A stretch of DNA of 64,000 nt from Leeia aquatica (GTDB lineage Bacteria > Pseudomonadota > Gammaproteobacteria > Burkholderiales > Leeiaceae), in assembly GCF_012641365.1 (NCBI RefSeq), contig NZ_JABAIM010000001.1, positions 682,001-746,000 of the forward strand, read 5' to 3'. Positions 1 to 64,000 of this stretch are shown in pieces; position 1 is the first letter of the stretch; every line of letters begins with the position of its first letter. The notes below the pieces were generated by a model. It searched no databases. It had not been told where the DNA came from and saw only the letters and a program-made list of their open reading frames with translations. Made by a program: the position numbers and the translations under genes.

Positions 1-173
1 GAAACGAGCATGTGCGAATGCGCATGGATTGCATGGTAGCAAGCCTGCCCATGCCCGCTACGCCGCAAAAGAAAGTCCCATTTATTGATACCCAAAGGCG
101 CAGCACAGCGTCCCAGCCAGCCAACCCGAAGGCGTGGGTCCTGCAGACAGCCTCGGGTACAATGCACACATGC

Positions 174-200
174 GGCGCAATGCCCTGCGGTTATTGCGCC
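174..200 (+). repeat. REP/MITE-like palindromic repeat, copy 1
   Basis: The palindrome GGCGCAATGCCCTGCGG followed by TTATTGCGCC can fold on itself. The same core occurs at about 643, 2201, 2871, 3095, 59909 and 59981. Here it is preceded by GGGTACAATGCACACA, a flank that recurs upstream of the copies at 2201 and 3095, so the repeated unit is longer than the palindrome. Confidence 0.8.
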
Positions 201-208
201 CGGCCTCG

Positions 209-625
209 CTATTCGACTCGGCCAACATTTGGCGACTCACCCACTTTGATCAATAAATCAGCAATCCAAATTGCCTCTTCCTTAGTTCCAACATACAAAT
301 TTCCCGGCAGGTCTTTAGCAAGCCTGCTTGCCTCTTTCATATCAATACTGAGTGCTTTTCGAATTACTTTTAAAATTTCTTTTTTAGAAATTACCTGCAA
401 AACATTAACTCGCCACAATCCATCATAATCAATTATTTTCTGCCGAATATCTACTGGCGGAATTCCTCCTCCGTCCGCTTCGCTGCGTAACCCACAGTTG
501 GTACAATTAACCGTTTCGTACCAACGAAGCTTACCTCGATGGTTAAGCTGCCCAGCATTAAGTGCATTCTCACACCCACATTGAGGGCAATTGTTCTTAG
601 TAAGTATTTTATTAAATTCAACCAT
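209..625 (-). CDS. Zinc-ribbon protein with L7/L12-like C-terminal domain
   Basis: This 138-residue protein starts with a zinc ribbon: CPQCGC near residue 14 and CTNCGL near residue 41 supply four cysteines. The C-terminal 55 residues (LKVIRKAL.., MKEASRLAKDLP, GTKEEA, LLIKVGES) resemble the helix pattern of the ribosomal L7/L12 C-terminal domain. The ribbon is seen directly; the L7/L12 likeness is my inference. The gene is poorer in GC than its neighbours and lies between two copies of the palindromic repeat, which suggests transfer. A similar ribbon plus C-terminal domain occurs in the protein at 50877-51599. Function unknown; a small regulatory or immunity-type protein is possible. Confidence 0.65.
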   Translation of the reverse strand: MVEFNKILTKNNCPQCGCENALNAGQLNHRGKLRWYETVNCTNCGLRSEADGGGIPPVDIRQKIIDYDGLWRVNVLQVISKKEILKVIRKALSIDMKEASRLAKDLPGNLYVGTKEEAIWIADLLIKVGESPNVGRVE

Positions 626-642
626 TTATTCTACCCAGTTCA

Positions 643-677
643 GTAGGGCGCAATGCCCTGCGGTTATTGCGCCCTAC
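643..677 (+). repeat. REP/MITE-like palindromic repeat, copy 2
   Basis: This is the fullest palindrome of the family, beginning GTAGGGCGCAATGCCC and ending TTATTGCGCCCTAC, so the outer arms pair over GTAGGGCGCAA/TTGCGCCCTAC. It lies between the zinc-ribbon gene and the lipoprotein gene. Confidence 0.85.
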
Positions 678-734
678 TTTGCTCTCGCTTGCTCCAGTGT
701 TGCTGTGGACGCCCCCTCTATTTCCCCCATCCAC

Positions 735-1172
735 TCAGTACAACAGCACACAGCCCGGTTTGAGTGCCACTTGCGCTTCGTTCAGCACACGCTCCGCATC
801 TAGTTGCCCGTCAAAGACCCAGTAAACCTTGATAGCGGTCTCTTTTCTTTGCAGGGGATAAGGATTGGCCAATACGCTGGCGATCGAATCGACATAACCT
901 CCTCTATCAGGCTGGTTCCCCATGGTGGCGGTCAGGCAATTCAGGTTAGCACGGGTATGGCGTAAGGTGGGCTGACTGATCTGCAAGGTGCCATACAACA
1001 GGGTTTGGTGGCGGTCGCCCTTTTCATCGGATGTTACGGCCCGGGTTTTGGTGATGGTAATGCGCGCGTCGCCTTCCTTCAGGGTGATTTCCGCCGGGGC
1101 AGGCTGGCAGCCGCTCAGCAGCGCGACCACGCCCAGCATGAGCAAGTAACCCCAGCACTGTGTTAAGCGCAT
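735..1172 (-). CDS. Small secreted lipoprotein, unknown function
   Basis: The 145-residue product has a hydrophobic leader and a lipobox, LLSGC, with the acylated cysteine near residue 22. It should therefore be a lipid-anchored envelope protein. The start is supported by an AAGGAG ribosome site 7 bases upstream. The mature part has two further cysteines (LNCLTA and KPGC) that could form a disulfide. No family recognised. It is the last of three small envelope genes reading leftward (1588-2055, 1240-1533, 735-1172), each with its own GGAG site. Confidence 0.7.
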   Translation of the reverse strand: MRLTQCWGYLLMLGVVALLSGCQPAPAEITLKEGDARITITKTRAVTSDEKGDRHQTLLYGTLQISQPTLRHTRANLNCLTATMGNQPDRGGYVDSIASVLANPYPLQRKETAIKVYWVFDGQLDAERVLNEAQVALKPGCVLLY

Positions 1173-1239
1173 ACACGCTCCTTTTGATGTACAGCCATCC
1201 TAACAATTGCCTGGACAGTCGCTTGCTGCACCCCACTTC

Positions 1240-1533
1240 TCAGTGCTCAGCAGCCCCTGACTTCGTTGCTTGCGCTGCCGCACGGCGGGTTTTCCATCGT
1301 CGCAGCAGGAAGATGCCTTCGTAGAACAGCATGTTGACCAGCATCGCCACGCCATAGAAGGACCCAGTACTATGAGCTTCAATCAGCCCGGCGACCAGCA
1401 GCCCCGGTGACAGGCATACCAGCACAAATATCAAGCCCGAGTGCGCCAAGGCCATGCCGTCCCGCGCCACCCACAGCAGGGGTAGCGCAGACCATGCCAG
1501 GCTGTACAGATGGTGGCGGGTGACGGGCTTCAT
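1240..1533 (-). CDS. Small inner-membrane protein, unknown
   Basis: The 97-residue protein has two to three hydrophobic segments (around residues 10-24, 30-50 and 58-75) and a basic C-terminal tail, which suggests an integral membrane protein with a cytoplasmic tail. A GGAAGGAG site sits directly before the ATG. It lies between two other short envelope genes on the same strand. No family recognised. Confidence 0.6.
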   Translation of the reverse strand: MKPVTRHHLYSLAWSALPLLWVARDGMALAHSGLIFVLVCLSPGLLVAGLIEAHSTGSFYGVAMLVNMLFYEGIFLLRRWKTRRAAAQATKSGAAEH

Positions 1534-1587
1534 GTCTCCTTCCGATGCTTGGTGCGAGAGGGGTAATGCGCTTGATGCCAGTCGGCA

Positions 1588-2055
1588 TCAGTCTCCAACA
1601 AAATGCCAGCTTTTCTGGGCAAAATCGTAGTGATTCGTTTCAAATACCGTCCATGGCGACTGGTACATCAGAGCAGGCCGACCTCCCTCATCCAGCCGAT
1701 AGTACAAGCCCAACCTAAACCTGGCCTGCTGTGTGTTATACCCGATGCCCTCTAGCTGGGCGGGGTAGTGTCCGGTGCGGTCATGATATTGGACCACGGC
1801 CTGTGCAACGACGCTTGCATCTTGCCCGATGGACCAGCTACGGCAGTATTGCCCGCCCCAGGCTACGGCGGCCAGCAGTGAGGCCAGCATATACACTGCC
1901 ATGGGGTGGAGACGTGGACGCCGCAGCAGGCCCCTCACGCTCCAGATCAGCATGGGGACGGCCAGCATCAGCGTCATCATGCCGGGCATGCGCGCCATAA
2001 ACAGCAATACCGCGCCCATCGCCAACACATACCAGCTGACTCTTGGAATAGTCAT
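1588..2055 (-). CDS. Membrane-anchored protein, unknown
   Basis: The 155-residue product begins MTIPRVSWY. This start was chosen over an earlier in-frame one at 2196 because AAAGGAG lies just upstream of it. The first 75 residues hold three hydrophobic segments; the remaining 80 are soluble, with a YHDRTGHYP motif followed by Tyr/Trp-rich strands. The gap of about 50 bases to the next gene suggests co-transcription with the two small genes to its left. No family recognised. Confidence 0.6.
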   Translation of the reverse strand: MTIPRVSWYVLAMGAVLLFMARMPGMMTLMLAVPMLIWSVRGLLRRPRLHPMAVYMLASLLAAVAWGGQYCRSWSIGQDASVVAQAVVQYHDRTGHYPAQLEGIGYNTQQARFRLGLYYRLDEGGRPALMYQSPWTVFETNHYDFAQKSWHFVGD

Positions 2056-2200
2056 GCCGACTCCTTTATCCGCTTTGGGGTACACGCTACCATACTGTTC
2101 AGCCTGTGGCAGCCTTTCACGCATGCCGTTGCGGCACGGGATCAGCCAACGGGATTGAAGGCGGGATGGCTCAGGCAAGCCTTGGGTATGATGCACACAC

Positions 2201-2231
2201 GGCGCAATGCCCTGCGGTTATTGCGCCCTAC
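2201..2231 (+). repeat. REP/MITE-like palindromic repeat, copy 3
   Basis: The core palindrome GGCGCAATGCCCTGCGG plus TTATTGCGCCCTAC is preceded by GGGTATGATGCACACA, the flank also seen at copies 1 and 5. It ends 36 bases before the start of the AT-rich gene at 2268. Confidence 0.85.
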
Positions 2232-2267
2232 TGCACTTTCCCCCAATAGTCTAGGGGTTATTATTAA

Positions 2268-2756
2268 ATGACATCCGCACAAAAGAAATTGGTACTAAAT
2301 TTTCACTATATATCGAGGCTAATTGGACCACTTGTTTTGGCTTCCGAAATGGACAATCAGATCAACGAACTTGGATTAATTGATTACACTGATGCTTTGC
2401 AGTGCAAAATTGCGTTTGACTGCTTGATCCGACCGAGCTTTGACCGATTAAATGAACTGACCAGGCAAGAGGTAAAAAAATCTTTAGGTTATTTGGTTGA
2501 AAACCCAACATACTTTCCTGATTTAATTGAAGATAGGCTTTTATTGTGTGGCGTGCCATTTATTGCTTTTAGATTATTCCTCAGCGAGCTCTGGAATACA
2601 TTATTTCCTTTAGAAGATACCAGTGATTACAAACCTGAAAATTACAAGATTAAAAACAAGCCTCTTGCTTTAAATCAGTATTCATTTAGTCAGCCAGAGA
2701 GTGAATCACTCCAAGATAGATTGAATGAGCTGTATAAAAAACTGTTAAACCGTTAA
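2268..2756 (+). CDS. AT-rich orphan protein, unknown
   Basis: This 162-residue soluble protein is predicted mostly helical. No signal peptide or motif was recognised. Its base composition is clearly lower in GC than the flanking genes, it is the only plus-strand gene in its neighbourhood, and palindromic repeats bracket it on both sides. It looks like a recently acquired single gene. An AGGGG ribosome-site-like sequence lies about 11 bases upstream. Confidence 0.6.
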   Translation: MTSAQKKLVLNFHYISRLIGPLVLASEMDNQINELGLIDYTDALQCKIAFDCLIRPSFDRLNELTRQEVKKSLGYLVENPTYFPDLIEDRLLLCGVPFIAFRLFLSELWNTLFPLEDTSDYKPENYKIKNKPLALNQYSFSQPESESLQDRLNELYKKLLNR

Positions 2757-2870
2757 TTGTTTTGGCAGCAAGAAATGCCTCTCTCTTGTTGTTCCAAACA
2801 GGGCTGCAAGTGTCAGTTGACAGTTCGTAATTGTAAGGTCTCGCATGATTGCGTACCCCGCTAAAGCGTA

Positions 2871-3125
2871 GTAGGGCGCAATAACCGCAGGGCATTGCGC
2901 CGCATCGGTAACCCTGACCAGATGCTACAAACAAGCGTGTCATGATTGTCAGGGCATTCAGGGTGGGCAAAGTATGCATACCGCCTGCGGGTAACGTCAG
3001 TTACAGCCTTTCACGGTTGAAATACCATCCTTGCTCCTCCAACTGGCTGTAGGCGTGGATGCCTAAAACATGTCTCGTTATGATGCATACACGCGGCGCA
3101 ATGCCCTGCGGTTATTGCGCCCTAC
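2871..3125. repeat. Inverted pair of palindromic repeats (possible MITE), copies 4 and 5
   Basis: The segment starts with GTAGGGCGCAATAACC and ends with GGTTATTGCGCCCTAC, which are exact inverted repeats; each end is itself the palindromic core. About 190 bases lie between and hold no convincing gene. The right half carries the conserved ATGATGCATACACGCG flank. The arrangement matches a non-autonomous element with terminal inverted repeats, or two REP copies in opposite orientation. Confidence 0.7.
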
Positions 3126-3148
3126 CTGCTGAATGACGCTCTGTTCGA

Positions 3149-3442
3149 TCATTGCCCCTCCACCATTGGGCACTTCAATCCCAAGGCTTCATTGACGTGC
3201 ATAAAGTCCTGATAAGCGGTGGCGTATTGGACTCCAGCGTCTCCCGGTACCACAACCTTATCCTCATATTCCTTAAACGCTATTTTTTGATGCTTCAGGT
3301 ACATCACATAGCCATGGCGGTAGCATGAGGTTTGGGCAAGATATAACTCTGACAAGGCGGGGGGCTGTGGTGTTTTATGCAGCAACAGCCATGTACCCGC
3401 TAGCGCAAGGATGGCGACAACAAACAGAATGCTCTTCTTCAA
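3149..3442 (-). CDS. Small membrane-anchored protein, TTG start
   Basis: The product is 97 residues if it starts at the TTG at 3442, giving an N-terminus that reads (M)KKSILFVV. That TTG lies about 9 bases after CAAGG. An earlier TTG at 3451 is too close to the ribosome site. There is no in-frame ATG nearby. A single N-terminal hydrophobic segment (about residues 4-20) is followed by a soluble domain with two cysteines (SCYRHG, KCPMV). No family recognised. Confidence 0.5.
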   Translation of the reverse strand: MKKSILFVVAILALAGTWLLLHKTPQPPALSELYLAQTSCYRHGYVMYLKHQKIAFKEYEDKVVVPGDAGVQYATAYQDFMHVNEALGLKCPMVEGQ

Positions 3443-3522
3443 AATAGGCAAGCCTTGGGTTGTGTGACAGCGGTCACGGTCTGGGCGCTTCTCGTTAGTT
3501 TACCGTGATGGAGACCCCCAAT

Positions 3523-3554
3523 AAAAAACCCCGTACTGCTGTACGGGGTTTTTG
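3523..3554 (-). terminator. Intrinsic terminator downstream of ppsA
   Basis: A symmetrical hairpin, AAAAACCCCGTAC-TGCT-GTACGGGG followed by TTTTT, lies 20 bases past the ppsA stop codon. The A-run on the opposite side means it could also act on plus-strand transcripts. Confidence 0.85.
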
Positions 3555-3573
3555 GTTTGCAGCAGAAGAACAC

Positions 3574-5961
3574 TCAGGCTTTCTGGCCCAGCTCGCGGGC
3601 GAGGTAGAGCCAGGTTTCGACCACGGTGTCGGGGTTGAGCGAGACGGTTTCGATGCCTTGCTCGACCAGCCATTTGGCGAAGTCCGGGTGGTCGGAGGGG
3701 CCTTGGCCGCAGATGCCGATGTATTTGCCTTGCTTGCGGCAGGCGGCAATGGCCATGCTGAGCATGGCTTTGACGGCATCGTTGCGTTCGTCGAACAGGC
3801 TGGCGATGGGGCCGCCGGAGTCACGATCGAGCGCCAGCGTGAGCTGGGTCATGTCGTTGGAGCCGATGGAGAAGCCGTCGAAGTATTCGAGGAACTGTTC
3901 GGCGAGGATGGCGTTGGACGGGATCTCGCACATCATGATCAGGCGCAGGCCGTTCTTGCCGCGCTCGATGCCGTTCTGCCGCAGCAGCTCGACCACTTGG
4001 CGGGCTTCGTCCAGGGTGCGGACGAAGGGGATCATCACTTCGACATTGGTGAGGCCCATGTCGTCGCGCACGCGCTTGATGGCGGTGCATTCCAGCTCGA
4101 AGCAGTCGCGGAATTCCGGCGAGATGTAGCGGGAGGCGCCACGGAAGCCGATCATCGGGTTTTCTTCGTGCGGCTCGTAGTTGGTGCCACCGATCAGGTT
4201 GGCGTATTCGTTGGACTTGAAGTCCGACATGCGCACGATGACCTTTTTCGGGGCAAAGGCGGCGCCAATGGAGGCGATGCCTTCCACCAGCCTGGCGATA
4301 TAGAACTCCACCGCATTGGGGTAACCGGCAATGCGCTCTTCCACCTGGGCCTTGAGGTCCCACGGCAGGTTCGGGTAGGCCAGCAGCGCCTTGGGGTGGA
4401 CGCCGATCATGCGGTTGATGATGAATTCCAGCCGGGCGAGGCCTACGCCTTCGTTGGGCAGCTGGCTGAAGTCGAAGGCGAGCTCAGGGTTGCCGACGTT
4501 CATCATCAGCTTGACCGGGGCGGGCGGCATCTTGTCCAGCGCGAGGTCGATCACGTCGATATCCAGCAGGCCTTCGTAGATGTTGCCGGTGTCGCCTTCG
4601 GCGCAGGAGACGGTGACGGGCTGGCCGTCTTTCAGTAGGTGGGTGGCGTCACCGCAGCCCACTACCGCCGGGATGCCCAGCTCGCGGGCGATGATGGCGG
4701 CGTGGCAGGTGCGGCCACCGCGGTTGGTGACGATGGCGGAGGCGCGCTTCATCACCGGTTCCCAGTCCGGGTCGGTCATGTCGGTGACCAGTACGTCGCC
4801 GGGCTTGACCTGGTCCATCTCGGAGGCGTCTTTCACCAGCCGCACCACGCCCTGGCCGATCTTCTGGCCGATGGCACGACCGGACACCAGCACATTGGAG
4901 CGCTGCTTCAGGCGGTAGCGGCGCAGGGTTTCCACGCGGGCGTCTTGCGACTTCACAGTTTCCGGGCGGGCCTGCAGGATGTACAGCTTGCCATCCACGC
5001 CGTCCTTGCCCCATTCGATGTCCATCGGGCGGCCATAGTGCTGCTCGATGATCATGGCGTAGCGGGAGAGCTCCAGCACGTCGGCGTCGGAAATGGCGAA
5101 CTGGCGGCGCTCGCTCTGGGTGGTGTCCACCACGCGCACCGAGCGGCCGGTTTCGGCCTTGTCGGCGAATTCCATGCGGATCAGCTTGGAGCCGAGGTTG
5201 CGGCGCAGGATGGCCGGGCGGTTGGCGGTGAGGTTGGGTTTGTAGACGTAGAATTCGTCCGGGTTCACCGAGCCTTGCACCACGGTTTCACCGAGGCCAT
5301 AGCTGGCGGTGAGGAACACGGCGTCCTTGAAGCCGGATTCGGTATCGAGGGTGAACAGCACCCCGGCGGAGCCTTTGTCCGAACGCACCATGCGCTGGAT
5401 ACCGGCAGACAGTGCCACTTCGGCGTGTTCAAAGCCTTGGTGCACGCGGTAGGAAATGGCGCGGTCGTTGTACAGCGAGGCGAACACGTGCTTGATGGCC
5501 ACCAGCACTTGCTCGATGCCGGAGATGTTGAGGAAGGTTTCCTGCTGGCCGGCAAAAGAGGCGTCCGGCAGGTCTTCCGCCGTGGCGCTGGAGCGAACGG
5601 CTACCGAGATAGTGGCGCCGGAATCGGCTTCCATTTTGGCGTAGGCTGTGCGGATGTCCTGTTCCAGATCGGCGGGCAGCGGGGCGTCGATCACCCACTG
5701 GCGGATTTCGGCACCCACTTTGGCCAGCTGGGTGACGTCGTCCACGTCCAGCCGGGAAAGGGCTTCGTTCACGCGGTCGGTGAGGTGGCTCTCGGCCAGG
5801 AAGCGGCGGAACGCTTCTGCAGTGGTGGCAAAACCACCGGGCACCCGTACACCGGCACCGGCCAGCTGGCTGATCATTTCACCCAGCGAGGCATTCTTGC
5901 CCCCTACCCGTTCCACGTCCGTCATGCGGAGGTGCTCGAACCAGACTACATTTTGCGACAT
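3574..5961 (-). CDS. ppsA: Phosphoenolpyruvate synthase
   Basis: PEP synthase (pyruvate, water dikinase) converts pyruvate and ATP to PEP, AMP and phosphate, the entry step of gluconeogenesis from three-carbon acids. The 795-residue length is normal. The N-terminal ATP/pyruvate-binding domain spans about residues 15-345 ([29 protein letters not shown]). The swivelling phosphohistidine domain carries [14 protein letters not shown] with the catalytic His at 420 and the neighbouring regulatory Thr at 418. The C-terminal TIM barrel has [17 protein letters not shown] and [13 protein letters not shown]. The start at 5961 gives the usual N-terminus [11 protein letters not shown]; the longer frame to 6006 is ignored. 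It is divergent from ppsR, the usual arrangement in beta- and gammaproteobacteria. Confidence 0.97.
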
Positions 5962-6222
5962 CGTCGATTTCCCGTTGATTACGATCAAAACCGGCAACAC
6001 GCACACGCACCAAGGCCGCAGGCAGCCAGTTTGCTGCAGTGCACCGAGGGGGCGGCGTGGAATGCGCGCATTCTACCGTGTTTCGTTTTTACCGTGCGCG
6101 TTCGCACTGTAAAAAGGATGAAAAGTCATTATGTTACGCAAACCCACCGAGACAGCCTGTAGTTTGACTAGATTAACGTATTTTTCAGCGCCGAACGCTG
6201 CCGAAAGCGCCCATTCTCCGTC

Positions 6223-6228
6223 TATAAT
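6223..6228 (+). promoter_or_regulatory. Possible -10 box of ppsR
   Basis: A perfect TATAAT lies 30 bases before the ppsR start, in the intergenic region shared by ppsA and ppsR. No good -35 box is visible at the expected distance, so this is only a candidate. Confidence 0.35.
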
Positions 6229-6258
6229 CGTCCATCCCCCCTCCAGCAGAGAGCCAAC

Positions 6259-7086
6259 ATGACGCACCGCCGCAAGGTGTTCTTCGTTTCCGACCGCACC
6301 GGGATCACCGCCGAAGTGCTCGGCCACAGCCTGATCACCCAGTTCGAAGACATCGACTTCCAGCGTACCACCCTGCCCTTCATCGACACCATCGAAAAGG
6401 CGCAGGCGGTGGCACAGCAGCTGGGCGACATCTGCATGCAGGAGGGGCACCGCCCGGTGGTGTTCTCCACCATGGTGGACAGCCAGATCCGCAACGCGCT
6501 GCGCCAGCGCAACAATGCCCTGCACCTCGACTTCTTCGAGAAGTTCATCGACCCGCTGGAGCAGGAATTCGGCATGCAGTCGTCGCACACCATGGGCAAG
6601 AGCCATGCCATTGATGACAACGACGACTACAAAACCCGCATCGACGCGGTGAACTTCACCATGGCCAATGATGACGGCGGCCAGACCAAATACTATGAAG
6701 AGGCGGATGTGATCCTGGTTGGCGTGTCGCGCTCTGGCAAAACCCCCACCTGCCTCTACCTTGCCCTGCACTACGGCATCCGCGCCGCCAACTACCCGCT
6801 GGTGCCGGAAGACTTTGGCAGCATGACCCTGCCCAGCGTGCTGCAGCCCTACCGCAACAAGCTGTACGGCCTCACCATCCGCGCCGACCGCCTGCAGCAG
6901 ATCCGCAACGAGCGCAAACCAGACAGCAAGTACGCCTCGCTGGACAATTGCCGTTTCGAGATCGCCGAGGCCGAGGCGCTGATGCGCCGCGAGCGCATCT
7001 CTTTCCAGGACGCCACCCACAAATCGGTGGAAGAGCTGGCCTCCACCCTGATCCACACCGCCGGGCTCACCCGCCGGCTGTTCTGA
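6259..7086 (+). CDS. ppsR: PEP synthase regulatory kinase/pyrophosphorylase
   Basis: This bifunctional DUF299-family enzyme switches PEP synthase off by ADP-dependent phosphorylation of the active-site threonine and back on by phosphate-dependent dephosphorylation. The 275-residue protein shows the family hallmarks: VFFVSDRTGITAEVLGHSL at the N-terminus, a P-loop-like GVSRSGKT at residues 155-162, and NYPLVPED. It is transcribed away from its target gene ppsA, with about 300 bases between the two starts that must contain both promoters. All expected motifs are present. Confidence 0.96.
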   Translation: MTHRRKVFFVSDRTGITAEVLGHSLITQFEDIDFQRTTLPFIDTIEKAQAVAQQLGDICMQEGHRPVVFSTMVDSQIRNALRQRNNALHLDFFEKFIDPLEQEFGMQSSHTMGKSHAIDDNDDYKTRIDAVNFTMANDDGGQTKYYEEADVILVGVSRSGKTPTCLYLALHYGIRAANYPLVPEDFGSMTLPSVLQPYRNKLYGLTIRADRLQQIRNERKPDSKYASLDNCRFEIAEAEALMRRERISFQDATHKSVEELASTLIHTAGLTRRLF

Positions 7087-7157
7087 TCGCCTTGCCTGCT
7101 TTCAGTGTAGACGGCGCACCGCAGAATGTGCGCCGGACTGCAGCATGACTGTGCGGG

Positions 7158-7562
7158 CTACTTGAGAGTGACCCGCGTCACCTCCATCAACACCGGGGTG
7201 TGGTGGTGGCCGGTGATGGCGTGAAAGAGCGTACCGGTCAGCACCACCGTCTTGCCCTGGTAGGGTTTGAAGCGCACGCCAGCGGGCGGCACCAGGGTAA
7301 TCAGCCGCTGGCCCGTTTCAGCTTCTTCTTCAGTTTGCGGGTTCGCCGCCACACAGATCGGTTTGGGCAGCACCAGCACCGCCTGCACCTCGCGCGCATC
7401 CGTCTTCGGGCTCTCGCCATAGTTGGGCGGGCCGTAGAAGGTTTTCAGGGTCACGGTTCCCGTGAGCGTGAGCGGCGCACCGGCGTAATGCAGGCAATCT
7501 GCAGCACGGGCGGCCGGGGCAAGGCTGAACGCGGCCAGCAGGGCAAACCGGAGGAAGGTCAT
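7158..7562 (-). CDS. Secreted DUF4431-type protein
   Basis: The 134-residue product has a clear signal peptide with cleavage predicted after AARAA near residue 20. The mature part reads CLHYAG...LTGTVTLKTFYGPPNYGESP...LPKPICV, a layout matching the periplasmic DUF4431 family, in which two cysteines bracket the first half. The role of the family is unknown to me. An AAGGAG site lies about 11 bases before the ATG. The family call rests on remembered motif layout. Confidence 0.65.
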   Translation of the reverse strand: MTFLRFALLAAFSLAPAARAADCLHYAGAPLTLTGTVTLKTFYGPPNYGESPKTDAREVQAVLVLPKPICVAANPQTEEEAETGQRLITLVPPAGVRFKPYQGKTVVLTGTLFHAITGHHHTPVLMEVTRVTLK

Positions 7563-7637
7563 GATGGGGATGGCTCCTTGGGGCAGATCAGGCGACGCTG
7601 AATCTAAGTGGCAACGCAGGCCCTGTCAATGACGAAG

Positions 7638-7931
7638 TCATGTCAAGGCCACGCCCCATGAACGATGCGCTGCAGCGGCTCGGAATGCCTCGTATCGCGC
7701 ACGTCTGCGCCACCACAGCAAGATTGCCGCATCCATCCCCAGCAGGATACCCTGCACGGCAGTCAGCCAGCCCAGGAGCAGCACCAGCCCATACGCGACT
7801 TCATCCGCGCAGCAAGGATGCGTGGTCAACAGCAGGCTGGCCGCAAACAGCAGCAGGGTCACCGCCCCCCAACAGGTATTGCGCCGGTAGCGAGGGATGC
7901 GCAGAAAGTGGCACCAGAAGGCGGCTGGCAT
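7638..7931 (-). CDS. Small membrane protein, unknown
   Basis: The frame codes for 97 residues from MPAAFWCHF, with three hydrophobic segments and a terminal WWRRRARYEAF positive patch. It begins about 60 bases after the stop of the larger gene at 7991-9478 on the same strand, so it may be translated from the same message. The ribosome site is weak, and an upstream non-ATG start is possible. Overlapping plus-strand frames look like shadows. Confidence 0.5.
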   Translation of the reverse strand: MPAAFWCHFLRIPRYRRNTCWGAVTLLLFAASLLLTTHPCCADEVAYGLVLLLGWLTAVQGILLGMDAAILLWWRRRARYEAFRAAAAHRSWGVALT

Positions 7932-7990
7932 CAGGGGTGCTGCCGGGATGCATCCTGCGCCGCTGGGGGTCGAATGCCCATCACAGGCGA

Positions 7991-9478
7991 TCAGTCTTCG
8001 CGCTTCTTGCTGCCGTACCGAGCCATGCCAATCCGGACATGGTCGAGGATGGATTCGTGGTAATCCCGGTTGAGCGAGCATTTGTTGATGCGAACCGGAT
8101 GAAGACGGAGGCTGTTGTCTTTCGCAATCACCGGATAAGGTGCCGCTACCGTCACAGTCATGGCAGCATGCCCGTAGACGGCAAGATTGACGACCACATC
8201 CTTTTCCTGCCCGGGAGGATAGTCGTGGTAGGCATCTCGCACGAGTACCGCGAACGCGGCTTTTTCCGGATTGCTCCACAAGATCTCATCCGCGCGGTAT
8301 ATCGCATCCTCTTCTGACTCCTCCATGATGGGCACCATCAGACCGCCGCCATTCTGGGTCGGGTACAGGATGGTCGGTGTCGTCGGCTGAAGCCCTGCCG
8401 ACATGAACCGTCCATAAGCCAGCATCATGCCTGCCTCCTCGCAGGCTTTGGCTTGCTCAGGGTCCAGTGCCGCTTTCTCCATTGCCAGCAAGGTCAAGCC
8501 GCCCTCCTCCTCATCCGGCTCCGCAGGCGTTGGCGGATTCAGCCGGAAAATGTCTTGGGCATGCTGCGTGCAGCTGGTTTGCCTCTCACCAAACAGTATC
8601 TCGTTTATGGTGAGCAGCGGAGAATACAGCGCATCATTCAGGCGGGCCCAGTGGGTGAGCTCGAATGCCAGGTCCCACCCCATGCCCAGCTTCTGGGCCT
8701 CTTCGTAGGTATGCCAGGTCAGCACATAGGGGCCATTACGGGCTACGGTGGTCGCAAAATAGAATGCCAGGAATTGCAGAAAGTTGACGGTGTCCGGGTG
8801 GGTAATGAAGTCACCATAGACCGGGGCTTGCCCTTTGCGGATGGTCCTCAGCAATGCATCGATCCGTGTCAGACTCTCCAGCGAGTAGTCCAGCGTCAGC
8901 CGCTCCAGCGCGGCGCGGAGTGCGATCCGGTCGCCAATATATTCCTTGTCAGCGTACAGGCGCAGCATGAGCGGCACCCAAATGTTCGGATCCTGGCGTG
9001 CTGCTGCATGATAGGTGTCCAGCGTTTGCTGGAGGGTTGTTTGCAGCGACACATCCCGTTGTGCAAACAGTTTCTGGTGAAGGTAGGTCAGCGGCGTGAA
9101 CGCTTTACCGAGCGCGTATGCGACCAGCCGGTTCTCTGGTTTGTCCCCCAGCTTAAAGGTATCGGGATACTGCGCCAGCATCTGCTCACGCGTTCCCCAG
9201 GTCAGGTCGGTACCTATCCGCGCTGACAGGTAAGACCCAATATAGAACGACACCATATTGGCAAAGCGCTGCACAGCAGGATCCTGGCTCAGATCAGCGG
9301 CCTTGAGCCCTGCTTTGTCATGAATCTGCTCCAGCAACGCGTCCAGCCTGTCGAGACTGGCGGGGGTGCCATCCAGCCTTGCTTGCTGCAGGGCCTTGAA
9401 AAAGCGGATACCCCCGGGCAGGTCTTGCTGCCGGGCATACGCATCCAGGTACTCGCGCGCCGCACGGTTCCAGTCCAT
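7991..9478 (-). CDS. Large unrecognised soluble protein
   Basis: This 495-residue protein starts at the ATG giving MDWNRAAREYL; a GTG two codons earlier is equally possible. There is no signal peptide or membrane segment. The first 330 residues are rich in Leu/Ala/Gln helices, suggestive of an alpha-solenoid. A short acidic stretch, EPDEEEGG (about 330-340), precedes a C-terminal region with beta-strand character (VVVNLAVYGHAAMTVTV). No family recognised. The downstream small membrane gene could be co-expressed. Confidence 0.65.
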   Translation of the reverse strand: MDWNRAAREYLDAYARQQDLPGGIRFFKALQQARLDGTPASLDRLDALLEQIHDKAGLKAADLSQDPAVQRFANMVSFYIGSYLSARIGTDLTWGTREQMLAQYPDTFKLGDKPENRLVAYALGKAFTPLTYLHQKLFAQRDVSLQTTLQQTLDTYHAAARQDPNIWVPLMLRLYADKEYIGDRIALRAALERLTLDYSLESLTRIDALLRTIRKGQAPVYGDFITHPDTVNFLQFLAFYFATTVARNGPYVLTWHTYEEAQKLGMGWDLAFELTHWARLNDALYSPLLTINEILFGERQTSCTQHAQDIFRLNPPTPAEPDEEEGGLTLLAMEKAALDPEQAKACEEAGMMLAYGRFMSAGLQPTTPTILYPTQNGGGLMVPIMEESEEDAIYRADEILWSNPEKAAFAVLVRDAYHDYPPGQEKDVVVNLAVYGHAAMTVTVAAPYPVIAKDNSLRLHPVRINKCSLNRDYHESILDHVRIGMARYGSKKRED

Positions 9479-9731
9479 GAACACTCATTCATACATAAGG
9501 AAAGCGCAGGATGATGCCGCAGGTATGCAGGTCAATTCAATAGCAGGGAAACCGCTCGGTGCGGAATATTTCTTCCGTTGCCCGCCTTGCCGCACAAAAG
9601 ATCAAAAATACCGCGCTATCCCGCATGGGATATGGGTTTGTCACTTTTTGACCGGACAGGGAAAAGTACGCTTCTTTGCAGCACCTGCCACAGCATTGAG
9701 ATCAATGCCGAGAGCACCGGGCAGCAGCCCC

Positions 9732-10382
9732 TCAGAGTTCACCTGCTTCAGCCGGTGCTGCCGTCGGTTTGCAGTATTGCTGCAGCAAGGCCAGGTGATG
9801 ATTGGCATCCAGAATGAAGTAACGGCCGTGATGCACCGCCAGCTTGCCCCACCACCAGTTGCGCTCGGTGATGCAGTCAAAGTAGCGGCTCTCACCGTTA
9901 TCCAGGTAATAGGTTTCAACACCGCGCTTGTCCATCTGGCCGTAGAAGCGGTCTTCATTGCCGTCGATGAAGTCACCGGAGTCCTGCGCCAGCAGCACGT
10001 AAGTGGCAAAGGCCGGGCCTTGGTAGTAGCGCAGCTGAAATTCAAATGGCTTGGGATAGAACGTCACGAGCAGGAACAGCGATATCGGCAACAGGGCCAA
10101 GCTGATCCACAGCGCGGGAGGCTTGCCTCGCCAGCGCAACCACAACATGCAGCCAATCCCCAGCAGCATCAGCACCGCGGAGAGCAACATGAACAGTTGG
10201 TGCAAACCCCAGATTTCGAACCCGCCTGCGTTCAGGGTTTCGCCATTCTTGTCCAGAATCTGCCTCAAACCAAACGTGGTGTAGTCGCCCGACAGGATCA
10301 GAATTGCCGTACAGAAGCTGGCGACAGAGAACAGCCCCATATAGATGGCAGCGGGCAGATTGGGGAAGCGGGGCAAGGACAT
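9732..10382 (-). CDS. Membrane protein with soluble C-terminal domain, unknown
   Basis: This 216-residue protein starts MSLPRFPNLP; a start 36 bases further up would add a short, unlikely leader. Three hydrophobic segments (about residues 12-32, 55-75 and 85-105) are followed by a 105-residue soluble domain rich in Tyr, Trp and Asp. No family recognised. The segment between it and the gene at 9478 (about 250 bases) holds nothing I can identify. Confidence 0.6.
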   Translation of the reverse strand: MSLPRFPNLPAAIYMGLFSVASFCTAILILSGDYTTFGLRQILDKNGETLNAGGFEIWGLHQLFMLLSAVLMLLGIGCMLWLRWRGKPPALWISLALLPISLFLLVTFYPKPFEFQLRYYQGPAFATYVLLAQDSGDFIDGNEDRFYGQMDKRGVETYYLDNGESRYFDCITERNWWWGKLAVHHGRYFILDANHHLALLQQYCKPTAAPAEAGEL

Positions 10383-10568
10383 ATCAGGGTTGCAGGCAAT
10401 CAGACATGCAGCAAGCATATCATGTTGCCGGCATATCCGCCCTGCAGTTCACCGGATTTAACCCTGTACGGAGGATACGCAGGCATTCATGACCCGTTCA
10501 GCGAGCGCGGTGCACACTACGCTGCATGTCCACCACGATGGTGGAAGTCGACTGAAAGGAGTCACACC

Positions 10569-11078
10569 ATGCGTCGCTTGACTGTGTTTGCTACCCTCGC
10601 AATGAGCCTGGCGGTTCCGACCCTGCGGGCGGAATCCTTTGCAGATTATGCCCGGGTGCGTCAGGTGGAGCCCCAATATGAGCGCGTCAACTCACCACGC
10701 GAGGAGTGCTGGACGGAAACCGTCAGCAGCCAACAGCCGCGTGAATCCCGCCGCAGCACCAGCGGTGCCATCATTGGGGGTGTGGTGGGGGCGGCGCTGG
10801 GCCACCAGGTTGGCAAGGGGCGTGGCAAGGATGCCGCCACGGCGGTCGGTGCCATCGCAGGCGCCATGATTGGCGACCGCTGGAATGATCGTGGTGGCGA
10901 TGAATACGAAACCGTGTCTCGCGATGAGCGCCGCTGCCGCAGCGTGGACCAGTGGGACAATCGCCTGACCGGCTATCGCGTCACCTATGAATACGCAGGC
11001 CGCCGCTATACCAGCTTCATGCCGCGCGACCCGGGCCGTGAGGTGCGGGTGAACGTGTCGGTGGAGCCGTCGCGCTGA
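10569..11078 (+). CDS. Glycine-zipper 2TM envelope protein
   Basis: The 169-residue exported protein has a signal peptide ending at TLRAES. A glycine-zipper stretch follows at about residues 62-99, where GAIIGGVVGAALGHQVG is followed by GAIAGAMIGD. This is the pattern of the 17-kDa surface antigen/SlyB-like 2TM family. The C-terminal half has CRSVDQW and YRVTYEYAGRRYTSFMPRDPG, typical of these proteins. The start is fixed by AAAGGAG 7 bases upstream; a much longer in-frame extension leftward is ignored. It probably sits in the outer membrane or periplasm. It lies just upstream of the PhoPQ-like operon, whose homologues in other bacteria control SlyB-type genes. Confidence 0.85.
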   Translation: MRRLTVFATLAMSLAVPTLRAESFADYARVRQVEPQYERVNSPREECWTETVSSQQPRESRRSTSGAIIGGVVGAALGHQVGKGRGKDAATAVGAIAGAMIGDRWNDRGGDEYETVSRDERRCRSVDQWDNRLTGYRVTYEYAGRRYTSFMPRDPGREVRVNVSVEPSR

Positions 11079-11160
11079 TCCACGCCAAAGGCGTTCTGGC
11101 ACGGTACAATGGGCAGCCGGATATGACCCCGGCTGTCAGAAGGATGGATGGAGAAAGATC

Positions 11161-11373
11161 ATGATGCGCGCAGCCCTGCTCACCCTGTTGCTGGTGGCCG
11201 TTCCGGCCTGGGCCATTTCCCGTGATGATGCCGCCCGCATCGCACAGGAGCGGACCGGGGGCAAGGTGCTGGCAGTGGAACAGCAGGGTACGCTGTTTCG
11301 GGTCAAGGTGCTAAAAAGCAATGGCGAGGTGGTAATTCTGAAGATTGACGCTGGCAGTGGGGAGGTGCACTGA
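11161..11373 (+). CDS. Small periplasmic PepSY-domain protein
   Basis: This 70-residue protein consists of a signal peptide (about 18 residues, ending PAWA) and one PepSY repeat: ISRDDAARIAQERTGGKVL, then VKVLKSNGEVVILKIDAGSGEV. PepSY proteins of this size often precede PhoPQ-like two-component systems and are thought to modulate the sensor in the periplasm. The stop codon is followed after a single base by the ATG of the response regulator, so the two are translationally linked. A GGAGAAAG ribosome site is present. Confidence 0.88.
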   Translation: MMRAALLTLLLVAVPAWAISRDDAARIAQERTGGKVLAVEQQGTLFRVKVLKSNGEVVILKIDAGSGEVH

Positions 11374-11374
11374 G

Positions 11375-12055
11375 ATGCGCATTCTGGTGGTGGAAGACGA
11401 GCCCATCCTCAATGCCCGCCTGCGGCAGATGCTGACCGAGGCGGGCTACCGGGTAGAAGGCGCGCAGGATGGCGAGCAAGGGTTGTTTCTGGCCAAAGAG
11501 TACCCCTTCGACACCATCGTGCTGGATCTCGGCCTGCCCAAACGCTCGGGCCTCGACATCCTGCGCATCCTGCGCTCGGAGGGCAGTACCACCCCGGTGC
11601 TGGTATTAACCGCCCGCGACCGCTGGCAGGATAAGGTGGAGGGGCTGGAGGCCGGGGCCGACGATTACCTGACCAAGCCGTTCGAGCCGCCAGAACTGCT
11701 GGCACGGGTCAAAGCCCTGTTGCGCCGCGCTGCAGGTGCGCCCCAGCAGAAGCTGCAATTCGGCCCGCTGCAACTGGACCTGGGCGCGCAGAGCGTACAG
11801 CGTGAAACGCAAGCGCTGGACCTGACCGCCTTTGAATACCGCATGCTGGAATTTCTGGTGACCCACCGGGATCGGGTGGTGCCCAAGGCGGAGCTGAACG
11901 ACTACCTCTACCCGGTGAACGCCGACCCGGACAGCAATGTGATTGAAGTGCTGCTCGGCCGCCTGCGCAAGAAGCTGGACCCGGATGGCAGCCTGCAACC
12001 GATCGAGACCCTGCGCGGACGCGGTTACCGCTTTACCCTGCAACCTGGCGCATGA
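11375..12055 (+). CDS. OmpR/PhoP-family response regulator
   Basis: The 226-residue regulator has a receiver domain at 1-115 with acidic pocket EDEP, phospho-acceptor Asp51 in VLDLGLP, Thr79 and Lys101 (LTKPF). A winged-helix DNA-binding domain follows at about 128-222 (LDLTAFEYRMLEFLV, LRKKLDP, IETLRGRGYRF). It is closest in style to PhoP/QseB/PmrA regulators. It lies in an operon between a PepSY gene and its cognate histidine kinase, overlapping the kinase by four bases (ATGA). Direct targets cannot be told from the sequence. Confidence 0.93.
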   Translation: MRILVVEDEPILNARLRQMLTEAGYRVEGAQDGEQGLFLAKEYPFDTIVLDLGLPKRSGLDILRILRSEGSTTPVLVLTARDRWQDKVEGLEAGADDYLTKPFEPPELLARVKALLRRAAGAPQQKLQFGPLQLDLGAQSVQRETQALDLTAFEYRMLEFLVTHRDRVVPKAELNDYLYPVNADPDSNVIEVLLGRLRKKLDPDGSLQPIETLRGRGYRFTLQPGA

Positions 12056-13383
12056 GCCGCAAGCCCCGCTCGATCAACCAGCGGGTGATCCTGGCCGCCG
12101 CCGTGCTGCTGCTGCTGTTCGTGATCCTCACTGGCGCGGCGCTGGACAAGGCCTTTCGCGAAAGTGCGGAGACTGCCCGCCGCGAACGCCTGAGTGCCCT
12201 CGCCTACCTGCTGATGGCCGCCGCCGAGGTCGATGAGCAAGGCGTGCTGCACATGCCGCCACAACTGGCCGAAACCCGCCTGCAACTGCCTGGCTCCGGC
12301 CTGTATGCCCGCGTTCAGCTTGGCCGCACGCAATGGCTATCCGCCTCCAATACCGGCCGCGCCATACCCTTTGCCGACAGCGCCACGCCAGGCCAACCCT
12401 GGTTTGGACAGGTGGACATGGGTCAGCAGCGCTACTGGGCGCTCTCCATGCAGGTTAGCTGGCCTGTCGGCGTGCGTCGGCTGCCACTGCTGTTCAGCGT
12501 CAGCGAGGACCTGCGTGATTTTGAGCGCGAGCTGAACACCTATCGCCGTACCCTGTGGGGCTGGCTGGCCGCCTCGGCCGTGCTGCTGTTGCTGACCCAG
12601 ACCGTGCTGCTGCGCTGGGGACTGCGCCCGCTGCGGCAAGTCGCACGCGCCTTGCGCCGCATCGAGCAAGGGGAAGATGAGCAGCTGGATGGCCCCTACC
12701 CGCGTGAGCTGCAAGGGCTCACCCGCAACCTGAACACCCTGCTGCAGCGCGAACGCGCCCAGCAGCAGCGTTACCGCCATGCACTGGCCGACCTCGCCCA
12801 CAGTCTGAAGACCCCATTGGCGGTACTCAAAGGCACGCCGGAAGACGATGCCGAATTTGCCCACACGGTGCGCGAGCAATGCCAGCGCATGGAAACGCTG
12901 GTGGGCTATCAGCTGCAGCGCGCCGCCACTGCAGGCAGTGCGCCCTTTGCCGCCGCCCGTCTGCTCGCGCCCCAAGTGCAACGGATCACCGACACCCTCA
13001 GCAAGGTCTACCGTGACCGAAGCCTGCAGTTCCAGCAAGACATTCCACCTGATTTCAAACTACGGCTGGATGAAGGCGATTTGCTGGAGCTGCTGGGCAA
13101 CCTGATCGACAACGCCGCCAAATGGGCTACGCATCAGGTGCGCATCAGCGCGCAGCGAGAGGGAGAGCGCTGCACCCTCAGCATCGAGGACGACGGCCCT
13201 GGCATCAGTGATCCCAGTTTGATGCAGCAGCGCGGGGTGCGTGCGGATGAGGCAGTACCTGGCCACGGCATCGGACTCGCCATTGTGAACGATATCGTCA
13301 ACGCCTATCAGGGCCGCCTAGACATCCTGCGCAGCGATACACTGGGCGGTGCCTGCATCCGTATCCAGTTCAACGGCGTGTGA
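12052..13383 (+). CDS. PhoQ-like sensor histidine kinase
   Basis: The 443-residue membrane kinase has one transmembrane helix at about 12-32, a periplasmic sensor domain of about 130 residues and a second helix at about 168-188. HAMP-like linker, dimerisation and catalytic domains follow. The phospho-acceptor is His250 in LAHSLKTPLAVLKG, the H-box typical of PhoQ-type kinases. The N-box (LLGNLIDNAAKW), G1 (EDDGPGI) and G2 (PGHGIGLAIV) are intact. The start overlaps the regulator stop by four bases. The sensor domain does not show an obvious acidic cation-binding cluster, so the ligand may differ from that of PhoQ. Confidence 0.93.
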   Translation: MSRKPRSINQRVILAAAVLLLLFVILTGAALDKAFRESAETARRERLSALAYLLMAAAEVDEQGVLHMPPQLAETRLQLPGSGLYARVQLGRTQWLSASNTGRAIPFADSATPGQPWFGQVDMGQQRYWALSMQVSWPVGVRRLPLLFSVSEDLRDFERELNTYRRTLWGWLAASAVLLLLTQTVLLRWGLRPLRQVARALRRIEQGEDEQLDGPYPRELQGLTRNLNTLLQRERAQQQRYRHALADLAHSLKTPLAVLKGTPEDDAEFAHTVREQCQRMETLVGYQLQRAATAGSAPFAAARLLAPQVQRITDTLSKVYRDRSLQFQQDIPPDFKLRLDEGDLLELLGNLIDNAAKWATHQVRISAQREGERCTLSIEDDGPGISDPSLMQQRGVRADEAVPGHGIGLAIVNDIVNAYQGRLDILRSDTLGGACIRIQFNGV

Positions 13384-13449
13384 ATCCCGCTTGGCACCCC
13401 GCCAGCAACTGCGCAGCGGCAAGGCTCATGCCCCTGACACCATCGCCGC

Positions 13450-13989
13450 TCAGGGCTGTACAACCACCCCGGCACGCTGTAAATAAGCTTGCAGCGCCAT
13501 CAGTTGGTCAGCGTTGTCGTGGCAGGCGTCGGTGTTACGGTTGATGGTCTGGACGGCGGTAAAGGCGTCAAGACCTTGGGTGGGGCCATCAGATCCGCCG
13601 GCACCGTCCAGGCGGGGCACGTCACGACGGATGGCGGCGTTGTAGAGGTACACCCAGCGAGCAGGCAGCCGAACCCGGCCAGCAGCATCCATTTCATAGC
13701 GTTTCTCCAGTAAGATACGGGTTTGCGTTGCAGCCACACGCTGCTGTAGCCGGTGCGCCTGATCCTGCAGCGCATAGGTGGCGGCCTCAGACTGACGGCG
13801 CGCCTGCTCCGCATTGCGGCGCGTGGCCAGCGCCGCCTGCTGAGCCAGTAATGCCTGCTGCTCCGCCCAGCGCGCCTGCCAACGCCGCTCGGACCAGGCA
13901 TGGCCCGCCCAGCCCGCAAGCAATAACAACACCACCCCGGCCAGCCCGCGCCAATGGCGCAGCAGCCAGGGAAAAAACATGGCGATCAT
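13450..13989 (-). CDS. Rz-like inner-membrane spanin
   Basis: This 179-residue protein has one N-terminal signal-anchor helix (about residues 6-26, LRHWRGLAGVVLLLLAGWAG). A long periplasmic coiled coil rich in Gln/Ala/Arg follows, the layout of phage i-spanins (Rz, DUF2514-like). It would act at the end of lysis by fusing inner and outer membrane together with its partner Rz1. That partner is encoded inside it in another frame at 13500-13697. GGAG stands before the start, and upstream is one of the hairpin leaders found throughout the phage operon. It is the last gene of the late operon, far from holin and endolysin. Confidence 0.82.
   Translation of the reverse strand: MIAMFFPWLLRHWRGLAGVVLLLLAGWAGHAWSERRWQARWAEQQALLAQQAALATRRNAEQARRQSEAATYALQDQAHRLQQRVAATQTRILLEKRYEMDAAGRVRLPARWVYLYNAAIRRDVPRLDGAGGSDGPTQGLDAFTAVQTINRNTDACHDNADQLMALQAYLQRAGVVVQP
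13500..13697 (-). CDS. Rz1-like outer-membrane spanin lipoprotein, nested in Rz
   Basis: This 65-residue lipoprotein lies wholly inside the Rz-like gene in a shifted frame. A signal sequence, MKWMLLAGFGCLLAGC, contains the lipobox LLAGC. The mature part is rich in proline and threonine (TPLPPSRPSTVTPTP), as in known Rz1 proteins. A GGAG site lies 7 bases before its ATG. Together with Rz it would form the spanin complex that bridges the envelope. Nested Rz1 is a known arrangement in lambdoid phages. Confidence 0.85.
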   Translation of the reverse strand: MKWMLLAGFGCLLAGCTSTTPPSVVTCPAWTVPADLMAPPKVLTPLPPSRPSTVTPTPATTTLTN

Positions 13990-13995
13990 GGGGAT

Positions 13996-14101
13996 TTACT
14001 CCGAATGGGTTCAGAAAAGGAACCATGCCCCTGTTTATCAGCGGGGGCATGGCTGGTAGTAAAAAATGGAAACTAATGCTGATCTATATTGCTCACCCCA
14101 T
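13996..14101. repeat. Imperfect direct repeat A flanking the moron island
   Basis: This stretch of about 105 bases (GGGTTCAGAAAAGGAACCATG, hairpin, GGCATGGCTGGTAGTAAAAAA, ending ATTGCTCAC) matches the segment at about 15921-16024 at roughly 70%. That copy reads GAGTTCAAACAAGAAACCATG, hairpin, GGCATGGCTGGTGGTGAAAA and ends ATTACTCAC. The two copies bracket the tRNA-like and acyltransferase island. Confidence 0.65.
14014..14052 (-). terminator. Hairpin leader before Rz
   Basis: On the minus strand CCATGCCCC pairs with GGGGCATGG and is followed by TTCCTTTTCT, then the GGAG ribosome site and start of the Rz-like gene. It has the shape of an intrinsic terminator but stands directly upstream of a gene of the same operon, as at eleven other places in the phage block. 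Confidence 0.6.
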
Positions 14102-14392
14102 GCCGTGGTTCAACGTAGTGGCAACCATGCCTGTTTCGCCGGTCTCGCCCACAGCAGCCGGTAGGCGTATGCCAAGATTGTGGGCATAGCAGGGTTCGGC
14201 AGGAATAAATGGATTGGCGGAACCCAGTTCTACGCATGTAGGGACTCTGTGCGTTGCGATCACCTCGGGCTGTTGGAACGTGAGGCTACCGAGAACCCGG
14301 GAAAGGTTCCGCCTCACCTCTCGCCACAGCTCAGGCTGCGCGATATAATGCTTAAAATCTATGCTGCTACCGCTTGGAGAGCAGCCTTCAGC

Positions 14393-14480
14393 GGAAGCAT
14401 GCCCGAATGACTCAAGGCACTGGTCTTGAAAACCAGCGGTGAACAGCCATCCTTGAGTTCGAATTACACCGCTTCCGCCA
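14393..14480 (+). tRNA. Degenerate tRNA-Ser(UGA), probably a pseudogene
   Basis: An 88-base tRNA-like sequence aligns along its whole length with bacterial tRNA-Ser(UGA). The anticodon arm is perfect (CTGGT-CTTGAAA-ACCAG, anticodon TGA). The acceptor stem pairs in six of seven positions (GGAAGC/GCTTCC), and the discriminator G and CCA are encoded. However, the D loop lacks the conserved GG pair, the T stem is broken (TTGAG against TACAC) and the variable arm pairs poorly. A serine tRNA gene that has decayed, or a phage-carried tRNA, is the best explanation. It lies on the strand opposite to the phage genes, in a 650-base gap between Rz and the acyltransferase. Confidence 0.7.
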
Positions 14481-14645
14481 ATAAATTCAATGAATTAGCT
14501 CGGCTTCATGCTACTCAAAGCAAGCGAAGAAGCACCCTGCTGCTGCCCTGCATGGCAGGACAAATTCACCGCCTTGGGTGATTGTCAAAAGAAGTAATGC
14601 TCCAACTGAATTACCTAGCCATTACCCACATTCACTGGGATAAAT

Positions 14646-15719
14646 ATGATCAAGACCCTCAACTCGCTGGAAGCTTTGCGATTTGTTGCTGCAGCATTGG
14701 TGATTCTAGCCCATTCCGGGGGCTTTCCGATCCCTGTTGTCAGTATGTTCCTAGGCGGCGGAATATTTCTTGGCTCAATAGGGGTCGACATCTTCTTTGT
14801 CATTAGCGGCTTTGTAATGTATTTGAGCGCTTGCAATACCACCAAGGGCAAAGGAGGATCGATTGCATTCATTGTTGCAAGATTACTTAGGATCCTCCCA
14901 CTTTATGCTATTGTCACAGTAGCATGGGGCATCAAAGTCGCAATTTATGACGGCAAGAGTTTAAATATCTTCTATGTGCTACAGTCTTTACTACTACTCC
15001 CAACTACAGAGAGCATTGATCCACTTGTGACTCTGGGCTGGACCCTCCGATACGAGATGTTTTTCTACATGCTGGTCACAATAGGAATTCATTTTAATAG
15101 GCTAATTCTAATTCCAACCCTAGGAATAATCCTATCCTTTATTGCATGGTTAATTTGGGGCTTTTATTATGGCGCCCCCATTGCTATTGAGTTTATTGCA
15201 GGATACGGCCTGGCACACTATTACACCTCACATGAGACATCCAACCCAAGAAGCCAGAGGATTGTAAACTTTGGTCTTGTAATCTCTGCTTGCTTAATGT
15301 TTTTAGCAGCAACAGGAAATGACTGGGGGTATGTGGACACGAATCATTCTTTTATCCCGAGGATGTGGATAGTCTATGAGAATGGTATTACCATCCCTCG
15401 CCCTATTGCATGGGGAATTCCTGCCGTGTTGTTGATTTACTTCTCGGTTCAGAAAGAAAACCGTTGGCATTGGAAATTGGCGGCACTTGGCAAATATACT
15501 TACTCGATTTATTTGCTACAAACATTCTCTAACCCACTTGCAAAAAAACTCACGCATTACATGCCAGACCTGGTAGCGCTTACTTCTGGCTTTCTTATTC
15601 TTTTTGCAGCAAGTTTTCTCTCACATCATCTTTTCGAGCGACGAATCATGCGCTTGAAAAATGGGCTGGTAAGAGTAGTGCTCAGCCTGTTTTATATAAA
15701 GCCAGTTAGCCCACTCTAG
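14646..15719 (+). CDS. Membrane O-acyltransferase (OafA/YrhL family), probable lysogenic-conversion gene
   Basis: The 357-residue protein has about ten hydrophobic segments and family 3 acyltransferase motifs: LNSLEALRFVAAALVILAHSGG near the start with the conserved His, GVDIFFVISGFVM, LARLLRILPLY-type spacing (VARLLRILPLY), LGWTLRYEMFFY and KYTYSIYLLQ. Such enzymes acetylate cell-surface sugars, for example O-antigen. The gene is much lower in GC than its surroundings and lies on the plus strand inside a minus-strand phage operon. Direct repeats bracket it, all signs of a moron acquired by transfer. A role in changing the phage receptor on the host surface is an inference. Confidence 0.85.
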   Translation: MIKTLNSLEALRFVAAALVILAHSGGFPIPVVSMFLGGGIFLGSIGVDIFFVISGFVMYLSACNTTKGKGGSIAFIVARLLRILPLYAIVTVAWGIKVAIYDGKSLNIFYVLQSLLLLPTTESIDPLVTLGWTLRYEMFFYMLVTIGIHFNRLILIPTLGIILSFIAWLIWGFYYGAPIAIEFIAGYGLAHYYTSHETSNPRSQRIVNFGLVISACLMFLAATGNDWGYVDTNHSFIPRMWIVYENGITIPRPIAWGIPAVLLIYFSVQKENRWHWKLAALGKYTYSIYLLQTFSNPLAKKLTHYMPDLVALTSGFLILFAASFLSHHLFERRIMRLKNGLVRVVLSLFYIKPVSPL

Positions 15720-15875
15720 AAATTCATTGATACATTCCCCAGATCATTTCGTTCCCGCTTGTCGGCGCAAATTAACCTACATCACCCGCAAGCGGTGCTG
15801 GCTAACCACAAATTATGTGGTAGGAATCTTGTCGGTGCTGGCTCGACACCGCCAATCCACCCATACCGGCACCTA

Positions 15876-15914
15876 TCACTGATGGGAACCAGAGCGGCAG
15901 GTGAGTTGAGTCAT
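15876..15914 (-). pseudogene. Remnant start of a lost late gene (12 codons)
   Basis: Directly after hairpin leader B, on the minus strand, stands a good ribosome site (GAGGTG) 7 bases before an ATG. It opens a frame of only 12 codons, MTQLTCRSGSHQ, before a stop. The complete leader with no gene behind it suggests that the rest of a phage gene was replaced by the acyltransferase/tRNA island. A genuine leader peptide is the alternative. Confidence 0.35.
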
Positions 15915-15920
15915 AGTGTT

Positions 15921-16024
15921 CACCTCGGATGAGTTCAAACAAGAAACCATGCCCTGTTCGAAGGCAGGGCATGGCTGGTGGTGAAAATAGAAATCAGTGG
16001 CGACAGTACCGAATATTACTCACA
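15921..16024. repeat. Imperfect direct repeat B flanking the moron island
   Basis: This is the partner of the repeat at 13996-14101, in the same orientation. Both copies contain the CCATGCCC...GGGCATGG hairpin and end in a TATTxCTCAC motif. It separates the tail fibre gene from the low-GC island. Confidence 0.6.
15938..15974 (-). terminator. Hairpin leader after the tail fibre gene
   Basis: A perfect 10-base stem CCATGCCCTG/CAGGGCATGG is followed on the minus strand by TTTCTTGTTTG. It lies upstream of the 12-codon gene remnant and repeats the design of the other phage hairpins. Confidence 0.6.
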
Positions 16025-16077
16025 GTGCAAGTGGCTAATCGGAATAGAAGGCCTTGCCCTTTGTCCGTTCTCTTTTA

Positions 16078-17307
16078 TTAAAACTTTATACAAGCCAACA
16101 GCGCGACATTGCGAGGTCGAACACGTTTGTAGGCCATAAATCGCCCTGCTGCTGCACTGATATTTATAGAGTAGCTGGTGTCATAGGAGCTGGTACCGTC
16201 GTGATTTGCAACGCTAGTCAGTGGGATAATGCCGTTCGGATTGTCGACAACCGCTATCTCACTACCTGCCTGCCCTGTCCCCATTGCTCGGCCCACATCG
16301 ACGCCACGTCCATCATCCCACCCTCGCATAAACTCACCTCGCAGGTCGGGCAGGTTGAAGGTGGTGGTACCGTCGCCGAGGCCGAACCAACTTTGCAGGT
16401 AGCTGTGGGTGCCCGACTGTGTGCCGCTGGTCACGATCCGGCCACCGCCGGAGCTTAGGTAGAAGGTGTTGGCATCGATTTTCTCGACGAAGTAGTCTGT
16501 GGTGCTGTTAAGCCCGGAGGGTAGCGCGCCGGTGGTGGAGAGTCGCAGTCGCTCGCCGCCAGTGAAGCCGTGGGCGGGCTTGGTGAAGATGGCCGGATTG
16601 GCGATGTTCACGGTGAACGTCTGCGGTGTGAAGCCCGCACTGGCCACCAGTGCCGCAAAAAGCGCGGCATAGGTACTGCGGGAGACCTCTGCCCCGTTGG
16701 CTTTCAGATAGCCTGCAGGCGGCGTGTTCTGCGCAACATGGATGATGGTGCCGACCGGAACTGCGGATGACAACCCTGCCGCCGGATTCAGCAACAGCCA
16801 TTTGTCCAGCGTCTGGTCATACAACAGTTCCAGCCAGTGGCCGGCACCGGCAATGTCGCCAATCATCAGCGCTTGCCCCGTGCCTTTGACGATGGTTTTG
16901 GCCGGGATGACGCCGCTGTTCGGGGTAAAGGTTGGGGCCGCTGAGGCATTGCTGCCGTTGCTGCGCACGCACAGTGACATGCCGTTGATCAGGGTGGTCA
17001 CCGCGGGGGCAAAGCTGGCGGTGAGCGCGTCACCGGTGCCACCGGCCGTGGCGGTGACTTGACGGCCACTCTGGATGCCAAGGTCGCTCAAACTGCCCAG
17101 TACGGTCCAGCCGTCGTTGTTGCCATTGCGTAGCTTGAGCAGGCCGCTTTGGGTGTCGGCCCACAGCCGGTTGGCACCCACTGCGCCGGGGTCGGTGGCA
17201 CCGCTCAGGTTGCTGGCGATGGTATCCAGCGCATCATTCACTTTCTGCACCAGGCCAAGGCCGGTCAGCGTGCCACTGGTAGGCAGTACGGTCGGATTTT
17301 GTGACAT
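16078..17307 (-). CDS. Phage tail fibre/collar protein
   Basis: The 409-residue tail fibre starts at MSQNPTVLPTSG, with GGAGAAAGC just upstream. A phage tail-collar domain is recognisable in two parts: PVGTIIHVAQNTPPAGYLKANG at about residues 195-220, and GLGDGTTTFNLPDLRGEFMRGWDDG further on. Between them an extra module of about 70 residues (TKPAHGFTGGERLRLSTTGALPSGL..) interrupts the collar domain. The last 60 residues probably form the receptor-binding tip. It lies downstream of the J-like tip protein and reads in the same direction; no separate fibre-assembly chaperone is seen. Confidence 0.85.
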   Translation of the reverse strand: MSQNPTVLPTSGTLTGLGLVQKVNDALDTIASNLSGATDPGAVGANRLWADTQSGLLKLRNGNNDGWTVLGSLSDLGIQSGRQVTATAGGTGDALTASFAPAVTTLINGMSLCVRSNGSNASAAPTFTPNSGVIPAKTIVKGTGQALMIGDIAGAGHWLELLYDQTLDKWLLLNPAAGLSSAVPVGTIIHVAQNTPPAGYLKANGAEVSRSTYAALFAALVASAGFTPQTFTVNIANPAIFTKPAHGFTGGERLRLSTTGALPSGLNSTTDYFVEKIDANTFYLSSGGGRIVTSGTQSGTHSYLQSWFGLGDGTTTFNLPDLRGEFMRGWDDGRGVDVGRAMGTGQAGSEIAVVDNPNGIIPLTSVANHDGTSSYDTSYSINISAAAGRFMAYKRVRPRNVALLACIKF

Positions 17308-17320
17308 TGCTTTCTCCATG

Positions 17321-17344
17321 AAAAAGGCCGCCCGCAGGCGGCCT
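17321..17344 (-). terminator. Hairpin leader between tip protein and tail fibre
   Basis: On the minus strand AGGCCGCC-TGCG-GGCGGCCT is followed by TTTTTC and, 5 bases on, by the GGAGAAAGC site of the tail fibre gene. Confidence 0.65.
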
Positions 17345-17367
17345 GTCTTGTGCAAACGGGATGGTGC

Positions 17368-20300
17368 TCAGTAGCCTTGGCTGATCCAGTTGATCTGGCG
17401 TGCCACATCATTGCTGCCGTTGACCACCCGCACGGTGAAACCGCTGCGGGTTTGCGCGGTCAGCAGCAGGTCGTCCCCCGGCATGGCGTTCAGCAGGGTA
17501 ATCTGCGGCAGGGGCCAGGGCTGGCTGCCGTTGCCGCCGTTAAACGGGCGCTCGTAGAGCACTGAGAAGCCACCGATGGGGACGTTGACCGAGCCGCTGT
17601 CAACGCGGTCCGGCGCATCCACCAGGAAGGTGAGCCCGCTCAGGATGGGGCTGATGCCGGGGTCACGGGTGCTGATCAGCACCCGTGCCTTGAAAGACTG
17701 GGCGACATAGCTGCCCGGTACAAACTGCTGCCAGTCACCAAACACCCCGTCTTCCTGTGCCAGCGCGATCTGCGGCACCACATCCACCTGCTGCCCCAGC
17801 ACCTCACCGAACCAGTCGTTCAGCGCGAAGACGTCGGGCGTGGTCAGCACGTTTTCGTGGATGGCCTGCCCGCGCACGCTGTAACTGATCAGCACATTAC
17901 AAGGCGCAACCCGACCGATATTGATGGTATGGCTGGCGGGCAGGGTATACATGCCATTGCCCGCCACCCCGCCCAGCCACAAGATATCCGGGTTGGACAG
18001 CACATCCGGCAAAGCCAGCAGGCTATCCGCCGCATCCAGCTGGATGGCGCCACCCAGTACCATGGCGCCACCGGCGCACGTCCCCGACCAGCCGCTGGCC
18101 GCTTCGTCGAAGCGGGCCACCACGTTCTTGACCAGCGCGGCACCGGTGATGCTCAGCCGCCCGGGCTGAGCCGAGTAAACCTGCACGCCGCCTTGTGCCT
18201 GGTAGTGTGCCGCAATCCAGTACAGGCCATCCCCCACGGCGGTAAAGCGTGGCAGCGGGGTGCGCCCCAGTACCTTGGCTTGATGCCAGCTGGGGCCGAG
18301 CCGGATTTCATAATCGACCGACCGCAAGTCCTGCACCTCGTCCCAGTAGAGTTGCGTCAGACCCGCCACGAAGTTGGTGCGCAGGTTGCGGATGTCCGGC
18401 ATTGGCGACAGCAAAGCGGTACCTTGCACCGTGTACTGGTAGGCGGGCACCTGACTGATATCCTGCAGCCCGCCCCCATACACGTTGAAGCTGACCAGCT
18501 TGAACCACAGCGTTTTGCCCACCTGATCCAGCGACAGCGCCTCGCTCTCCCCCACCGTGGCATCCAGCCGCACAAAGGGGCTGCCCGCTGCATGGTTGCT
18601 GGCCGTACTGCCCCAGCTGCCGCGCTGCAATCCACCCAGGGTGTATTGATTGACGCCATCCAGCGTTGCCTGCTGATAGCCAAGGTACTCGCCATCCACC
18701 CAGCAGGCGGTGTGCATCAGCCGGGCATCTTCCTCGGTACCGGACAGCAGCTGCCCGCCTTTACCCGTCAACTGTACTGACAACACATTGCCCGCAGCGG
18801 CCAAGGCGGCGCGCAAGGTGCCATAGCGGCTGCCGCCCACGATGCGATCCACCTGCTTGTAGGTGGCACCATCTTGCGAGGCATACACCAGACAGCCCCC
18901 CCACATGGGACCAGGGCCCGTCACCGCCAGCTTGACCCGCAGGGTCTGGTCCTGCCCGGTGAAACCGGGCTCGAAGAACAGCGGCGGCAGCACCTTGCCG
19001 GGATCGGCATTGAAGTCATGACCAAACCCGGAGACCACCTGCGTCGGATAGCGTACCGAGCTGGCCACCCCGCGCGGAAAATCCTCAGCGCGAACGGTCA
19101 GGCCACCATCCTCATCCTCTTCGATCGACGTCACCCGTACCGGGGTTTGCTGCAGGCCAAGGCCACTATCGGTCAGCGTCACCAGATCCATCGGTTCCAG
19201 CAGCGCGTGTCGCCAGCCCAGCCGGAATTCATAATGGTTGCGCACATACAAGGCCCGCTGCAGAAGCAGCTGCGCCACATGGCGGGCTACCGCCGGTTGG
19301 CAGATGGCGTGCAGCTTGACCGGCTCCTGCGGTCGCAACCCGAACTGCTCGATATTGGCCAGATCCTTGGCCTCGGCCACTTCGAGGTTGTAATCGTTAC
19401 TGCGGTTGAGAAACTCCACCTGCACCTGGTTATAGGCATCCGCAGGCGTCTTGCGCTGCACCCGTACCGGGTCATCCGCGCCGCTGACCAGAAAATCGTC
19501 ATCGCTCAGCGCGTACACCGGGGTCAGGTCAGGCAAGAATTGAGCCCCCCAGCCGCTGGCAACCTCATCCCCGTAGGGCAGCACCTTGAGCTGCCCTTCC
19601 GACCACAACAGCGCCGAGTTGGACAACATCGCCAGCTCCTGCAAGTGTTCATGGGCCTGGCGCTGCTCGTGATAGGCGGGCGAAATGAACAAGCCATTGG
19701 CGGTGCAATAATCCCGATAGCGGCTGAAATTGCCCAGCTTGCCGGACGGGAAGCCTGCGCCATGGCGCGGATTGGACAGCAAGTCCGACATCACATCCGC
19801 CGGGTTGGCATCGACCACCCCATTGCCAAACGCATAGCCGCCCACCACTTCAAAGCTGTGGTTTTGCACCTCGGCATTATTGGTCAGCTGATAATTGGCG
19901 CCATACAGCACGGCCGTCTGGCTGTAGCCAATGGCCTGCGCCGGATGACGGCTGAGCAAATGTCCCCATGCAGCCTGCCCTGGCACCCCCGATTGCAAGG
20001 CCAGCCCCAGCTGTTGCAAGGCGCTGAGGTAGTAGGCGGCATCACGCCACTGATAGCTGAGTTTCACCGCCCTGCCGGCCAAGCCCGCGTTGAAGGTATA
20101 CACACCATTGCTGATGCTGAAATCCGCCCCCGGCGACAAGGTCCGCTCAGACCAGTAGCTGCGCCTCTCGCCCTCCACCCGTTCGCTGGTGGTGGCTGAC
20201 AAGTGCGCCACCCAGCTTGCCGCCTGCGGCACGCTCACCTGATAAGGCGCGGTCGCGGGGACCGTCACCGACAGATTGTTCTCCGTGTGCAAGGCACCGG

Positions 20301-20652
20301 GAAACAGGCTGCCGCGCAGGCGCTCCTTGCCACGCCAGGCGGAAACAACCGCGTTGATCGGCCCTTCGCCCAGACCCATTACCAAAGCAGCTTCGTAGGT
20401 ATAAGTGGTGTCTTCCTGCACCGTCTTGCCACCACCACCACCGCCCTTGCCACCACCGCCCGACTCCGTGCGGGTCACATGCGGGATGGCGGTGAAATCG
20501 CCGTACCACAGCAGGTTGCCCGTGACCCGGGTCTGCCCATAAACAATCGGCACCACCAGACCATAGCTGGACTGTTGTACCTGAATGGCACCCAGTCGTG
20601 GCTCTGAGGTCGAGATGGTGCTGGTCTTGCGCTTGCCAAACATGCCGCCCAT
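17368..20652 (-). CDS. J-like tail tip/host-specificity protein
   Basis: This 1094-residue protein is the largest of the phage block. A glycine-rich linker (GGGGKGGGGGGK, about 64-75) follows an N-terminal domain. The central region (NPADVMSDLLSNPRHGAGFP, DRIVGGSRYG, GYQQATL) has the layout of the Phage-tail_3 family found in lambda J-like and RcGTA gp15-like tip proteins. The C-terminal third looks like fibronectin-type and beta-rich receptor-contact domains. The start at 20652 is fixed by GGGAGTAG and lies three bases past the NlpC/P60 stop. In RcGTA and many siphophages the same peptidase-tip order holds. It should form the distal tail spike that contacts the host and opens the tube. Confidence 0.88.
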   Translation of the reverse strand: MGGMFGKRKTSTISTSEPRLGAIQVQQSSYGLVVPIVYGQTRVTGNLLWYGDFTAIPHVTRTESGGGGKGGGGGGKTVQEDTTYTYEAALVMGLGEGPINAVVSAWRGKERLRGSLFPGALHTENNLSVTVPATAPYQVSVPQAASWVAHLSATTSERVEGERRSYWSERTLSPGADFSISNGVYTFNAGLAGRAVKLSYQWRDAAYYLSALQQLGLALQSGVPGQAAWGHLLSRHPAQAIGYSQTAVLYGANYQLTNNAEVQNHSFEVVGGYAFGNGVVDANPADVMSDLLSNPRHGAGFPSGKLGNFSRYRDYCTANGLFISPAYHEQRQAHEHLQELAMLSNSALLWSEGQLKVLPYGDEVASGWGAQFLPDLTPVYALSDDDFLVSGADDPVRVQRKTPADAYNQVQVEFLNRSNDYNLEVAEAKDLANIEQFGLRPQEPVKLHAICQPAVARHVAQLLLQRALYVRNHYEFRLGWRHALLEPMDLVTLTDSGLGLQQTPVRVTSIEEDEDGGLTVRAEDFPRGVASSVRYPTQVVSGFGHDFNADPGKVLPPLFFEPGFTGQDQTLRVKLAVTGPGPMWGGCLVYASQDGATYKQVDRIVGGSRYGTLRAALAAAGNVLSVQLTGKGGQLLSGTEEDARLMHTACWVDGEYLGYQQATLDGVNQYTLGGLQRGSWGSTASNHAAGSPFVRLDATVGESEALSLDQVGKTLWFKLVSFNVYGGGLQDISQVPAYQYTVQGTALLSPMPDIRNLRTNFVAGLTQLYWDEVQDLRSVDYEIRLGPSWHQAKVLGRTPLPRFTAVGDGLYWIAAHYQAQGGVQVYSAQPGRLSITGAALVKNVVARFDEAASGWSGTCAGGAMVLGGAIQLDAADSLLALPDVLSNPDILWLGGVAGNGMYTLPASHTINIGRVAPCNVLISYSVRGQAIHENVLTTPDVFALNDWFGEVLGQQVDVVPQIALAQEDGVFGDWQQFVPGSYVAQSFKARVLISTRDPGISPILSGLTFLVDAPDRVDSGSVNVPIGGFSVLYERPFNGGNGSQPWPLPQITLLNAMPGDDLLLTAQTRSGFTVRVVNGSNDVARQINWISQGY

Positions 20653-20655
20653 CAG

Positions 20656-21081
20656 CTACTCCCACAAACTGTAAAACCGTACCGGCCGGTCGGCCAACGG
20701 TGTCTCATCCCGCCGCGCCAGCACCACGCCCTGCTTGAAATAGGCATGCAGCACCAGCGTGTCGTCGACCACCACCGCACCGTGGCTGAAGCAGCGGCCA
20801 AAACGCCATACCGCCACATCACCGGGCTGCGGCTGCGCCACCGGGCGGGCATACTGTTTCAACCAGCCCAGATAGCGTTCATCGTCCCGATGAAAGTGCC
20901 AGTCCGGCGGATAGGGGCGTGGGTCTATCCACGGGATCAAGCCCACTTGGTGATAGATGTCACACAGGATCATGGCGCAATCCACGCCTACCCCCTTGAC
21001 CCGCCCCTGATGGTGATACGGCGTGCCCAGCCAGCTTCGGGCTTCGGCCAGCACCTGCTGGCGTTGTTCTGCCTCCGCCAT
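20656..21081 (-). CDS. NlpC/P60 tail-tip peptidase (RcGTA gp14-like)
   Basis: This 141-residue cysteine peptidase of the phage NlpC/P60 type has a complete triad: Cys35 in GVDCAMIL, His100 in FSHGAVV and His112 in LHAYFKQG. It would cut peptidoglycan during DNA entry and help tail assembly. The start is taken at the second ATG because GGAGGAAGCC precedes it; the first ATG, 12 bases up, lies inside the terminator-like T-run. It is preceded by a hairpin leader and followed immediately by the tip protein gene. Confidence 0.9.
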   Translation of the reverse strand: MAEAEQRQQVLAEARSWLGTPYHHQGRVKGVGVDCAMILCDIYHQVGLIPWIDPRPYPPDWHFHRDDERYLGWLKQYARPVAQPQPGDVAVWRFGRCFSHGAVVVDDTLVLHAYFKQGVVLARRDETPLADRPVRFYSLWE

Positions 21082-21093
21082 GGCTTCCTCCAT

Positions 21094-21118
21094 AAAAAAA
21101 CCGGGCCGCAGCCCGGTT
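21094..21118 (-). terminator. Hairpin leader before the NlpC/P60 gene
   Basis: On the minus strand AACCGGGC-TGCG-GCCCGGTT runs into TTTTTTT and then the GGAGG site of the peptidase gene. It is a textbook terminator shape in the middle of the tail operon. Confidence 0.7.
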
Positions 21119-21140
21119 CATGATTGGCGCAATGCCCCGC

Positions 21141-21998
21141 TCAGGCGGCCGTTTCCGGCACCGGGATGTAGGGAAAGCCCCGGAAGCGGGCCAGATTGTT
21201 GAATTTGCCCTGACAGGTCGTCTGGGTCTTGTCGCAACCTGGCAGCATGGAGATGGCATCCCCCGGTTGCACCGCCGCTGGAAAGGGCAAGGCGATCTGT
21301 ACCTGCTGACCCTCGGCGTAGGAACGCACCGTCCGCGAGATACCGGCATTGGCACCACTGCTGAAGGTAATCAGCCCTTGGTCAAACCAGCCCGCCGGGC
21401 GCGGCAACGACACCACAAAGCGATTCGGGTCCAGTACCTGCACGATGCTGCCGGTCTGCACCATGGAAGCACGGCTAACGGCACAGCCCGCGTCGTACAC
21501 CGTATGCAGACAAGACGGCTGATACAGATTGCGCGGCATCTTGATATTGAGCAGCTCCAGATCACTCTTCACCTGCAAATGGCAAGCACCACGGGTGCCC
21601 GACACCTCAGCCACCCGGCCGCTGAACAAGGACAACACCCCAACCACGGGCGCATCCCAGCGGCTCAAGAACGCGCGCGACAACGTCAAGTTGGCGCCAT
21701 CCAGCCCGCCACGCATGGCATGCGCCACAAAAGGCTGGCCATTGATCTGGTCCGTCACCGAAGCAAACACGGTCACCTCCAGCGTATCCACCTGCACCCC
21801 CAGCGACAGCTGGGTACGACCGCGCTTGAAACCCGGCCCCGTCGACAAATAGGTTTCCCCCTGCCAGCTGACCGGTGTGTCCGCACTGGTGTAGCGCAGC
21901 ACTTGTCCACCCTGCAGCACAAATACAAACAGGTCTGCCATGCAGAACGCGTCCTGACTGTTCAGCAGATCCAGTAAAGGTTGGCTCGCTGTCTTCAT
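21141..21998 (-). CDS. DUF2163 tail hub protein (RcGTA gp13-like)
   Basis: The 285-residue protein belongs to the DUF2163/phage_BR0599 family, which forms the baseplate hub in RcGTA and corresponds to lambda gpL. The C-terminal signature GCDKTQTTCQGKFNNLARF then FRGFPYIPVP is clear. Four cysteines (163, 172, 255, 262) stand where hub proteins of this type bind an iron-sulfur cluster. Its ATG overlaps the DUF2460 stop by four bases, so the start at 21998 is firm. It acts at the tail tip between distal tail protein and peptidase. Confidence 0.9.
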   Translation of the reverse strand: MKTASQPLLDLLNSQDAFCMADLFVFVLQGGQVLRYTSADTPVSWQGETYLSTGPGFKRGRTQLSLGVQVDTLEVTVFASVTDQINGQPFVAHAMRGGLDGANLTLSRAFLSRWDAPVVGVLSLFSGRVAEVSGTRGACHLQVKSDLELLNIKMPRNLYQPSCLHTVYDAGCAVSRASMVQTGSIVQVLDPNRFVVSLPRPAGWFDQGLITFSSGANAGISRTVRSYAEGQQVQIALPFPAAVQPGDAISMLPGCDKTQTTCQGKFNNLARFRGFPYIPVPETAA

Positions 21999-22582
21999 GG
22001 TTTCACCGTCAACAATTCCACCCGCTTCAACGCCCACAGATTGGACATGAACTGCTCGAATTCCGCCTGATCCTGCTGAAAACGGCAGCGAAAACAGAAC
22101 TTTCCGGACCAGGTCAGCGCACTACCTGCCACGGGTGGGGTAACAAACGTCACGGTTGCCATATTGTCCACCGCATAGTCCACCCCCTGCTGCAGCAACA
22201 CACCATCACGGCTGATCTGCGGCGGCTCCTTCAAGCCGAACACCGGCTCGGTAAAGCCCCCCATGCTGCGCAGCAGCTGGAACCGCGTCGTCACCCCGTT
22301 GCCCTGCCCAAAGGGCTGTTCACTCACCAGGCACTCCTGCGGGTCGTAGAACAAGAAGGTATCCCACGACCCGCGTCGGGCATTGAAAAACCCGGCCAGC
22401 TGCTGCATCTCGCTTTGCCGCAACACAGAAAATGACACTTTGATCAGCCAGCACGGGCTGGCATAAAACGACGCCCGTGTTTCGCGGCCCGATGCCGTGG
22501 TCTGCACCTTGGTAGACCATTTAGCAGCCTTCACCACCGGCCACGCCTGCCCCGGCAGGCTCGGAAAAATGGCTTCCGACAT
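21995..22582 (-). CDS. DUF2460 distal tail protein (RcGTA gp12-like)
   Basis: This 195-residue protein of the DUF2460 family is the distal tail protein at the end of the tube in RcGTA-type tails. The N-terminus has FPSLPGQAWPVVKAAKW and the middle FNARRGSWDTFLFYDP, a family hallmark. It follows the tape measure gene with no gap and overlaps the DUF2163 start by four bases, giving tight translational coupling. Confidence 0.88.
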   Translation of the reverse strand: MSEAIFPSLPGQAWPVVKAAKWSTKVQTTASGRETRASFYASPCWLIKVSFSVLRQSEMQQLAGFFNARRGSWDTFLFYDPQECLVSEQPFGQGNGVTTRFQLLRSMGGFTEPVFGLKEPPQISRDGVLLQQGVDYAVDNMATVTFVTPPVAGSALTWSGKFCFRCRFQQDQAEFEQFMSNLWALKRVELLTVKP

Positions 22583-25168
22583 TTACGCCCCCGCAAAATT
22601 ACGGCCCTGCGCCCGCAGCGACGCCACCATGGCCGAACCATGCTCCATGAACAACTGGCGAACCCCGCGCGCATCCAGCGCCTGGATATTGATGTGATAC
22701 TGCCCACCGGAGGCCGCTGCACCAGCGCCTTCGCCTTGACCCGCCATGTCGCGAATCACATTGGCGTAAGGCTTGGGCAGCACCATTTCCTCTTCATGCA
22801 GCTGCGTCAACGGATTGGTGCCACGCGGAATGTCGTAGCCACCCGAAGCCGATTTGACCTTGCCTACCATACCCTTCACCGCTGCAAACGCCGCCGCCCC
22901 TGCGCCCACTGCCAGAATTGGCCCGACAAACGGGATGCCGACAATCGCCTTGAAGGCCCCCGACATGGCTTCAACAGCGTTGTTCATGATGTTGCCAATC
23001 ACGCCACTCGCGTTAGTTGCCATGCTGTTTGCCGCACCCATTTTTTCAATACTGCCTTTAGCGGCAGTCCCGGCAGCAGTAGACCCAACATCTGCTTCCT
23101 TGAACCCCAGCAGCGCCATGAGTTTGGTTTTCAGATGAGAAAGAAACTCTCGTAGTGTTGGCTTGATGTATTCATTCACAAAAGCTTTTCGCATATCGCC
23201 CCAGACATTCCTCATGGCCTCCTTGAAGGTCTGGGTCTTATCCAGCATGGCCGCCAGATTTTTCTGCAGCGACTGCTCGGTTTGATCCATCACCCGAACC
23301 ATGCTGGGACGCTCAGCTTCGAGCTGCTCCTCATACTCCTTCTGCTTTTTTCTGGATTCCAGCGCCAGCTCTTCCAGCTGTTTATCCAGGCGCATCTGAG
23401 CCTCAATCGTCAGCGCCCCTTTTTCTTCCAGCATGGCCCGCTCATCATCCAGTGCCTTTTGCTTGATGCCGCGGCGACGCTCCTCCAGCTCTATTTCAAT
23501 CTCGAGGAACTGTTCGTTGGAAATTCTTTTCTTTTCCAGACTTTTCTTGGCAGTTGCCTCATCTTCGTCAACTGCTTTTATCGCCAAATCCCTCTTCTGG
23601 GTAATCGCATCAGTAGCGAGCTTGATTGACGCATCTTGAGCGGCCTGCTCCTGTCGCGCCCGGATATTGTCCAGCGCCAGCTGAATTGCACCGTACTCAG
23701 CACTGCCCGCTCGCGCCAGCTTTTGCCGCTGTTGCCAGAACTGCAGCTCCATTTCCAGGCGCTTCTTGAAATCCTTTTCCCCACTTGCCTGCAGCTGTTC
23801 TGACAATTCCTCCTGCCAGTAATCCAGACGTGTTTCGTGCTTGGAGCGCTGCTTACCCACAGCCCCCGCTGCTGGCTGTTCCTGCGCAGGCGGTGTAGCT
23901 GGTGGTGTGGCAGGCGCGGGGACGGAGGGGGTGGGCGTCTCCACCTTGCTGGGCTCAGCGGGTTTGGCATCCTCCTTCTTGCCTTCGTCCTTCTTTTCTT
24001 CTTCCGGTTTCTCCTTGAAACTGGCGGGAGTGAAGGCTTTCCTGATCTTGCCAACCAGCTCAAAGATCGTAGCGAGAACCTGTTTGATCAAAGGCATGAT
24101 CAACGTCGTAAAGAAGGACAGCTGGATGTCGCGACGGATATTATTCATCGCCTGCTTGAAAGACAGCCCCTTGGCGACCATTTCATCCATGCCGTCATGG
24201 AAAGCCTTCTCGAACTCCTTGGCAAAGTTCGTCATGCTGGGAGGATCCACGATGATTTTGCCGGCCTTCCGGGCCTTTTCATCCGCCTCTTTTTTGGCTT
24301 TATCTTCAGCCTCGATCTTCTGCTTTAAAGCCTTCCGTGCCTCGTAGCGCTGCTGAAGCTTGGCCTCTTTCTCGGCAAGCCCAGCATCCTGGACCTCCCG
24401 CGCATGGGCAACCTCACCTTCCAGCTTGTCGATCTCATCTTCAAGCTCAAACAGCTTCCCCTTGCTTTCTGTTTCAGGAAAATAGCGTTGCGCAAATTGC
24501 GAAAGCAATGTAGCGGCATCTTTCATTACGGACACACCGATGGTGTCCCTGGCAGCGGGCCTTATCGCCTTAAGAAAGTTGTGCCAAGCTTCTGCACCGG
24601 TTTGCTTGCCATCCTTTACACCTTTATTTTGCTCCTTGGCTACCTTTTCCAGCTTGGCCCCGAACTGGTGTAAGCTGCTCTTTTCTTCTTTCTTCTTGTC
24701 ATCCGGCTTGCTGCCTTCGCCCGCATTCGGTTCAGCACCCGGCTTCTCCCCCCCTGGCTTTCCGCCCTGACCGGCCTCCTCCTTCACCTGCTCAATACTT
24801 TTGCCGACCTTTTCCAGCAGTGTCTGGGCTTCCTCTGCAAACTGACGGATGGGCTCGATATTGATCTGGATGCCTTCAGCAAACACTTCCTGCAGTTGCA
24901 CCACGGCCTGCTGGGTGGAGCCCATTTTGTCCGCCAGCACCGTAGCCGCTTCGCTGGCACTGGTCAGGTTGTCCGCCAGCGCCTTCAGAGTATCCGCCAG
25001 TGGCAGCCCATCTAGCGCAAACACAGCTTCCAGTGTGCTGCGCAGCTTGCCCAGCTCGGTGTTCATGGTCGAAACGGCTTGACGAACGGTCGCTACAATC
25101 CGGTCGAGTGCGGCTTGCACATCTGCCGTATCAGCGGCAAATGTGAATGTAATGTTGGTGTCACTCAT
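22583..25168 (-). CDS. Tail tape measure protein
   Basis: At 861 residues this is long and almost wholly helical: heptad-rich and full of Lys/Glu/Ala, with low-complexity linkers such as EEEKKDEGKKEDAKPAEPSK and PTPSVPAPATPPATPPA in the middle. A hydrophobic segment near residues 740-790 (GIPFVGPILAVGAGAAAFAAVKG) is typical of tape measures that insert into the host membrane. At about 1.5 angstrom per residue the tail would be near 130 nm (inference). The ribosome site GAAGGAGGTGAGGG is strong. It sits between endolysin and DUF2460, the tape measure position. Confidence 0.9.
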   Translation of the reverse strand: MSDTNITFTFAADTADVQAALDRIVATVRQAVSTMNTELGKLRSTLEAVFALDGLPLADTLKALADNLTSASEAATVLADKMGSTQQAVVQLQEVFAEGIQINIEPIRQFAEEAQTLLEKVGKSIEQVKEEAGQGGKPGGEKPGAEPNAGEGSKPDDKKKEEKSSLHQFGAKLEKVAKEQNKGVKDGKQTGAEAWHNFLKAIRPAARDTIGVSVMKDAATLLSQFAQRYFPETESKGKLFELEDEIDKLEGEVAHAREVQDAGLAEKEAKLQQRYEARKALKQKIEAEDKAKKEADEKARKAGKIIVDPPSMTNFAKEFEKAFHDGMDEMVAKGLSFKQAMNNIRRDIQLSFFTTLIMPLIKQVLATIFELVGKIRKAFTPASFKEKPEEEKKDEGKKEDAKPAEPSKVETPTPSVPAPATPPATPPAQEQPAAGAVGKQRSKHETRLDYWQEELSEQLQASGEKDFKKRLEMELQFWQQRQKLARAGSAEYGAIQLALDNIRARQEQAAQDASIKLATDAITQKRDLAIKAVDEDEATAKKSLEKKRISNEQFLEIEIELEERRRGIKQKALDDERAMLEEKGALTIEAQMRLDKQLEELALESRKKQKEYEEQLEAERPSMVRVMDQTEQSLQKNLAAMLDKTQTFKEAMRNVWGDMRKAFVNEYIKPTLREFLSHLKTKLMALLGFKEADVGSTAAGTAAKGSIEKMGAANSMATNASGVIGNIMNNAVEAMSGAFKAIVGIPFVGPILAVGAGAAAFAAVKGMVGKVKSASGGYDIPRGTNPLTQLHEEEMVLPKPYANVIRDMAGQGEGAGAAASGGQYHINIQALDARGVRQLFMEHGSAMVASLRAQGRNFAGA

Positions 25169-25181
25169 CCCTCACCTCCTT

Positions 25182-25598
25182 CTACGGCAGTGTGCGGCCT
25201 GCCTGGAAGTCTGCCAGGGTGAGGCCGCCGGTGTACTGGCAGTGGGCCAGCTCTTTGAACGATTGCCAGCGCCCGGCCCATTCCAGGCCGAGGCTTTCGG
25301 CGATTTCGCCGCAGCGAGTGAAGCTGCGTACGTCGTTCCATTGCGCCTTGCCGTTCAGCAGTGGCACAAAATCGAAGGCCACCCGCCAGTTGTGCCAGCT
25401 CTGGCCGGGTTTGGCATTGGTGACCTTGGCACCGGGGGCGGTGCGGCCCTGGGCGTAGAGCGCGGCTTGCGATGCGGCATCGCGGTAGGTGCTGGTAATC
25501 AGCACGTCGATACCTGCCGCCTTGCAGTGCGCCACAAAGGCGCGGCACAGCACGGCTACTTTCGGGTGCAGGTCGGCAATTTCGCGGCTGTTGATCAT
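25182..25598 (-). CDS. Endolysin, M15-type L,D-peptidase
   Basis: The 138-residue product matches phage endolysins of peptidase family M15 (L-alanyl-D-glutamate/D-Ala-D-Ala type). It has DVLITSTYRDAASQAALYAQGR, then SWHNWRVAFDF, giving zinc ligands His69 and Asp76, and a third probable ligand, His119, in ELAHCQY. It would cut the peptide cross-bridges of the cell wall at lysis. The ATG overlaps the holin stop by four bases (ATGA). Unusually, the lysis pair lies between the tail chaperone and tape measure genes. Confidence 0.88.
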   Translation of the reverse strand: MINSREIADLHPKVAVLCRAFVAHCKAAGIDVLITSTYRDAASQAALYAQGRTAPGAKVTNAKPGQSWHNWRVAFDFVPLLNGKAQWNDVRSFTRCGEIAESLGLEWAGRWQSFKELAHCQYTGGLTLADFQAGRTLP

Positions 25599-25918
25599 GG
25601 GTTTTCTCCAAACAGGCGGCCGTAGAGTTTTTCCAGCCGGAACAGTGAGCGGGTGCCCATGTGGCCGGCGATGCCCACCATCACGGCGGTCATCGGTGCG
25701 CTCATGGCGGCGGCCTGGCACAGCCAGTAGGTGAGCAGGCCGACGAAGCCGCTGGTGAGCAGCTCGGCGGCAAACGCCAGCCAGCGAAAGCGCAGGCGCA
25801 GGGCGTTGATGCGCTGCAGGTGGGAGACGGCACCGCCCAGCATGGACAGCCCCATCACCCAGCCATAGGTGGCGACCTGCTTGAGCAGCGGCCACCAGTC
25901 GAATGGTTTGTCAGGCAT
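25595..25918 (-). CDS. Phage holin (LydA/holin superfamily III-like)
   Basis: This 107-residue membrane protein has about three hydrophobic segments (residues 18-35, 45-66 and 70-90), a charged N-terminus MPDKPFDWW and a basic C-terminus. The layout agrees with P1 LydA-like holins. It would accumulate in the inner membrane and open at the programmed time to release the endolysin, whose gene overlaps its stop codon. A GGAGGGACGCC site precedes the ATG. Confidence 0.82.
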   Translation of the reverse strand: MPDKPFDWWPLLKQVATYGWVMGLSMLGGAVSHLQRINALRLRFRWLAFAAELLTSGFVGLLTYWLCQAAAMSAPMTAVMVGIAGHMGTRSLFRLEKLYGRLFGENP

Positions 25919-25943
25919 GGCGTCCCTCCATCGTTGTCATTGC

Positions 25944-25970
25944 AAAAAAAAAGGCCGCACAAGGCGGCCT
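25944..25970 (-). terminator. Hairpin leader before the holin gene
   Basis: On the minus strand AGGCCGCC-TTGTG-CGGCCT is followed by a run of nine T. It separates the lipoprotein gene from holin-endolysin and could act as terminator for the former. Confidence 0.75.
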
Positions 25971-25990
25971 GGGGTCTATCAAGAACAGTA

Positions 25991-26464
25991 TTACTTGAGT
26001 TCGGCCTTGATCTTGGCCATGAGTTGCTTCTCCAATACACCATTGGAAATGCACGATAGTGTGATGTTCTGCAGCGAGTCGCCTGGGCGGTAATCCCCTT
26101 GAACCACGGCACGTACATCGACCTTGCCCGATTCGTCGATCAACACGTTATATGCAACCTGGGTCGTGGTCCGATTGTCCTTCAAATAGTCCAAGCCCAT
26201 GGTCTTGCCACAGTCTGCTTGCTCTGGGCGCACCCGGAAATTGCGCATCACGGTTGACACAACACCAGACTGCTCATCCGAGTTCAGAAGCTGATTCCCA
26301 TCGGTCAGCAAGGCTCGCTTGGTTGCCTTCATCAGATCTGCACGTGTCGCATTGAAACGCTCAGAAGCAAACTGAGACGTGCCGGTAGGTGCAGTGTAGG
26401 TCATTGCGCAACCCGCCAAAATGAAAGCAGATGACAATACAGCAGCTGTTTTAAGCATGTTCAT
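25991..26464 (-). CDS. Phage-borne lipoprotein, possible superinfection-exclusion factor
   Basis: This 157-residue lipoprotein has a signal ending in FILAGC, acylated Cys near residue 19. The mature domain contains two further cysteines (ADCGKTMG and LSCISNG) and a C-terminal Lys-rich helix. It is lower in GC than the structural genes and has its own hairpin on each side, typical of a moron expressed from the prophage. Small envelope lipoproteins in this setting sometimes block the receptor for related phages; that role is inferred from location only. No family recognised with certainty. Confidence 0.7.
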   Translation of the reverse strand: MNMLKTAAVLSSAFILAGCAMTYTAPTGTSQFASERFNATRADLMKATKRALLTDGNQLLNSDEQSGVVSTVMRNFRVRPEQADCGKTMGLDYLKDNRTTTQVAYNVLIDESGKVDVRAVVQGDYRPGDSLQNITLSCISNGVLEKQLMAKIKAELK

Positions 26465-26472
26465 GTTTTCCT

Positions 26473-26502
26473 GAATCGAGTTTAAAAAAGGAAACTCGAT
26501 TC
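26473..26502 (-). terminator. Hairpin leader before the lipoprotein gene
   Basis: A perfect 11-base inverted repeat, GAATCGAGTTT/AAACTCGATTC, has a T-rich loop on the minus strand. It overlaps the stop codon of the long chaperone product and ends directly before the AGGAAAAC site of the lipoprotein gene. Confidence 0.6.
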
Positions 26503-27058
26503 TAACCCGCTCCCCCCGCCTGCGGAAACTGGTTCAACAGGGCGGAGAGGTCCGGGGCGTCCTGTGGCTCGTCCTTTTGCTGGATGCCGAGGAAGGACTG
26601 GATCATCAGGTGCAGCGGCGGGTGTTGCCTCCAGTAGCGCTTGAAGCCTTCCAGCCGCGGCAGGTCCATATGCTGGTCGATGTAGTCCCAGCTCCAGCCG
26701 GTGCACTGGATCAGGTGGGCATAGAGCTCGTCCCAATCGAGGGCTCCCCCGCGTCGGCTTCCTCCTGTGCCTTGCGACGCATGCCGGAGACATCCATCAC
26801 CGCCTGCATCACGTCCACCATATTGGCGACGTCGATCATGTCGGCCAGGGCTTCGCGGTTCAGCTCGGGGTAGTTTCGGCGCAGGGCGGCCAGCGCCACG
26901 TCGATGACCGTGGCAATGGAGGCCGAATCCAGCCCGCCGGTGAAGGCAGCCAGCCGGTCCTGCAGTTGTTGCAGCGCGCCCAGGGTGAGCGGCGGGACCA
27001 CCAGGGTGGTGCCGTTCAGGTTCAGGGATACGCCTTTGACGTTCACGATCGCGGTCAT
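26502..27058 (-). CDS. Tail assembly chaperone G-T fusion made by -1 frameshift
   Basis: The second frame continues past the short chaperone stop as GGALDWDELYAHLIQCTGWSWDYIDQH and on for about 80 residues to 26502. WDY and DYI motifs and the HPPLHLMIQSFLG segment resemble GT-type C-terminal extensions. This extension has no start codon or ribosome site of its own and is one base back (-1) from the upstream frame. This is the lambda G/GT situation: a minority of ribosomes slip and make a longer protein of about 185 residues, needed to load the tube protein onto the tape measure. The join is placed near 26745-26752. Confidence 0.82.
26711..27058 (-). CDS. Tail assembly chaperone, short form (gpG-like)
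   Basis: The 115-residue product begins MTAIVNVKGVSLNLNG and is helical in its second half (LTLGALQQLQDRLAAF, MIDVANMVDVMQAVMD). It lies between tail tube and tape measure, where the G protein is always found. The last 15 residues after the presumed slip site are read only by ribosomes that do not shift. GAGGAATCAAG precedes the start. Confidence 0.82.
   Translation of the reverse strand: MTAIVNVKGVSLNLNGTTLVVPPLTLGALQQLQDRLAAFTGGLDSASIATVIDVALAALRRNYPELNREALADMIDVANMVDVMQAVMDVSGMRRKAQEEADAGEPSIGTSSMPT
26745..26752 (-). other. Candidate -1 ribosomal slip site
   Basis: On the minus strand the zero-frame codons read GCG GGG GAG. The run of five G lets the tRNA on GGG move back one base without mismatch. 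The downstream frame then reads GGG GGA GCC, entering the GGALDW extension. Both frames overlap from before this point to 26711. It is not a canonical XXXYYYZ heptamer, so the exact slip position is uncertain. Confidence 0.55.
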
Positions 27059-27075
27059 CTTGATTCCTCAGTGCA

Positions 27076-27116
27076 AAACAAAAAAGAAAACGGGCTGCGC
27101 ACCTGCGCAACCCGTT
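27076..27116 (-). terminator. Hairpin leader before the chaperone gene
   Basis: On the minus strand AACGGG.TGCGCA pairs with TGCGCA.CCCGTT, then TTTTCTTTTTTGTTTTG runs towards the GAGGAATC ribosome site. Confidence 0.65.
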
Positions 27117-27143
27117 GCTGCCGCCCGAAAGCGGCGCGCCCGA

Positions 27144-27917
27144 TTACTCGGACAAGCTCCAGGTCACCACCCGGCCCAGCGGGTCGGCAAAGGCTTCGAA
27201 GTCGAATTCCGGAACCAGGAAGTCATCCTGCTTGGTGCCGAAAGACAGCTTGCCTGCCACCGCCGAGTGCAGCCGCAGCTTCATGCTCTTGCCCTGGTAG
27301 GGAATGAACAGGTCCGCCGCGAAAGACGGTGCCGAGCCCATCGGCAGGTTCATCACCGTGGACTGGGTGGCCGTCGGTGCTGACGCCGCCGCCACGCTGT
27401 ACTCGTAGTTGATGAACACGGTCTTGCCGACGTCCCCCGCAGCAAAGGTGTACAGGCCGACGTTGCTGACCATGTACTGCCCGGTAGCCGGTGCGCTGGC
27501 GACACGGGTCATCGGGCGGCCATTGGCGTCGATCACGCCGAAGTCGCTGGTAAAGGTGCCGCTGGAAGGCGGCGCGACGGTGATCTGGAACGGCGTGGCC
27601 GGGATCACGCTGCCGGTGGTGTCGTACTTGGCGGTGATCAGGCCGCCACTCATCGACTGGCCGAAGATCACGTTGTTGAACATGGCGCCGAACAGCTGGG
27701 CAAACTTGCATTTGCCGCTGATCTTGCCCTTGCCGCGCCCCACCGCCACCGGGAACTGGTTTTGACCGTGCAGCGTCTTGCTCTCGAACGAGATGTCGAC
27801 ACTGCCCTCCTGCATCACGCCGATCATGATCGGGGTCGGCGCGGCGATGCTGTTGCCGAAGGCGTCGTTCTGCGGCGTTGCCCAAAGCATGCCGGAACCG
27901 AAACCATACTGTGCCAT
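27144..27917 (-). CDS. Major tail tube protein
   Basis: This 257-residue tail tube subunit starts MAQYGFGSGMLWATP, right after GGAGGTAACACA; a longer frame to 27947 lacks a ribosome site and would run through the hairpin. The sequence is beta-rich, with IMIGVMQEGSVDISFESKTLHGQNQFPV at the front, as in long-tailed phage tubes. A Gly/Ser/Thr-rich insertion in the middle (residues about 100-195) may be an outer decoration. Its position between tail terminator and chaperone is the usual one. Confidence 0.82.
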   Translation of the reverse strand: MAQYGFGSGMLWATPQNDAFGNSIAAPTPIMIGVMQEGSVDISFESKTLHGQNQFPVAVGRGKGKISGKCKFAQLFGAMFNNVIFGQSMSGGLITAKYDTTGSVIPATPFQITVAPPSSGTFTSDFGVIDANGRPMTRVASAPATGQYMVSNVGLYTFAAGDVGKTVFINYEYSVAAASAPTATQSTVMNLPMGSAPSFAADLFIPYQGKSMKLRLHSAVAGKLSFGTKQDDFLVPEFDFEAFADPLGRVVTWSLSE

Positions 27918-27928
27918 TGTGTTACCTC

Positions 27929-27954
27929 CAAAAAGAAAACCCGCCAAAGCGGGT
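27929..27954 (-). terminator. Hairpin leader before the tail tube gene
   Basis: On the minus strand ACCCGC-TTTG-GCGGGT is followed by TTTCTTTTT and directly by GGAGGTAAC of the tail tube gene. Confidence 0.7.
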
Positions 27955-27980
27955 CAGAACAAACAGAAAATCCAGCCCGT

Positions 27981-28415
27981 TCAACGACAAACGCGGATAC
28001 GGACCGGCACGATGCACACCGCCTGGTCACCCAGCGTGCCTTCATCGGTTTCCAGCTCACCTTCAATCCAGCAGTGCTCCACCAGCCCGCCCAGCGTCTG
28101 GCAGCGTTGCATGGCGTTATCCGGCTTCAGCGCAGCTTCCAGCGCGTCCAGCAACGGATTCATTACCGTGCCGGGTGCCAGCCCGCCGTCGGTGCGGGCG
28201 TACAGGTAAACGTCGACCTGCAGCGTCCACTGCGTTGGCAGGCCACGCACCGGATCGCCCGGCACCGCCTGCTCGCTGCCTTGCGCCATGAACAGGGCGG
28301 GCTGCTCGGCGGCGCGTACATCGGTCCAGTGCCGCAGGCGGCGGCTGCTCACCACCAGCCCCGGCACCGTGGTCAAGCGTGCAAACAAGGCGCTGTATAT
28401 GGCTTCGCGGTTCAT
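27981..28415 (-). CDS. Tail terminator protein
   Basis: The 144-residue protein begins MNREAIYSALFARLTTVPGL and has a central VDVYLYAR strand followed by NPLLDALEAAL. This is the layout of tail terminator/DUF3168-like proteins that cap the tube and join it to the head. The start overlaps the preceding stop by four bases. It has the same relative position as RcGTA gp8. Confidence 0.72.
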   Translation of the reverse strand: MNREAIYSALFARLTTVPGLVVSSRRLRHWTDVRAAEQPALFMAQGSEQAVPGDPVRGLPTQWTLQVDVYLYARTDGGLAPGTVMNPLLDALEAALKPDNAMQRCQTLGGLVEHCWIEGELETDEGTLGDQAVCIVPVRIRVCR

Positions 28416-28894
28416 GCGTGTATCCCCCGTTTCAGGCCTTCCAGCAGCAGCTTGCGGGCGGGCTCGCCCATCTCGCGCAACGCGCCGTGCAGGAAGGCAT
28501 GCGGTTTCAGGTGTACCACCCGGTTACCCGCTGGCTGCGGCTGCTTGCCCAGCTTGCCCAGCTTGCCGAACTTGCGGCCTTGCTTGAGCCGGGCGCGCAC
28601 CGCAATGCGGCCATGGAAGCCCTCTTCCTGCATGCGAGCGTAAGACAGCGTGCTGCCAACCTCGCCGACCAGCAGTCCGTTCACCTCGGTCACCGGGCGG
28701 GCAATGATGGAGGCCCGCAGTTGCCCGCTGCGCGCGTTCAGCGCCTGGCCGGACAGCTTGTTCTGCTGGATATGCCGTTGCAGCATCAGGCAGGCGCGGC
28801 CCATGCTCAGCCGCAACGCCACTTCCACCTCACTGCGGATGCGGTCAAGGCGGGCGTCCATGTCTGCCGCGCCGGTTACCCAGGCGCGGATCAT
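28412..28894 (-). CDS. Head-tail joining/virion morphogenesis protein (HK97 gp10-like)
   Basis: The 160-residue protein has a helical N-terminus (LDRIRSEVEVALRLSMGRACLMLQRHIQQN), GQLRASI, and YARMQEEGFHG. These features recall HK97 gp10-type neck proteins, also called virion morphogenesis proteins. A basic linker (KQGRKFGKLGKLGKQ) precedes the C-terminus. It overlaps both neighbours by four bases. Assignment rests on motifs and position. Confidence 0.72.
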   Translation of the reverse strand: MIRAWVTGAADMDARLDRIRSEVEVALRLSMGRACLMLQRHIQQNKLSGQALNARSGQLRASIIARPVTEVNGLLVGEVGSTLSYARMQEEGFHGRIAVRARLKQGRKFGKLGKLGKQPQPAGNRVVHLKPHAFLHGALREMGEPARKLLLEGLKRGIHA

Positions 28895-29442
28895 GTTGGC
28901 ACCACCTTGCGGTATTGCTGCAGCACGGCGCGCGCCGTGGGCGACAGCTCACCGAGGAAGAAGCTGACGGTTTCCCCGGCCAGGCTCTTCGACTGATGCC
29001 CAATGCGCTCGCGCTCGCGGTAGCGCAAGGCCACGCACTCCAGGCAAGCCTGCTCCAGATCGGCCGGCACCGTGTCGTAGCCTGCGGTGTATTGCAGCTC
29101 GATGTTGCGACGGCCCCGGGCGAACAGCTCGCCCTGCAGCAGCAGCACATTGCGGTCAAAGCGGTAGCCATAGCCGGTGGGGCTGCTGGCTGGCGGAATG
29201 TCCTTGCCGTTCACCCGCAGCAACTGCACCGATTGCACCGGCCCATTGCCGAACAGCAGCAGCTCGCGCCCGGTGCCGTCGCGCCACTCGCGGTAGCTTT
29301 GTGTCCCCAGCGAACGGCTGAGCCAGGACTCGATAAAGGCACTGGCCGCACTGATCAGCCGCAGCAGCAGCGGGTCATCCGGCGTCGGGGACGATGGCAG
29401 CAACAACCAGGCTTTGGCGTTCTCCAGCGTCGTCAGCAACAT
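28891..29442 (-). CDS. Head-tail connector/adaptor (gp6-like)
   Basis: This 183-residue protein of the phage gp6-like head-tail connector type starts MLLTTLENAKAWLLLPSSP. It shows DDPLLLRLISAASAFIESWLSR and a C-terminal helix, LEQACLECVALRYRERER. These are the usual marks of the family, which forms the ring below the portal. GGAGTAAAGGCC precedes the start, 5 bases after the upstream stop. Confidence 0.85.
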   Translation of the reverse strand: MLLTTLENAKAWLLLPSSPTPDDPLLLRLISAASAFIESWLSRSLGTQSYREWRDGTGRELLLFGNGPVQSVQLLRVNGKDIPPASSPTGYGYRFDRNVLLLQGELFARGRRNIELQYTAGYDTVPADLEQACLECVALRYRERERIGHQSKSLAGETVSFFLGELSPTARAVLQQYRKVVPT

Positions 29443-29447
29443 GGCCT

Positions 29448-29639
29448 TTACTCCGCTGCTGCGGCTTTGGCAGCCTTGCCGCGCTTGGCAACCGGCTCAG
29501 CCAGCCGCACAAAGCCCAGCGGCTCCAGTGCCGGTGCCACGCCATCCGGCGCCTCGATCAGCCCCTCGGCATCCGCATTGAACTGTTCGCCACCGACGTT
29601 GACCGAAGTCACGTCCGGCGGACATGCAAATTTCGCCAT
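29448..29639 (-). CDS. Small phage protein, unknown
   Basis: The 63-residue protein starts MAKFACPPDVTSVNVGG and ends in an Ala/Lys-rich tail. GCAGGAGG precedes the start. It lies between capsid and connector genes, where many phages encode a short head protein. No family recognised with confidence. Confidence 0.65.
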   Translation of the reverse strand: MAKFACPPDVTSVNVGGEQFNADAEGLIEAPDGVAPALEPLGFVRLAEPVAKRGKAAKAAAAE

Positions 29640-29651
29640 GATTCCTCCTGC

Positions 29652-29685
29652 AAAAGAAAAGCCCCGCTGCAGCGTGCAGCGGGGC
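29652..29685 (-). terminator. Hairpin leader between capsid and small head gene
   Basis: On the minus strand a perfect 10-base stem GCCCCGCTGC/GCAGCGGGGC is followed by TTTTCTTTTG and the GGAGG site of the next gene. It is the strongest hairpin of the set. Confidence 0.75.
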
Positions 29686-29699
29686 CGTGCGCATGCGAC

Positions 29700-31223
29700 T
29701 TAGCCGCGTGCGATGTTGGTGATGATGCCGAAGGCCGGCGGGAAGAAGTTTTGCAGCACCTGGTCGGTGTACACGCCGTACTCGTACTTGCGGGTACGCA
29801 GCGGCCACTCCAGCTGGTAGTAGTCGCGACGGGTGCGAATCTGCACCGCGTTCTGGATGCCGGACAGCTTGTACGGCAGGTTGTCCGACCAGAACAGGAT
29901 GGTGCCCGGCGGTACGTTCGGATGCACCTCGATCTTCACCTGGGTGTTGGTGATCTTGTTCAGGTAGCTGCCGATCACTGCGCTCGGGTTGTACGCGCCC
30001 GGATTGTTGCCATCCAGGTTGAAGCGCACCAGCGGCGCACCGCCGCCGATCAGGATCTTGCGGTTCATGTCCAGCAGCTGCTGGGCATTCACGTAGATCA
30101 CCTCCGGCGACAGGCGATACTGGCTCCAGAAGGCAAAGAAGGCGTCTTCCAGCTCGACGATGCCACCGGCGTTGTCCGCCGTCAGCGTGGAGCCCACGCC
30201 CGGGGTACCGGTCGGCAGGGTCTTGACGTAAGCACCGCTGCCCGATTTGGCGATCTGCGTCAAAATACCGTCGAACTCCAGCGAATTGACGGAATTATCG
30301 CTGGCAGGCAGCGAAGCAGCCGTCTGGGTGCCGCTGGCGTTGGCGGTGATGCTGACGCTGTTGATGGTGGTCACCGCGCCCAGCACTTCGGCACCGGCTG
30401 CGCCCCAGTACCAGGCATAGGCCACGGCGTTGGCCATCGGCACCACCGAGGCGGTGGCCGAGCCATTGGGACCGGTGATCGACACGGTGGCGGCGGTCGA
30501 CTTGCGGGCGGCGCCGCCGCCGTAGCTGTCGCTGGTGCCATCGGCATTGCTGCGGTTCACCACCGTCGGCACCTGTGCGGTGGCCAGATTGATGGTGCTG
30601 CCTTGCTGGCCATTGTTCCAGCCGCCCAGCGCCCAGAAGGCATCAAAGCCGAGGCCGACGGCCACCACTGACAGCGTACCCGTGGCCAGCGAGCCGCCAG
30701 TGGTGGAGCCAATCAGCGTGGGCTGCGGGGTGGTGCCCAGCGGCATGCTGGTATTGCCGCCGAGAATCACGCCTTCTTCACCGATCATCAGCGAACGCAG
30801 CAGGCCTTCCACCGCACGCGCCTTCACGTCGTCAAAGCCTTCGGCGGCATATTCCGCTTCAAAGCTCACATAGTCTTCCAGACCCAGCCCACGGTAGGCC
30901 GCCACATACTCGCTGGTACTGGTGGCAATCACCCCGCCACGGCGGCCTTCGGCCACACCGGCAGCCAGGTTGTTGACGTTGATGCCGGTGATGGCACGCC
31001 AGCTGGCCTGGGTGCCGCCTTTGCCGGAGACACGGGGAATCTTGTTACGCAGCGGGGTCAGCACCGGGTACAGCGTCAGCGCCGGGGCTTGCAGGTCGTA
31101 AGCGGTGAGGCCCTGGGTCGGGCTGGCGGCCTGGTTGAACGCCTTGGCGATTTCATCCGGCAGCGCCGCCTTTTGTGCCAGCTTCAGCAAAGCCAGCGTT
31201 TCTTGGGTGGCATGAGCGCCCAT
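29700..31223 (-). CDS. Major capsid protein (HK97 fold) with inserted Ig-like domain
   Basis: This 507-residue protein starts MGAHATQETLALLKLAQ after GAAGGAGATTGC. The N-terminal arm and E-loop region (about 1-155: VLTPLRNKIPRVSGKGG, ASWRAITGIN) and the C-terminal half (about 315-507: YRLSPEVIYVNAQQLLDMNRKIL, GTILFWSDNLPY, RTRRDYYQLEWPLRTRKYEYGVY) fit an HK97-type capsid. Between them about 155 residues rich in Gly/Ser/Thr/Ala (TLSVVAVGLGFDAFWAL.., SITGPNGSATASVVP) look like an immunoglobulin/fibronectin-type insertion that would project from the capsid. It lies directly after the protease-scaffold gene. Confidence 0.87.
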   Translation of the reverse strand: MGAHATQETLALLKLAQKAALPDEIAKAFNQAASPTQGLTAYDLQAPALTLYPVLTPLRNKIPRVSGKGGTQASWRAITGINVNNLAAGVAEGRRGGVIATSTSEYVAAYRGLGLEDYVSFEAEYAAEGFDDVKARAVEGLLRSLMIGEEGVILGGNTSMPLGTTPQPTLIGSTTGGSLATGTLSVVAVGLGFDAFWALGGWNNGQQGSTINLATAQVPTVVNRSNADGTSDSYGGGAARKSTAATVSITGPNGSATASVVPMANAVAYAWYWGAAGAEVLGAVTTINSVSITANASGTQTAASLPASDNSVNSLEFDGILTQIAKSGSGAYVKTLPTGTPGVGSTLTADNAGGIVELEDAFFAFWSQYRLSPEVIYVNAQQLLDMNRKILIGGGAPLVRFNLDGNNPGAYNPSAVIGSYLNKITNTQVKIEVHPNVPPGTILFWSDNLPYKLSGIQNAVQIRTRRDYYQLEWPLRTRKYEYGVYTDQVLQNFFPPAFGIITNIARG

Positions 31224-31242
31224 ATAGCAATCTCCTTCGAGA

Positions 31243-31268
31243 GAAAAACGCGCCGTCGCTCTCGCGCG
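31243..31268 (-). terminator. Weak hairpin leader before the capsid gene
   Basis: On the minus strand CGCGC and GCGCG pair around a 10-base loop and are followed by TTTTTCTC, then GAAGGAG of the capsid gene. It is the least stable of the series. Confidence 0.45.
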
Positions 31269-31299
31269 GCACATACACACATCCGCTTGCGCGGCACGT

Positions 31300-32562
31300 T
31301 CACAGCAGTCGCATCGGCGTGGCAAACGCCCGCTTGATCAGGGTGGCGGTCTCCTCCACGCTGCCATCCTCCTTGCGCACCGCATCCGTCACCGGCACGC
31401 GGCGCACATCCTCGCCCTTCTCCACGCTGCGCAACGCCAGGCGCGGCTGCTCCGGCAGCGCTTCGAGCTGGCGCACCCGCTTTTGCAGGCGCGAGCGCTC
31501 TTGCGACAGGCGGCCCAGCTCGCCTTTCAGCAGTTCAAAATCGGCTGCCAGCCGGTTCAGCTTGCGCAGCGCGTCGCCGCCCAGCCGGGTTGATTTACGG
31601 GCTGCCGGTTTGTCACCGGTTCTGGCAGAAGCCTTGCCAGCGGGTTTGCCTCGACGGCGGGCCGGGGCGGCGTCTTCATCGTCCTCCTCGGCCTCGTGGT
31701 CCTCAGCCTCCTCGTCATCCTCGGCGTCTTCCTCTTCGTCCGCGTCTTCGTCCTCATCCTCGGCGAAGGCGGTCTTGCCCGGTTTGGCGGGAGGTTGTTG
31801 CTTGCCTGCTTTGGCCGGAGGCTGCTTGCCGGAAGGTGCAGGGTCGGCGGCGTCTTCGTCTTCCGCGTCGGGATCGACTTCGTCCTCGCCTTCGGGCGCA
31901 GCCCCCAGCAAGCCTTGCACCCGCAACGCTTCAAACTGGGTGAGCTCCACCAGCGCGTCGTACATCGCCCCGGTCAGCTGGCCGACCTGCCCGATCAGCA
32001 CCGTTGGCGCTTCGCTGTTGCAGGACAGCAGCTCCAGATAGCCCTTGAAGCCATGCAGCGCTTCCGCCAGCTCGGCGGCGCGGGCCACGGCAAACGCACC
32101 CTTTTTCAGTGGGCGAGCCTGGCGGGCCTTGAAGCAGGTAATCACCGCGTCCGGGTTGGCCGGGCGATCCACCAGTGAGACTTCCACCAGCTTGAGGCCG
32201 GTGATGACTTGCGGGTTGGCCGGGTCACGGGTGGTCACCTGGCCACCAATGGAAAACCCTTTGTAGACCCCCGCGCGCACCTTGCGCACGGCTTCGCTGT
32301 CCACAATGTGGGCGCAGAAGCGGGTCTGGCCGTCGGGCAGCACTTCCGCCTCCAGCGCGGTGCCCGCTGCCAGTGGCTGGTGCATTTCGCGCACCGCGCC
32401 AAAGCGCAGGTAGTCTGGCAGCGCATCGCGCATGGCCTCGGCGGTGATGGTTTCGCCATCCGCATCTTCTGCGGCACTGGACGCGATCCCCCACACCCGG
32501 ATGGTGCCGTCGTCCAGGTCCTCGACCTTGGCAATCGCACCAAAGCGTTTCTTAAGCGACAT
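31300..32562 (-). CDS. Prohead protease fused to scaffold domain (XkdF-like)
   Basis: This is a 420-residue protein. The first 170 residues form a prohead serine protease: IRVWGIASSAAEDADGE, candidate His in REMHQPLAAG, KGFSIGGQV, and candidate Ser in LVEVSLVDRPAN. A helical stretch follows, then a very acidic low-complexity linker (EDEDEDADEEEDAEDDEEAE and on, about 270-300) and a basic patch (RRRGKPAGK). The C-terminal coiled coil (about 325-370, FELLKGELGRLSQERSRLQKRV) should act as internal scaffold. Fusing protease and scaffold in one chain is known in several siphophages. The start follows GGAGAGCTGACG. Confidence 0.85.
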   Translation of the reverse strand: MSLKKRFGAIAKVEDLDDGTIRVWGIASSAAEDADGETITAEAMRDALPDYLRFGAVREMHQPLAAGTALEAEVLPDGQTRFCAHIVDSEAVRKVRAGVYKGFSIGGQVTTRDPANPQVITGLKLVEVSLVDRPANPDAVITCFKARQARPLKKGAFAVARAAELAEALHGFKGYLELLSCNSEAPTVLIGQVGQLTGAMYDALVELTQFEALRVQGLLGAAPEGEDEVDPDAEDEDAADPAPSGKQPPAKAGKQQPPAKPGKTAFAEDEDEDADEEEDAEDDEEAEDHEAEEDDEDAAPARRRGKPAGKASARTGDKPAARKSTRLGGDALRKLNRLAADFELLKGELGRLSQERSRLQKRVRQLEALPEQPRLALRSVEKGEDVRRVPVTDAVRKEDGSVEETATLIKRAFATPMRLL

Positions 32563-32574
32563 CGTCAGCTCTCC

Positions 32575-32601
32575 AAAAGAAAAAGCCCGCCAGTGGCGGG
32601 C
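32575..32601 (-). terminator. Hairpin leader before the protease-scaffold gene
   Basis: On the minus strand GCCCGCC-ACT-GGCGGGC is followed by TTTTTCTTTT and then GGAG of the protease gene, the clearest example of the hairpin-TTTTCTTTT-GGAG design. Confidence 0.75.
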
Positions 32602-32607
32602 AGGTTG

Positions 32608-33954
32608 TCAGGGGGTGTCCAGCGCGGCGTCATCCTCACCCACCGCGGCGGGCGGAGGTTCAGGCGGCGTCAGCTCCGGCATCAGGTCGGCGCGTTGTGC
32701 GGCGGTGAGTGCGGGCAGGCCGAAGCGCTTGGCGCGGACTTCATCCGGATGCAGCACGCGGGCTTCCACATACTGGCGGTCGATCTCGGCCTGCTGCAGT
32801 GGGTCGACCGATTCGTCGCTCTCCCACACAAATTCCAGATCGGTATAGCCAAACTGGCTGACGATCACCCGGTCGATCAGTGATTTCACCCAGTGCTGCA
32901 AGGGGGCCAGCCCTTCGGCCAGCGCGGCCTGCTGGCCGGTCTGCGCGGTGGCACGGTTCATGTCACGCACAAAGGCCTGCGGACTGACCGAGAAGGCAAA
33001 GCAGATGATGCGGGCCAGCCACTCGTCCATCTCGTCTTTCAGCGCTTCCGCCTTGGTGTTGTACGGCTCCACCCCCTTGGGGACAAACTTGGCACCGCGA
33101 CGGGCGCTGCTGTTGCCGGACAGCACCGAGTTCCACCAGTCCTCGAACTGGCGGATCTGCTCCGGCTGCCAGCTCTCCGGTACCTGAAAGATCAGGTCGG
33201 GCGTGGCGCCTTCGCTGTAATAGGCGAGCTGGTGGGCCTGCCGGCGCAGCGCGATGTTGACGCTGACAATCACCTGCTCCACCGGGCTATAGCCATAGAC
33301 CTTGTGGGTGCGCGGATTACGCGGCAGGTAGAGCAGCTCATCGCGGCTGTAGTTCACCGCCGGCAGGCCCTTCAATACCTGCTGGTAAGCGGGATCGGGT
33401 GGCAAGGGGGTGCGACCGGAGAGGTCCAGCACCCGCTTGATGGTCGAGCCATCCACCGGCTCCAGCGCGTACAGGCCGCCGCCACGGGTGCGGCGGGGGT
33501 ACAGCGCCGGTGCGTCGATCACCAGCAGGTCTTCCAGTAACATCCGCAGCCAGGTGGACCAGTCGTGCTCACGGTCCGGGCTGTGGAAAAACGCCAGCAA
33601 GGCCTCGCAGCGGGCATCCGGCTTGGCCAGCCGGGCCTTGGGCCGGATGGTCCAGTGCAGCTTGGCCAGCTGGTCCTTGCGGGTTTCAATCACCAGCCGC
33701 ATCAGGTCGTAGCCATCGGCCAGCGCCCGCATCTGTGCAAAGCTCACCGGCTCTTCCGCCCGCGGCGTCTGCCGCAGGTTGTAACCGGTCGGGTAGTCCA
33801 TCTGCCGCCCGGCTACTTCCGGCGGGGCCTGCGGTGGAAAGGGCTGCATCGGCCCGAACCAGGCCGGGGTTTCGCCGGTTACGGCATAGCGCACCCCGGC
33901 CACCATCCGGGCCAGCAGGCCGGGCTCGATCGGGGTCAGTTTGGCGTCGCTCAT
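32608..33954 (-). CDS. Portal protein (HK97-like)
   Basis: This 448-residue protein of the phage portal family starts MSDAKLTPIEPG; an upstream TTG in frame is less likely. Visible marks are QMRALADGYDLMRLVIETRKDQLAKLHW, LEPVDGSTIKRVLD, YSRDELLYLPRNPRTHKVYGYSPVEQ, EWLARIICFAFSVSPQAF and a proline-rich acidic C-terminus. It forms the ring at the capsid vertex through which DNA is packaged. It starts 21 bases after the overlapping end of the terminase gene. Confidence 0.92.
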   Translation of the reverse strand: MSDAKLTPIEPGLLARMVAGVRYAVTGETPAWFGPMQPFPPQAPPEVAGRQMDYPTGYNLRQTPRAEEPVSFAQMRALADGYDLMRLVIETRKDQLAKLHWTIRPKARLAKPDARCEALLAFFHSPDREHDWSTWLRMLLEDLLVIDAPALYPRRTRGGGLYALEPVDGSTIKRVLDLSGRTPLPPDPAYQQVLKGLPAVNYSRDELLYLPRNPRTHKVYGYSPVEQVIVSVNIALRRQAHQLAYYSEGATPDLIFQVPESWQPEQIRQFEDWWNSVLSGNSSARRGAKFVPKGVEPYNTKAEALKDEMDEWLARIICFAFSVSPQAFVRDMNRATAQTGQQAALAEGLAPLQHWVKSLIDRVIVSQFGYTDLEFVWESDESVDPLQQAEIDRQYVEARVLHPDEVRAKRFGLPALTAAQRADLMPELTPPEPPPAAVGEDDAALDTP

Positions 33955-33974
33955 CGGAATCGGTCCTCTGCAAG

Positions 33975-35426
33975 TCAAGCGTTGATCGCCCCGCCACGTG
34001 GCAGGGCCGGATTCGGGTCAGTCGGTTCGCGGCGGGCGCGGTGGGCGTAGTGGTCGAGCAGGCCAAACGGGCTCTGGCTCAACTGCGCAAAGGCCAGCGA
34101 CAGCGCGTCCACCTGATCGTCGTGCCGGGCGTTGGGGAACAGCCGCAGCTCGGCCAGCAGCGCGTCGTTCCACGGTGCGCGCTGCAGCAGCACGTTGCCG
34201 ACGTTGAGCTGCGCCGCCAGTGGCTCGGCACGGGTCAGCTTGTCGCCCGTCACCGGCGAGGCACTGAGGCTGAAACCGGCCAGCTGGCGACTCAGGTAGG
34301 CCACCTGCGCCTTGCCCGCCTGACCGGGATCCTGCGGGATGGCGATACGGCAAGCCGGGCCATCCCGCTGGGCGGCATGGCGAATGGCCGCTTCCACCTG
34401 GTCCGGCCCGCCTTGCAGGCGGATCAGGTCGCCCACCAGCCAGCGACCATCTGGCAATGCCCCCAGCTTGGCTCCCACCGTCCAGTCGCCACCTTGTGCG
34501 GTGGCGGCCAGATCCCAGGCGCGCACCCAGCGCACCCCGGCGGGTACGGCGTCCAGCAGCGCCACCTGATCCGGCTTGAACAGCAGCCCGGCAGGCGGCG
34601 CAGGCTGTTGCTGGTATTGTCCGGCAAAGGTATACGGTGCCGCCTGCGCCATGCGCTGCAAGGTGGCGACATCGTGCCGCTCTGGCCAGAGCGCGTGACC
34701 GTCGTCTTGCAAGGCGGGCAGGCACAGGTGCTCCCAAGCTTCGCCATTGCCACCGTCCAGCAGCCAGCCGGAGAGGTCGTGCTCATGCAGGCGCTGCATG
34801 ATGAGGATGACCGGGGTATCCGGACGGTTCTTGCGGCTCTCCAGCGTATTCTGGAACCAGTCGATCACGCCTTGCCGGGTGGTGTCGGAGCGGGCTTCAT
34901 CCGGCTTGTGCGGGTCGTCGATCAGGATGGCCCCGCCAAAGCCGGGCCGCTGCTTGCCGGCACCAAAGCCGGTAATGGTGCCACCTGCCCCGGTGGCGTA
35001 CATCACGCCGCCCGCGGTGGTGCTCCAGTGTGAACGTGCGCTGCGTGCCAGCCGGGTGTGCGGCGCAATCGCCCGGTAGGCCTCGTGCTGCATCAGGCTG
35101 CGGATCGCTGCGCTGTTATGGCTGGCCAGCGCAGCGGCGTAGCTGACGTGGATGAACTCGGCGTCCGGCACTTGCGCCAGCGCCCAGGCGACAAAATTGA
35201 CCACCGCCAGCTCGGTTTTCGAGTAACGCGGCGGGATGTTGATGATCAGGCGGCGACATTCGCCGCGAAACACCCGCATCAGCGCGTCACAGATCAAGCG
35301 GTGATGCGGTGCGCGCTGCCACAGGTAGCCGCGCCGCTGCAGGAACAGCCAGCGCGAGAAGAAATAGAGGTCCTGCCGCGCCCACTGTGCGGCCACAGCG
35401 TAGTGCTGGGGAGAGAAAGGCTGCAT
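33975..35426 (-). CDS. Terminase large subunit
   Basis: This 483-residue DNA-packaging motor carries an ATPase and a nuclease. The Walker A variant PPRYSKTE is at 65-72 and Walker B AILIDD at 166-171. The RNase H-like nuclease supplies Asp305 (RAWDLAAT), Asp366 (IPQDPGQAG) and Asp436/440 (HDDQVDA). All catalytic residues are present, so the enzyme looks functional. Its end overlaps the portal upstream region. It lies 75 bases after the small subunit; this is the one sizeable gap of the operon without a terminator-like hairpin. Confidence 0.95.
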   Translation of the reverse strand: MQPFSPQHYAVAAQWARQDLYFFSRWLFLQRRGYLWQRAPHHRLICDALMRVFRGECRRLIINIPPRYSKTELAVVNFVAWALAQVPDAEFIHVSYAAALASHNSAAIRSLMQHEAYRAIAPHTRLARSARSHWSTTAGGVMYATGAGGTITGFGAGKQRPGFGGAILIDDPHKPDEARSDTTRQGVIDWFQNTLESRKNRPDTPVILIMQRLHEHDLSGWLLDGGNGEAWEHLCLPALQDDGHALWPERHDVATLQRMAQAAPYTFAGQYQQQPAPPAGLLFKPDQVALLDAVPAGVRWVRAWDLAATAQGGDWTVGAKLGALPDGRWLVGDLIRLQGGPDQVEAAIRHAAQRDGPACRIAIPQDPGQAGKAQVAYLSRQLAGFSLSASPVTGDKLTRAEPLAAQLNVGNVLLQRAPWNDALLAELRLFPNARHDDQVDALSLAFAQLSQSPFGLLDHYAHRARREPTDPNPALPRGGAINA

Positions 35427-35501
35427 GGACCAGACCTGTACCGTCGCCTGTCAGGCGGGAATGAAAGGTGCGCCCTCCCCGCGCGGTGTCGGGTACGGCG
35501 G

Positions 35502-35909
35502 CTAGACCTGCTCGGCGAGTTCGCGCCGCAGGGTGTCCAGCTGCTGTTCATCCAGCAGTGGCCAGCTGGGGGTGGCTGGCTCGCCGTCACTCGGCAAGGG
35601 CTGCGCCAGTTGCGCTGCGCGCCACTTGCGTACTTCCACCCGCAGCTTGGCGGCTGCCACACCGGCGTTATCCAGCCCTTGGGCGGCGTCGGCAATCTCC
35701 ACCATGTCTTCTGCCAGTGCGTCGAGCTGCACACTACGGGCCAGCTGGTACTGCTGGCGAAACTCGGCTTCGCTTTGCAGCCAGCCCAGCACCACGGCCA
35801 GCGCGGGCAAGCCACGCTTGCGGCACACCCGTGCCAGCGGCAAACCCTCGGCCAGCCCGGCACACACCCGCGCCGCCAGGGCCGGGTCATAGGGATGCGC
35901 GACGGTCAT
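35502..35909 (-). CDS. Terminase small subunit
   Basis: This 135-residue protein of the Sf6-type small terminase group has an N-terminal helix-turn-helix (ARVCAGLAEGLPLARVCRKRGLPALAVVLGWL), then the oligomerisation helices with SEAEFRQQYQLARSVQLDALAEDMVEIADAA and KLRVEVRKW. It recognises the packaging site on DNA. It is the first gene of the late operon as seen in this window; behind it stand the RDD genes, not phage early genes. CTGGAGTCC precedes the start region. Confidence 0.88.
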   Translation of the reverse strand: MTVAHPYDPALAARVCAGLAEGLPLARVCRKRGLPALAVVLGWLQSEAEFRQQYQLARSVQLDALAEDMVEIADAAQGLDNAGVAAAKLRVEVRKWRAAQLAQPLPSDGEPATPSWPLLDEQQLDTLRRELAEQV

Positions 35910-35925
35910 GCATGGACTCCAGAAA

Positions 35926-35950
35926 ACAAAAAAGCCCGCACAAGGCGGGC
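35926..35950 (-). terminator. Terminator between the RDD gene and the phage operon
   Basis: On the minus strand GCCCGC-CTTGT-GCGGGC is followed by TTTTTTGTTTTC. It lies 75 bases past the RDD stop and 17 bases before the terminase small subunit start. An almost identical hairpin occurs at 36619-36641. Confidence 0.8.
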
Positions 35951-36025
35951 TTCAGATGCACTTATTGCAAGGATGACTGAATGATATCAAATGTTGCACA
36001 TAATGTCAAATGATATATATCAAAA
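35926..36025. repeat. Duplicated 3' flank of RDD gene, copy 1, with TGATATCA palindromes
   Basis: This stretch of about 100 bases repeats at 36619-36715: terminator, TTCAGATGCA, ATTGCAAGGAT, GAATGATATCAAA, ATGTCAA, ATATATATCAA. It contains the palindromes TGATATCA (35982-35989) and TGATATATATCA (36011-36022), which look like binding sites for a dimeric regulator. In both copies the repeat directly follows an RDD gene, so it belongs to a tandem duplication. Confidence 0.75.
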
Positions 36026-36547
36026 TCACACTTTCACCACACGGGTGCCGAACACGATGTCGTGAAAGCAACGACGGTCGGCAGCGAAGATGCGCAGGGC
36101 ATCAATCAGCGCGATGATGACGCCAGCAAAAGGGATCAGCCCCAGCAATGACATACTGGCTATCCGCAGCAAGCCGGTCTGGCCGCTGGCCTGCTGGCCA
36201 TCCAGCATCACGATCCGGATACCCACTGCACGCTTGCCGACACTTTGACCGCTGCTCGACAAGCCACGCCAGTTGATCAGCGTATAGAGCACGATGAAGA
36301 GCACAGATGTAAACAGCTGCTCAAGATAGGCACTGCCGAACAAAGGGGGCATTTCTCCCGCAGCATTGCGATTCATGAAGTGCCAGGCGGTCATCAGAAC
36401 AAAGGGCAATAGCCAGACCACGATGGAGTCCAGAAAAGAGGCTCCCAAGCGTTGCCAGCGGCTCGCATCCACCAGCTCTCCGTCAGCGCCTTCCGGACGA
36501 TCTACGTTGGCCTTGGGGGCGGCATAGGGATTACTCTGATCACTCAT
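36026..36547 (-). CDS. RDD-family membrane protein
   Basis: This 173-residue protein starts MSDQSNPYAAPKANVDRPE. A Pro/Ala N-terminal tail of about 35 residues precedes an RDD domain with about four membrane segments. The Arg-Asp signature is seen as RLGASFLDSIVVW and the second part as GKRAVGIRIVMLDG. RDD proteins have been linked to ion transport and to other small envelope roles; the exact role is unknown. It is a tandem paralogue of the next gene, both ending in the same TRVVKV. Confidence 0.82.
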   Translation of the reverse strand: MSDQSNPYAAPKANVDRPEGADGELVDASRWQRLGASFLDSIVVWLLPFVLMTAWHFMNRNAAGEMPPLFGSAYLEQLFTSVLFIVLYTLINWRGLSSSGQSVGKRAVGIRIVMLDGQQASGQTGLLRIASMSLLGLIPFAGVIIALIDALRIFAADRRCFHDIVFGTRVVKV

Positions 36548-36618
36548 GCTTTCAACCTTGCTTGATGGAAAGCGAGCAGTGTAGCGAGCCCTTGCGTGCT
36601 GATCCAGCCCCCAAAACA

Positions 36619-36641
36619 CAAAAAGCCCGCACAAGGCGGGC
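36619..36641 (-). terminator. Terminator between the two RDD genes
   Basis: On the minus strand GCCCGC-CTTGT-GCGGGC is followed by TTTTTGTG. It has the same stem and loop as the terminator before the terminase gene. Confidence 0.8.
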
Positions 36642-36715
36642 TTCAGATGCAATGATTGCAAGGATAGATGAATGATATCAAAACCTGCGCAAAATGTCAA
36701 TGGATATATATCAAG
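36619..36715. repeat. Duplicated 3' flank of RDD gene, copy 2
   Basis: This is the partner of 35926-36025, with TGATATCA at 36673-36680 and GGATATATATCA at 36702-36713. It follows the second RDD gene in the same way as the first copy follows its RDD gene. Confidence 0.7.
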
Positions 36716-37258
36716 TCACACCTTGACCACACGGGTCTGGAACATGATGTCGTGCAGGCAGCGGTGGTCGCTATGAAAAATGCGCAGTGCATTGACCAGG
36801 GCAAAGATGTGGCCGACGAAGGGAATCTGGTTGATCAGACCGGGAATCATGAAGCGGAGCAGGCACCGCGCCAGACCGGCTTGCTGACCGTCTTCTGTTA
36901 CGATGCGGATACCCAGGATGCGCTTGGCCAACGTCTGGCCGGTGGCCATCAGGGGTATCACATTCAATACCGCAAAGCTGCCAAACATCACCGCGGTGAT
37001 GCCCACCAGCGCCCCCAGCGGCAAAGCATCTTCATCCTCGCCCAGCAGCGAAGCCAGCCAGGCATCTTCGCCATTGCCATAGTAGAACATCAGGGCAATG
37101 GCACCCGACAGTAGCAAAAGAAATATGCTGTCCAGGATATTGGCGCCCAGCCGGCTGAGGCGGCTCGCCATCTGCATGCCGTCGATCAGCGGCTCGTCCG
37201 GCCGGTCGACCTGGGCGGTTGGGGCGGCATAAGGGTTGTGCGGATCAGGTTCCATCAT
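36716..37258 (-). CDS. RDD-family membrane protein, tandem paralogue
   Basis: The 180-residue protein starts MMEPDPHNPYAAPTAQVDRPDE and has the same plan as its neighbour: a short proline-rich tail, RLGANILDSIFLLLL, four membrane segments, and AKRILGIRIVTEDGQQAG. Similarity to the gene at 36026 runs through the coding part and about 100 bases of 3' flank, so the pair arose by tandem duplication. Divergence between them is considerable, so the event is not recent. Confidence 0.82.
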   Translation of the reverse strand: MMEPDPHNPYAAPTAQVDRPDEPLIDGMQMASRLSRLGANILDSIFLLLLSGAIALMFYYGNGEDAWLASLLGEDEDALPLGALVGITAVMFGSFAVLNVIPLMATGQTLAKRILGIRIVTEDGQQAGLARCLLRFMIPGLINQIPFVGHIFALVNALRIFHSDHRCLHDIMFQTRVVKV

Positions 37259-37366
37259 GGGGTGCTGTGGCTCGCTTGGTGTAAAGACATCATCATATCA
37301 TCCTGCCTTTACGCACTGAACCCCGTACCCTGCTATGCTGAATCACTGCGCCAAGGAGAGACGATC

Positions 37367-38143
37367 ATGTTCAAGCGATTAAGTGGTTTCCTGCTGGCCT
37401 GTCTGGCCGTCATCACAGCACATGCGGTGCAAACCGAGACGGTGCTTTACCGTCAAGGTGATACCGTTCTGGAGGGCTATGTAGCGTGGCCGGACAAGGC
37501 CAACCGCAACAGCCCGGCGGTGATCATCGTGCATGACTGGACCGGGGTGGGCGACTATGTGAAAGGCCGCGCCCGCCAGCTGGCCGAGCTGGGCTATGTG
37601 GCCTTTGCGGCAGATATCTATGGCAAGGGCGTACGCCCGGCCAGCGGCCCGGATGCGCGGGCGGTGTCCAGCCAGTTTGGCGGCAACCGGCCGCTTTACC
37701 GTGCGCGGATGCAGGCAGCACTGGACTGGCTGCAGGCCCGCCCGGAAGTAGACCGCAGCCGGATCGCGGCTATGGGCTACTGCTTTGGTGGCATGGGTGC
37801 GCTGGAGCTGGCACGCAGCGGTGCACCGATTGTCGGCGCCATCACCTTTCACGGCAGTCTGAGCAGCCCGACACCGGAGGACGCCCGTAACATCAAGGGC
37901 AAGGTACTGGTGCTGCATGGCGCACTGGACCCGGCGGTGAACGCTGAGCAGGTGCGTGGCTTCCAGCAGGAAATGAATAACGCCGGGGTGGACTATCAAT
38001 TCATTGCCTACAGCGGCGCGGTGCATGCCTTCACCCTGCCCACCGCTGGCAACGACATCAGCAAGGGCTCGGCCTATAATGCCAATGCCGACCGGCGTTC
38101 ATTTGCGGCGATGCGCACCTTCTTGGATGAGGTGTTCCAGTAA
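37367..38143 (+). CDS. Secreted dienelactone hydrolase-family protein
   Basis: This 258-residue alpha/beta hydrolase has a signal peptide (MFKRLSGFLLACLAVITAHA). The dienelactone-hydrolase triad is visible: nucleophile Cys in GYCFGGMG, Asp in GALDPAV and His in GAVHAFT. IIVHDWTGVGDYVKGRARQLAELGYVAFAADIYG is characteristic. Family members hydrolyse cyclic esters, though periplasmic ones usually have unknown substrates. The start at 37367 has AAGGAG upstream; the longer frame is ignored. Confidence 0.87.
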   Translation: MFKRLSGFLLACLAVITAHAVQTETVLYRQGDTVLEGYVAWPDKANRNSPAVIIVHDWTGVGDYVKGRARQLAELGYVAFAADIYGKGVRPASGPDARAVSSQFGGNRPLYRARMQAALDWLQARPEVDRSRIAAMGYCFGGMGALELARSGAPIVGAITFHGSLSSPTPEDARNIKGKVLVLHGALDPAVNAEQVRGFQQEMNNAGVDYQFIAYSGAVHAFTLPTAGNDISKGSAYNANADRRSFAAMRTFLDEVFQ

Positions 38144-38174
38144 AGGGACATCTGCTCACTACCCTGATGAGACC

Positions 38175-38966
38175 ATGCCGACCCGTTTGATGCTTTGGCT
38201 GTCTGGCTTGTTGTATGGTTGCCTGGCCTGGCTGCCGGTGGGCGCACAGGCGCGGACCACTCTGCATCTGGCGACGGGGGAGCTACCGCCATACGCCACC
38301 GAATCCCGCCCGGATCAGGGCATTGTGCTGGCGCTGATCCGTCAGGCGTTCGATCAGGCGGGTTATGATGTGCAATACCACTTCATGCCATGGAGCCGCG
38401 CCCAGGTGGAAACCCGACTTGGTCGATGGGATGGGACGGCTTATTGGGGCAAGACGACAGATCGGGTGCGGGATTTCTGGCTGAGTGATAATGTGCTGAC
38501 CGAGCAGTGGGTCTTCCTGCACCGCAAGGACATGCCATTTGACTGGCACAGCGAGGCGGATCTGGCCCCTTATACCATCGCCGTGATACCGGACTACACC
38601 TACACCCCCGCCTTCCGCAAACTGCTGACGGAAGGCAAGCTGAAAGGCGACACCACCCCGGATGACCTCTCCGGCCTGCGCAAGCTGCTGTACAAACGGG
38701 TGGACCTGCTGCCGATTGAGCGCAATGTGGCCTGCTTTCTGCTGCACAAGCAGTTTTCCGCTGCACAGATCCAGCAACTGGCCGCGCACCCCAAGCGGAT
38801 GACCGATCAATTCACCACCCACCTGATGCTAAGCCGCCAGCGCCCGGCCAGCCCCGCCATTCTCAAGGCTTTCAACAAGGCACTGGCCGAACTCTATCGC
38901 AAGAAGGTACCGCAGCAGCTGCTGGCCAAACTCAACTGCGACCTGCGCTGGACCATCGCCCCCTGA
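38175..38966 (+). CDS. Periplasmic solute-binding protein, family 3-like
   Basis: This 263-residue exported protein has a signal peptide ending at GAQA. The mature start LHLATGELPPYATESRPDQGIVLALIRQAFDQAGYDVQY is typical of amino-acid-type binding proteins (SBP_bac_3). No ABC permease or ATPase genes lie nearby, so it is an orphan binding protein and may serve sensing or a remote transporter. It follows the hydrolase gene by 31 bases and may be co-transcribed. Confidence 0.8.
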   Translation: MPTRLMLWLSGLLYGCLAWLPVGAQARTTLHLATGELPPYATESRPDQGIVLALIRQAFDQAGYDVQYHFMPWSRAQVETRLGRWDGTAYWGKTTDRVRDFWLSDNVLTEQWVFLHRKDMPFDWHSEADLAPYTIAVIPDYTYTPAFRKLLTEGKLKGDTTPDDLSGLRKLLYKRVDLLPIERNVACFLLHKQFSAAQIQQLAAHPKRMTDQFTTHLMLSRQRPASPAILKAFNKALAELYRKKVPQQLLAKLNCDLRWTIAP

Positions 38967-38970
38967 TGCC

Positions 38971-39921
38971 TCACCCCACCCGTTGCAAGGTCAGGCTCAC
39001 TGGAAAGTGATCGCTGAAGCCGTTGAGGTCGCGCTTGCCGGGTTCCAGCCCGAAGCGGTGCGGCTGGCGGTTGCTTTGCGCCATCAGGCCTTGTCCTTCG
39101 ATGCGGCATGGCGTTTCCACCCGCCAGCCGCTTTGCCCATTCACCACGCCCTTGCTGACCAGCATTTGGTCCAGCATGCCCCAGCCATCGTAGTAATGGC
39201 TGCCCTGCCCTGTAGCCAGCAGCGGCCACATCAGGTTCAACCAATAGGGGTTGCGTCCGTTCAGCACGGTGTCGCGGTCGTTCACCGCCAGCGCGTACTC
39301 CTGCAGCGAGCGGTTGAAGGGTTCATCGTTGAAGTCCCCCATCGCCACCACCGCCACCTGCGGCCCCAATTCTTGCTGGATGCGCTGGTGCCAGTAGGCC
39401 AGTGTTTCGCCTGCCGTCATACGGTAGGGCTCGGATTCGTACTGCCCGCCCAGGCGGGACGGCCAGTGGTTGGCAATCAGCACCAGCGGCTGGCCCTCCA
39501 CCGTGAAATTCACTTGCAGCAGGTCGCGCGTAGCCTTGCGTTTCACCACCCAATGCTGGAAGGTGGCCCCAGCCTGCATGCGCTGCGCGTCGTAGAGGAA
39601 GGCGACATCAATGCCGCGTGCGTCGCTGCTGTCGGCATGCGCCACCTGGTACTGCCGCCCGCCGTCAGTAGCAATGCGCTGGCACAGTTTGCCCAGCACG
39701 GCGGCGCTCTCTACCTCGCACACACCCAGTGCGTCCGGCCCCTTGCCCTCATTGAGGCTGCGGATCACTTTGGAGAGTTGGCCCAGCTTGCTGGACAGCA
39801 CCGCGTCGTCCCAGCCCTGCAGGCTCTTGCCGATTACTTTCTGCAGCTTGTCGAGCCGGGGTGCTGTCTCCAGATCAAACAGGTTTTCCACATTCCAGAA
39901 TGCCAGAAATAATGGCTGCAT
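38971..39921 (-). CDS. Endonuclease/exonuclease/phosphatase-fold protein
   Basis: This 316-residue member of the EEP superfamily begins with LAFWNVENLFD. It continues with GVCEVES (metal-binding Glu), LIANHWPSRLGG, VAMGDFNDEPFNRSL (GDFN motif) and a final GFSDHFPVSLTL (SDH motif), so the active site is complete. There is no signal peptide. Substrate (DNA, nucleotide or phosphodiester) cannot be told. It converges on the solute-binding gene with only 4 bases between the stop codons. Confidence 0.88.
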   Translation of the reverse strand: MQPLFLAFWNVENLFDLETAPRLDKLQKVIGKSLQGWDDAVLSSKLGQLSKVIRSLNEGKGPDALGVCEVESAAVLGKLCQRIATDGGRQYQVAHADSSDARGIDVAFLYDAQRMQAGATFQHWVVKRKATRDLLQVNFTVEGQPLVLIANHWPSRLGGQYESEPYRMTAGETLAYWHQRIQQELGPQVAVVAMGDFNDEPFNRSLQEYALAVNDRDTVLNGRNPYWLNLMWPLLATGQGSHYYDGWGMLDQMLVSKGVVNGQSGWRVETPCRIEGQGLMAQSNRQPHRFGLEPGKRDLNGFSDHFPVSLTLQRVG

Positions 39922-40014
39922 GATGCGCTCCTTGGGACGTTGGCACTCACTGTTCAGGGGACGTGATGACCTGTTTGCCCTGCACGCCGAACCCTATTAT
40001 TGATCGTGCGAACC

Positions 40015-40476
40015 TCACTCCGCCATCGTCAGCACAAAGTGGCCCGCATCCGGCTGCCAGCTCAGGCTGCCGGATGACCGCTCCGCTGGCACGACAGGCC
40101 CTTGCAGCGGAATCAGCACGGTTTCACCGTCCACTCGGCTTTGCAGCGCGAAGGACAAACCTGTGGCATTGACTGCGCCAAGTTCACCTTCCAGTGACTG
40201 CTCCCCCGTCCCCGCCACCGGCCAGGGCAACGCTTGCCCGCTCTGCCATTCCAGTACCTGTGGCGACGCCGCATGCTCACCTGATGTCGTCGCGTACAGG
40301 GTGTAGTCTTCCGACCAGTTTACGGTGTTCTGCGCCTGCGGGCTGAAGGTCAACCACGCCACCGAGGCGCCAGCACTACCATTCACTATCTTGGTGATCA
40401 CCACATGCTCACCTGCCGACAGCAGCGTACCCAGATCGGCGGCAGAGAAATCAATATTCAACGTGTAGCTAGGCAT
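40015..40476 (-). CDS. Paralogue family member 1 (unrecognised beta-rich protein, short)
   Basis: This 153-residue protein starts MPSYTLNIDFSAADLGTLLSAG, nearly identical at its N-terminus to the protein at 42086-42718 and related to the one at 40487-41122. The shared core of about 75 residues (VVITKIVNGSAG.., VAWLTFSP, VNWSEDYTLYATT) is beta-strand-like and Ser/Thr-rich. The C-terminal half is shorter and differs. No signal peptide or known family was recognised. The gene is the last of a minus-strand row of small genes behind a LuxR-type regulator. Confidence 0.65.
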   Translation of the reverse strand: MPSYTLNIDFSAADLGTLLSAGEHVVITKIVNGSAGASVAWLTFSPQAQNTVNWSEDYTLYATTSGEHAASPQVLEWQSGQALPWPVAGTGEQSLEGELGAVNATGLSFALQSRVDGETVLIPLQGPVVPAERSSGSLSWQPDAGHFVLTMAE

Positions 40477-40486
40477 GCTGGGTTCC

Positions 40487-41122
40487 TCACGGCTGGTGTG
40501 GTTCAAATCGTCCGGTTTCAGCACTATAGAACAACGTCAGGCCCTGCTGCACGGCCTCGATGGGGTACTCGGCCACATTGGCCTGCAGGCTGGAGGCCGG
40601 GCCCAGTACCGTGCCGGGCTCGACAGCCCGTGTGAGGAAAACCAGCAGGGTATCTGGTGGCGTAAAAGTGATCGTCTGCTCTTGCAGTATGGAGACCGCC
40701 GTCACCGGGCTCGGCGCTTGTACATTGCCTGACAGCACCGCTGCCTGTGCCAGGCCAAAGGTCATCATCCGGGCATGGGTGTAGCTATTGGAGATGGCAT
40801 ACTGCCCGGCTGCCGCACCGGCAGTGGGCGGACCAAAACTGGCGTGCCGGTCGAAAGGATAGACCTTGCCCGGCATCGCTGCGTCTTGCAGCGCCTGGAC
40901 CATCACCACATCATTAGACAACACCTCGGTGGTGGATGCGTACAGGGAATACGCTTCTTCCCAGCTCACCTGGTTGGATGGCAAGGGACTGAACGCCACC
41001 CAGGCCAGCAGCGGGCCGGTGCTGCCCTTGTTCTGCCGGGCCACCACCACAGAGAGGTCCGCATCCAGTACGGTGGCCAGCACTTTTGGCGCAATATTGA
41101 GGGTCAATTGATAGTGTTGCAC
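40487..41122 (-). CDS. Paralogue family member 2, GTG start
   Basis: The protein is 211 residues from a GTG at 41122 with GGAG 6 bases before it. N-terminus (M)QHYQLTLNIAPKVLATVLDAD. It shares with the two other members the pattern VVVARQNKG, LLAWVAFSPL, QVSWEEAYSLYAST and the middle MTFGLAQ segment with member 3. It lies 10 bases before member 1. Unknown function; homology within the cluster is seen directly. Confidence 0.65.
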   Translation of the reverse strand: MQHYQLTLNIAPKVLATVLDADLSVVVARQNKGSTGPLLAWVAFSPLPSNQVSWEEAYSLYASTTEVLSNDVVMVQALQDAAMPGKVYPFDRHASFGPPTAGAAAGQYAISNSYTHARMMTFGLAQAAVLSGNVQAPSPVTAVSILQEQTITFTPPDTLLVFLTRAVEPGTVLGPASSLQANVAEYPIEAVQQGLTLFYSAETGRFEPHQP

Positions 41123-41221
41123 ACGACGCTCCAGCAAACCCGAAATGGGGCAGCAAGAGCATAGCGCAGACCGTCGCGGTCGGAATTCGACCGGATGGCA
41201 ACCTCGACTTTCGGACAGGCC

Positions 41222-41248
41222 AAAACCCCACCAGCCAGGCTGGTGGGG
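41222..41248 (-). terminator. Terminator after the gene at 41275
   Basis: On the minus strand an 11-base stem CCCCACCAGCC/GGCTGGTGGGG with a one-base loop is followed by TTTTGG, 26 bases past the stop of the gene at 41275-41748. Confidence 0.7.
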
Positions 41249-41274
41249 CAATACTGCCGAAGGCCTTGATCGGC

Positions 41275-41748
41275 TTAAGCAGCGTCAGAGGGCGGATTGG
41301 GTACCCGCCGCACCGCCAGCTGATAGCCTGCTGCCGTAGCGCCAACCGCCACCACGGTCAGGATCAGTCCGCCAACCGTGCGAGGACGCCCAAAGAAATT
41401 GGCTAACGCATTCACGGTGGGGGGTACATCCCGCGAGCTGATGCGGATGTTGAAGATGGTCCGCTGCGGTGGCGGGTCTACATCCAGCTGCAGGGGAGCC
41501 GCAGCCTGGATGGTACGACTCTCTTGACTATCAAGGGCAACCACCCACATACCCTGTGCTTGCTCCACCTGGATCGTACTCTTGGCCAGCTCAGCAGCAA
41601 TGCCATCGCTGACAACGGCTGCATTCCACTCCACGCTGTTGGCGTAAGCATCCAGTGTTTTCTGATCCACCCGGTCTTTGGGCGACTGCGACATATCCGG
41701 GATGCAGATCAACGCCGTGGCGGCGTCATCGCTTGTAAAAGTACTCAT
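41275..41748 (-). CDS. C-terminally membrane-anchored small protein, unknown
   Basis: The 157-residue protein starts MSTFTSDDAATALICIPDMS, chosen because AAGGACG precedes it. A soluble domain is followed by one hydrophobic segment near the C-terminus (VGGLILTVVAVGATAAGYQLAV) and a short charged tail, as in tail-anchored proteins. It sits within the paralogue cluster and is flanked by two hairpins. No family recognised. Confidence 0.6.
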   Translation of the reverse strand: MSTFTSDDAATALICIPDMSQSPKDRVDQKTLDAYANSVEWNAAVVSDGIAAELAKSTIQVEQAQGMWVVALDSQESRTIQAAAPLQLDVDPPPQRTIFNIRISSRDVPPTVNALANFFGRPRTVGGLILTVVAVGATAAGYQLAVRRVPNPPSDAA

Positions 41749-41782
41749 GATTCGTCCTTCTTGTATTGCAAAGCCATCAAAC

Positions 41783-41804
41783 GGCCCACTCCACCGGAGT
41801 GGGC
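41783..41804 (-). terminator. Hairpin between genes 42065 and 41748
   Basis: On the minus strand GGCCCACT and AGTGGGCC pair around CCGGTGG; a T-poor GTTTG tail follows. It may be a weak terminator or processing site. Confidence 0.45.
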
Positions 41805-41819
41805 CCAAGGGGGCGGGGC

Positions 41820-42065
41820 TCAGCGCAGCACGCCGCAGGCCGGGCACGGTATGGCCATGGGATTGACCGCGTCTTTCTCCTTGCGGACAAACAGCAGGTG
41901 CAACACCTGCTCCCGCGTATGACCGTCGCGGATCTGGTCCAGAACATAGCTGCCGTACAGCAGCCAACCACCATTGAACATGCAGGATACGACCTGCTCG
42001 ACGTCCTGCTGCGGCGAAGCCAGAACTCCCAGATCCAGTTCAATCACTTTGCTGGCATACGACAT
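41820..42065 (-). CDS. Small protein with C-terminal CPAC motif, unknown
   Basis: The 81-residue protein starts MSYASKVIELDLGVLASP and ends IPCPACGVLR, a CxxC pair that might bind metal. It lies 20 bases after the paralogue at 42086 and is probably co-transcribed. No family recognised. Confidence 0.55.
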   Translation of the reverse strand: MSYASKVIELDLGVLASPQQDVEQVVSCMFNGGWLLYGSYVLDQIRDGHTREQVLHLLFVRKEKDAVNPMAIPCPACGVLR

Positions 42066-42085
42066 GGCGCTGTCCCCTTGAACGA

Positions 42086-42718
42086 TCAGCCGCGCGGCTT
42101 CAGCACGAAACCACCCACTGCCGGGCTGTAGACGATGGTCTGCTCATTGACACCGGCACCGAAGGTCAGGTCGATGGTGTTGCTGTAGACTTCGGTCAGC
42201 ACCATGCCGCTGTCGATGTTGGCCTGCATGAAGACCTGGATGATTTCCAGCGGCTGGAAGGTAGCCTGATGGTTCATCGGCACCAGCGCAGCGTTGATCG
42301 GGCTGGCAGGCAGGCCGGTACCGGACACATTGGCTTCCTGTGCCAGACCAAAGGTCATGGCAGGCTGACGCAGGTACTGGTTGACCAGGCCATAGGTGTC
42401 CACCGGCAAGGTCAGGCCCGGCGTGGCAGCGCCGAAGCTGGCGAGGTTGGTGAACGGCAGCTGCATGGTTTCCGCACCCGGCGCTTGCGACAGCATGTTG
42501 ATGGTGGCGCCGTTCTGCACGCTGGAGGTGGACGCATACAGGGTGTAGCTGTCGGTCCAGCTCACCGTGTTTTGCTCCAGCGGGCTGAAGGTCACCCACG
42601 CCACTGAGGAACCGGCGCTGCCGTTCACCGTCTTGGTGATCACCACATTCTCGCCAGCCGACAGCAGCGTACCCAGATCGGTAGCAGCGAAATCAATGTT
42701 CAACTTGTAGCTAGGCAT
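42086..42718 (-). CDS. Paralogue family member 3 (first of the cluster)
   Basis: The 210-residue protein starts MPSYKLNIDFAATDLGTLLSAG; GGAG lies 8 bases before this ATG, favouring it over an ATG two codons upstream. The conserved core VVITKTVNGSAGSSVAWVTFSP, VSWTDSYTLYAST is followed by a C-terminal half shared with member 2 (LASFGAATPG, PAMTFGLAQEA). The composition is that of a secreted or surface beta-protein, but no export signal is present. Divergent copies in one operon suggest a diversifying family; no function is claimed. Confidence 0.68.
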   Translation of the reverse strand: MPSYKLNIDFAATDLGTLLSAGENVVITKTVNGSAGSSVAWVTFSPLEQNTVSWTDSYTLYASTSSVQNGATINMLSQAPGAETMQLPFTNLASFGAATPGLTLPVDTYGLVNQYLRQPAMTFGLAQEANVSGTGLPASPINAALVPMNHQATFQPLEIIQVFMQANIDSGMVLTEVYSNTIDLTFGAGVNEQTIVYSPAVGGFVLKPRG

Positions 42719-42868
42719 GTCCATTACTCCATAAAAGTTGTCAAAACAGGATAAAATCCGCCAAAACACAGCAACGCCAGACAAACGCTTTGTGCTGCAA
42801 CGGAGGCTCCAGCATGCGCCGATTGCCGCCCCCGCCCCACCCCTCTCATGTCGTATTGACTGTGCTGC

Positions 42869-43066
42869 TCATCTCCAGTCGAACTGCTGTAACTGCAGGC
42901 CATCGTTCAAGCCCAGCTTGCGCAACAGGTTCTCCCGATGCTTGCGCACCGTCAGGTCACTGATGCCCAGCTGGCGCGCCACCTCCTTGTTGCTCAGCCC
43001 CTGCGCCAGCCAGAACCCCACCTCGCGCTCGCGCCGGGTTAATCCTTCAGGCGCACAGGGGGGAAG
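42869..43066 (-). pseudogene. Second LuxR-type HTH domain, out of frame with the first
   Basis: On the minus strand this frame encodes LTRREREVGFWLAQGLSNKE, then VARQLGISDLTVRKHRENLLRKLGL, a complete GerE/LuxR helix-turn-helix, and stops at 42869. It has no start codon before the domain. Removing one base from the G6 tract at 43058-43063 joins it in frame to the preceding LuxR-type domain. It is either a broken gene, a phase-variable one or a sequencing artefact. Confidence 0.7.
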
Positions 43067-43277
43067 CGCCCGCCACCGGGATCAGGAGCTGCTGCCGGGC
43101 CACCCTGACGGCTTCGGTGGCATTGCGCACCTCCAGCTTGCGGTAGAGGCTGGCCCGATACTCCTTCACCGTGTAGACGCTGATCTGCAAGCGCAGCGCC
43201 GTCGCCTTCTCCCCCAAGCCCTCCACCATGCACAGCAACACCGCCCGCTCACGCGGGCTCAAAGCCGGACGCATCAT
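43047..43277 (-). CDS. LuxR-type HTH regulator (first half of a broken double-HTH gene)
   Basis: This 76-residue protein consists of one GerE-type domain: LSPRERAVLLCMVEGLGEKATALRLQIS, then VYTVKEYRASLYRKLEVRNATEAV. There is no receiver or autoinducer domain. It reads towards the paralogue cluster at 40.0-42.7 kb and is the obvious candidate regulator. A second HTH domain follows in another frame (42869-43066). With one base less in the G6 tract the product would have about 140 residues and two HTH domains. Confidence 0.75.
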   Translation of the reverse strand: MMRPALSPRERAVLLCMVEGLGEKATALRLQISVYTVKEYRASLYRKLEVRNATEAVRVARQQLLIPVAGASPLCA

Positions 43278-43879
43278 GTCTGCTCCATCTCCGGGCCATT
43301 TCAGGCCTCACAGCGTTAACGGCGATGGAGAACAACAGGGCGCACGCTCCCCCAGGGGCGTGGGCGGCCGCACCGGGCCAGCCAACGCCACACGTCAGCA
43401 CCAGGGGGATAAGGGAGGAAGCACACTACTGGCGTACCGGCAGAACGACGGTACGATGCCAAAGCAGGCAAGGGTCGGGGGTTACCGGCTTGCAGAGCAG
43501 CAGTGCAGCACGCCGGGGCGAGCTACAACAGCAGGTCAGCAATCCTCGTGTCATGTGATTGCCGAACCTGAACCATGCAGACCATCACAGCACAGGAGCG
43601 GCGTTGCGCAAGCTGCACCTCCACCGACCAACAGGGAGCACGAGCATAGAACAGCTCTCATTTGATGCGTTGTGTGGAACCAGCCAAACGCGACTTTCGT
43701 ACAGGTAAAAACGGGGGGCAACGCACGGCATAGCGCAAACCTGCAACAACAGGCCATCCCGACACCGACTTGATATGCCGATGGATTAACGCTACCGTAC
43801 CATCCGTAGATGAGGGATGAGCGCCCACATACCCGGCAAGAGGGCCTCACCCCCGCCGATACCGCCAAGGAGGACACCC
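43278..43879. other. 600-base stretch without a recognisable gene
   Basis: Short frames occur on both strands, but none has a ribosome site or protein-like composition. The region separates the LuxR-type gene (leftward) from the secreted protein gene (rightward), so it should contain both promoters. No repeat or RNA gene was seen. Confidence 0.5.
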
Positions 43880-44344
43880 ATGAACACACGAATCTTGCCC
43901 ATGACCGCCCTGCTGATCAGCAGCCTGGTCGCGCTCAGTACGGCCCACGCCGCCAGCGCCCCGGTCTGCCCGTTCAGCGCAGATGAACTGAAAGCCCAGC
44001 TGGGGCAAACCTTTGCTGCCGGCACCCCCGGCGAAGGCATCATCGGCAAAGGCTGCGTGTACAAGGGCAAAGACCTCAAACTGCTGGTCGATGCCGGCCC
44101 CCTGCCCGCCCCCACCGCAGAGCAATGGCGCAAGATGTCCACCCCGCCTGGCACCCAGTGGAAAGCGGCAGCGGGCGACCCGAACAAGGCACTGCATGAA
44201 ATCCCGCCCACCGGGGTCAGCCCCTTCCCCAATATCAGCTACGAGCGCGGCGGCTGGCTGGTCAATGTCCGGGTACTGGGCGTTGCACCGGCAGCCGTGG
44301 CCGACTGGAACAAGAAACTGCTCAAGCTGCGCCGCATTCCCTGA
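43880..44344 (+). CDS. Small exported protein, unknown
   Basis: The 154-residue product has a clear signal peptide (MNTRILPMTALLISSLVALSTAHAA). The mature domain has two cysteines (PVCPFSADEL, GKGCVYKG) and a basic C-terminus. AAGGAGG precedes the start. No family recognised. Confidence 0.7.
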   Translation: MNTRILPMTALLISSLVALSTAHAASAPVCPFSADELKAQLGQTFAAGTPGEGIIGKGCVYKGKDLKLLVDAGPLPAPTAEQWRKMSTPPGTQWKAAAGDPNKALHEIPPTGVSPFPNISYERGGWLVNVRVLGVAPAAVADWNKKLLKLRRIP

Positions 44345-44381
44345 GCGTACGCCTGCGGGCAGGCCTTGCCGCTGGCCTGAT

Positions 44382-44447
44382 CTGCCGATTGCCATAAGAG
44401 TGATGGTGGAGGCCCATTTGGCAGAGCATACCGTCAGGGTGCAGCGC
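44382..44447 (+). pseudogene. 5' fragment of an AraC-family gene
   Basis: CTGCCGATTGCCAT, GGAGGCC.ATTTGGCAGA and CATxCCGTCAGGGTGCAGCGC match the ribosome site and first codons of the intact AraC-type gene at 45546-45624, including its TTG start. After about 65 bases the similarity ends. It is a truncated copy. Confidence 0.7.
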
Positions 44448-44482
44448 CTCCTGCTTCAGGACAAAGCGGGAGGCCTTCCACC

Positions 44483-45412
44483 TTACGCCAGTGGCAGGCC
44501 CGGGTACCGTTCCCGCATCTTGTGCAGCGCAGCTCGGGCGAGCGGTGGACCTTCCGGAAAAGGCGCATAGTCATACAGCCGACCGCTGGGTAGCTGCATC
44601 AAGGGATGAGCAGCACAAAAGGCGTCACCATCCTCCAGGCCATGCCGTTGCCGCAAGCGCAGCCAGGCCAGGATTTCGACCGGATACAGCATGTAGGGCG
44701 GCGAGTCGAAGCAGTAGGTTGTGTGGTCCGTGGTATTGCGCGTCTGCCGGATGTGCCAGTCACATGCTGCCGTTACCGCAGGCAGCAGGCGTTCGGTATC
44801 CGGCTCCAGTGCATGGTCCAGCAGGGTCTGATACCACGGCAGCAGCACCCCATCATGCCGGCCATGCAGGGCATCGTAGCCCGAGAACCATTGCAACAGT
44901 CTTGCTGAATAGGGGGTATGCCCTCCGTACCCCCCAAGATACTCCAGCCGCTGGGGCTGATCGGTGTCCAGTATGGTCAGCAGCGTGCTCACGGGTTTGT
45001 CATACCCGGCCACCAGCATATGCAACAGCTCCAGCGGCAAGTCGAGGTAGAAGCTGACGCGCTGCACCCGCACAAACTGGACTTCAAGCTGCGCATACCA
45101 GTAGCAATACCAGGCGGCCAGCCGGTTGGCCTCCAGACCGGCTTCCAGATCATTGCGCAACAGGCTGTACATGCCATGGCAAAGATGCCCGTACGACAAA
45201 TAATGGAAATCCTGTCCTACAAGAAAGTGTGACCGCCCCGCCTTCCCCGCAACAAAGTCTTCCAGCCCCTTCATGGGCTCATCCAGCAGATACGGCGCTC
45301 TTTCCCGCAAGATGAACTTCAGATGGTCATACTGCCGCCGATATTTTTGACCTGCGTGGATCGCCATGCTCACTTGCTCCGCCCTATCCTTGAACCAGCC
45401 CTTGCGCCCCAT
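44483..45412 (-). CDS. Helical protein, immunity-like, unknown
   Basis: This 309-residue soluble protein is rich in Leu, Tyr, Trp and His, with a repeated helix pattern. No signal peptide or catalytic motif. Size, composition and position among small orphan genes resemble toxin-immunity proteins such as the Imm49/PoNi groups, but I cannot assign a family. It lies between the AraC 5' fragment and the intact AraC gene, convergent to the former. Confidence 0.6.
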   Translation of the reverse strand: MGRKGWFKDRAEQVSMAIHAGQKYRRQYDHLKFILRERAPYLLDEPMKGLEDFVAGKAGRSHFLVGQDFHYLSYGHLCHGMYSLLRNDLEAGLEANRLAAWYCYWYAQLEVQFVRVQRVSFYLDLPLELLHMLVAGYDKPVSTLLTILDTDQPQRLEYLGGYGGHTPYSARLLQWFSGYDALHGRHDGVLLPWYQTLLDHALEPDTERLLPAVTAACDWHIRQTRNTTDHTTYCFDSPPYMLYPVEILAWLRLRQRHGLEDGDAFCAAHPLMQLPSGRLYDYAPFPEGPPLARAALHKMRERYPGLPLA

Positions 45413-45595
45413 GACCTAACCTGCCATTGAATACCGCTCGACCAAGCCTTGCCAAACCATTTGTGCAGGCCATCCCCCTCTCACGCACGAAGGCGGCCAG
45501 CAGTAAGCGCCCCACCGGCCGACGCCCTGCCTTGCCAGCCCTGCCGATTGCCATTAAGGTAATTGCTTGCGACCCGCAGGGCCAGGGAGGCCGAT

Positions 45596-46405
45596 TTGGC
45601 AGAACATGCCGTCAGGGTGCAGCGCATCGCCAGCCTGGACCTGGAAGTGGTCGAGGCGGCATCAGACCGCACCTTTAGCAAACACATCCATGACCAATAT
45701 GGCATTGGCCTGCTGCTGCATGGCGCGCAGCAATCGGCCAGTGGACGTGGCCCGGTGGAGGCTACGGCGGGCGACCTGATCAGCGTCAACCCCGGCGAGG
45801 TGCACGACGGCAAGCCGGTGGGCCTGCAAGGGCGGCGCTGGCACATGCTCTACCTGTCGCCGCAGCGGGTGCAGGCCGTACTCGACGACATGGCCGCCGA
45901 CCGCGCCCAGCCTGCGGCGGAGCTCTCCTACCCGGTACTGCGCCATGCGCAAGCTGCCGCGCTGTTCCAGACCCTGTATCAGACCGTGCGCCAGCCCGGC
46001 GGGCGCGACCATGCGCTGGTGCTGGATGAAACCCTGCCGCTGCTGCTGGCGCAGTTGCTGGACCGCCCGCTACCCCCAGCCCCCGCGGCCGACAGCGCCG
46101 CCGGGCGCGCCCGCAGCCGCATCGACGACACCCCCTTGCAAGCCGTCTCGCTGGCCGAGCTGGCGCAAGAGGCGGGCCTGAGCCGCTTTCAGCTGATCCG
46201 CGCTTTCACCCGGCTGACTGGGCTCACCCCGCACGCCTACCTGCTACAGCAACGCCTGCTGTGGGTACGCCAGCAGATCGCAGCAGGCATGCCGCTGGCC
46301 GAGGCCGCCCACGCCAGCGGCTTTGCCGACCAAAGCCACATGACCCGCTGCTTTGTCCGCAGCTTCGGCTACACCCCGGGCCGCTATGCCCAACCCGCCC
46401 GCTAG
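45596..46405 (+). CDS. AraC-family transcriptional regulator, TTG start
   Basis: The regulator is 269 residues if read from the TTG at 45596, which follows GGGAGG by 5 bases. An N-terminal cupin-like sensing domain (HIHDQYGIGLLLHGAQQ, SVNPGEVHDGKP) is followed by two C-terminal helix-turn-helix units at about 160-265: LAELAQEAGLSRFQLIRAFTRLTGLTPHAYLLQQRL, and MPLAEAAHASGFADQSHMTRCFVRSFGYTPGRY. Likely an effector-responsive activator. Copies of its start (44382) and of its end (48119) lie on either side. No obvious target gene is adjacent. Confidence 0.88.
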   Translation: MAEHAVRVQRIASLDLEVVEAASDRTFSKHIHDQYGIGLLLHGAQQSASGRGPVEATAGDLISVNPGEVHDGKPVGLQGRRWHMLYLSPQRVQAVLDDMAADRAQPAAELSYPVLRHAQAAALFQTLYQTVRQPGGRDHALVLDETLPLLLAQLLDRPLPPAPAADSAAGRARSRIDDTPLQAVSLAELAQEAGLSRFQLIRAFTRLTGLTPHAYLLQQRLLWVRQQIAAGMPLAEAAHASGFADQSHMTRCFVRSFGYTPGRYAQPAR

Positions 46406-46614
46406 GCCGCTGCCCTCGTCGGCGCGTACATACTAACCAAGACCATCCCACCTCCAGCGTCATTCCCAGATGAGTAGAGGAACTACCGAGGAGCTTTCAC
46501 CCAAAGCATGAGCTAGCTCTGGGCATATTCATTTCAACCTTGATGACAGGGACACACTCTGAACACATGATGCATCCCGATCATGCCTTACCGTACTTGC
46601 TGCTACGCCCATGA

Positions 46615-46645
46615 ATGAAAAATGCCCTTCACGAGAAGGGCATTT
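46615..46645 (-). terminator. Terminator after the lipoprotein pair
   Basis: On the minus strand AAATGCCCTTC-TCGT-GAAGGGCATTT is followed by TTTCATTC, 21 bases past the stop of the gene at 46666. Confidence 0.8.
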
Positions 46646-46665
46646 GATTCACAGGCCGGCGTGTC

Positions 46666-47253
46666 TTATACGCCCTTGGCAACTGCCTTGCGGAAATCCG
46701 GATCGTCCAGCAGTTTATCCACCAGCTTGTGGTATAGGTTTTCATACTGCCCAACCGCACCCGGAATGGCTACAGCCCCCAGGAAAGGCGAGTCCCAGCC
46801 AGACTCCACCCTCAGGTCGCGCTTATAGCGCTCTACGCCAGCCAACGTCACAATGAAGCGGGCCGAGAGTACAGCGCTGCCCTTACCAATAGGCGCCTGG
46901 ACATCATGCTCCAGCAGAGTACCTGTAATCACCACGGGAGAAGCATCATCCAGCAATCCAGCTGCTTGTAGCTCCACACGCAGCAGTTCACGCAAGTGCT
47001 GGCTGAAGGCACCGTTTACCGGGGAGCTCAGCGTATTGGTCCGGATACTGATTCCCTTGTCCGTCTGCGGATCTTTCGCAGCATCCAGTGCGAAAGCGCC
47101 AACCTTCATCATGGTAAAGCTAGCTGCGCGGAGTTTGCTGGTAGTGGCGATGGTGGGTTGCGGTGGTGACATGCTCAACTGCATACACCCTGTTAACTGC
47201 AACAACCAGACCAAACCCACTGCACCTACGACATGCCTGAACACCACTTTCAA
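46666..47253 (-). CDS. Lipoprotein, second of a pair
   Basis: The 195-residue product has a signal ending WLLQLTGC (acylated Cys near 23). The mature protein contains ELLRVELQAAGLLDD, VITGTLLEHDV and a C-terminal LVDKLLDDPDFRKAV helix. This is reminiscent of YajG/CsgG-like proteins that assemble at the outer membrane, without a firm match. It follows the other lipoprotein gene by 20 bases and shares its terminator. Confidence 0.7.
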   Translation of the reverse strand: MKVVFRHVVGAVGLVWLLQLTGCMQLSMSPPQPTIATTSKLRAASFTMMKVGAFALDAAKDPQTDKGISIRTNTLSSPVNGAFSQHLRELLRVELQAAGLLDDASPVVITGTLLEHDVQAPIGKGSAVLSARFIVTLAGVERYKRDLRVESGWDSPFLGAVAIPGAVGQYENLYHKLVDKLLDDPDFRKAVAKGV

Positions 47254-47273
47254 TTTCTACTCCCTGTCTTGTT

Positions 47274-47897
47274 TTAGTTATTGAAACCAGCGTCACGCGA
47301 CAAGTCGCGCAGCGCATTGCTCAAGATTGCACGGGTCATAACGGTCACCGCTTCATCAATACTGCCCACCTTGATGCCCCCTGGAGGCGCACCTGCGCTA
47401 CCCAGCGCCGTATGAATGGCGTGGCGTGCAGTCGTGACGACAGGTTTGACCTGACCAGCAGGCAGATACGTCAACGTGCAGATATAGCCATCCGTGACCG
47501 TGTTGCCTGCTGCCCCAAAGCTGAGGCCGGTCAAGAAGCCCTTGCGCATCGCCTCATCAACCAATGCAACATTATTCAATGTCACATTCAGGATGGGTGT
47601 ATTTGCGCTGGGTGTACCTTCCACCGATGAAAACAAGCCACTCTCGGAGATTTGTTTAACAACCATCTCCTTCAATGCCTTGGTACCCATGGCATTCGAT
47701 ACGCCATTGGTTTGAAACTCGAACACCACGGCGACAGGCTTGGCATTCGCCACAGCCTTCATCTCAGACACCGGCACTTCCTTGGTCGTACCATCCACAT
47801 AGAAGTTGGCACAACCCGTCAGCATCATGGCTGCAAAGAAAACCAGAGCACCCGACATCTTGTGGGTTAGCTTCTTATAATAAAATGACAAATGCAT
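47274..47897 (-). CDS. Lipoprotein, first of a pair
   Basis: This 207-residue lipoprotein has a lipobox, MMLTGC, near residue 28 after the hydrophobic stretch ALVFFAAMM. VAVVFEFQTNGVSNAMGTKALKEMVVKQISESGLF in the mature part resembles the N-terminal fold of CsgG/YajG-type proteins. With its downstream partner it probably forms one envelope complex; the operon is seen, the function is not. Confidence 0.7.
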   Translation of the reverse strand: MHLSFYYKKLTHKMSGALVFFAAMMLTGCANFYVDGTTKEVPVSEMKAVANAKPVAVVFEFQTNGVSNAMGTKALKEMVVKQISESGLFSSVEGTPSANTPILNVTLNNVALVDEAMRKGFLTGLSFGAAGNTVTDGYICTLTYLPAGQVKPVVTTARHAIHTALGSAGAPPGGIKVGSIDEAVTVMTRAILSNALRDLSRDAGFNN

Positions 47898-48118
47898 TCA
47901 AATCCCAATCATGCTTGATATTGAAAAACGCTACTCCCTTACGGCTGTATACGCAGATTCGCCGCGGCGAATACCATAGCGTGAGCTGCAGAATATTACA
48001 ACGCAAAGGACGAAAACGCTTGACTAATGAATGAGACGTCACGCAAACGCCCCATCTATGGGCTAACTCACCTCGTTGCCTGCAGGCGCACAGCCGCAGC
48101 GTTGATGTACTCTCATCC

Positions 48119-48236
48119 GAAGCCGCCCACGCCAGCGGCTTTGCCGACCAAAGCCACATGACCCGCTGCTTTGTCCGCAGCTTCGGCTACACCCCGGGCC
48201 GCTACGCCCAACCCGCCCGCCAGGCCGCTACCCTCA
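48119..48236 (+). pseudogene. 3' fragment of an AraC-family gene
   Basis: The segment repeats the last 105 bases of the AraC gene (46301-46405) almost letter for letter, coding EAAHASGFADQSHMTRCFVR and SFGYTPGRYAQPAR, then runs on into another frame. It has no start or upstream part. Together with the 5' fragment at 44382 it marks a broken duplicate. It lies in a 336-base gap upstream of the lipoprotein pair. Confidence 0.85.
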
Positions 48237-48542
48237 GCCCATGCTGCAGGACAACACAAACATAGACAGCACTTCCAATACCACACCCAGCGGCACCAGC
48301 CACAGAAAGCCCAACCGCGCCCAGCGCCAGCGCTCACCCTGCGTCCACAGCCCCCAACCCACGGCTATCGAAACAATGGCGAACCAGTGCAACACATCCA
48401 CCGACACCGGACGCACCCAGCCTGCAGCCCCACCACATTTGGGCTCCATCACCAAATCAATGACGCACAACGCCGTCCCCATAAGGTAAAGCAACATCAG
48501 CAGGCTATGGGCAAGTATTTTCAGTGCGGGCTTGAGGGTCAT
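48234..48542 (-). CDS. Small membrane protein, copy 1
   Basis: This 102-residue protein has three hydrophobic segments and a WVRPVSVDVLHWFAIV core. It is a close paralogue of the protein at 49507-49824 (EGERWRWARLGFLWLVPLG-type middle in both). The last bases of the gene are joined to the AraC 3' fragment at a shared CCCTCAGCCCATGCTGCAG. No family recognised. Confidence 0.7.
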   Translation of the reverse strand: MTLKPALKILAHSLLMLLYLMGTALCVIDLVMEPKCGGAAGWVRPVSVDVLHWFAIVSIAVGWGLWTQGERWRWARLGFLWLVPLGVVLEVLSMFVLSCSMG

Positions 48543-48556
48543 GGTCAGGATGTCGC

Positions 48557-49081
48557 TTAGGGTAGACGGACGAAGTATTCGCGGAGGTGGAGATCAGGCA
48601 TCAGCGGGTTAGCCGTGTAGACCCACATCACGTCCTTGCTTTCAAAGTTGTAGATCGTGATAAAAGGCCGCTTGGTGTATGGGTCTATGGATGACAGGGC
48701 TATCTGCGTATCCGTCTTCCCCAGCACGGTATAGGCGTCATGATTCGTGTAGGCCGTGAACCTGGAATGTTTCCCGGATGCTGACAGCACCTCAATTGCC
48801 GGCATGTCACTCGTCACCATTCCAGGCTTGAACGTCAGCACCAGATGCCCCATCAGCTGTTCCAGAAACCGTACCGTCTTGGCTTCCAGCAGGGCATGCT
48901 TACGGGCAAAATCCATCGTCCGCTGCCGGTCAGACTTCCACCGCCCGAGCAGTTGTGGCTCATCCGCCTGTGCGGGCAACAGCAGAACCGGCAATAACAG
49001 CGCGAGCAACAGCAAGGCCAGCCACAGCCAGGGCCCTTGATGGTGCGATCTCACCGTACCGCCATTATTGCGATATCTCAT
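48557..49081 (-). CDS. Membrane-anchored or exported protein, unknown
   Basis: The 174-residue product has a hydrophobic N-terminal segment (LWLALLLLALLLPVLLLPAQA) ending in a possible signal-peptidase site. The mature domain starts DEPQLLGRWKSDRQRT, as in lipocalin-like or DUF-type periplasmic proteins. The start overlaps the preceding small gene by 17 bases. No family assigned. Confidence 0.65.
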   Translation of the reverse strand: MRYRNNGGTVRSHHQGPWLWLALLLLALLLPVLLLPAQADEPQLLGRWKSDRQRTMDFARKHALLEAKTVRFLEQLMGHLVLTFKPGMVTSDMPAIEVLSASGKHSRFTAYTNHDAYTVLGKTDTQIALSSIDPYTKRPFITIYNFESKDVMWVYTANPLMPDLHLREYFVRLP

Positions 49082-49295
49082 CCGACCTCAACTCTTCAGG
49101 CACCGTGTCCGGAAACTGCTGGTGCAGCGCGTTGGAAATCTCAATTAACGCCACCATGCTGGCCCCCAGCGACTGCCGGAAGTCGTCAAACTCGGCATCG
49201 GTCAAATGGCGCTTCATGTAGTGCGCCACCTGATCAATGCTGCCCCTTGCCTGCATCAGCATGGCGTCCAGCCTGAGTGCAATATCCCGCTGCAT
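49065..49295 (-). CDS. Small helical protein, unknown
   Basis: This 76-residue all-helical protein (MQRDIALRLDAMLMQARGS) has GGAG 6 bases before the ATG. Its end overlaps the next gene, so they are probably translated together. No family recognised. Confidence 0.6.
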   Translation of the reverse strand: MQRDIALRLDAMLMQARGSIDQVAHYMKRHLTDAEFDDFRQSLGASMVALIEISNALHQQFPDTVPEELRSDEISQ

Positions 49296-49340
49296 GGTGT
49301 CTCCAGTCAACAAGGTGGTGAGCCCAGCAAAGGCCCATGT

Positions 49341-49500
49341 TCAACCCAGCGTGTAGTCAAAATCGTAATAATGCTGGCCACCCTCGATGCGGATGACCAT
49401 CTGCCCGGCGAGGCCGCTGAGCTCGCCACTGCCGGAGTGTGGCACCACTTTCAGCGCCAAGTGGCTGTGGCTGCCAACGTGCTGCAGCAGGAAGCTGCCC
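49341..49500 (-). pseudogene. C-terminal fragment of a DUF3224-type gene
   Basis: The frame reads GSFLLQHVGSHSHLALKVVP and GSGELSGLAGQMVIRIEGGQ, ending DYTLG. It matches the last 50 residues of the intact DUF3224-type protein at 49843-50235. The upstream part is missing; the fragment abuts the end of the small membrane gene at 49507. It is a remnant of a tandem duplication. Confidence 0.8.
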
Positions 49501-49506
49501 TCGCCC

Positions 49507-49824
49507 TCAGCCCATGCTGCAGGCCCACACAAAGAGAGAGGCCACCGCCGACACGATACCCAGCGGTACCAGCCACAGAAAGCCCAGCCGCGCCCAGCGC
49601 CAGCGCTCACCCTGCGTCCCCAGCCCCCAACCCACCACCATCGCAATGACGGCGAGCCAGTGCAGCACATCCACCGACACCGGACGCACCCAGCCTGCAG
49701 GGGCCGCACACTTGGGCACCATCACCAGCGCGATGGCACCCAATGCCGTCCCCACGAGGTAAAGCAACATCAGCAGGGCTTCCAGCCAAGGTTTCAGGGC
49801 AGACCACGTTAACTTGATGCCCAC
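49507..49824 (-). CDS. Small membrane protein, copy 2
   Basis: This 105-residue paralogue of the protein at 48234-48542 has three hydrophobic segments with the same WVRPVSVDVLHWLAVIAM and RWRWARLGFLWLVPLG blocks and the same ACSMG/SCSMG ending. It lies directly after the intact DUF3224 gene. Confidence 0.7.
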   Translation of the reverse strand: MGIKLTWSALKPWLEALLMLLYLVGTALGAIALVMVPKCAAPAGWVRPVSVDVLHWLAVIAMVVGWGLGTQGERWRWARLGFLWLVPLGIVSAVASLFVWACSMG

Positions 49825-49842
49825 CAGGTTACCCCTTCACAC

Positions 49843-50235
49843 TCAATCCAGCGTGTAATCAAAATCGTAATAATGCTGGCCACCCTCGATGCGGATGACC
49901 ATCTGCCCGGCGAGGCCGCTGAGCTCGCCGCTGCCGGAGTGTGGTACCACTTCCAGTGTCAGACGGCTGTGGCTGCTGCTGCGGGTGCCGAAGTGTTGCA
50001 GCAGGAAGCTGCCGGTTTGGCCACTCAGACTGCCGCTCACCTGCTCGATGGCCACATAGGCAGCGGCCCCCTCCACCGCCGTGCGGGCGCTCAGCATCTC
50101 GCCCCGGCTTTGCGCGCTCAGCTCGCCATGAAAGGTCTTCTCGAACGACATGCGCCCCAGCTGCACCCCATCCTGCCCGGCAAACGCAGGCTCCAAGGGT
50201 TGCAGGGTAATGTCAAAGCTGCCATGAACGACCAT
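49843..50235 (-). CDS. DUF3224-family protein
   Basis: The 130-residue protein starts MVVHGSFDITLQPLEP. F.GELSAQSRGEMLSARTAVEGAAAYVAIE and the final GELSGLAGQMVIRI, YYDFDYTLD fit the DUF3224 family of small beta-barrel-like proteins (allene-oxide-cyclase-like fold) of unknown role. AGAGGAC precedes the start. A broken copy of its end lies at 49341. Confidence 0.82.
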   Translation of the reverse strand: MVVHGSFDITLQPLEPAFAGQDGVQLGRMSFEKTFHGELSAQSRGEMLSARTAVEGAAAYVAIEQVSGSLSGQTGSFLLQHFGTRSSSHSRLTLEVVPHSGSGELSGLAGQMVIRIEGGQHYYDFDYTLD

Positions 50236-50302
50236 GATGTGTCCTCTTCCTGAGCGGGATATGAATTGAGCATGCATGCTAGCAGGATGGACTTGTGAGG
50301 CG

Positions 50303-50884
50303 TCAAGCCCGGCGTGGTCTGCGCGGGCGGAGAGGACGCAGCGCCGCCCTGTCTGACTCCAAGGCCAGATGGGGCCGCAACCGTGCCCAGGCGCGGGTCA
50401 GGTAATCCCGCGTGACCACATGATCCCGCCGTCGCCATGGCAAAGTCTGGCGGTCTTCGGCGGACAGATCGTCCAGCACATCTGCGCCGCAAAACAGCAG
50501 ATGGTAAGCCCAATCCACCGCTTTTCGCCTGGTCGTCGCATAGGGTGGCAAGGTATAGCCCAGCGTGCGGGCGATATCCTCCATCATGTTCCACGCATTC
50601 AATATCGTGGAGAACCAGGCTTTGTCAGGCACCCGAGCCGGCCGCACAGACCGGATCATCGCCATCACGTCATCCAGATGGTAATGCGTGACCGACTCCA
50701 CCTCCATCAGCGTGACATGCTCAGGCACCAGTTGCAGCAAGGCCTCTCGAGAGTCTGCCAGCAACAGCCGCCCTTCGTGCATCAGCAGATACTCCGGCTG
50801 ATCACCCGTCAGCCACAGCGCATACTGCGCCTTGCCGCCGTAGTGCAGACAGATGATACAGGCGGTGGGAGCGTGCTCATGCAT
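50303..50884 (-). CDS. Unrecognised protein
   Basis: The 193-residue soluble protein ends in the arginine-rich tail LRPLRPRRPRRA. Its middle part (VESVTHYHLDDVMAMIRSV, AWFSTILNAWNMMEDIARTLG) is helical. It overlaps the end of the upstream zinc-ribbon gene by 8 bases and is probably in the same operon with it and the GNAT gene. Confidence 0.65.
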   Translation of the reverse strand: MHEHAPTACIICLHYGGKAQYALWLTGDQPEYLLMHEGRLLLADSREALLQLVPEHVTLMEVESVTHYHLDDVMAMIRSVRPARVPDKAWFSTILNAWNMMEDIARTLGYTLPPYATTRRKAVDWAYHLLFCGADVLDDLSAEDRQTLPWRRRDHVVTRDYLTRAWARLRPHLALESDRAALRPLRPRRPRRA

Positions 50885-51599
50885 CCTGATCAGCCCAGTT
50901 AAAATCCGGCTTTATCTTGTAGCGGATGCCAACCGAGTCCAGCAACCTTCGTGCACGCAGTATGTCCCTCGCCAATCCTTGATACACCTGCAGGGTTGGC
51001 GCTCGGGTTTCTGCTCGAGCTTGCAGGTAATTGATACTCATCAGTTCTGCAACGGCCTTGATTTGTTGCTGCGATACTGGGGGCGCTGGATACACCAGCA
51101 CCGCATATACCTGCTGATCATGATCAATCGGTGGTAACCATGTCGTCACCACAGACCAGTTGCAATGCACACAGCGCATACCCTGCGTACTTCCATCTAC
51201 AAATGGTTCTGCTAGCGCACCACACTCAGGGCAGTTTTGCTTACGCTCAGCGGTGGGGAGCGTAAGCTCACCTTGCCACGCCCCCGACCGATACGCCTCG
51301 GGAATATCATCTGACCACGGATCAACCCCTAACGCCCCCAGTTCCTCAAACCAGCGGTCGCGCAGCGATGCGGGCAGGCGCGTGCCGCACCACGGGCAGA
51401 AGGCAATGCTGACTGAGCTGCGCCCGTCATCATGAATGATCAGCCCGTACTCTCGAAAGCGAGGGTCATAGACGATCAAGGCATCCGGGCACGCATGCGG
51501 CGACGCATGCTGCGCGCACGTCCACTGCCGTTGCTGCCACATGGCATCACAGCAGCATCCAGCATCATCGGCGAAAGCGCCATTATTATCGTCAATCAA
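50877..51599 (-). CDS. Double zinc-site protein with DUF6980-like and L7/L12-like parts
   Basis: This 240-residue protein is built in three parts. First a cysteine-rich start with FCPWCGTRLPASLRDRWFEEL, the signature of the DUF6980 group. Then a zinc ribbon, NCPECGAL...MRCVHCNW (about 122-150). Last, a C-terminal region with QIKAVAELMSINYLQARAET, LQVYQGLARDILRARRLLDSVGI, which resembles the L7/L12-type domain of the protein at 209-625. The domain calls after the ribbon are inference. It overlaps the GNAT gene by four bases and the next gene by eight. Confidence 0.68.
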   Translation of the reverse strand: MIDDNNGAFADDAGCCCDAMWQQRQWTCAQHASPHACPDALIVYDPRFREYGLIIHDDGRSSVSIAFCPWCGTRLPASLRDRWFEELGALGVDPWSDDIPEAYRSGAWQGELTLPTAERKQNCPECGALAEPFVDGSTQGMRCVHCNWSVVTTWLPPIDHDQQVYAVLVYPAPPVSQQQIKAVAELMSINYLQARAETRAPTLQVYQGLARDILRARRLLDSVGIRYKIKPDFNWADQDA

Positions 51600-52102
51600 G
51601 CTGCCAAATCCTCAAAAATCAACCCCATATTGAGGGTGTCGTGGTACACGCCGTGGTGGAACAGCCCCATCGCCCGGCGCCCTTCGGGCTGGAAGCCTGC
51701 GGCGGTGTAGAGGGCAATGGCGCTGGCGTTGTCGGCGCGGACTTCGAGGTCCACCCGGCGTACGCCGAGGCGGCGGGCGTGTGCCAGTGTATGCGACAGC
51801 AGCCGGGTGCCGATGCCCTGCCCCCGGTAAGCCGCCAACACCCCCATGCCCAGCTCGGCCCGATGCGCCAGCCCGGCCGCCCAGCACGGGATGGCATCAC
51901 ACCAGCCCACCACCACCTGCTGGTGCAGGGCCACGTATTGCGGCAAGTTGCCCTCAATATTGTTACGCACAAAGGCCGCGATGGCTTCCAGCGGCGACGC
52001 CTGTGTCTGCCCCAGAAAGCGCCCCTCACGCGCCACCGCATCCAGGCAGGCGTGGAACCCGGCGATGTGGGTTTCGTTGATCTTTTCAATGGTGATGGTC
52101 AT
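51596..52102 (-). CDS. GNAT-family N-acetyltransferase
   Basis: This 168-residue acetyltransferase has the acetyl-CoA motif A, LGMGVLAAYRGQGIGTRLLSHTLAHAR, and motif B, VRADNASAIALYTAAGFQPEGRR. The pattern is nearest to RimI/phosphinothricin-acetyltransferase-like enzymes; the substrate is unknown. It is the first gene of a three-gene overlapping row. Confidence 0.9.
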   Translation of the reverse strand: MTITIEKINETHIAGFHACLDAVAREGRFLGQTQASPLEAIAAFVRNNIEGNLPQYVALHQQVVVGWCDAIPCWAAGLAHRAELGMGVLAAYRGQGIGTRLLSHTLAHARRLGVRRVDLEVRADNASAIALYTAAGFQPEGRRAMGLFHHGVYHDTLNMGLIFEDLAA

Positions 52103-52318
52103 GCAGCGGAATACCCTCAGTCATGGCCAGGCGGCCCGGAGGGCTTCAGTGTAGCGGGGAATGTCTGTACGGAGCCAATGGACAGGCTCTACGCCCGGCG
52201 CATGCCACCTGTACGTTCGGGCAACGTAACCATTCGCCCCCCTCCCTCACAACACACAGCCTCCGGGCTTCATTAAACTGGACGCACTTAACCAATCTGG
52301 CTTAGCCCGTGTTGAGTT

Positions 52319-53296
52319 TTAAAAATCAATCCATTCTGAAACAGCAACCCCCGGCACTTCAGGAAACTCCTCTCTCTCCCAAGACCACTCGCTATTATTT
52401 GAGATATTTTCAACTAACGCATCCAAGGCAAGCAAGCACCCGAAACCGTTTTCAACAACACAATTCTTACAAAAACCCCCAAACCATTTCCCAATTAACA
52501 AAACAGCCTCTTTGGCAAGATTTATGTTTCGATAATGTATCGTAATTTTTGACCCACAAGCCAACAGCGTTTCCCTCATATCGTCCGCGGGTCGATCCCA
52601 TTGGGAAATTTCGTGAATAAAATCCAGATTATTACCATGGTACTCCAACAGGAGATATCCTTTACCCCTACCTCTTTGTGCTGAAAATTTAAAACCAAAT
52701 CTTAACTTATCAGGAAGCTCATCTACCTTTAATGCAAGACTCTCGACCAAGCCGTCAAGCATGAATTGCATATCAGCGCGCGAGGGCGTAAAAATCGTTA
52801 ACAAGTCAATCCACTCTGAAACAGCAACTCCCGGCACTTCCGGAAACGCCTCCCTCTCCCAAGACCACTCGCTATTACTTGAGATATTCTCAACCAGTGC
52901 ATCCAGGGTAAGCAAGCATCCAAAGCCATTTTCAACAACACAACTCTTACAAGCCCCCCCAAACCATTGCCCAATAAACAAAAATGCCTCTTTGGCAAGA
53001 CTTATGTTTCGATAATATATCGTAATTCTTGAACCACAAGCCAGCAACGTTCTCTTTATATCACCCGAGGGGCGATCCCATTCAGAAATATCGTGAATAA
53101 CGTCCAGATCATTAGCACGATACTCCAATAGAAAGTACTCTCTACCATTGCCTTTTTGTGCTGAAAATTCAAAACTAAAATTTGAATGATCAGGAAGCTC
53201 ATCCACCTTTAATGCAAGACCCTCAACCAAGCCGTCAAGCATGAATTGCATATCAGCGCGTGAGGGCGTAAAAATCATTAATTCTTTCGCAGCCAT
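52319..53296 (-). CDS. Protein made of two fused copies of one domain
   Basis: This 325-residue protein consists of two near-identical halves of about 160 residues. Each begins IFTPSRADMQFMLDGLVE, contains LLACGS.ITI.YRNI.LAKEA and WFGG..K.CVVENGFGCLL, and ends VPGVAVSEWID. The DNA halves (about 52319-52795 and 52796-53290) are also very similar, so a tandem duplication removed the stop codon of the first copy. GC content is low against the neighbours. No family recognised; soluble and immunity-like in size. The start is the ATG at 53296 (MAAKELMIF). Confidence 0.75.
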   Translation of the reverse strand: MAAKELMIFTPSRADMQFMLDGLVEGLALKVDELPDHSNFSFEFSAQKGNGREYFLLEYRANDLDVIHDISEWDRPSGDIKRTLLACGSRITIYYRNISLAKEAFLFIGQWFGGACKSCVVENGFGCLLTLDALVENISSNSEWSWEREAFPEVPGVAVSEWIDLLTIFTPSRADMQFMLDGLVESLALKVDELPDKLRFGFKFSAQRGRGKGYLLLEYHGNNLDFIHEISQWDRPADDMRETLLACGSKITIHYRNINLAKEAVLLIGKWFGGFCKNCVVENGFGCLLALDALVENISNNSEWSWEREEFPEVPGVAVSEWIDF

Positions 53297-53300
53297 CTTA

Positions 53301-53600
53301 TTAGCCCCTTTCCCCCAGATACCGCAGCAAGGGGGCCACATGCATCAGCATTGGCCGCACGGCCTGCGTTTCATCCTGCAGGGTGGCGGTCAAGAATTCC
53401 CAGTCATGGTAAAGCTGGCCATGCTCAAAGGTCTGGCCATCCGGTACTTTTGAAAAATCGTAGCGCATGAATGACGGTACATCCCAATAGCTATCCAGGG
53501 TAACCGCTACCCGGCTGCTGCCTGCTTCCTGCTCCATGCGGTCCAGTATGAGATTGATCACCCGTCGGAGCGCATCCAGATCCAGCTCAAGGTCTTTCAT
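53301..53600 (-). CDS. Small soluble protein, unknown
   Basis: The 99-residue protein starts MKDLELDLDALRRVINLIL after GGGAGGCC. DSYWDVPSFMRYDFSKVPDG and LYHDWEFL are its most distinctive parts. It lies 4 bases before the duplicated gene and 8 bases after the membrane gene, so the three are probably one transcription unit. Confidence 0.68.
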   Translation of the reverse strand: MKDLELDLDALRRVINLILDRMEQEAGSSRVAVTLDSYWDVPSFMRYDFSKVPDGQTFEHGQLYHDWEFLTATLQDETQAVRPMLMHVAPLLRYLGERG

Positions 53601-53608
53601 GGCCTCCC

Positions 53609-53935
53609 TCAAAAAAACACCGACAGCAAAATGCCGCTGAAGGCCAGCACCACGCCGCTGAGGTAGATGCGCAGGGTTCGCTGGTAGTAGGCCTTGATGT
53701 CGCTGTCCGGCAGGATGGCGAGCATGCGGAAGAGGGCGACGAAGAGGCAGAGCGAGCCGGCAAGGCAGCCGCCAAACACGATGCGGTCGTCCCACCGCTC
53801 GAGGCTGAAATGCTCGTCCGTCACCCACTGGCCGAGGAAGCCAACCAGAAAGCCGAGGATCACGCCAATGGAGGTCACCATCGGCTGGCGGTAGTCTTTG
53901 AGGTCAAATGCGGGCTTGGGGGTAGGGTCGCTCAT
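53609..53935 (-). CDS. Small membrane protein, unknown
   Basis: This 108-residue protein has a polar N-terminus and three membrane segments (about 20-38, 50-68 and 88-106). It is the first gene of the row with the two genes to its left. No family recognised. Confidence 0.65.
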   Translation of the reverse strand: MSDPTPKPAFDLKDYRQPMVTSIGVILGFLVGFLGQWVTDEHFSLERWDDRIVFGGCLAGSLCLFVALFRMLAILPDSDIKAYYQRTLRIYLSGVVLAFSGILLSVFF

Positions 53936-54073
53936 GGCTGGCTCTTTATGGGTAAGGGGTGCGGCGCCGTTTTAGCTGCGCTGCAGCTTATTGCGTCAAA
54001 TACGAGTACGCCTGTCATCCAGTCTACCTTATGATGTTCCGCTCTTCTTCCCCCAGCGAAAGCGAGCCCAGCC

Positions 54074-54610
54074 ATGTCTGCCCTCCCCTTGTATGCCCAG
54101 ATGTTCCGCTATCAGGCTTGGGCCAATGCCGACATGCTGCGGGCGCTGGGCGAGCTGGAGCCGGCATTGCATCCGGACCAGCGGCATCTGGGCATCCGGC
54201 TGATGAACCACTGTCTGGTGATCAACCAGATTTTCCAGGCCCACCTGCAGCGCCAGCCCTCACCGCACAGCGCAGTAAACACCAAGGACACCCCCGCGCT
54301 GGATGCACTGCGCGCGGCGCACGCCACGCTGGACCAGTGGTATCTGGATTACCTGCCCAGCCTGAGCGCCGAGGCGCTGGCAGAGATGCTGCCCTTCCGC
54401 TTTACCGATGGCGAGGCGGGCTATATGAGCCGCAATGAGATGCTGGCGCATGTGGTCACCCACAACACCTATCACCGTGGCGAAGTGGGCATGCTGCTCA
54501 AGCAGGCCTCTGCCGTACCCGGCACCACGCTGACCATGCCGTGGGACACCTACGCGGTGTTCCTGCATCAGGACGAACCGGCCCGCCGCCAGCAAGGCCA
54601 GCCGGGCTGA
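54074..54610 (+). CDS. DinB-family protein
   Basis: This 178-residue four-helix-bundle protein shows FRYQAWANADMLRALGEL, NHCLVINQIFQAHLQ and HVVTHNTYHRGEVGMLLKQ. The three DinB metal-site histidines are His46, His130-type in HVVTHN and His134-type in YHRGEV. Many such proteins are thiol-dependent transferases or damage-induced; no specific role is shown here. It stands alone between leftward genes. Confidence 0.88.
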   Translation: MSALPLYAQMFRYQAWANADMLRALGELEPALHPDQRHLGIRLMNHCLVINQIFQAHLQRQPSPHSAVNTKDTPALDALRAAHATLDQWYLDYLPSLSAEALAEMLPFRFTDGEAGYMSRNEMLAHVVTHNTYHRGEVGMLLKQASAVPGTTLTMPWDTYAVFLHQDEPARRQQGQPG

Positions 54611-54613
54611 GGG

Positions 54614-54937
54614 TTAGCCGGGGGGCGTATCGTCCGGCAGGCGGGTGGCGAGGGCTTCAATGGCGGCAATGCCGCGCAGCATGCGGGCGCGCGCCGGGGG
54701 ATTGGCGGAGTGGACGTGCAGGCGGGGTGGGCGGTAGCCGCGCAGCGCCACCGCCTCTTCAATCCAGCGGATCACATCGTAGCCGGTGCCGCGCTGGTCG
54801 TCGCCCAGATCATGGTCCAGGCTCACCTCTGCCACCTCGCAGGTCTGCAGCAGGGTGATGACTTCATCCGGCCACCACGCCCGCACCCAGCCCGCTGGCG
54901 TGGCGCGTTCGTCGTCCAGGAAAATCCGGATCGGCAT
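54614..54937 (-). CDS. Cyclic-phosphate-processing receiver-like domain protein
   Basis: This 107-residue single-domain protein starts MPIRIFLDDERATPAGW and shows VSLDHDLGDDQRGTGYDVIRWIE and LHVHSANPPARARM. The DDER and DHDLGDD acidic motifs fit the receiver-like cREC domain, associated with cyclic-nucleotide or cyclic-phosphate processing. It converges on the DinB gene. Confidence 0.75.
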   Translation of the reverse strand: MPIRIFLDDERATPAGWVRAWWPDEVITLLQTCEVAEVSLDHDLGDDQRGTGYDVIRWIEEAVALRGYRPPRLHVHSANPPARARMLRGIAAIEALATRLPDDTPPG

Positions 54938-54955
54938 GGTGGCGCTGCCGGGGGA

Positions 54956-55294
54956 TCAGGCTTTTTTCACAAACTCGGTTTTCAACTGCATGGCACCGAT
55001 GCCGTCGATCTTGCAGTCGATGTCATGGTCGCCGTCGATCAGGCGGATGTTCTTCACCTTGGTCCCCACCTTCACCACCAGCGAGGAACCCTTCACCTTC
55101 AGATCCTTGATCACGGTGACGGTATCCCCATCGTTCAGCACCGTGCCGTGCGCATCCTTCCACACCCGCGCCGTCACCCCCTCCGCCACCGCCTCACGGC
55201 TCCACTCATGCGCACACTCCGGGCACACGTACATCGCCCCATCTTCATAGGTGTAGCTGGACTGGCACTGCGGGCAATGGGGCAAGGCGGTCAT
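54956..55294 (-). CDS. yjdM: YjdM/PhnA-type zinc-ribbon protein
   Basis: This 112-residue protein has an N-terminal zinc ribbon, [21 protein letters not shown], followed by the conserved [28 protein letters not shown] and [19 protein letters not shown]. It matches the alkylphosphonate-utilisation-named family YjdM (formerly PhnA), whose real biochemical role is unclear. Confidence 0.93.
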
Positions 55295-55384
55295 GGGATC
55301 AACACTCCAAGGTTCATGGCTAAACCCGGATTTTAACCGAGTCGCCGCCGGGCTGCCGGGGGAATCGGTTTTGCCGCCTCCTTA

Positions 55385-55756
55385 TCAAGACTGATCCCCA
55401 GCCTGCCGCCGGGGCAGGTGGTCCCATATCAGGCCGAGCAGGCCGATGCAGAACAGCAGGTAGCCGTAGGCTGCACCATGCAGTTGCAGGAGCAGCGCCA
55501 GCGAATTCTGCTCAACCGTTGGCTGCGGGGCAGGCAGGGTGATGAAGTGGACCTGCACGCCCAGTACTCTCATGATGCGCGGCACCAGGATCAGCAGCGA
55601 CCCGGTAGCAACCATGCCAGACCATACGCCGGGTCGTCTGAACACAGCCAGCCCGGCAATCAATATGCAAAGGGCAGGCAGTGCAAGCTGCGCAATGTCA
55701 GCCCCTCTATCGAGTAGCCACCACAGGGTGGAAGCGCTGTATACGTGTTGGTCCAT
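55385..55756 (-). CDS. Small four-segment membrane protein, unknown
   Basis: This 123-residue protein has about three to four hydrophobic segments (residues 20-38, 44-65 and 88-112). It starts MDQHVYSASTLWWLLDRG. No family recognised. Confidence 0.6.
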   Translation of the reverse strand: MDQHVYSASTLWWLLDRGADIAQLALPALCILIAGLAVFRRPGVWSGMVATGSLLILVPRIMRVLGVQVHFITLPAPQPTVEQNSLALLLQLHGAAYGYLLFCIGLLGLIWDHLPRRQAGDQS

Positions 55757-55806
55757 ATGGGATAGGCAAGGTCAGGAAGGGGAAGTAAGTCAGCAGCATG
55801 TCCAGC

Positions 55807-56334
55807 TTAGGCTTTGCTCAACTGATAGTGCAGGCGGGTAACGCCATTATCAAAGTGGTGGATGTCGGTCAGCTGCAGGGGGACGATGCCCTCCCACGCG
55901 GCGAACAGGCGCATGCCCTGCCCAAACAGGACCGGATTCACCTTCAGAATCACGTTATCAATCAGTCCGGCGGCCATCAGGCTGGATGCAAGCCGGGAGC
56001 CACCACATAACCAGATGTTGCCTCCGGCTGCGGCCTTGAGGCTGTGGACGTGGGCGATGGCATCGCCGCTCACCAGTTGCACATCCGGGTGAGGCGAGGT
56101 TTGCCATTGCGTGCTGAATACGTACTGCTGCATTGCAGGATAGGGACTCAGCACACCCATGCTTTGCCCAAGCTCATAGGTCGCACGCCCCATCAGCACA
56201 GTATCGTAGGCGGCCAGGGAATCCAGAAAATCGGCCACATGGGGACCTTCCATGAGGAAGCCACCCAGTGAGCCATCAGCATGGGCGATAAAGCCGTCTG
56301 CAGAGGTTGCCACATAGTAGGTCAAGCGCCGCAT
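55807..56334 (-). CDS. Dihydrofolate reductase-like (RibD C-terminal) protein
   Basis: The 175-residue protein starts MRRLTYYVATSADGFIAHAD after GGAGGCAGT. DTVLMGRATYELG, IWLCGGSRLASSLMAAGLIDN and LFGQGMRLF are typical of the RibD C-terminal/DHFR-like family. It probably is an NADPH-dependent reductase of unknown substrate. Confidence 0.9.
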   Translation of the reverse strand: MRRLTYYVATSADGFIAHADGSLGGFLMEGPHVADFLDSLAAYDTVLMGRATYELGQSMGVLSPYPAMQQYVFSTQWQTSPHPDVQLVSGDAIAHVHSLKAAAGGNIWLCGGSRLASSLMAAGLIDNVILKVNPVLFGQGMRLFAAWEGIVPLQLTDIHHFDNGVTRLHYQLSKA

Positions 56335-56495
56335 ACTGCCTCCAGATTCAAGGGGAAGCCCACAGCTTACCGCTCTTGGCCATGGCTGCACAATTGAACA
56401 TCTGGACAAGCGCGTAGCGACCAGTCCCCCCCTTGCAATCCTGCTGGTGCTGGTATAGTCTGACATTAATTTCAGTCAATACAGAAATTGAAAAA

Positions 56496-57083
56496 ATGAA
56501 AAAGCCACTACTCCCTGCCGGTTACGGCCTTCTGATCGCACCGGGTGTGCCTATTCTGATGCTGTACTTCGCACTGGGCGCTTATGGCCATACGGGCGCT
56601 TTTTTCTTTCTCGCCTTCCTGGCTTACCTTGTGGCCCTGTTGCTCGGAGTGCCAGTGCATCATTATCTGCGGTACAAGCACCACAGCAGCCTGCTGGCCT
56701 ACATACTGTCCGGCGCGTTGGTCGGGCTCTTCGGTGTTCATCTGATCCTTAGCATACCTTCCAACTCAGCACTGCCCATGCTGTCGCTGCTGGTTTTCTT
56801 CACGCCCATTGTGCTGGCTTTGGCATTCTGGAAGCGCTGGCTAAAGGGCAGAATACGCCATGCGGGGCTGGCACTATTGGCGTGCAGCATGTTGTATGCC
56901 GCTTACCTTACTGCGGTTTACTTTCTGCTTAAGGATGAAGGCGTTGTTGAGTTTGGCATCGTTCCAGGCATTGCTGCCGCCATTATGGCCACCTCCGGCC
57001 TGATCTTCTGGCTATTGTCAGTGTGCGGGATACGCAAAAACCTCCCACAGACCACATCGTCCCTCGCCACTTCCCGGCATTAA
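56496..57083 (+). CDS. Membrane protein, tandem paralogue 1
   Basis: This 195-residue protein has five to six hydrophobic segments. MKKPLLPAGYGLLIAPGVPI at the start, LLLGVPVHHYLRYKHHSSL in the middle and SGLIFWLLSVCGIRK at the end correspond to the same points in the next gene. No family recognised. The two genes lie 61 bases apart on the same strand. Confidence 0.7.
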   Translation: MKKPLLPAGYGLLIAPGVPILMLYFALGAYGHTGAFFFLAFLAYLVALLLGVPVHHYLRYKHHSSLLAYILSGALVGLFGVHLILSIPSNSALPMLSLLVFFTPIVLALAFWKRWLKGRIRHAGLALLACSMLYAAYLTAVYFLLKDEGVVEFGIVPGIAAAIMATSGLIFWLLSVCGIRKNLPQTTSSLATSRH

Positions 57084-57144
57084 TGTCGCCCCTCAGGCAG
57101 GCCGAATTGCACGCAGATATTTCTCTCAATACCGAAAGTGAAGA

Positions 57145-57777
57145 ATGAAAAAGCCGCTTTGCTCCGTTCAAGCCGGTTTCCTGCTCGCGCCGGGTGCGCC
57201 GTTCTGGGTGCCTGCGCTGCTGGTGCTGGTCATCTCGCCTTCTATGGCGGGTTTTCTCCTGTGCATCGCCGCTTTTACCAATCTGGGGGCATTACTGCTG
57301 GGCGTACCCGTCTACCGATTCTTTCGGTACAAGCAGATAAACAGCCTGCCGGCCTACCTGCTGGCGGGCGCCATGATTGGGGCGATGTATAACCAGCTCG
57401 TCTTCTCCGTGTTTGGCAATAAGGAGGCCACGCTGGCCTTCGTCATGTTTTCGGTGCCGTTGCTGCTCATGGTGCTGATCGGGCAAGCCTGGCCACAACG
57501 CTGGTCCAGCCGGGCCGAAAACCAGGCAGCGCATAAGTGGCTTGCTGCAGCCATACTCGTGACGCTCTACGGGGCATATCTCGCGGTCGTCAAAGCCATG
57601 ATCGGCTCATACACCTTTGGCAATTGCCTTGCTATCACCATGTTTGGCGCGGTGCCAGCCACCCTCTCCAGTCTGATCTTCTGGCTGCTGTCGGTGTTTG
57701 GCACCCCGAAGGAACCGGCCACCCTGGAGCCTGACACACCCGCGGCCAATGCAGCGCAGCAGTGCGTCACCCCTTGA
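57145..57777 (+). CDS. Membrane protein, tandem paralogue 2
   Basis: This 210-residue protein has the same layout as paralogue 1: MKKPLCSVQAGFLLAPGAP, LLLGVPVYRFFRYKQINSL and SSLIFWLLSVFGTPK. A stretch upstream of each start (CAATAC.GAAA.TGAA.AATG) is also alike, so the duplication includes the ribosome site region. No function known. Confidence 0.7.
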   Translation: MKKPLCSVQAGFLLAPGAPFWVPALLVLVISPSMAGFLLCIAAFTNLGALLLGVPVYRFFRYKQINSLPAYLLAGAMIGAMYNQLVFSVFGNKEATLAFVMFSVPLLLMVLIGQAWPQRWSSRAENQAAHKWLAAAILVTLYGAYLAVVKAMIGSYTFGNCLAITMFGAVPATLSSLIFWLLSVFGTPKEPATLEPDTPAANAAQQCVTP

Positions 57778-57857
57778 ACCTGCGGCATGCGTCTGTGCGG
57801 CCTGCTCGCCAGCCCATGCCTGTCATTATCCTGATCAAGCCAACCCAAGGAGCCATC

Positions 57858-58682
57858 ATGACGATCGAGGCCTATCAACACCTGAGGCAGCTTGGCATGC
57901 AACTGGCGGGCGGCATGGATGCCCTCTGCCAGCGGGTCGGGGTCTATCACCATATGTATCGGGATTCTGGCGGGCGTAATGTGTTTCCGCTGATTGCGGC
58001 TCATGTGGGCCTGCATGCGGTGGATTTTTATCGGAAAGGGGCGTTGGCCGGTCAGCTGCTTTCGCTGCTGCATGTGCTGTGGCCACGTCGGCGGCGGGCG
58101 CTGCTGGCGTCGCTGGCGGGGTTTATTCACCAGTTTCGCGATATCAACCGCCGGGTCTGTGCCGAATCGTATGCTCTCTATTACTACACCAGGCAGTATG
58201 GTCACACGGCGGAGATTGAGTCGGTGATCGGGCAGGATTTTGCGGCGTTGCTCTGTCGCTGCCATGACTCGCAACGGCACAGCAGTGTGTTTGCGCCGGA
58301 GGAACGGGCCGCGCTGTTCTCGGCCTTCTTTGGCTGGGAGCAGGATCATATCGTGGCCCCGGCGGTGAAGGCGGCGTTTCGCAGCTTTGACTGGCCGCTG
58401 ATCAAGGCGCTGGCGCTGCGGCCCAAGATCGAGTTTGCCTATTTTGGCCGCCGCAACCCGATCCGGTTCAAGAATTTCTCCAGCAAGGCCGAGCGCATCG
58501 CGCACGGGCTGGAGGCTTATCGGCGGGCAGAGGCCATCGGGCTGGATCGCGTCGAGGCCGCACTGGCCGATTACCGCATCATGCCGCAGGCGTTTGTGCA
58601 GAACCCGCAGCGGTATTTTGATTCGGTGGCGCTGGCGGCGGGTGTCAGCAATAGCACCAGCAGCTACTATCTGGCTCGTTGA
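57858..58682 (+). CDS. Unrecognised cytosolic protein
   Basis: This 274-residue helical protein starts MTIEAYQHLRQLGMQLAGGM after AAGGAGCC. NRRVCAESYALYYYTRQYG, FAPEERAALFSAFFGWEQDH and RKNFSSKAERI-like (FKNFSSKAERI) stretches are conserved-looking, but I cannot name a family. It lies alone between the membrane pair and a small gene 38 bases further on. Confidence 0.65.
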   Translation: MTIEAYQHLRQLGMQLAGGMDALCQRVGVYHHMYRDSGGRNVFPLIAAHVGLHAVDFYRKGALAGQLLSLLHVLWPRRRRALLASLAGFIHQFRDINRRVCAESYALYYYTRQYGHTAEIESVIGQDFAALLCRCHDSQRHSSVFAPEERAALFSAFFGWEQDHIVAPAVKAAFRSFDWPLIKALALRPKIEFAYFGRRNPIRFKNFSSKAERIAHGLEAYRRAEAIGLDRVEAALADYRIMPQAFVQNPQRYFDSVALAAGVSNSTSSYYLAR

Positions 58683-58720
58683 GATGGCTCCCCATTCAAG
58701 TCAAGGAGGAAAGCTGCACC

Positions 58721-58993
58721 ATGCACGCACATGCGCTCTACAAAGAAATCTTCATCTGGTCTCGCCTGAACGAAACCAGCGCCGTTCGCTATACCTGTTT
58801 AGAACCCCTGCAAGATGGGCGATTCGCCGTACAAAGCGCAGATTTCTTTCATTTGCCCCTCACGCCACAAACCTTGCAGGCAGCGGATATGCAGAAAGTG
58901 GAACTGCTGATTGAAACACCAATCGCCGAGCGTTGCCGTTGGTATAGTACGCTGCAGGAGGCTATTGCAGCCCATCAGGCTGAGTTTGTATGA
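58721..58993 (+). CDS. Small soluble protein, unknown
   Basis: The 90-residue protein starts MHAHALYKEIFIWSRLNETS after CAAGGAGGAAAG. FHLPLTPQTLQAADMQKVELLIE and the final EAIAAHQAEF are its main features. Probably co-transcribed with the gene at 57858. Confidence 0.65.
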   Translation: MHAHALYKEIFIWSRLNETSAVRYTCLEPLQDGRFAVQSADFFHLPLTPQTLQAADMQKVELLIETPIAERCRWYSTLQEAIAAHQAEFV

Positions 58994-59106
58994 TGCAGCC
59001 CCCTATTCCAGCACAAGGCTAACACGCTAATCAGGTACTGCTTCCGTCGCTTGCCTGCCATTTTTGCCTGGTATACCCTGCCCGCTTCGCCCCCGCTGCC
59101 TGAACC

Positions 59107-59484
59107 ATGAACCCCACCCTGCTTGCCGACTTTGAACAGCGCGCCCGCTTTGCGCCGGATGAGGTCTATCGGCATCAGGCGTGTGGCTGGCGTTATATTC
59201 CGGTGCACCCGTTTGCCGATGAAGCCGCGCTGCTGGTACAGCTGGGCTGGCAGGCGGCGCAGTGTACGGCAGTGGATGCGCTGTGGGCGTGCGGGGATGA
59301 GGTGCTGATGCTGCAGGTGAGCACGCAGGCGGCCGCCGCGCAGCCCGTACAGCATGTGCAGATGCAGCCAGACCCGCAAGGCCACCGTTACCTGATTTCC
59401 ATTGTCGATGCGCCCTGCCTCACCCGCCCGCTGTTTGAGGCCGTGATGCAGGATTGGGCGCAACGGCTCAGTACCCCCACCTGA
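59107..59484 (+). CDS. Small soluble protein, unknown
   Basis: The 125-residue protein starts MNPTLLADFEQRARFAPDE. No signal peptide; mixed alpha/beta composition. It lies 10 bases before the Sel1-like gene and should form an operon with it. No family recognised. Confidence 0.6.
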   Translation: MNPTLLADFEQRARFAPDEVYRHQACGWRYIPVHPFADEAALLVQLGWQAAQCTAVDALWACGDEVLMLQVSTQAAAAQPVQHVQMQPDPQGHRYLISIVDAPCLTRPLFEAVMQDWAQRLSTPT

Positions 59485-59494
59485 AAGACACTGC

Positions 59495-59902
59495 ATGGCC
59501 TCCTCCCGCTTGTGGAACCGCTATACCTTGACCGCGCTGTGCATCCTGCCTGTTGCGGCGCTGTGGGGCTGGCAGCAGCTGTATGTGCGCGGCCCCAGCC
59601 TCTCGCCCGCCGCGCTGTCACAGCAGCTGCAGCTGGCGCAAGCGGGGGACAGCAAGGCAATGGTGGCCCTGATCCAGCACTATCAGCTCTCGGTGCCGGG
59701 TGATCCCAAGCAAGCACGCTACTGGATGACCCAAGCCGCCGACAAAGGCATCGCCGCCTGGCAATACCAGCTGGGTAACGACTTGCTGCGCGAAGGCCAA
59801 ACCGCCAGTGGCTGCCGCTACCTGACACTAGCCGCTGCACAGGGTGAGGAAGAGGCGCGCCAACTGCTGGCCGCCTCGCCAGCTTGTGCCAAGCCCGCAT
59901 GA
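59495..59902 (+). CDS. Sel1-like repeat protein, membrane-anchored
   Basis: This 135-residue protein has an N-terminal hydrophobic anchor (LTALCILPVAALWGWQQLY). Two Sel1-type repeats follow: MVALIQHYQLSVPGDPKQARYWMTQAADKG, then YQLGNDLLREGQTASGCRYLTLAAAQG. Such repeats serve protein binding, here probably in the periplasm. Confidence 0.78.
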   Translation: MASSRLWNRYTLTALCILPVAALWGWQQLYVRGPSLSPAALSQQLQLAQAGDSKAMVALIQHYQLSVPGDPKQARYWMTQAADKGIAAWQYQLGNDLLREGQTASGCRYLTLAAAQGEEEARQLLAASPACAKPA

Positions 59903-59908
59903 CCCTCC

Positions 59909-60011
59909 GTAGGGCGCAATAAGCGTAGGGCATTGCGCCGTAGCGGCAGTCAGGATAACGTGCGCCGAGCCCAAGCTTGCGGCGCAATGCGCTTTGCTTA
60001 TTGCGCCCTAC
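59909..60011. repeat. MITE-like element with terminal inverted repeats (palindrome copies 6 and 7)
   Basis: This 103-base element starts GTAGGGCGCAATAAGC and ends GCTTATTGCGCCCTAC, perfect inverted repeats of 16 bases. The inner halves also pair (GGCATTGCGCCG and GCGGCGCAATGC). It is the same family as the repeats at 174-3125, with the variant AAGCGT/GCTTTG centre. It lies just past the Sel1-like stop codon. Confidence 0.85.
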
Positions 60012-60050
60012 ACGGTTTGCACATGCCTTGCCCCGGCACGTCGCATGCTC

Positions 60051-60584
60051 CTACTCACCCGCATCTTGCCAATCAACGGTTTCCAGCCTCTCGACATTCC
60101 AATCCGGAATCAACCCAAGCGACTGCATGTAAACGGGAAAGGTGGAGCCCGACTCACTGGAGACGGGCTGGTGCGAGTCCCAAACGGCATCACATTCAAA
60201 GCACATCAGGAAACTGTACTCAGGGTGCGCTTTCAGCCGGACACGCCAGATGGCATCCTGCTCACAGTAGGGGCATAGGTTGGCAGGGGTTTCCAGAGCA
60301 ATGATATGACGCGGCACATGGCGATAATGCCGACGCATTGATTCATCCATCACATGCTGTTTGAAGCGCGCCGCACAAGCACCAAGCTGCAGGAAGTTGT
60401 TTCGCCCCTGCCGGAGTGTCAGCCCGTGGTTTGCTCCCGAGCGCTGATCGGGTTTGCTGATACCCCACGCATCCTGCTCCCAGAAGCAAACCGGGCAGAT
60501 TTCATAGTCTGCCCCCGCTGGAATACAGAAATAGTCACAGCAATCACACTGCACCAGCGCTTGGGTCTGCAAGATATCCGACAT
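60051..60584 (-). CDS. CPCC-family cysteine-rich protein
   Basis: This 177-residue protein has an N-terminal CPCC-type zinc domain: CDCCDYFCIPAGADYEICPVCFWEQD and ARxNFLQLGAC-like (GRNNFLQLGACAARF). A second pair of CxxC motifs, LCPYCEQD and LMCFECDAVW, lies in the second half. The first motif is CDCC instead of the usual CPCC. CPCC proteins are common near polymorphic toxin and immunity genes; the role is unknown. The following 300 bases to 60886 contain no gene that I can support. Confidence 0.78.
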   Translation of the reverse strand: MSDILQTQALVQCDCCDYFCIPAGADYEICPVCFWEQDAWGISKPDQRSGANHGLTLRQGRNNFLQLGACAARFKQHVMDESMRRHYRHVPRHIIALETPANLCPYCEQDAIWRVRLKAHPEYSFLMCFECDAVWDSHQPVSSESGSTFPVYMQSLGLIPDWNVERLETVDWQDAGE

Positions 60585-60886
60585 TTAGCTTTCCGCAGGT
60601 CCAGAGGCTCGCTGCGGGCCACATTCCGGTTACGACGCCCCGGATTCCAGCCTGGCCTCAAGCGGACCTCCTGCTGACTTAAAATCAGGCCTCATCATAC
60701 AAGATACCTCCCAGTGTCACCATGATGCTGCCTGACATGGGGGGCATCTCGACGTGGTCACGCACAGTTTATGGAATCTCACAGAAACACCCCAGCAATC
60801 AACCATGCCTTTGGCATTCATTAAGCTAGCCACGTTAGCCTGTGCGTTCGCTCAATGTACCTCCCGGCATACTCAAGAGGCCCGCC

Positions 60887-61462
60887 ATGTCTGAACCCCG
60901 TTCCCTGTTTGTCAAAGCCAGCTTCATGCCGATGCAGTTCGAGCACTTCATGGAGGCCGAGCCGTCACAGCCGGTGCTGGATGCGATGTGGCAGGCGTGG
61001 TGGCAGAGCCGGGAGATGTCCGGCAAGATGGCGTTGACGCAGGATGCGCTTACGGCCACACGCGCCCGCTGCTATCGGGACTACGTGCAAGCCTGGCTGG
61101 ATGAGCCGTCGGCGGCTGCGTTCTCCCGCTACCACGTCGACACCTTGACGTGGACGTTTGGCATCACCCTGTTCAGCGAGAACTATCTGGAGCTGTTGCC
61201 GATGCTGGCCATGCTGGTAGACCTGGGGAACTACCGCTGTGCTACGGCCATCCTGCCGGATGATTTTGCGCTGGTCTACCCCTTCTTCTGGGGCGACAGT
61301 GATGTGATGGCTTACCTGTGCTACGGCGAGGGGCAGACCCGCATCGACCCCACGGTCAATGATCTGTCGCAGATTCCCGAGGCGCAGGTGGCGCTGGCCA
61401 GCAAGCGGCTGGGCGAGCACTGGCAGACAATCGAAGCCACCTTCAACAGCCAGCCCGATTGA
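60887..61462 (+). CDS. Unrecognised soluble protein
   Basis: This 191-residue protein starts MSEPRSLFVKASFMPMQFEHFM. FSENYLELLPMLAMLVDLGNYR and YPFFWGDSDVMAYL suggest an alpha/beta fold. Lone gene with a weak AGAGG site upstream. It may be an immunity-type protein by size, but there is no direct support. Confidence 0.65.
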   Translation: MSEPRSLFVKASFMPMQFEHFMEAEPSQPVLDAMWQAWWQSREMSGKMALTQDALTATRARCYRDYVQAWLDEPSAAAFSRYHVDTLTWTFGITLFSENYLELLPMLAMLVDLGNYRCATAILPDDFALVYPFFWGDSDVMAYLCYGEGQTRIDPTVNDLSQIPEAQVALASKRLGEHWQTIEATFNSQPD

Positions 61463-61553
61463 ACAGCCGATCGCTCCTCCGGCGGCCACGCGTCGCTGGG
61501 GTGCTCTGCCCGGCGTCCTCGGCTATGATGTCTGCTTCAAACGCGGAAATCCC

Positions 61554-62093
61554 ATGTCGACCTCCAGACTGACCCTATGCGCCCGCGCTACTCTGGCGCT
61601 GCTGCTCCTCTCGACCACCGCCCATGCCGAGCTGGTGCTGACCGATGTCGGCCAGCGCCATGAGTGCCTCTCGCCCGGCCTGTATGCGCCGGTATCGGCA
61701 CTGGAGCGCAGCAAGCGCACCCAGTTCTGTGCCAGCACGTTTGCCGACTTGGAATTCATGCGTGCCTCCTGCATGGAGCAGGCCAACAGCCCGCATGCGA
61801 TGCGGGTCTTCATTCAGGATTGCGCCACCCTGCCCCAGTTCAGCCCCTATCTGATCAGCGTGAATGGCAAGCTGCACCCGCTGACCGCCCGCACCCCTCC
61901 AGCACAAGGTTCCTTGCTGGGGGAGTACACCGGGCGCGGCATTACCGTGCGCATCGAAGCCCTGTCCCCCGCCACCCCCACCACACTCACCACAGACAAC
62001 GATGCCACCCTCAGCCCGCAAAGCGTGCGGATGACGGTGACACTGGGCAAACAACAGCGCAGCTTTGACGTGGTGGTGGGGCAAGGGCGCTAG
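61554..62093 (+). CDS. Exported protein, unknown
   Basis: This 179-residue protein has a signal peptide (LCARATLALLLLSTTAHA). The mature part holds four cysteines (HECLSPG, FCASTF, ASCMEQ, QDCATLP), pointing to disulfides in the periplasm. It ends two bases before the next start, so translation is probably coupled. Confidence 0.68.
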   Translation: MSTSRLTLCARATLALLLLSTTAHAELVLTDVGQRHECLSPGLYAPVSALERSKRTQFCASTFADLEFMRASCMEQANSPHAMRVFIQDCATLPQFSPYLISVNGKLHPLTARTPPAQGSLLGEYTGRGITVRIEALSPATPTTLTTDNDATLSPQSVRMTVTLGKQQRSFDVVVGQGR

Positions 62094-62094
62094 C

Positions 62095-62838
62095 ATGGAC
62101 AACACGCCCTTGATCGGCTACGTGTATGTCGGTGCAGACCGGGACGATCCGATGTCCGCCGCCGTAGTGGGCGCGCAGATCGGCAGCGGCGTGGACCAGC
62201 CGCCGTATATCGTGGTAGACCACACGCTGGAGCGTACCCTGCTCACCCGCTGGCCGGGGCGGCTGTGGCGGGTGCAGGTGCTACAGTCAGCATCCGACCA
62301 GCCCTTGGCCTACGCCCGCTACACCCGCGCCACGGCGGTACAGGTGCTGGAAGCCCTGCCGCTATCTTGCCTATTTGAGCATCAGGGCGACGCCGTGGTG
62401 GATTTTCTCAATGGCATTCGCCTGCTCACCCCCGCCCAGAAGATGGCGCTGGCTGAGGCACAAGACCCGACCGCCCATCAGCTCTACAACCGCGTATTTG
62501 ACCGCTGGCTGACACGGATGAACCCGGAATCCCAGCATCTGGGGCAGGACCACCACGGCGTGATCGCCATGGGTGGCCTCAACCCGCGCTCCCCGGTGGG
62601 CAACGCCAGTTCCGTGCTGTATGACGAACTGCGCAAGCGCGCCTGTGAACTGGAAGGCGCAGCCGCCTTGGTGCTGGACGAAGACGGCGACGAATGCCTG
62701 CACCCGCAATGGCACGCCGCTGCCGACACCCTGCAAAACGCCCTCTACGGCATCGCCGCCCCCGACGCCCTGCTCAGCCCGGAAGAACGCACGGTGCTGC
62801 TGCGGGCGTATCGGGCAGTGGTAGGCGAGGACGGCTGA
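62095..62838 (+). CDS. Unrecognised soluble protein
   Basis: This 247-residue protein starts MDNTPLIGYVYVGADRDDPM. It has an N-terminal beta-rich part and a helical C-terminal half with VLDEDGDECLHPQWHAAADTLQNALYG. No signal peptide although it follows an exported protein in the same operon. No family recognised. Confidence 0.65.
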   Translation: MDNTPLIGYVYVGADRDDPMSAAVVGAQIGSGVDQPPYIVVDHTLERTLLTRWPGRLWRVQVLQSASDQPLAYARYTRATAVQVLEALPLSCLFEHQGDAVVDFLNGIRLLTPAQKMALAEAQDPTAHQLYNRVFDRWLTRMNPESQHLGQDHHGVIAMGGLNPRSPVGNASSVLYDELRKRACELEGAAALVLDEDGDECLHPQWHAAADTLQNALYGIAAPDALLSPEERTVLLRAYRAVVGEDG

Positions 62839-62970
62839 ACAGCGCCCCTCTGACGCGGCGGAATACGTCCGGAGGCCTGCCAGATCCGCCCTGACAACAT
62901 GAGCACCACACAAGGTAGCATGGCTGTCACGACCTGGCCGTCCTGCCAGCCACGATCCCGGAGCCCCAGC

Positions 62971-63420
62971 ATGTACATCAGCCAGGAAACCCCTGAAGCT
63001 ACCCACGCCCGCCTGTGCCAGGTACTGGCGCAAGCCGAGCTGGTGGTTCATGAGGGGGCCTATACTTTCATGGAAACCCCAGTCTCAGCCTTCCCTCTGC
63101 ATGCGCTGGAGCACGCGCTGGCTTTTGTGCGGGATGATGCGGTATGGAGCGCCCTGATACCCTGCCAAGAGGGCGCAGATGATCCGGAAGCGTTCATTCT
63201 GTTCAGCTTCCACTTCCCACCCGGCCTCGACAATTCAGGCTTTGTCGGCTGGCTGGCCAGCCACCTTAAAGCCCGTGTCGGCACCGGCGTGATGGTGGTG
63301 TGCGGGCAAAACACCGCGCGCGGTGGCATCTTTGACTACTGGGGCGCCCCGCTTGCCGTTGGCGAGGCCGTCATTCAGGCCGTGCACCAACTGCGCGGCA
63401 ACGCAGAAGCACAGCGCTAA
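62971..63420 (+). CDS. DUF6196-like protein
   Basis: The 149-residue protein starts MYISQETPEATHARLCQVLAQ. METPVSAFPLHALEHALAFVRDDAVWSAL, FHFPPGLDNSGFVGWLASHLK, and GTGVMVVCGQN, GIFDYWGAPL are strongly patterned and fit the DUF6196 family as I remember it. Function unknown. Confidence 0.7.
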   Translation: MYISQETPEATHARLCQVLAQAELVVHEGAYTFMETPVSAFPLHALEHALAFVRDDAVWSALIPCQEGADDPEAFILFSFHFPPGLDNSGFVGWLASHLKARVGTGVMVVCGQNTARGGIFDYWGAPLAVGEAVIQAVHQLRGNAEAQR

Positions 63421-63523
63421 CGGCGAGCCCTACCGCCGCACCTGCCCATCCAGCCAGGCGGCGCGGATCGCCCGCCCGCAAGCCACCGGGCCGATGGCGG
63501 GCTTGTCTCAGGCTGCCGCTTGC

Positions 63524-63829
63524 TCAGGCTTTGAAGGAGATCAGCACCGATCCCGGTGTCTGCTTGAAGGCCTTGAGCACGGCGCTACGGGTTTTGGCGG
63601 CGATCTCCGGCAGCGTGGCATGGGCCGGCACGCTCTCAAACGTCACCGTGACCGAGGTCAGCGTGCCATTGTGGATATTGAAAACGACAAAGGACTTCAC
63701 CCCCAACGACTGCTCCAGCTCAGTGGCCACTGCTTCAGAGTTCCTCAGCCCATCGGACAGGCTCTCCAGCGGATTGCACGCAGCCAGGGTCAACGCCAGC
63801 AGCACGGCAGCCAGGATACGAAGCATCAT
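63524..63829 (-). CDS. Small lipoprotein, unknown
   Basis: This 101-residue lipoprotein has a leader, MMLRILAAVLLALTLAAC, with lipobox LAAC. The mature domain (AVATELEQSLGVKSFVVFNIHNG, VTFESVPAHATLPEIAAKTR) has a mixed alpha/beta pattern. A GTG two codons earlier could also serve as start. The remaining bases to 64000 contain nothing recognisable. Confidence 0.7.
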   Translation of the reverse strand: MMLRILAAVLLALTLAACNPLESLSDGLRNSEAVATELEQSLGVKSFVVFNIHNGTLTSVTVTFESVPAHATLPEIAAKTRSAVLKAFKQTPGSVLISFKA

Positions 63830-64000
63830 GTTCACGCTTTCTCAAGAATCAGGGAGGGGGACGCGCGGGTCCGTAGCCGCCATGGTAACCGCCCACGGCA
63901 CAGCCAGCCATCCCCTCGCCGCAAGCAACCGTCCAGCGGAAAAACTGGAAGCCCCCCGCAGGCTGACCAACAATACAAACACCCCACCGCCCCGACAGGA

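Follow-up and report, generated by a model that had tools for sequence, protein, structure and literature searches.

Putative terminators between late structural genes are annotated in the GenBank records of several phages. HK97 (NC_002167) has them on the forward strand after the portal gene, after the capsid gene, and before and after the tail-tube gene, with further ones before the tape-measure gene, before I and before J; N15 (NC_001901) has four, before and after the capsid gene, after the tail-tube gene and before J; and it is with these annotations that the two phages were compared here. P22 (NC_002371) is annotated with one such element after the capsid gene, whose location the record compares with that of stem-loops in HK97 and lambda; phi80 (NC_021190) has two in its tail genes. 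Under a strict score (d'Aubenton-Carafa d>0, which weighs stem stability per base together with the U-tract), five of the annotated late terminators of HK97 pass, and strict terminators are present in lambda (before and after E, before J, and before the side tail fibre gene), D3 (after the capsid gene, before the tube gene and before the tape-measure gene) and KS9 (before the capsid and tube genes), with tandem terminators after the capsid gene of Bordetella phage IFTN2. The earlier note on this DNA knew of no described phage system with such regular spacing, an opinion that these records correct. No quantitative survey or functional test of terminators inside late operons was found in the searchable literature. 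The start-associated sequences of mycobacteriophages are a conserved repeat sequence before gene starts, and they were rejected as a parallel because the hairpin sequences described below differ from one another and contain no conserved repeat.

A gene transfer agent (GTA) offers another parallel. In the Caulobacter GTA cluster, experiments showed that an internal terminator holds back the structural genes and is bypassed via GafZ antitermination; the terminator tested there, which follows the first gene, is made up of three 150-bp repeats (PMC11150451). The element described here is likewise a structural gene cluster, comprising late genes only, with putative internal terminators.

The window (the whole stretch of 64,000 nucleotides of Leeia aquatica DNA that was analysed) contains a dense new example of this known, poorly explained late-operon arrangement. 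As in late operons of the HK97 and N15 type, GC-rich hairpins followed by a U-tract separate late structural genes and lie on the transcribed strand, and the borders agree, around the capsid, tube, tape-measure and J genes. Nearly the same borders carry terminators in HK97, but HK97 is an intact phage, whereas the element in the window lacks early genes and is more densely supplied (10 strict terminators in 23 kb). N15, P22 and phi80 have fewer hairpins per operon and capsid families that are unrelated or distant, and lambda, D3, KS9 and IFTN2 have 4-8 strict terminators per 20 kb that are not annotated as a system.

The late operon of the element runs on the minus strand from 35909 to 13450 with its open frames intact. 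Its head part is ordered terS, terL, portal, protease, capsid, a 63-aa ORF, adaptor, neck and tail terminator; these are followed by the presumed tube gene, two small tail ORFs, a 157-aa ORF, holin, endolysin (VanY/M15) and tape measure, and finally by tail-assembly genes, a J-like tail tip, a tail fibre and an Rz-like gene. The principal genes are:

35502..35909, minus strand, terS, small terminase (phrog_1482, E 1.4e-27)
33975..35426, minus strand, terL, large terminase (phrog_38, E 9e-106)
32608..33954, minus strand, portal (phrog_2662, E 8e-90)
31300..32562, minus strand, prohead protease, Peptidase_S78 (PF04586 barely over the cut-off; PHROG head maturation protease)
29700..31223, minus strand, major capsid protein, MCP (phrog_13692; tblastn to annotated major capsid proteins)
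27144..27917, minus strand, presumed tail-tube protein (phrog_8234, of unknown function; function inferred from position and gene order)
22583..25168, minus strand, tape-measure protein (phrog_27190 / phrog_2854)

Host genes flank the element to the left of 13.4 kb and to the right of 36.0 kb, among them a two-component pair, an exonuclease/phosphatase-family protein and two RDD-family genes, the last being the upstream neighbours of terS. The same stretch is present in IMG/VR as a virus of 22,460 bp (L005). No integrase, repressor, replication or antiterminator genes were recognised beside the element at 13450-35950, and it consists of late genes only, perhaps a defective remnant or a GTA-like cluster. 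The lack of early genes and of a recognisable antiterminator makes it probable that the element is silent or defective, or else that its control lies elsewhere. No direct repeat flanking the element was found; the capsid gene is missing from two genomes of the same genus, and a search of these two for an empty site returned no RDD homologue and only partial matches to the two-component genes. ARAGORN identified no tRNA in the window, and no RNA family of Rfam was matched.

The hairpins of the operon are as follows, in order of transcription:

35934..35950, minus strand, terminator hairpin and U-tract before terS (d=41.6)
32585..32601, minus strand, terminator hairpin in the portal / prohead protease gap (d=47.8, dG -13.7; gap z -2.54)
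31249..31273, minus strand, terminator hairpin in the protease / MCP gap (d=20.8)
29661..29685, minus strand, terminator hairpin directly 3' of the MCP gene (d=49.9, dG -22.9)
27940..27953, minus strand, terminator hairpin in the tail terminator / tail tube gap (d=19.5)
27091..27114, minus strand, terminator hairpin 3' of the tail-tube gene (d=52.7, dG -19.3)
26473..26502, minus strand, AT-rich palindrome before the 157-aa ORF (no d>0; gap z -2.51)
25953..25969, minus strand, terminator hairpin in the 157-aa ORF / holin gap (d=46.0)
21101..21116, minus strand, terminator hairpin upstream of a 141-aa tail gene (d=40.1)
17326..17343, minus strand, terminator hairpin in the J-like tail tip / tail fibre gap (d=31.3)
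15947..15974, minus strand, terminator hairpin 3' of the tail fibre gene (d=14.2; 5' copy of a duplicated leader)
14022..14053, minus strand, hairpin upstream of the Rz-like gene (loose scan only; gap z -2.36)

All twelve inverted repeats that the earlier note had reported are thus present near the positions it gave, and ten have the terminator shape that it described under the strict score, the exceptions being those at 26473 and 14014; its observation that the terS-terL gap lacks a hairpin is borne out as well (gap z=+0.16). The pattern is real: between 13.0 and 36.3 kb the strict score returns 10 hairpins on the transcribed (minus) strand and 0 on the opposite strand, and 30 dinucleotide shuffles of the transcribed strand gave a mean of 0.63 and a maximum of 2. 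As a host background, 103 co-directional gaps of 25-150 bp in 300 kb of the genome were scored, and 7 of them have a terminator. Whole-gap folding energy, a weaker test because the gaps are GC-rich, was one of the checks that the note had proposed: all 12 hairpin gaps fold below their shuffles (z from -1.05 to -3.28; about -6.9 when pooled as a Stouffer sum), but taken singly only 6 of the 12 reach p<0.05. A simple pattern scan, with 20 terminator-like sites against 17.6 expected, was too lax and was set aside for the d-score. No strict hairpin stands right before the tape-measure or J gene of the window; hairpins lie at least one gene upstream of each. An arrangement of one promoter per gene was rejected, the 3 promoter-like sites in 12.5-32.4 kb all being on the plus strand and below the number in shuffles, with none on the transcribed strand.

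Several of the sites have features of their own. The hairpin at 14022..14053 has a weak tail and falls below the strict score. That at 26473-26502 is a perfect 11-bp AT-rich palindrome with the loop CCTTTTTT; it was rejected as a terminator, being AT-rich, with its T-run inside the loop, and overlapping the end of the preceding gene, and may be an operator or an uncommon leader instead. The 157-aa ORF behind it starts MNMLKTAAVLSSAFILAGC and is lipoprotein-like. The hairpins at 14014 and 15938 are not independent, because they are diverged copies of one leader (52 of 68 positions identical, the former copy at 14.02-14.07 kb), which bracket a plus-strand gene (14646-15719) whose product we take, from its sequence by eye, to be an acyltransferase; this gene looks like an inserted moron, and two leader copies would be expected if its insertion brought about a duplication. 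The 3' end of a host RDD-family gene carries a unit (35930-36025, minus strand) that includes the hairpin before terS; an 82%-identical second copy of this unit lies 0.7 kb away on the same strand (36620-36720), behind the neighbouring RDD gene. The first copy abuts terS. The unit contains an FNR-box-like site, a sigma-70-like promoter (TTGACA-17-TATCAT), a leader of approximately 45 nt and the terminator, and the two copies could be small RNA genes or attenuators.

A search with the capsid protein identified 14 genome contigs and 80 viral contigs, the element being one of the latter; identity in the relatives is 38-58%. Once these had been dereplicated at 90% and the window's own copy taken out, 61 remained, with genes called by our own ORF script, so that start sites and some gap lengths are approximate. 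A strict terminator is found before the MCP gene in 22 of 60 relatives, 3' of the MCP gene in 17 of 58, before the tail-tube gene in 9 of 46, before the tape-measure gene in 5 of 30 and 3' of the tail-tube gene in 2 of 45; none was found where genes of the dereplicated relatives are tightly coupled, at the borders of the adaptor, neck, tail-terminator and tail-assembly genes. Among gaps of 25-400 nt, 53 of 146 at the hot borders (chiefly those on either side of the MCP gene and those upstream of the tail-tube and tape-measure genes) have a strict terminator versus 23 of 266 elsewhere (odds ratio 6.0, p=1.5e-11, an optimistic value given that the hot borders were picked after seeing the counts and that the relatives are not fully independent). 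The strand bias recurs (124 strict terminators on the coding strand versus 53 on the opposite strand), and 25 relatives together contain 69 strict terminators compared with 5 in shuffles. Any one hot border is without a strict terminator in about two thirds of the relatives, so that such a terminator is not essential. Where a strict terminator 3' of the capsid gene is lacking, the gap has a mean z of -2.49 (33 gaps, z<-2 in 22), and five relatives (L018, L006, L067, L011 and L045) have tandem terminators upstream of the capsid gene.

The sequences of these hairpins turn over. Fully 91 of 92 gap hairpins of the relatives are distinct, yet they occupy the same gene borders, in keeping with the note's remark that shape and not sequence is kept, and among close relatives the pairing of the stems is preserved by compensating changes. 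The HK97- and lambda-capsid relatives, too alike for covariation, were used for hairpin retention only, and among them the hairpins are kept. In the Neisseria prophages (L028, L030, L037, L031 and L089), inverted DNA uptake sequences make up the hairpins that follow the capsid and tube genes; different variants of them (GCCGTCTGAA, GTCGTCTGAA) occur in different prophages, again with compensating stem changes.

Several intact relatives have, upstream of the late operon, the layout of a Q-pR'-tR' region: a gene in the Q position, a promoter-like box, one or two terminators, and terS. The gene encodes a protein of 148-209 aa (family A1, 34-69% identity to the L036 member) and is found upstream of terS in eight loci, of which L018 and L094 are the same prophage. 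The coordinates are:

L036, 3077-3706, A1 gene
L032, 1905-2510, A1 gene
L018, 3034-3654, A1 gene (same prophage as L094)
L045, 2077-2649, A1 gene
L054, 1471-2073, A1 gene
L019, 1958-2491, A1 gene
L043, 39-485, A1 gene

One or two terminators follow approximately 55-90 nt behind each A1 gene, mostly succeeded by terS/terL, and alignment of the leaders reveals a shared promoter-like CCCAATATAG and a conserved stretch that leads into the first terminator. Members of A1 have no antiterminator match in Pfam or PHROGs; one match in a viral library bears the name antitermination protein Q (E 0.053). The best PDB match of the AlphaFold model (pTM 0.74) is chain G of 7xya (prob 1.00, E 0.007 only, TM 0.68 by target), which from the chain length and the entry title (AlpA-loading complex) we infer to be AlpA. 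Family A1 is a candidate new family of antiterminators with a predicted AlpA-like fold. AlpA of Pseudomonas aeruginosa is a processive antiterminator that passes an intrinsic terminator and uses a C-terminal HTH motif (PMC9371919). A1 may resemble AlpA in its predicted fold, and is like it in an HTH-like region towards the C-terminus and in the succession of promoter and terminator, but there is no sequence match, and the element in the window has no A1 gene. In L085 a zinc-finger protein is found instead, and its match to a Q-like PHROG is weak (E 0.0047).

The suggestion that transcription through the operon would need processive antitermination gains indirect support from A1, in the Q position of several relatives; no such gene was found in the element or its own genome. 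Unlike a Q-dependent late operon, the element has no antiterminator gene just upstream of a late promoter and tR'; where the note proposed to look for one, upstream of the terminase gene, host RDD genes are found, and profile and sequence searches of the genome yielded no A1, PF06530 or convincing phrog_127 match. The single phrog_127 match (E 0.005) lies within a 373-aa frame that is, by length and zinc-finger type, presumably DnaJ.

The explanation that seems to us moderately probable is that the hairpins act as intrinsic terminators which silence stray transcription but which, in intact phages, polymerase passes by means of antitermination of the Q/AlpA type. Such terminators would stand between late genes that are translated separately, in a structural operon of the lambda/HK97 type; in intact relatives, lytic transcription would start from a pR'-like promoter just upstream of terS, a Q/AlpA-type antiterminator would load onto RNA polymerase, and the modified polymerase would pass both tR' and the hairpins inside the operon. 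Polymerase without this modification, for instance when it starts from a stray or host promoter in the lysogen, would halt at the next hairpin, which would keep the capsid and lysis genes silent. In the read-through mRNA the hairpins, as 3' ends, may also stabilise the segments around the abundant capsid and tube genes, and such further functions, in message stability or in setting protein ratios, may exist alongside antitermination. The copy in the window probably can no longer use antitermination, or relies on an unrecognised factor.

If silencing were their only role, a single tR' would suffice for the lysogen, and the preference for capsid and tube borders would have no explanation. We give a minor but appreciable chance to the hairpins being selected in their own right, independently of lysogenic silencing: they would mark off the capsid, tube and tape-measure genes as expression units of their own, with a sequence free to turn over (even to hairpins of host uptake sequences) while place and shape are kept, and virion protein ratios would be set by termination or mRNA stability. 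Stability might also be their whole function, as RNase III sites act as mRNA processing and stability elements in T7; a U-rich linker would be cleaved and the upstream capsid or tube segment protected, consistent with a capsid gene bounded by hairpins on both sides and with the unusual stability of the post-capsid hairpin even in relatives without a strict terminator, but a U-tract directly behind the stem and tandem copies are hallmarks of terminators, and we think processing unlikely. Leaky termination, with a fixed share of polymerases passing each hairpin to give nested transcripts like those from the intercistronic terminators of phiX174, would suit the range of strengths among strict sites of the window (d=14 to 53) and the preference for borders adjoining capsid, tube and tape-measure genes, whose products have very different copy numbers. 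Hairpins directly before the capsid and tube genes would, however, lower the products most needed, and with nine strong ones in a row little transcript of the distal genes would remain unless antitermination operated; we consider leaky termination distinctly unlikely.

Two further readings are passive mosaicism and a translation leader. Terminators that arrived with morons or host DNA would be harmless under antitermination and could simply persist; the leader duplicated around the acyltransferase gene, the host RDD-gene terminator directly before terS and the uptake-sequence hairpins of the Neisseria relatives fit this reading, but passive accumulation gives no reason to expect the same core-gene borders in distant relatives as well as in lambda, N15, HK97, D3 and KS9, and it is quite improbable. 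The hairpin and U-run might instead form a translation leader that insulates the ribosome site and provides a U-rich standby site for protein S1, as the distance of 18-34 nt from stem end to start codon at 9 of the 10 strict window sites would allow. This spacing spreads widely in the relatives (quartiles 22, 28.5 and 50, up to 579 nt), although there the adjacency of stem and U-tract is part of the definition of a hit, and a leader needs no tandem copies; we regard it as very improbable.

The question is whether these hairpins silence prophages, tune the virion proteins, or persist because antitermination hides them. Their border-specific enrichment, together with a candidate AlpA/Q-like family in intact relatives, makes this question testable.
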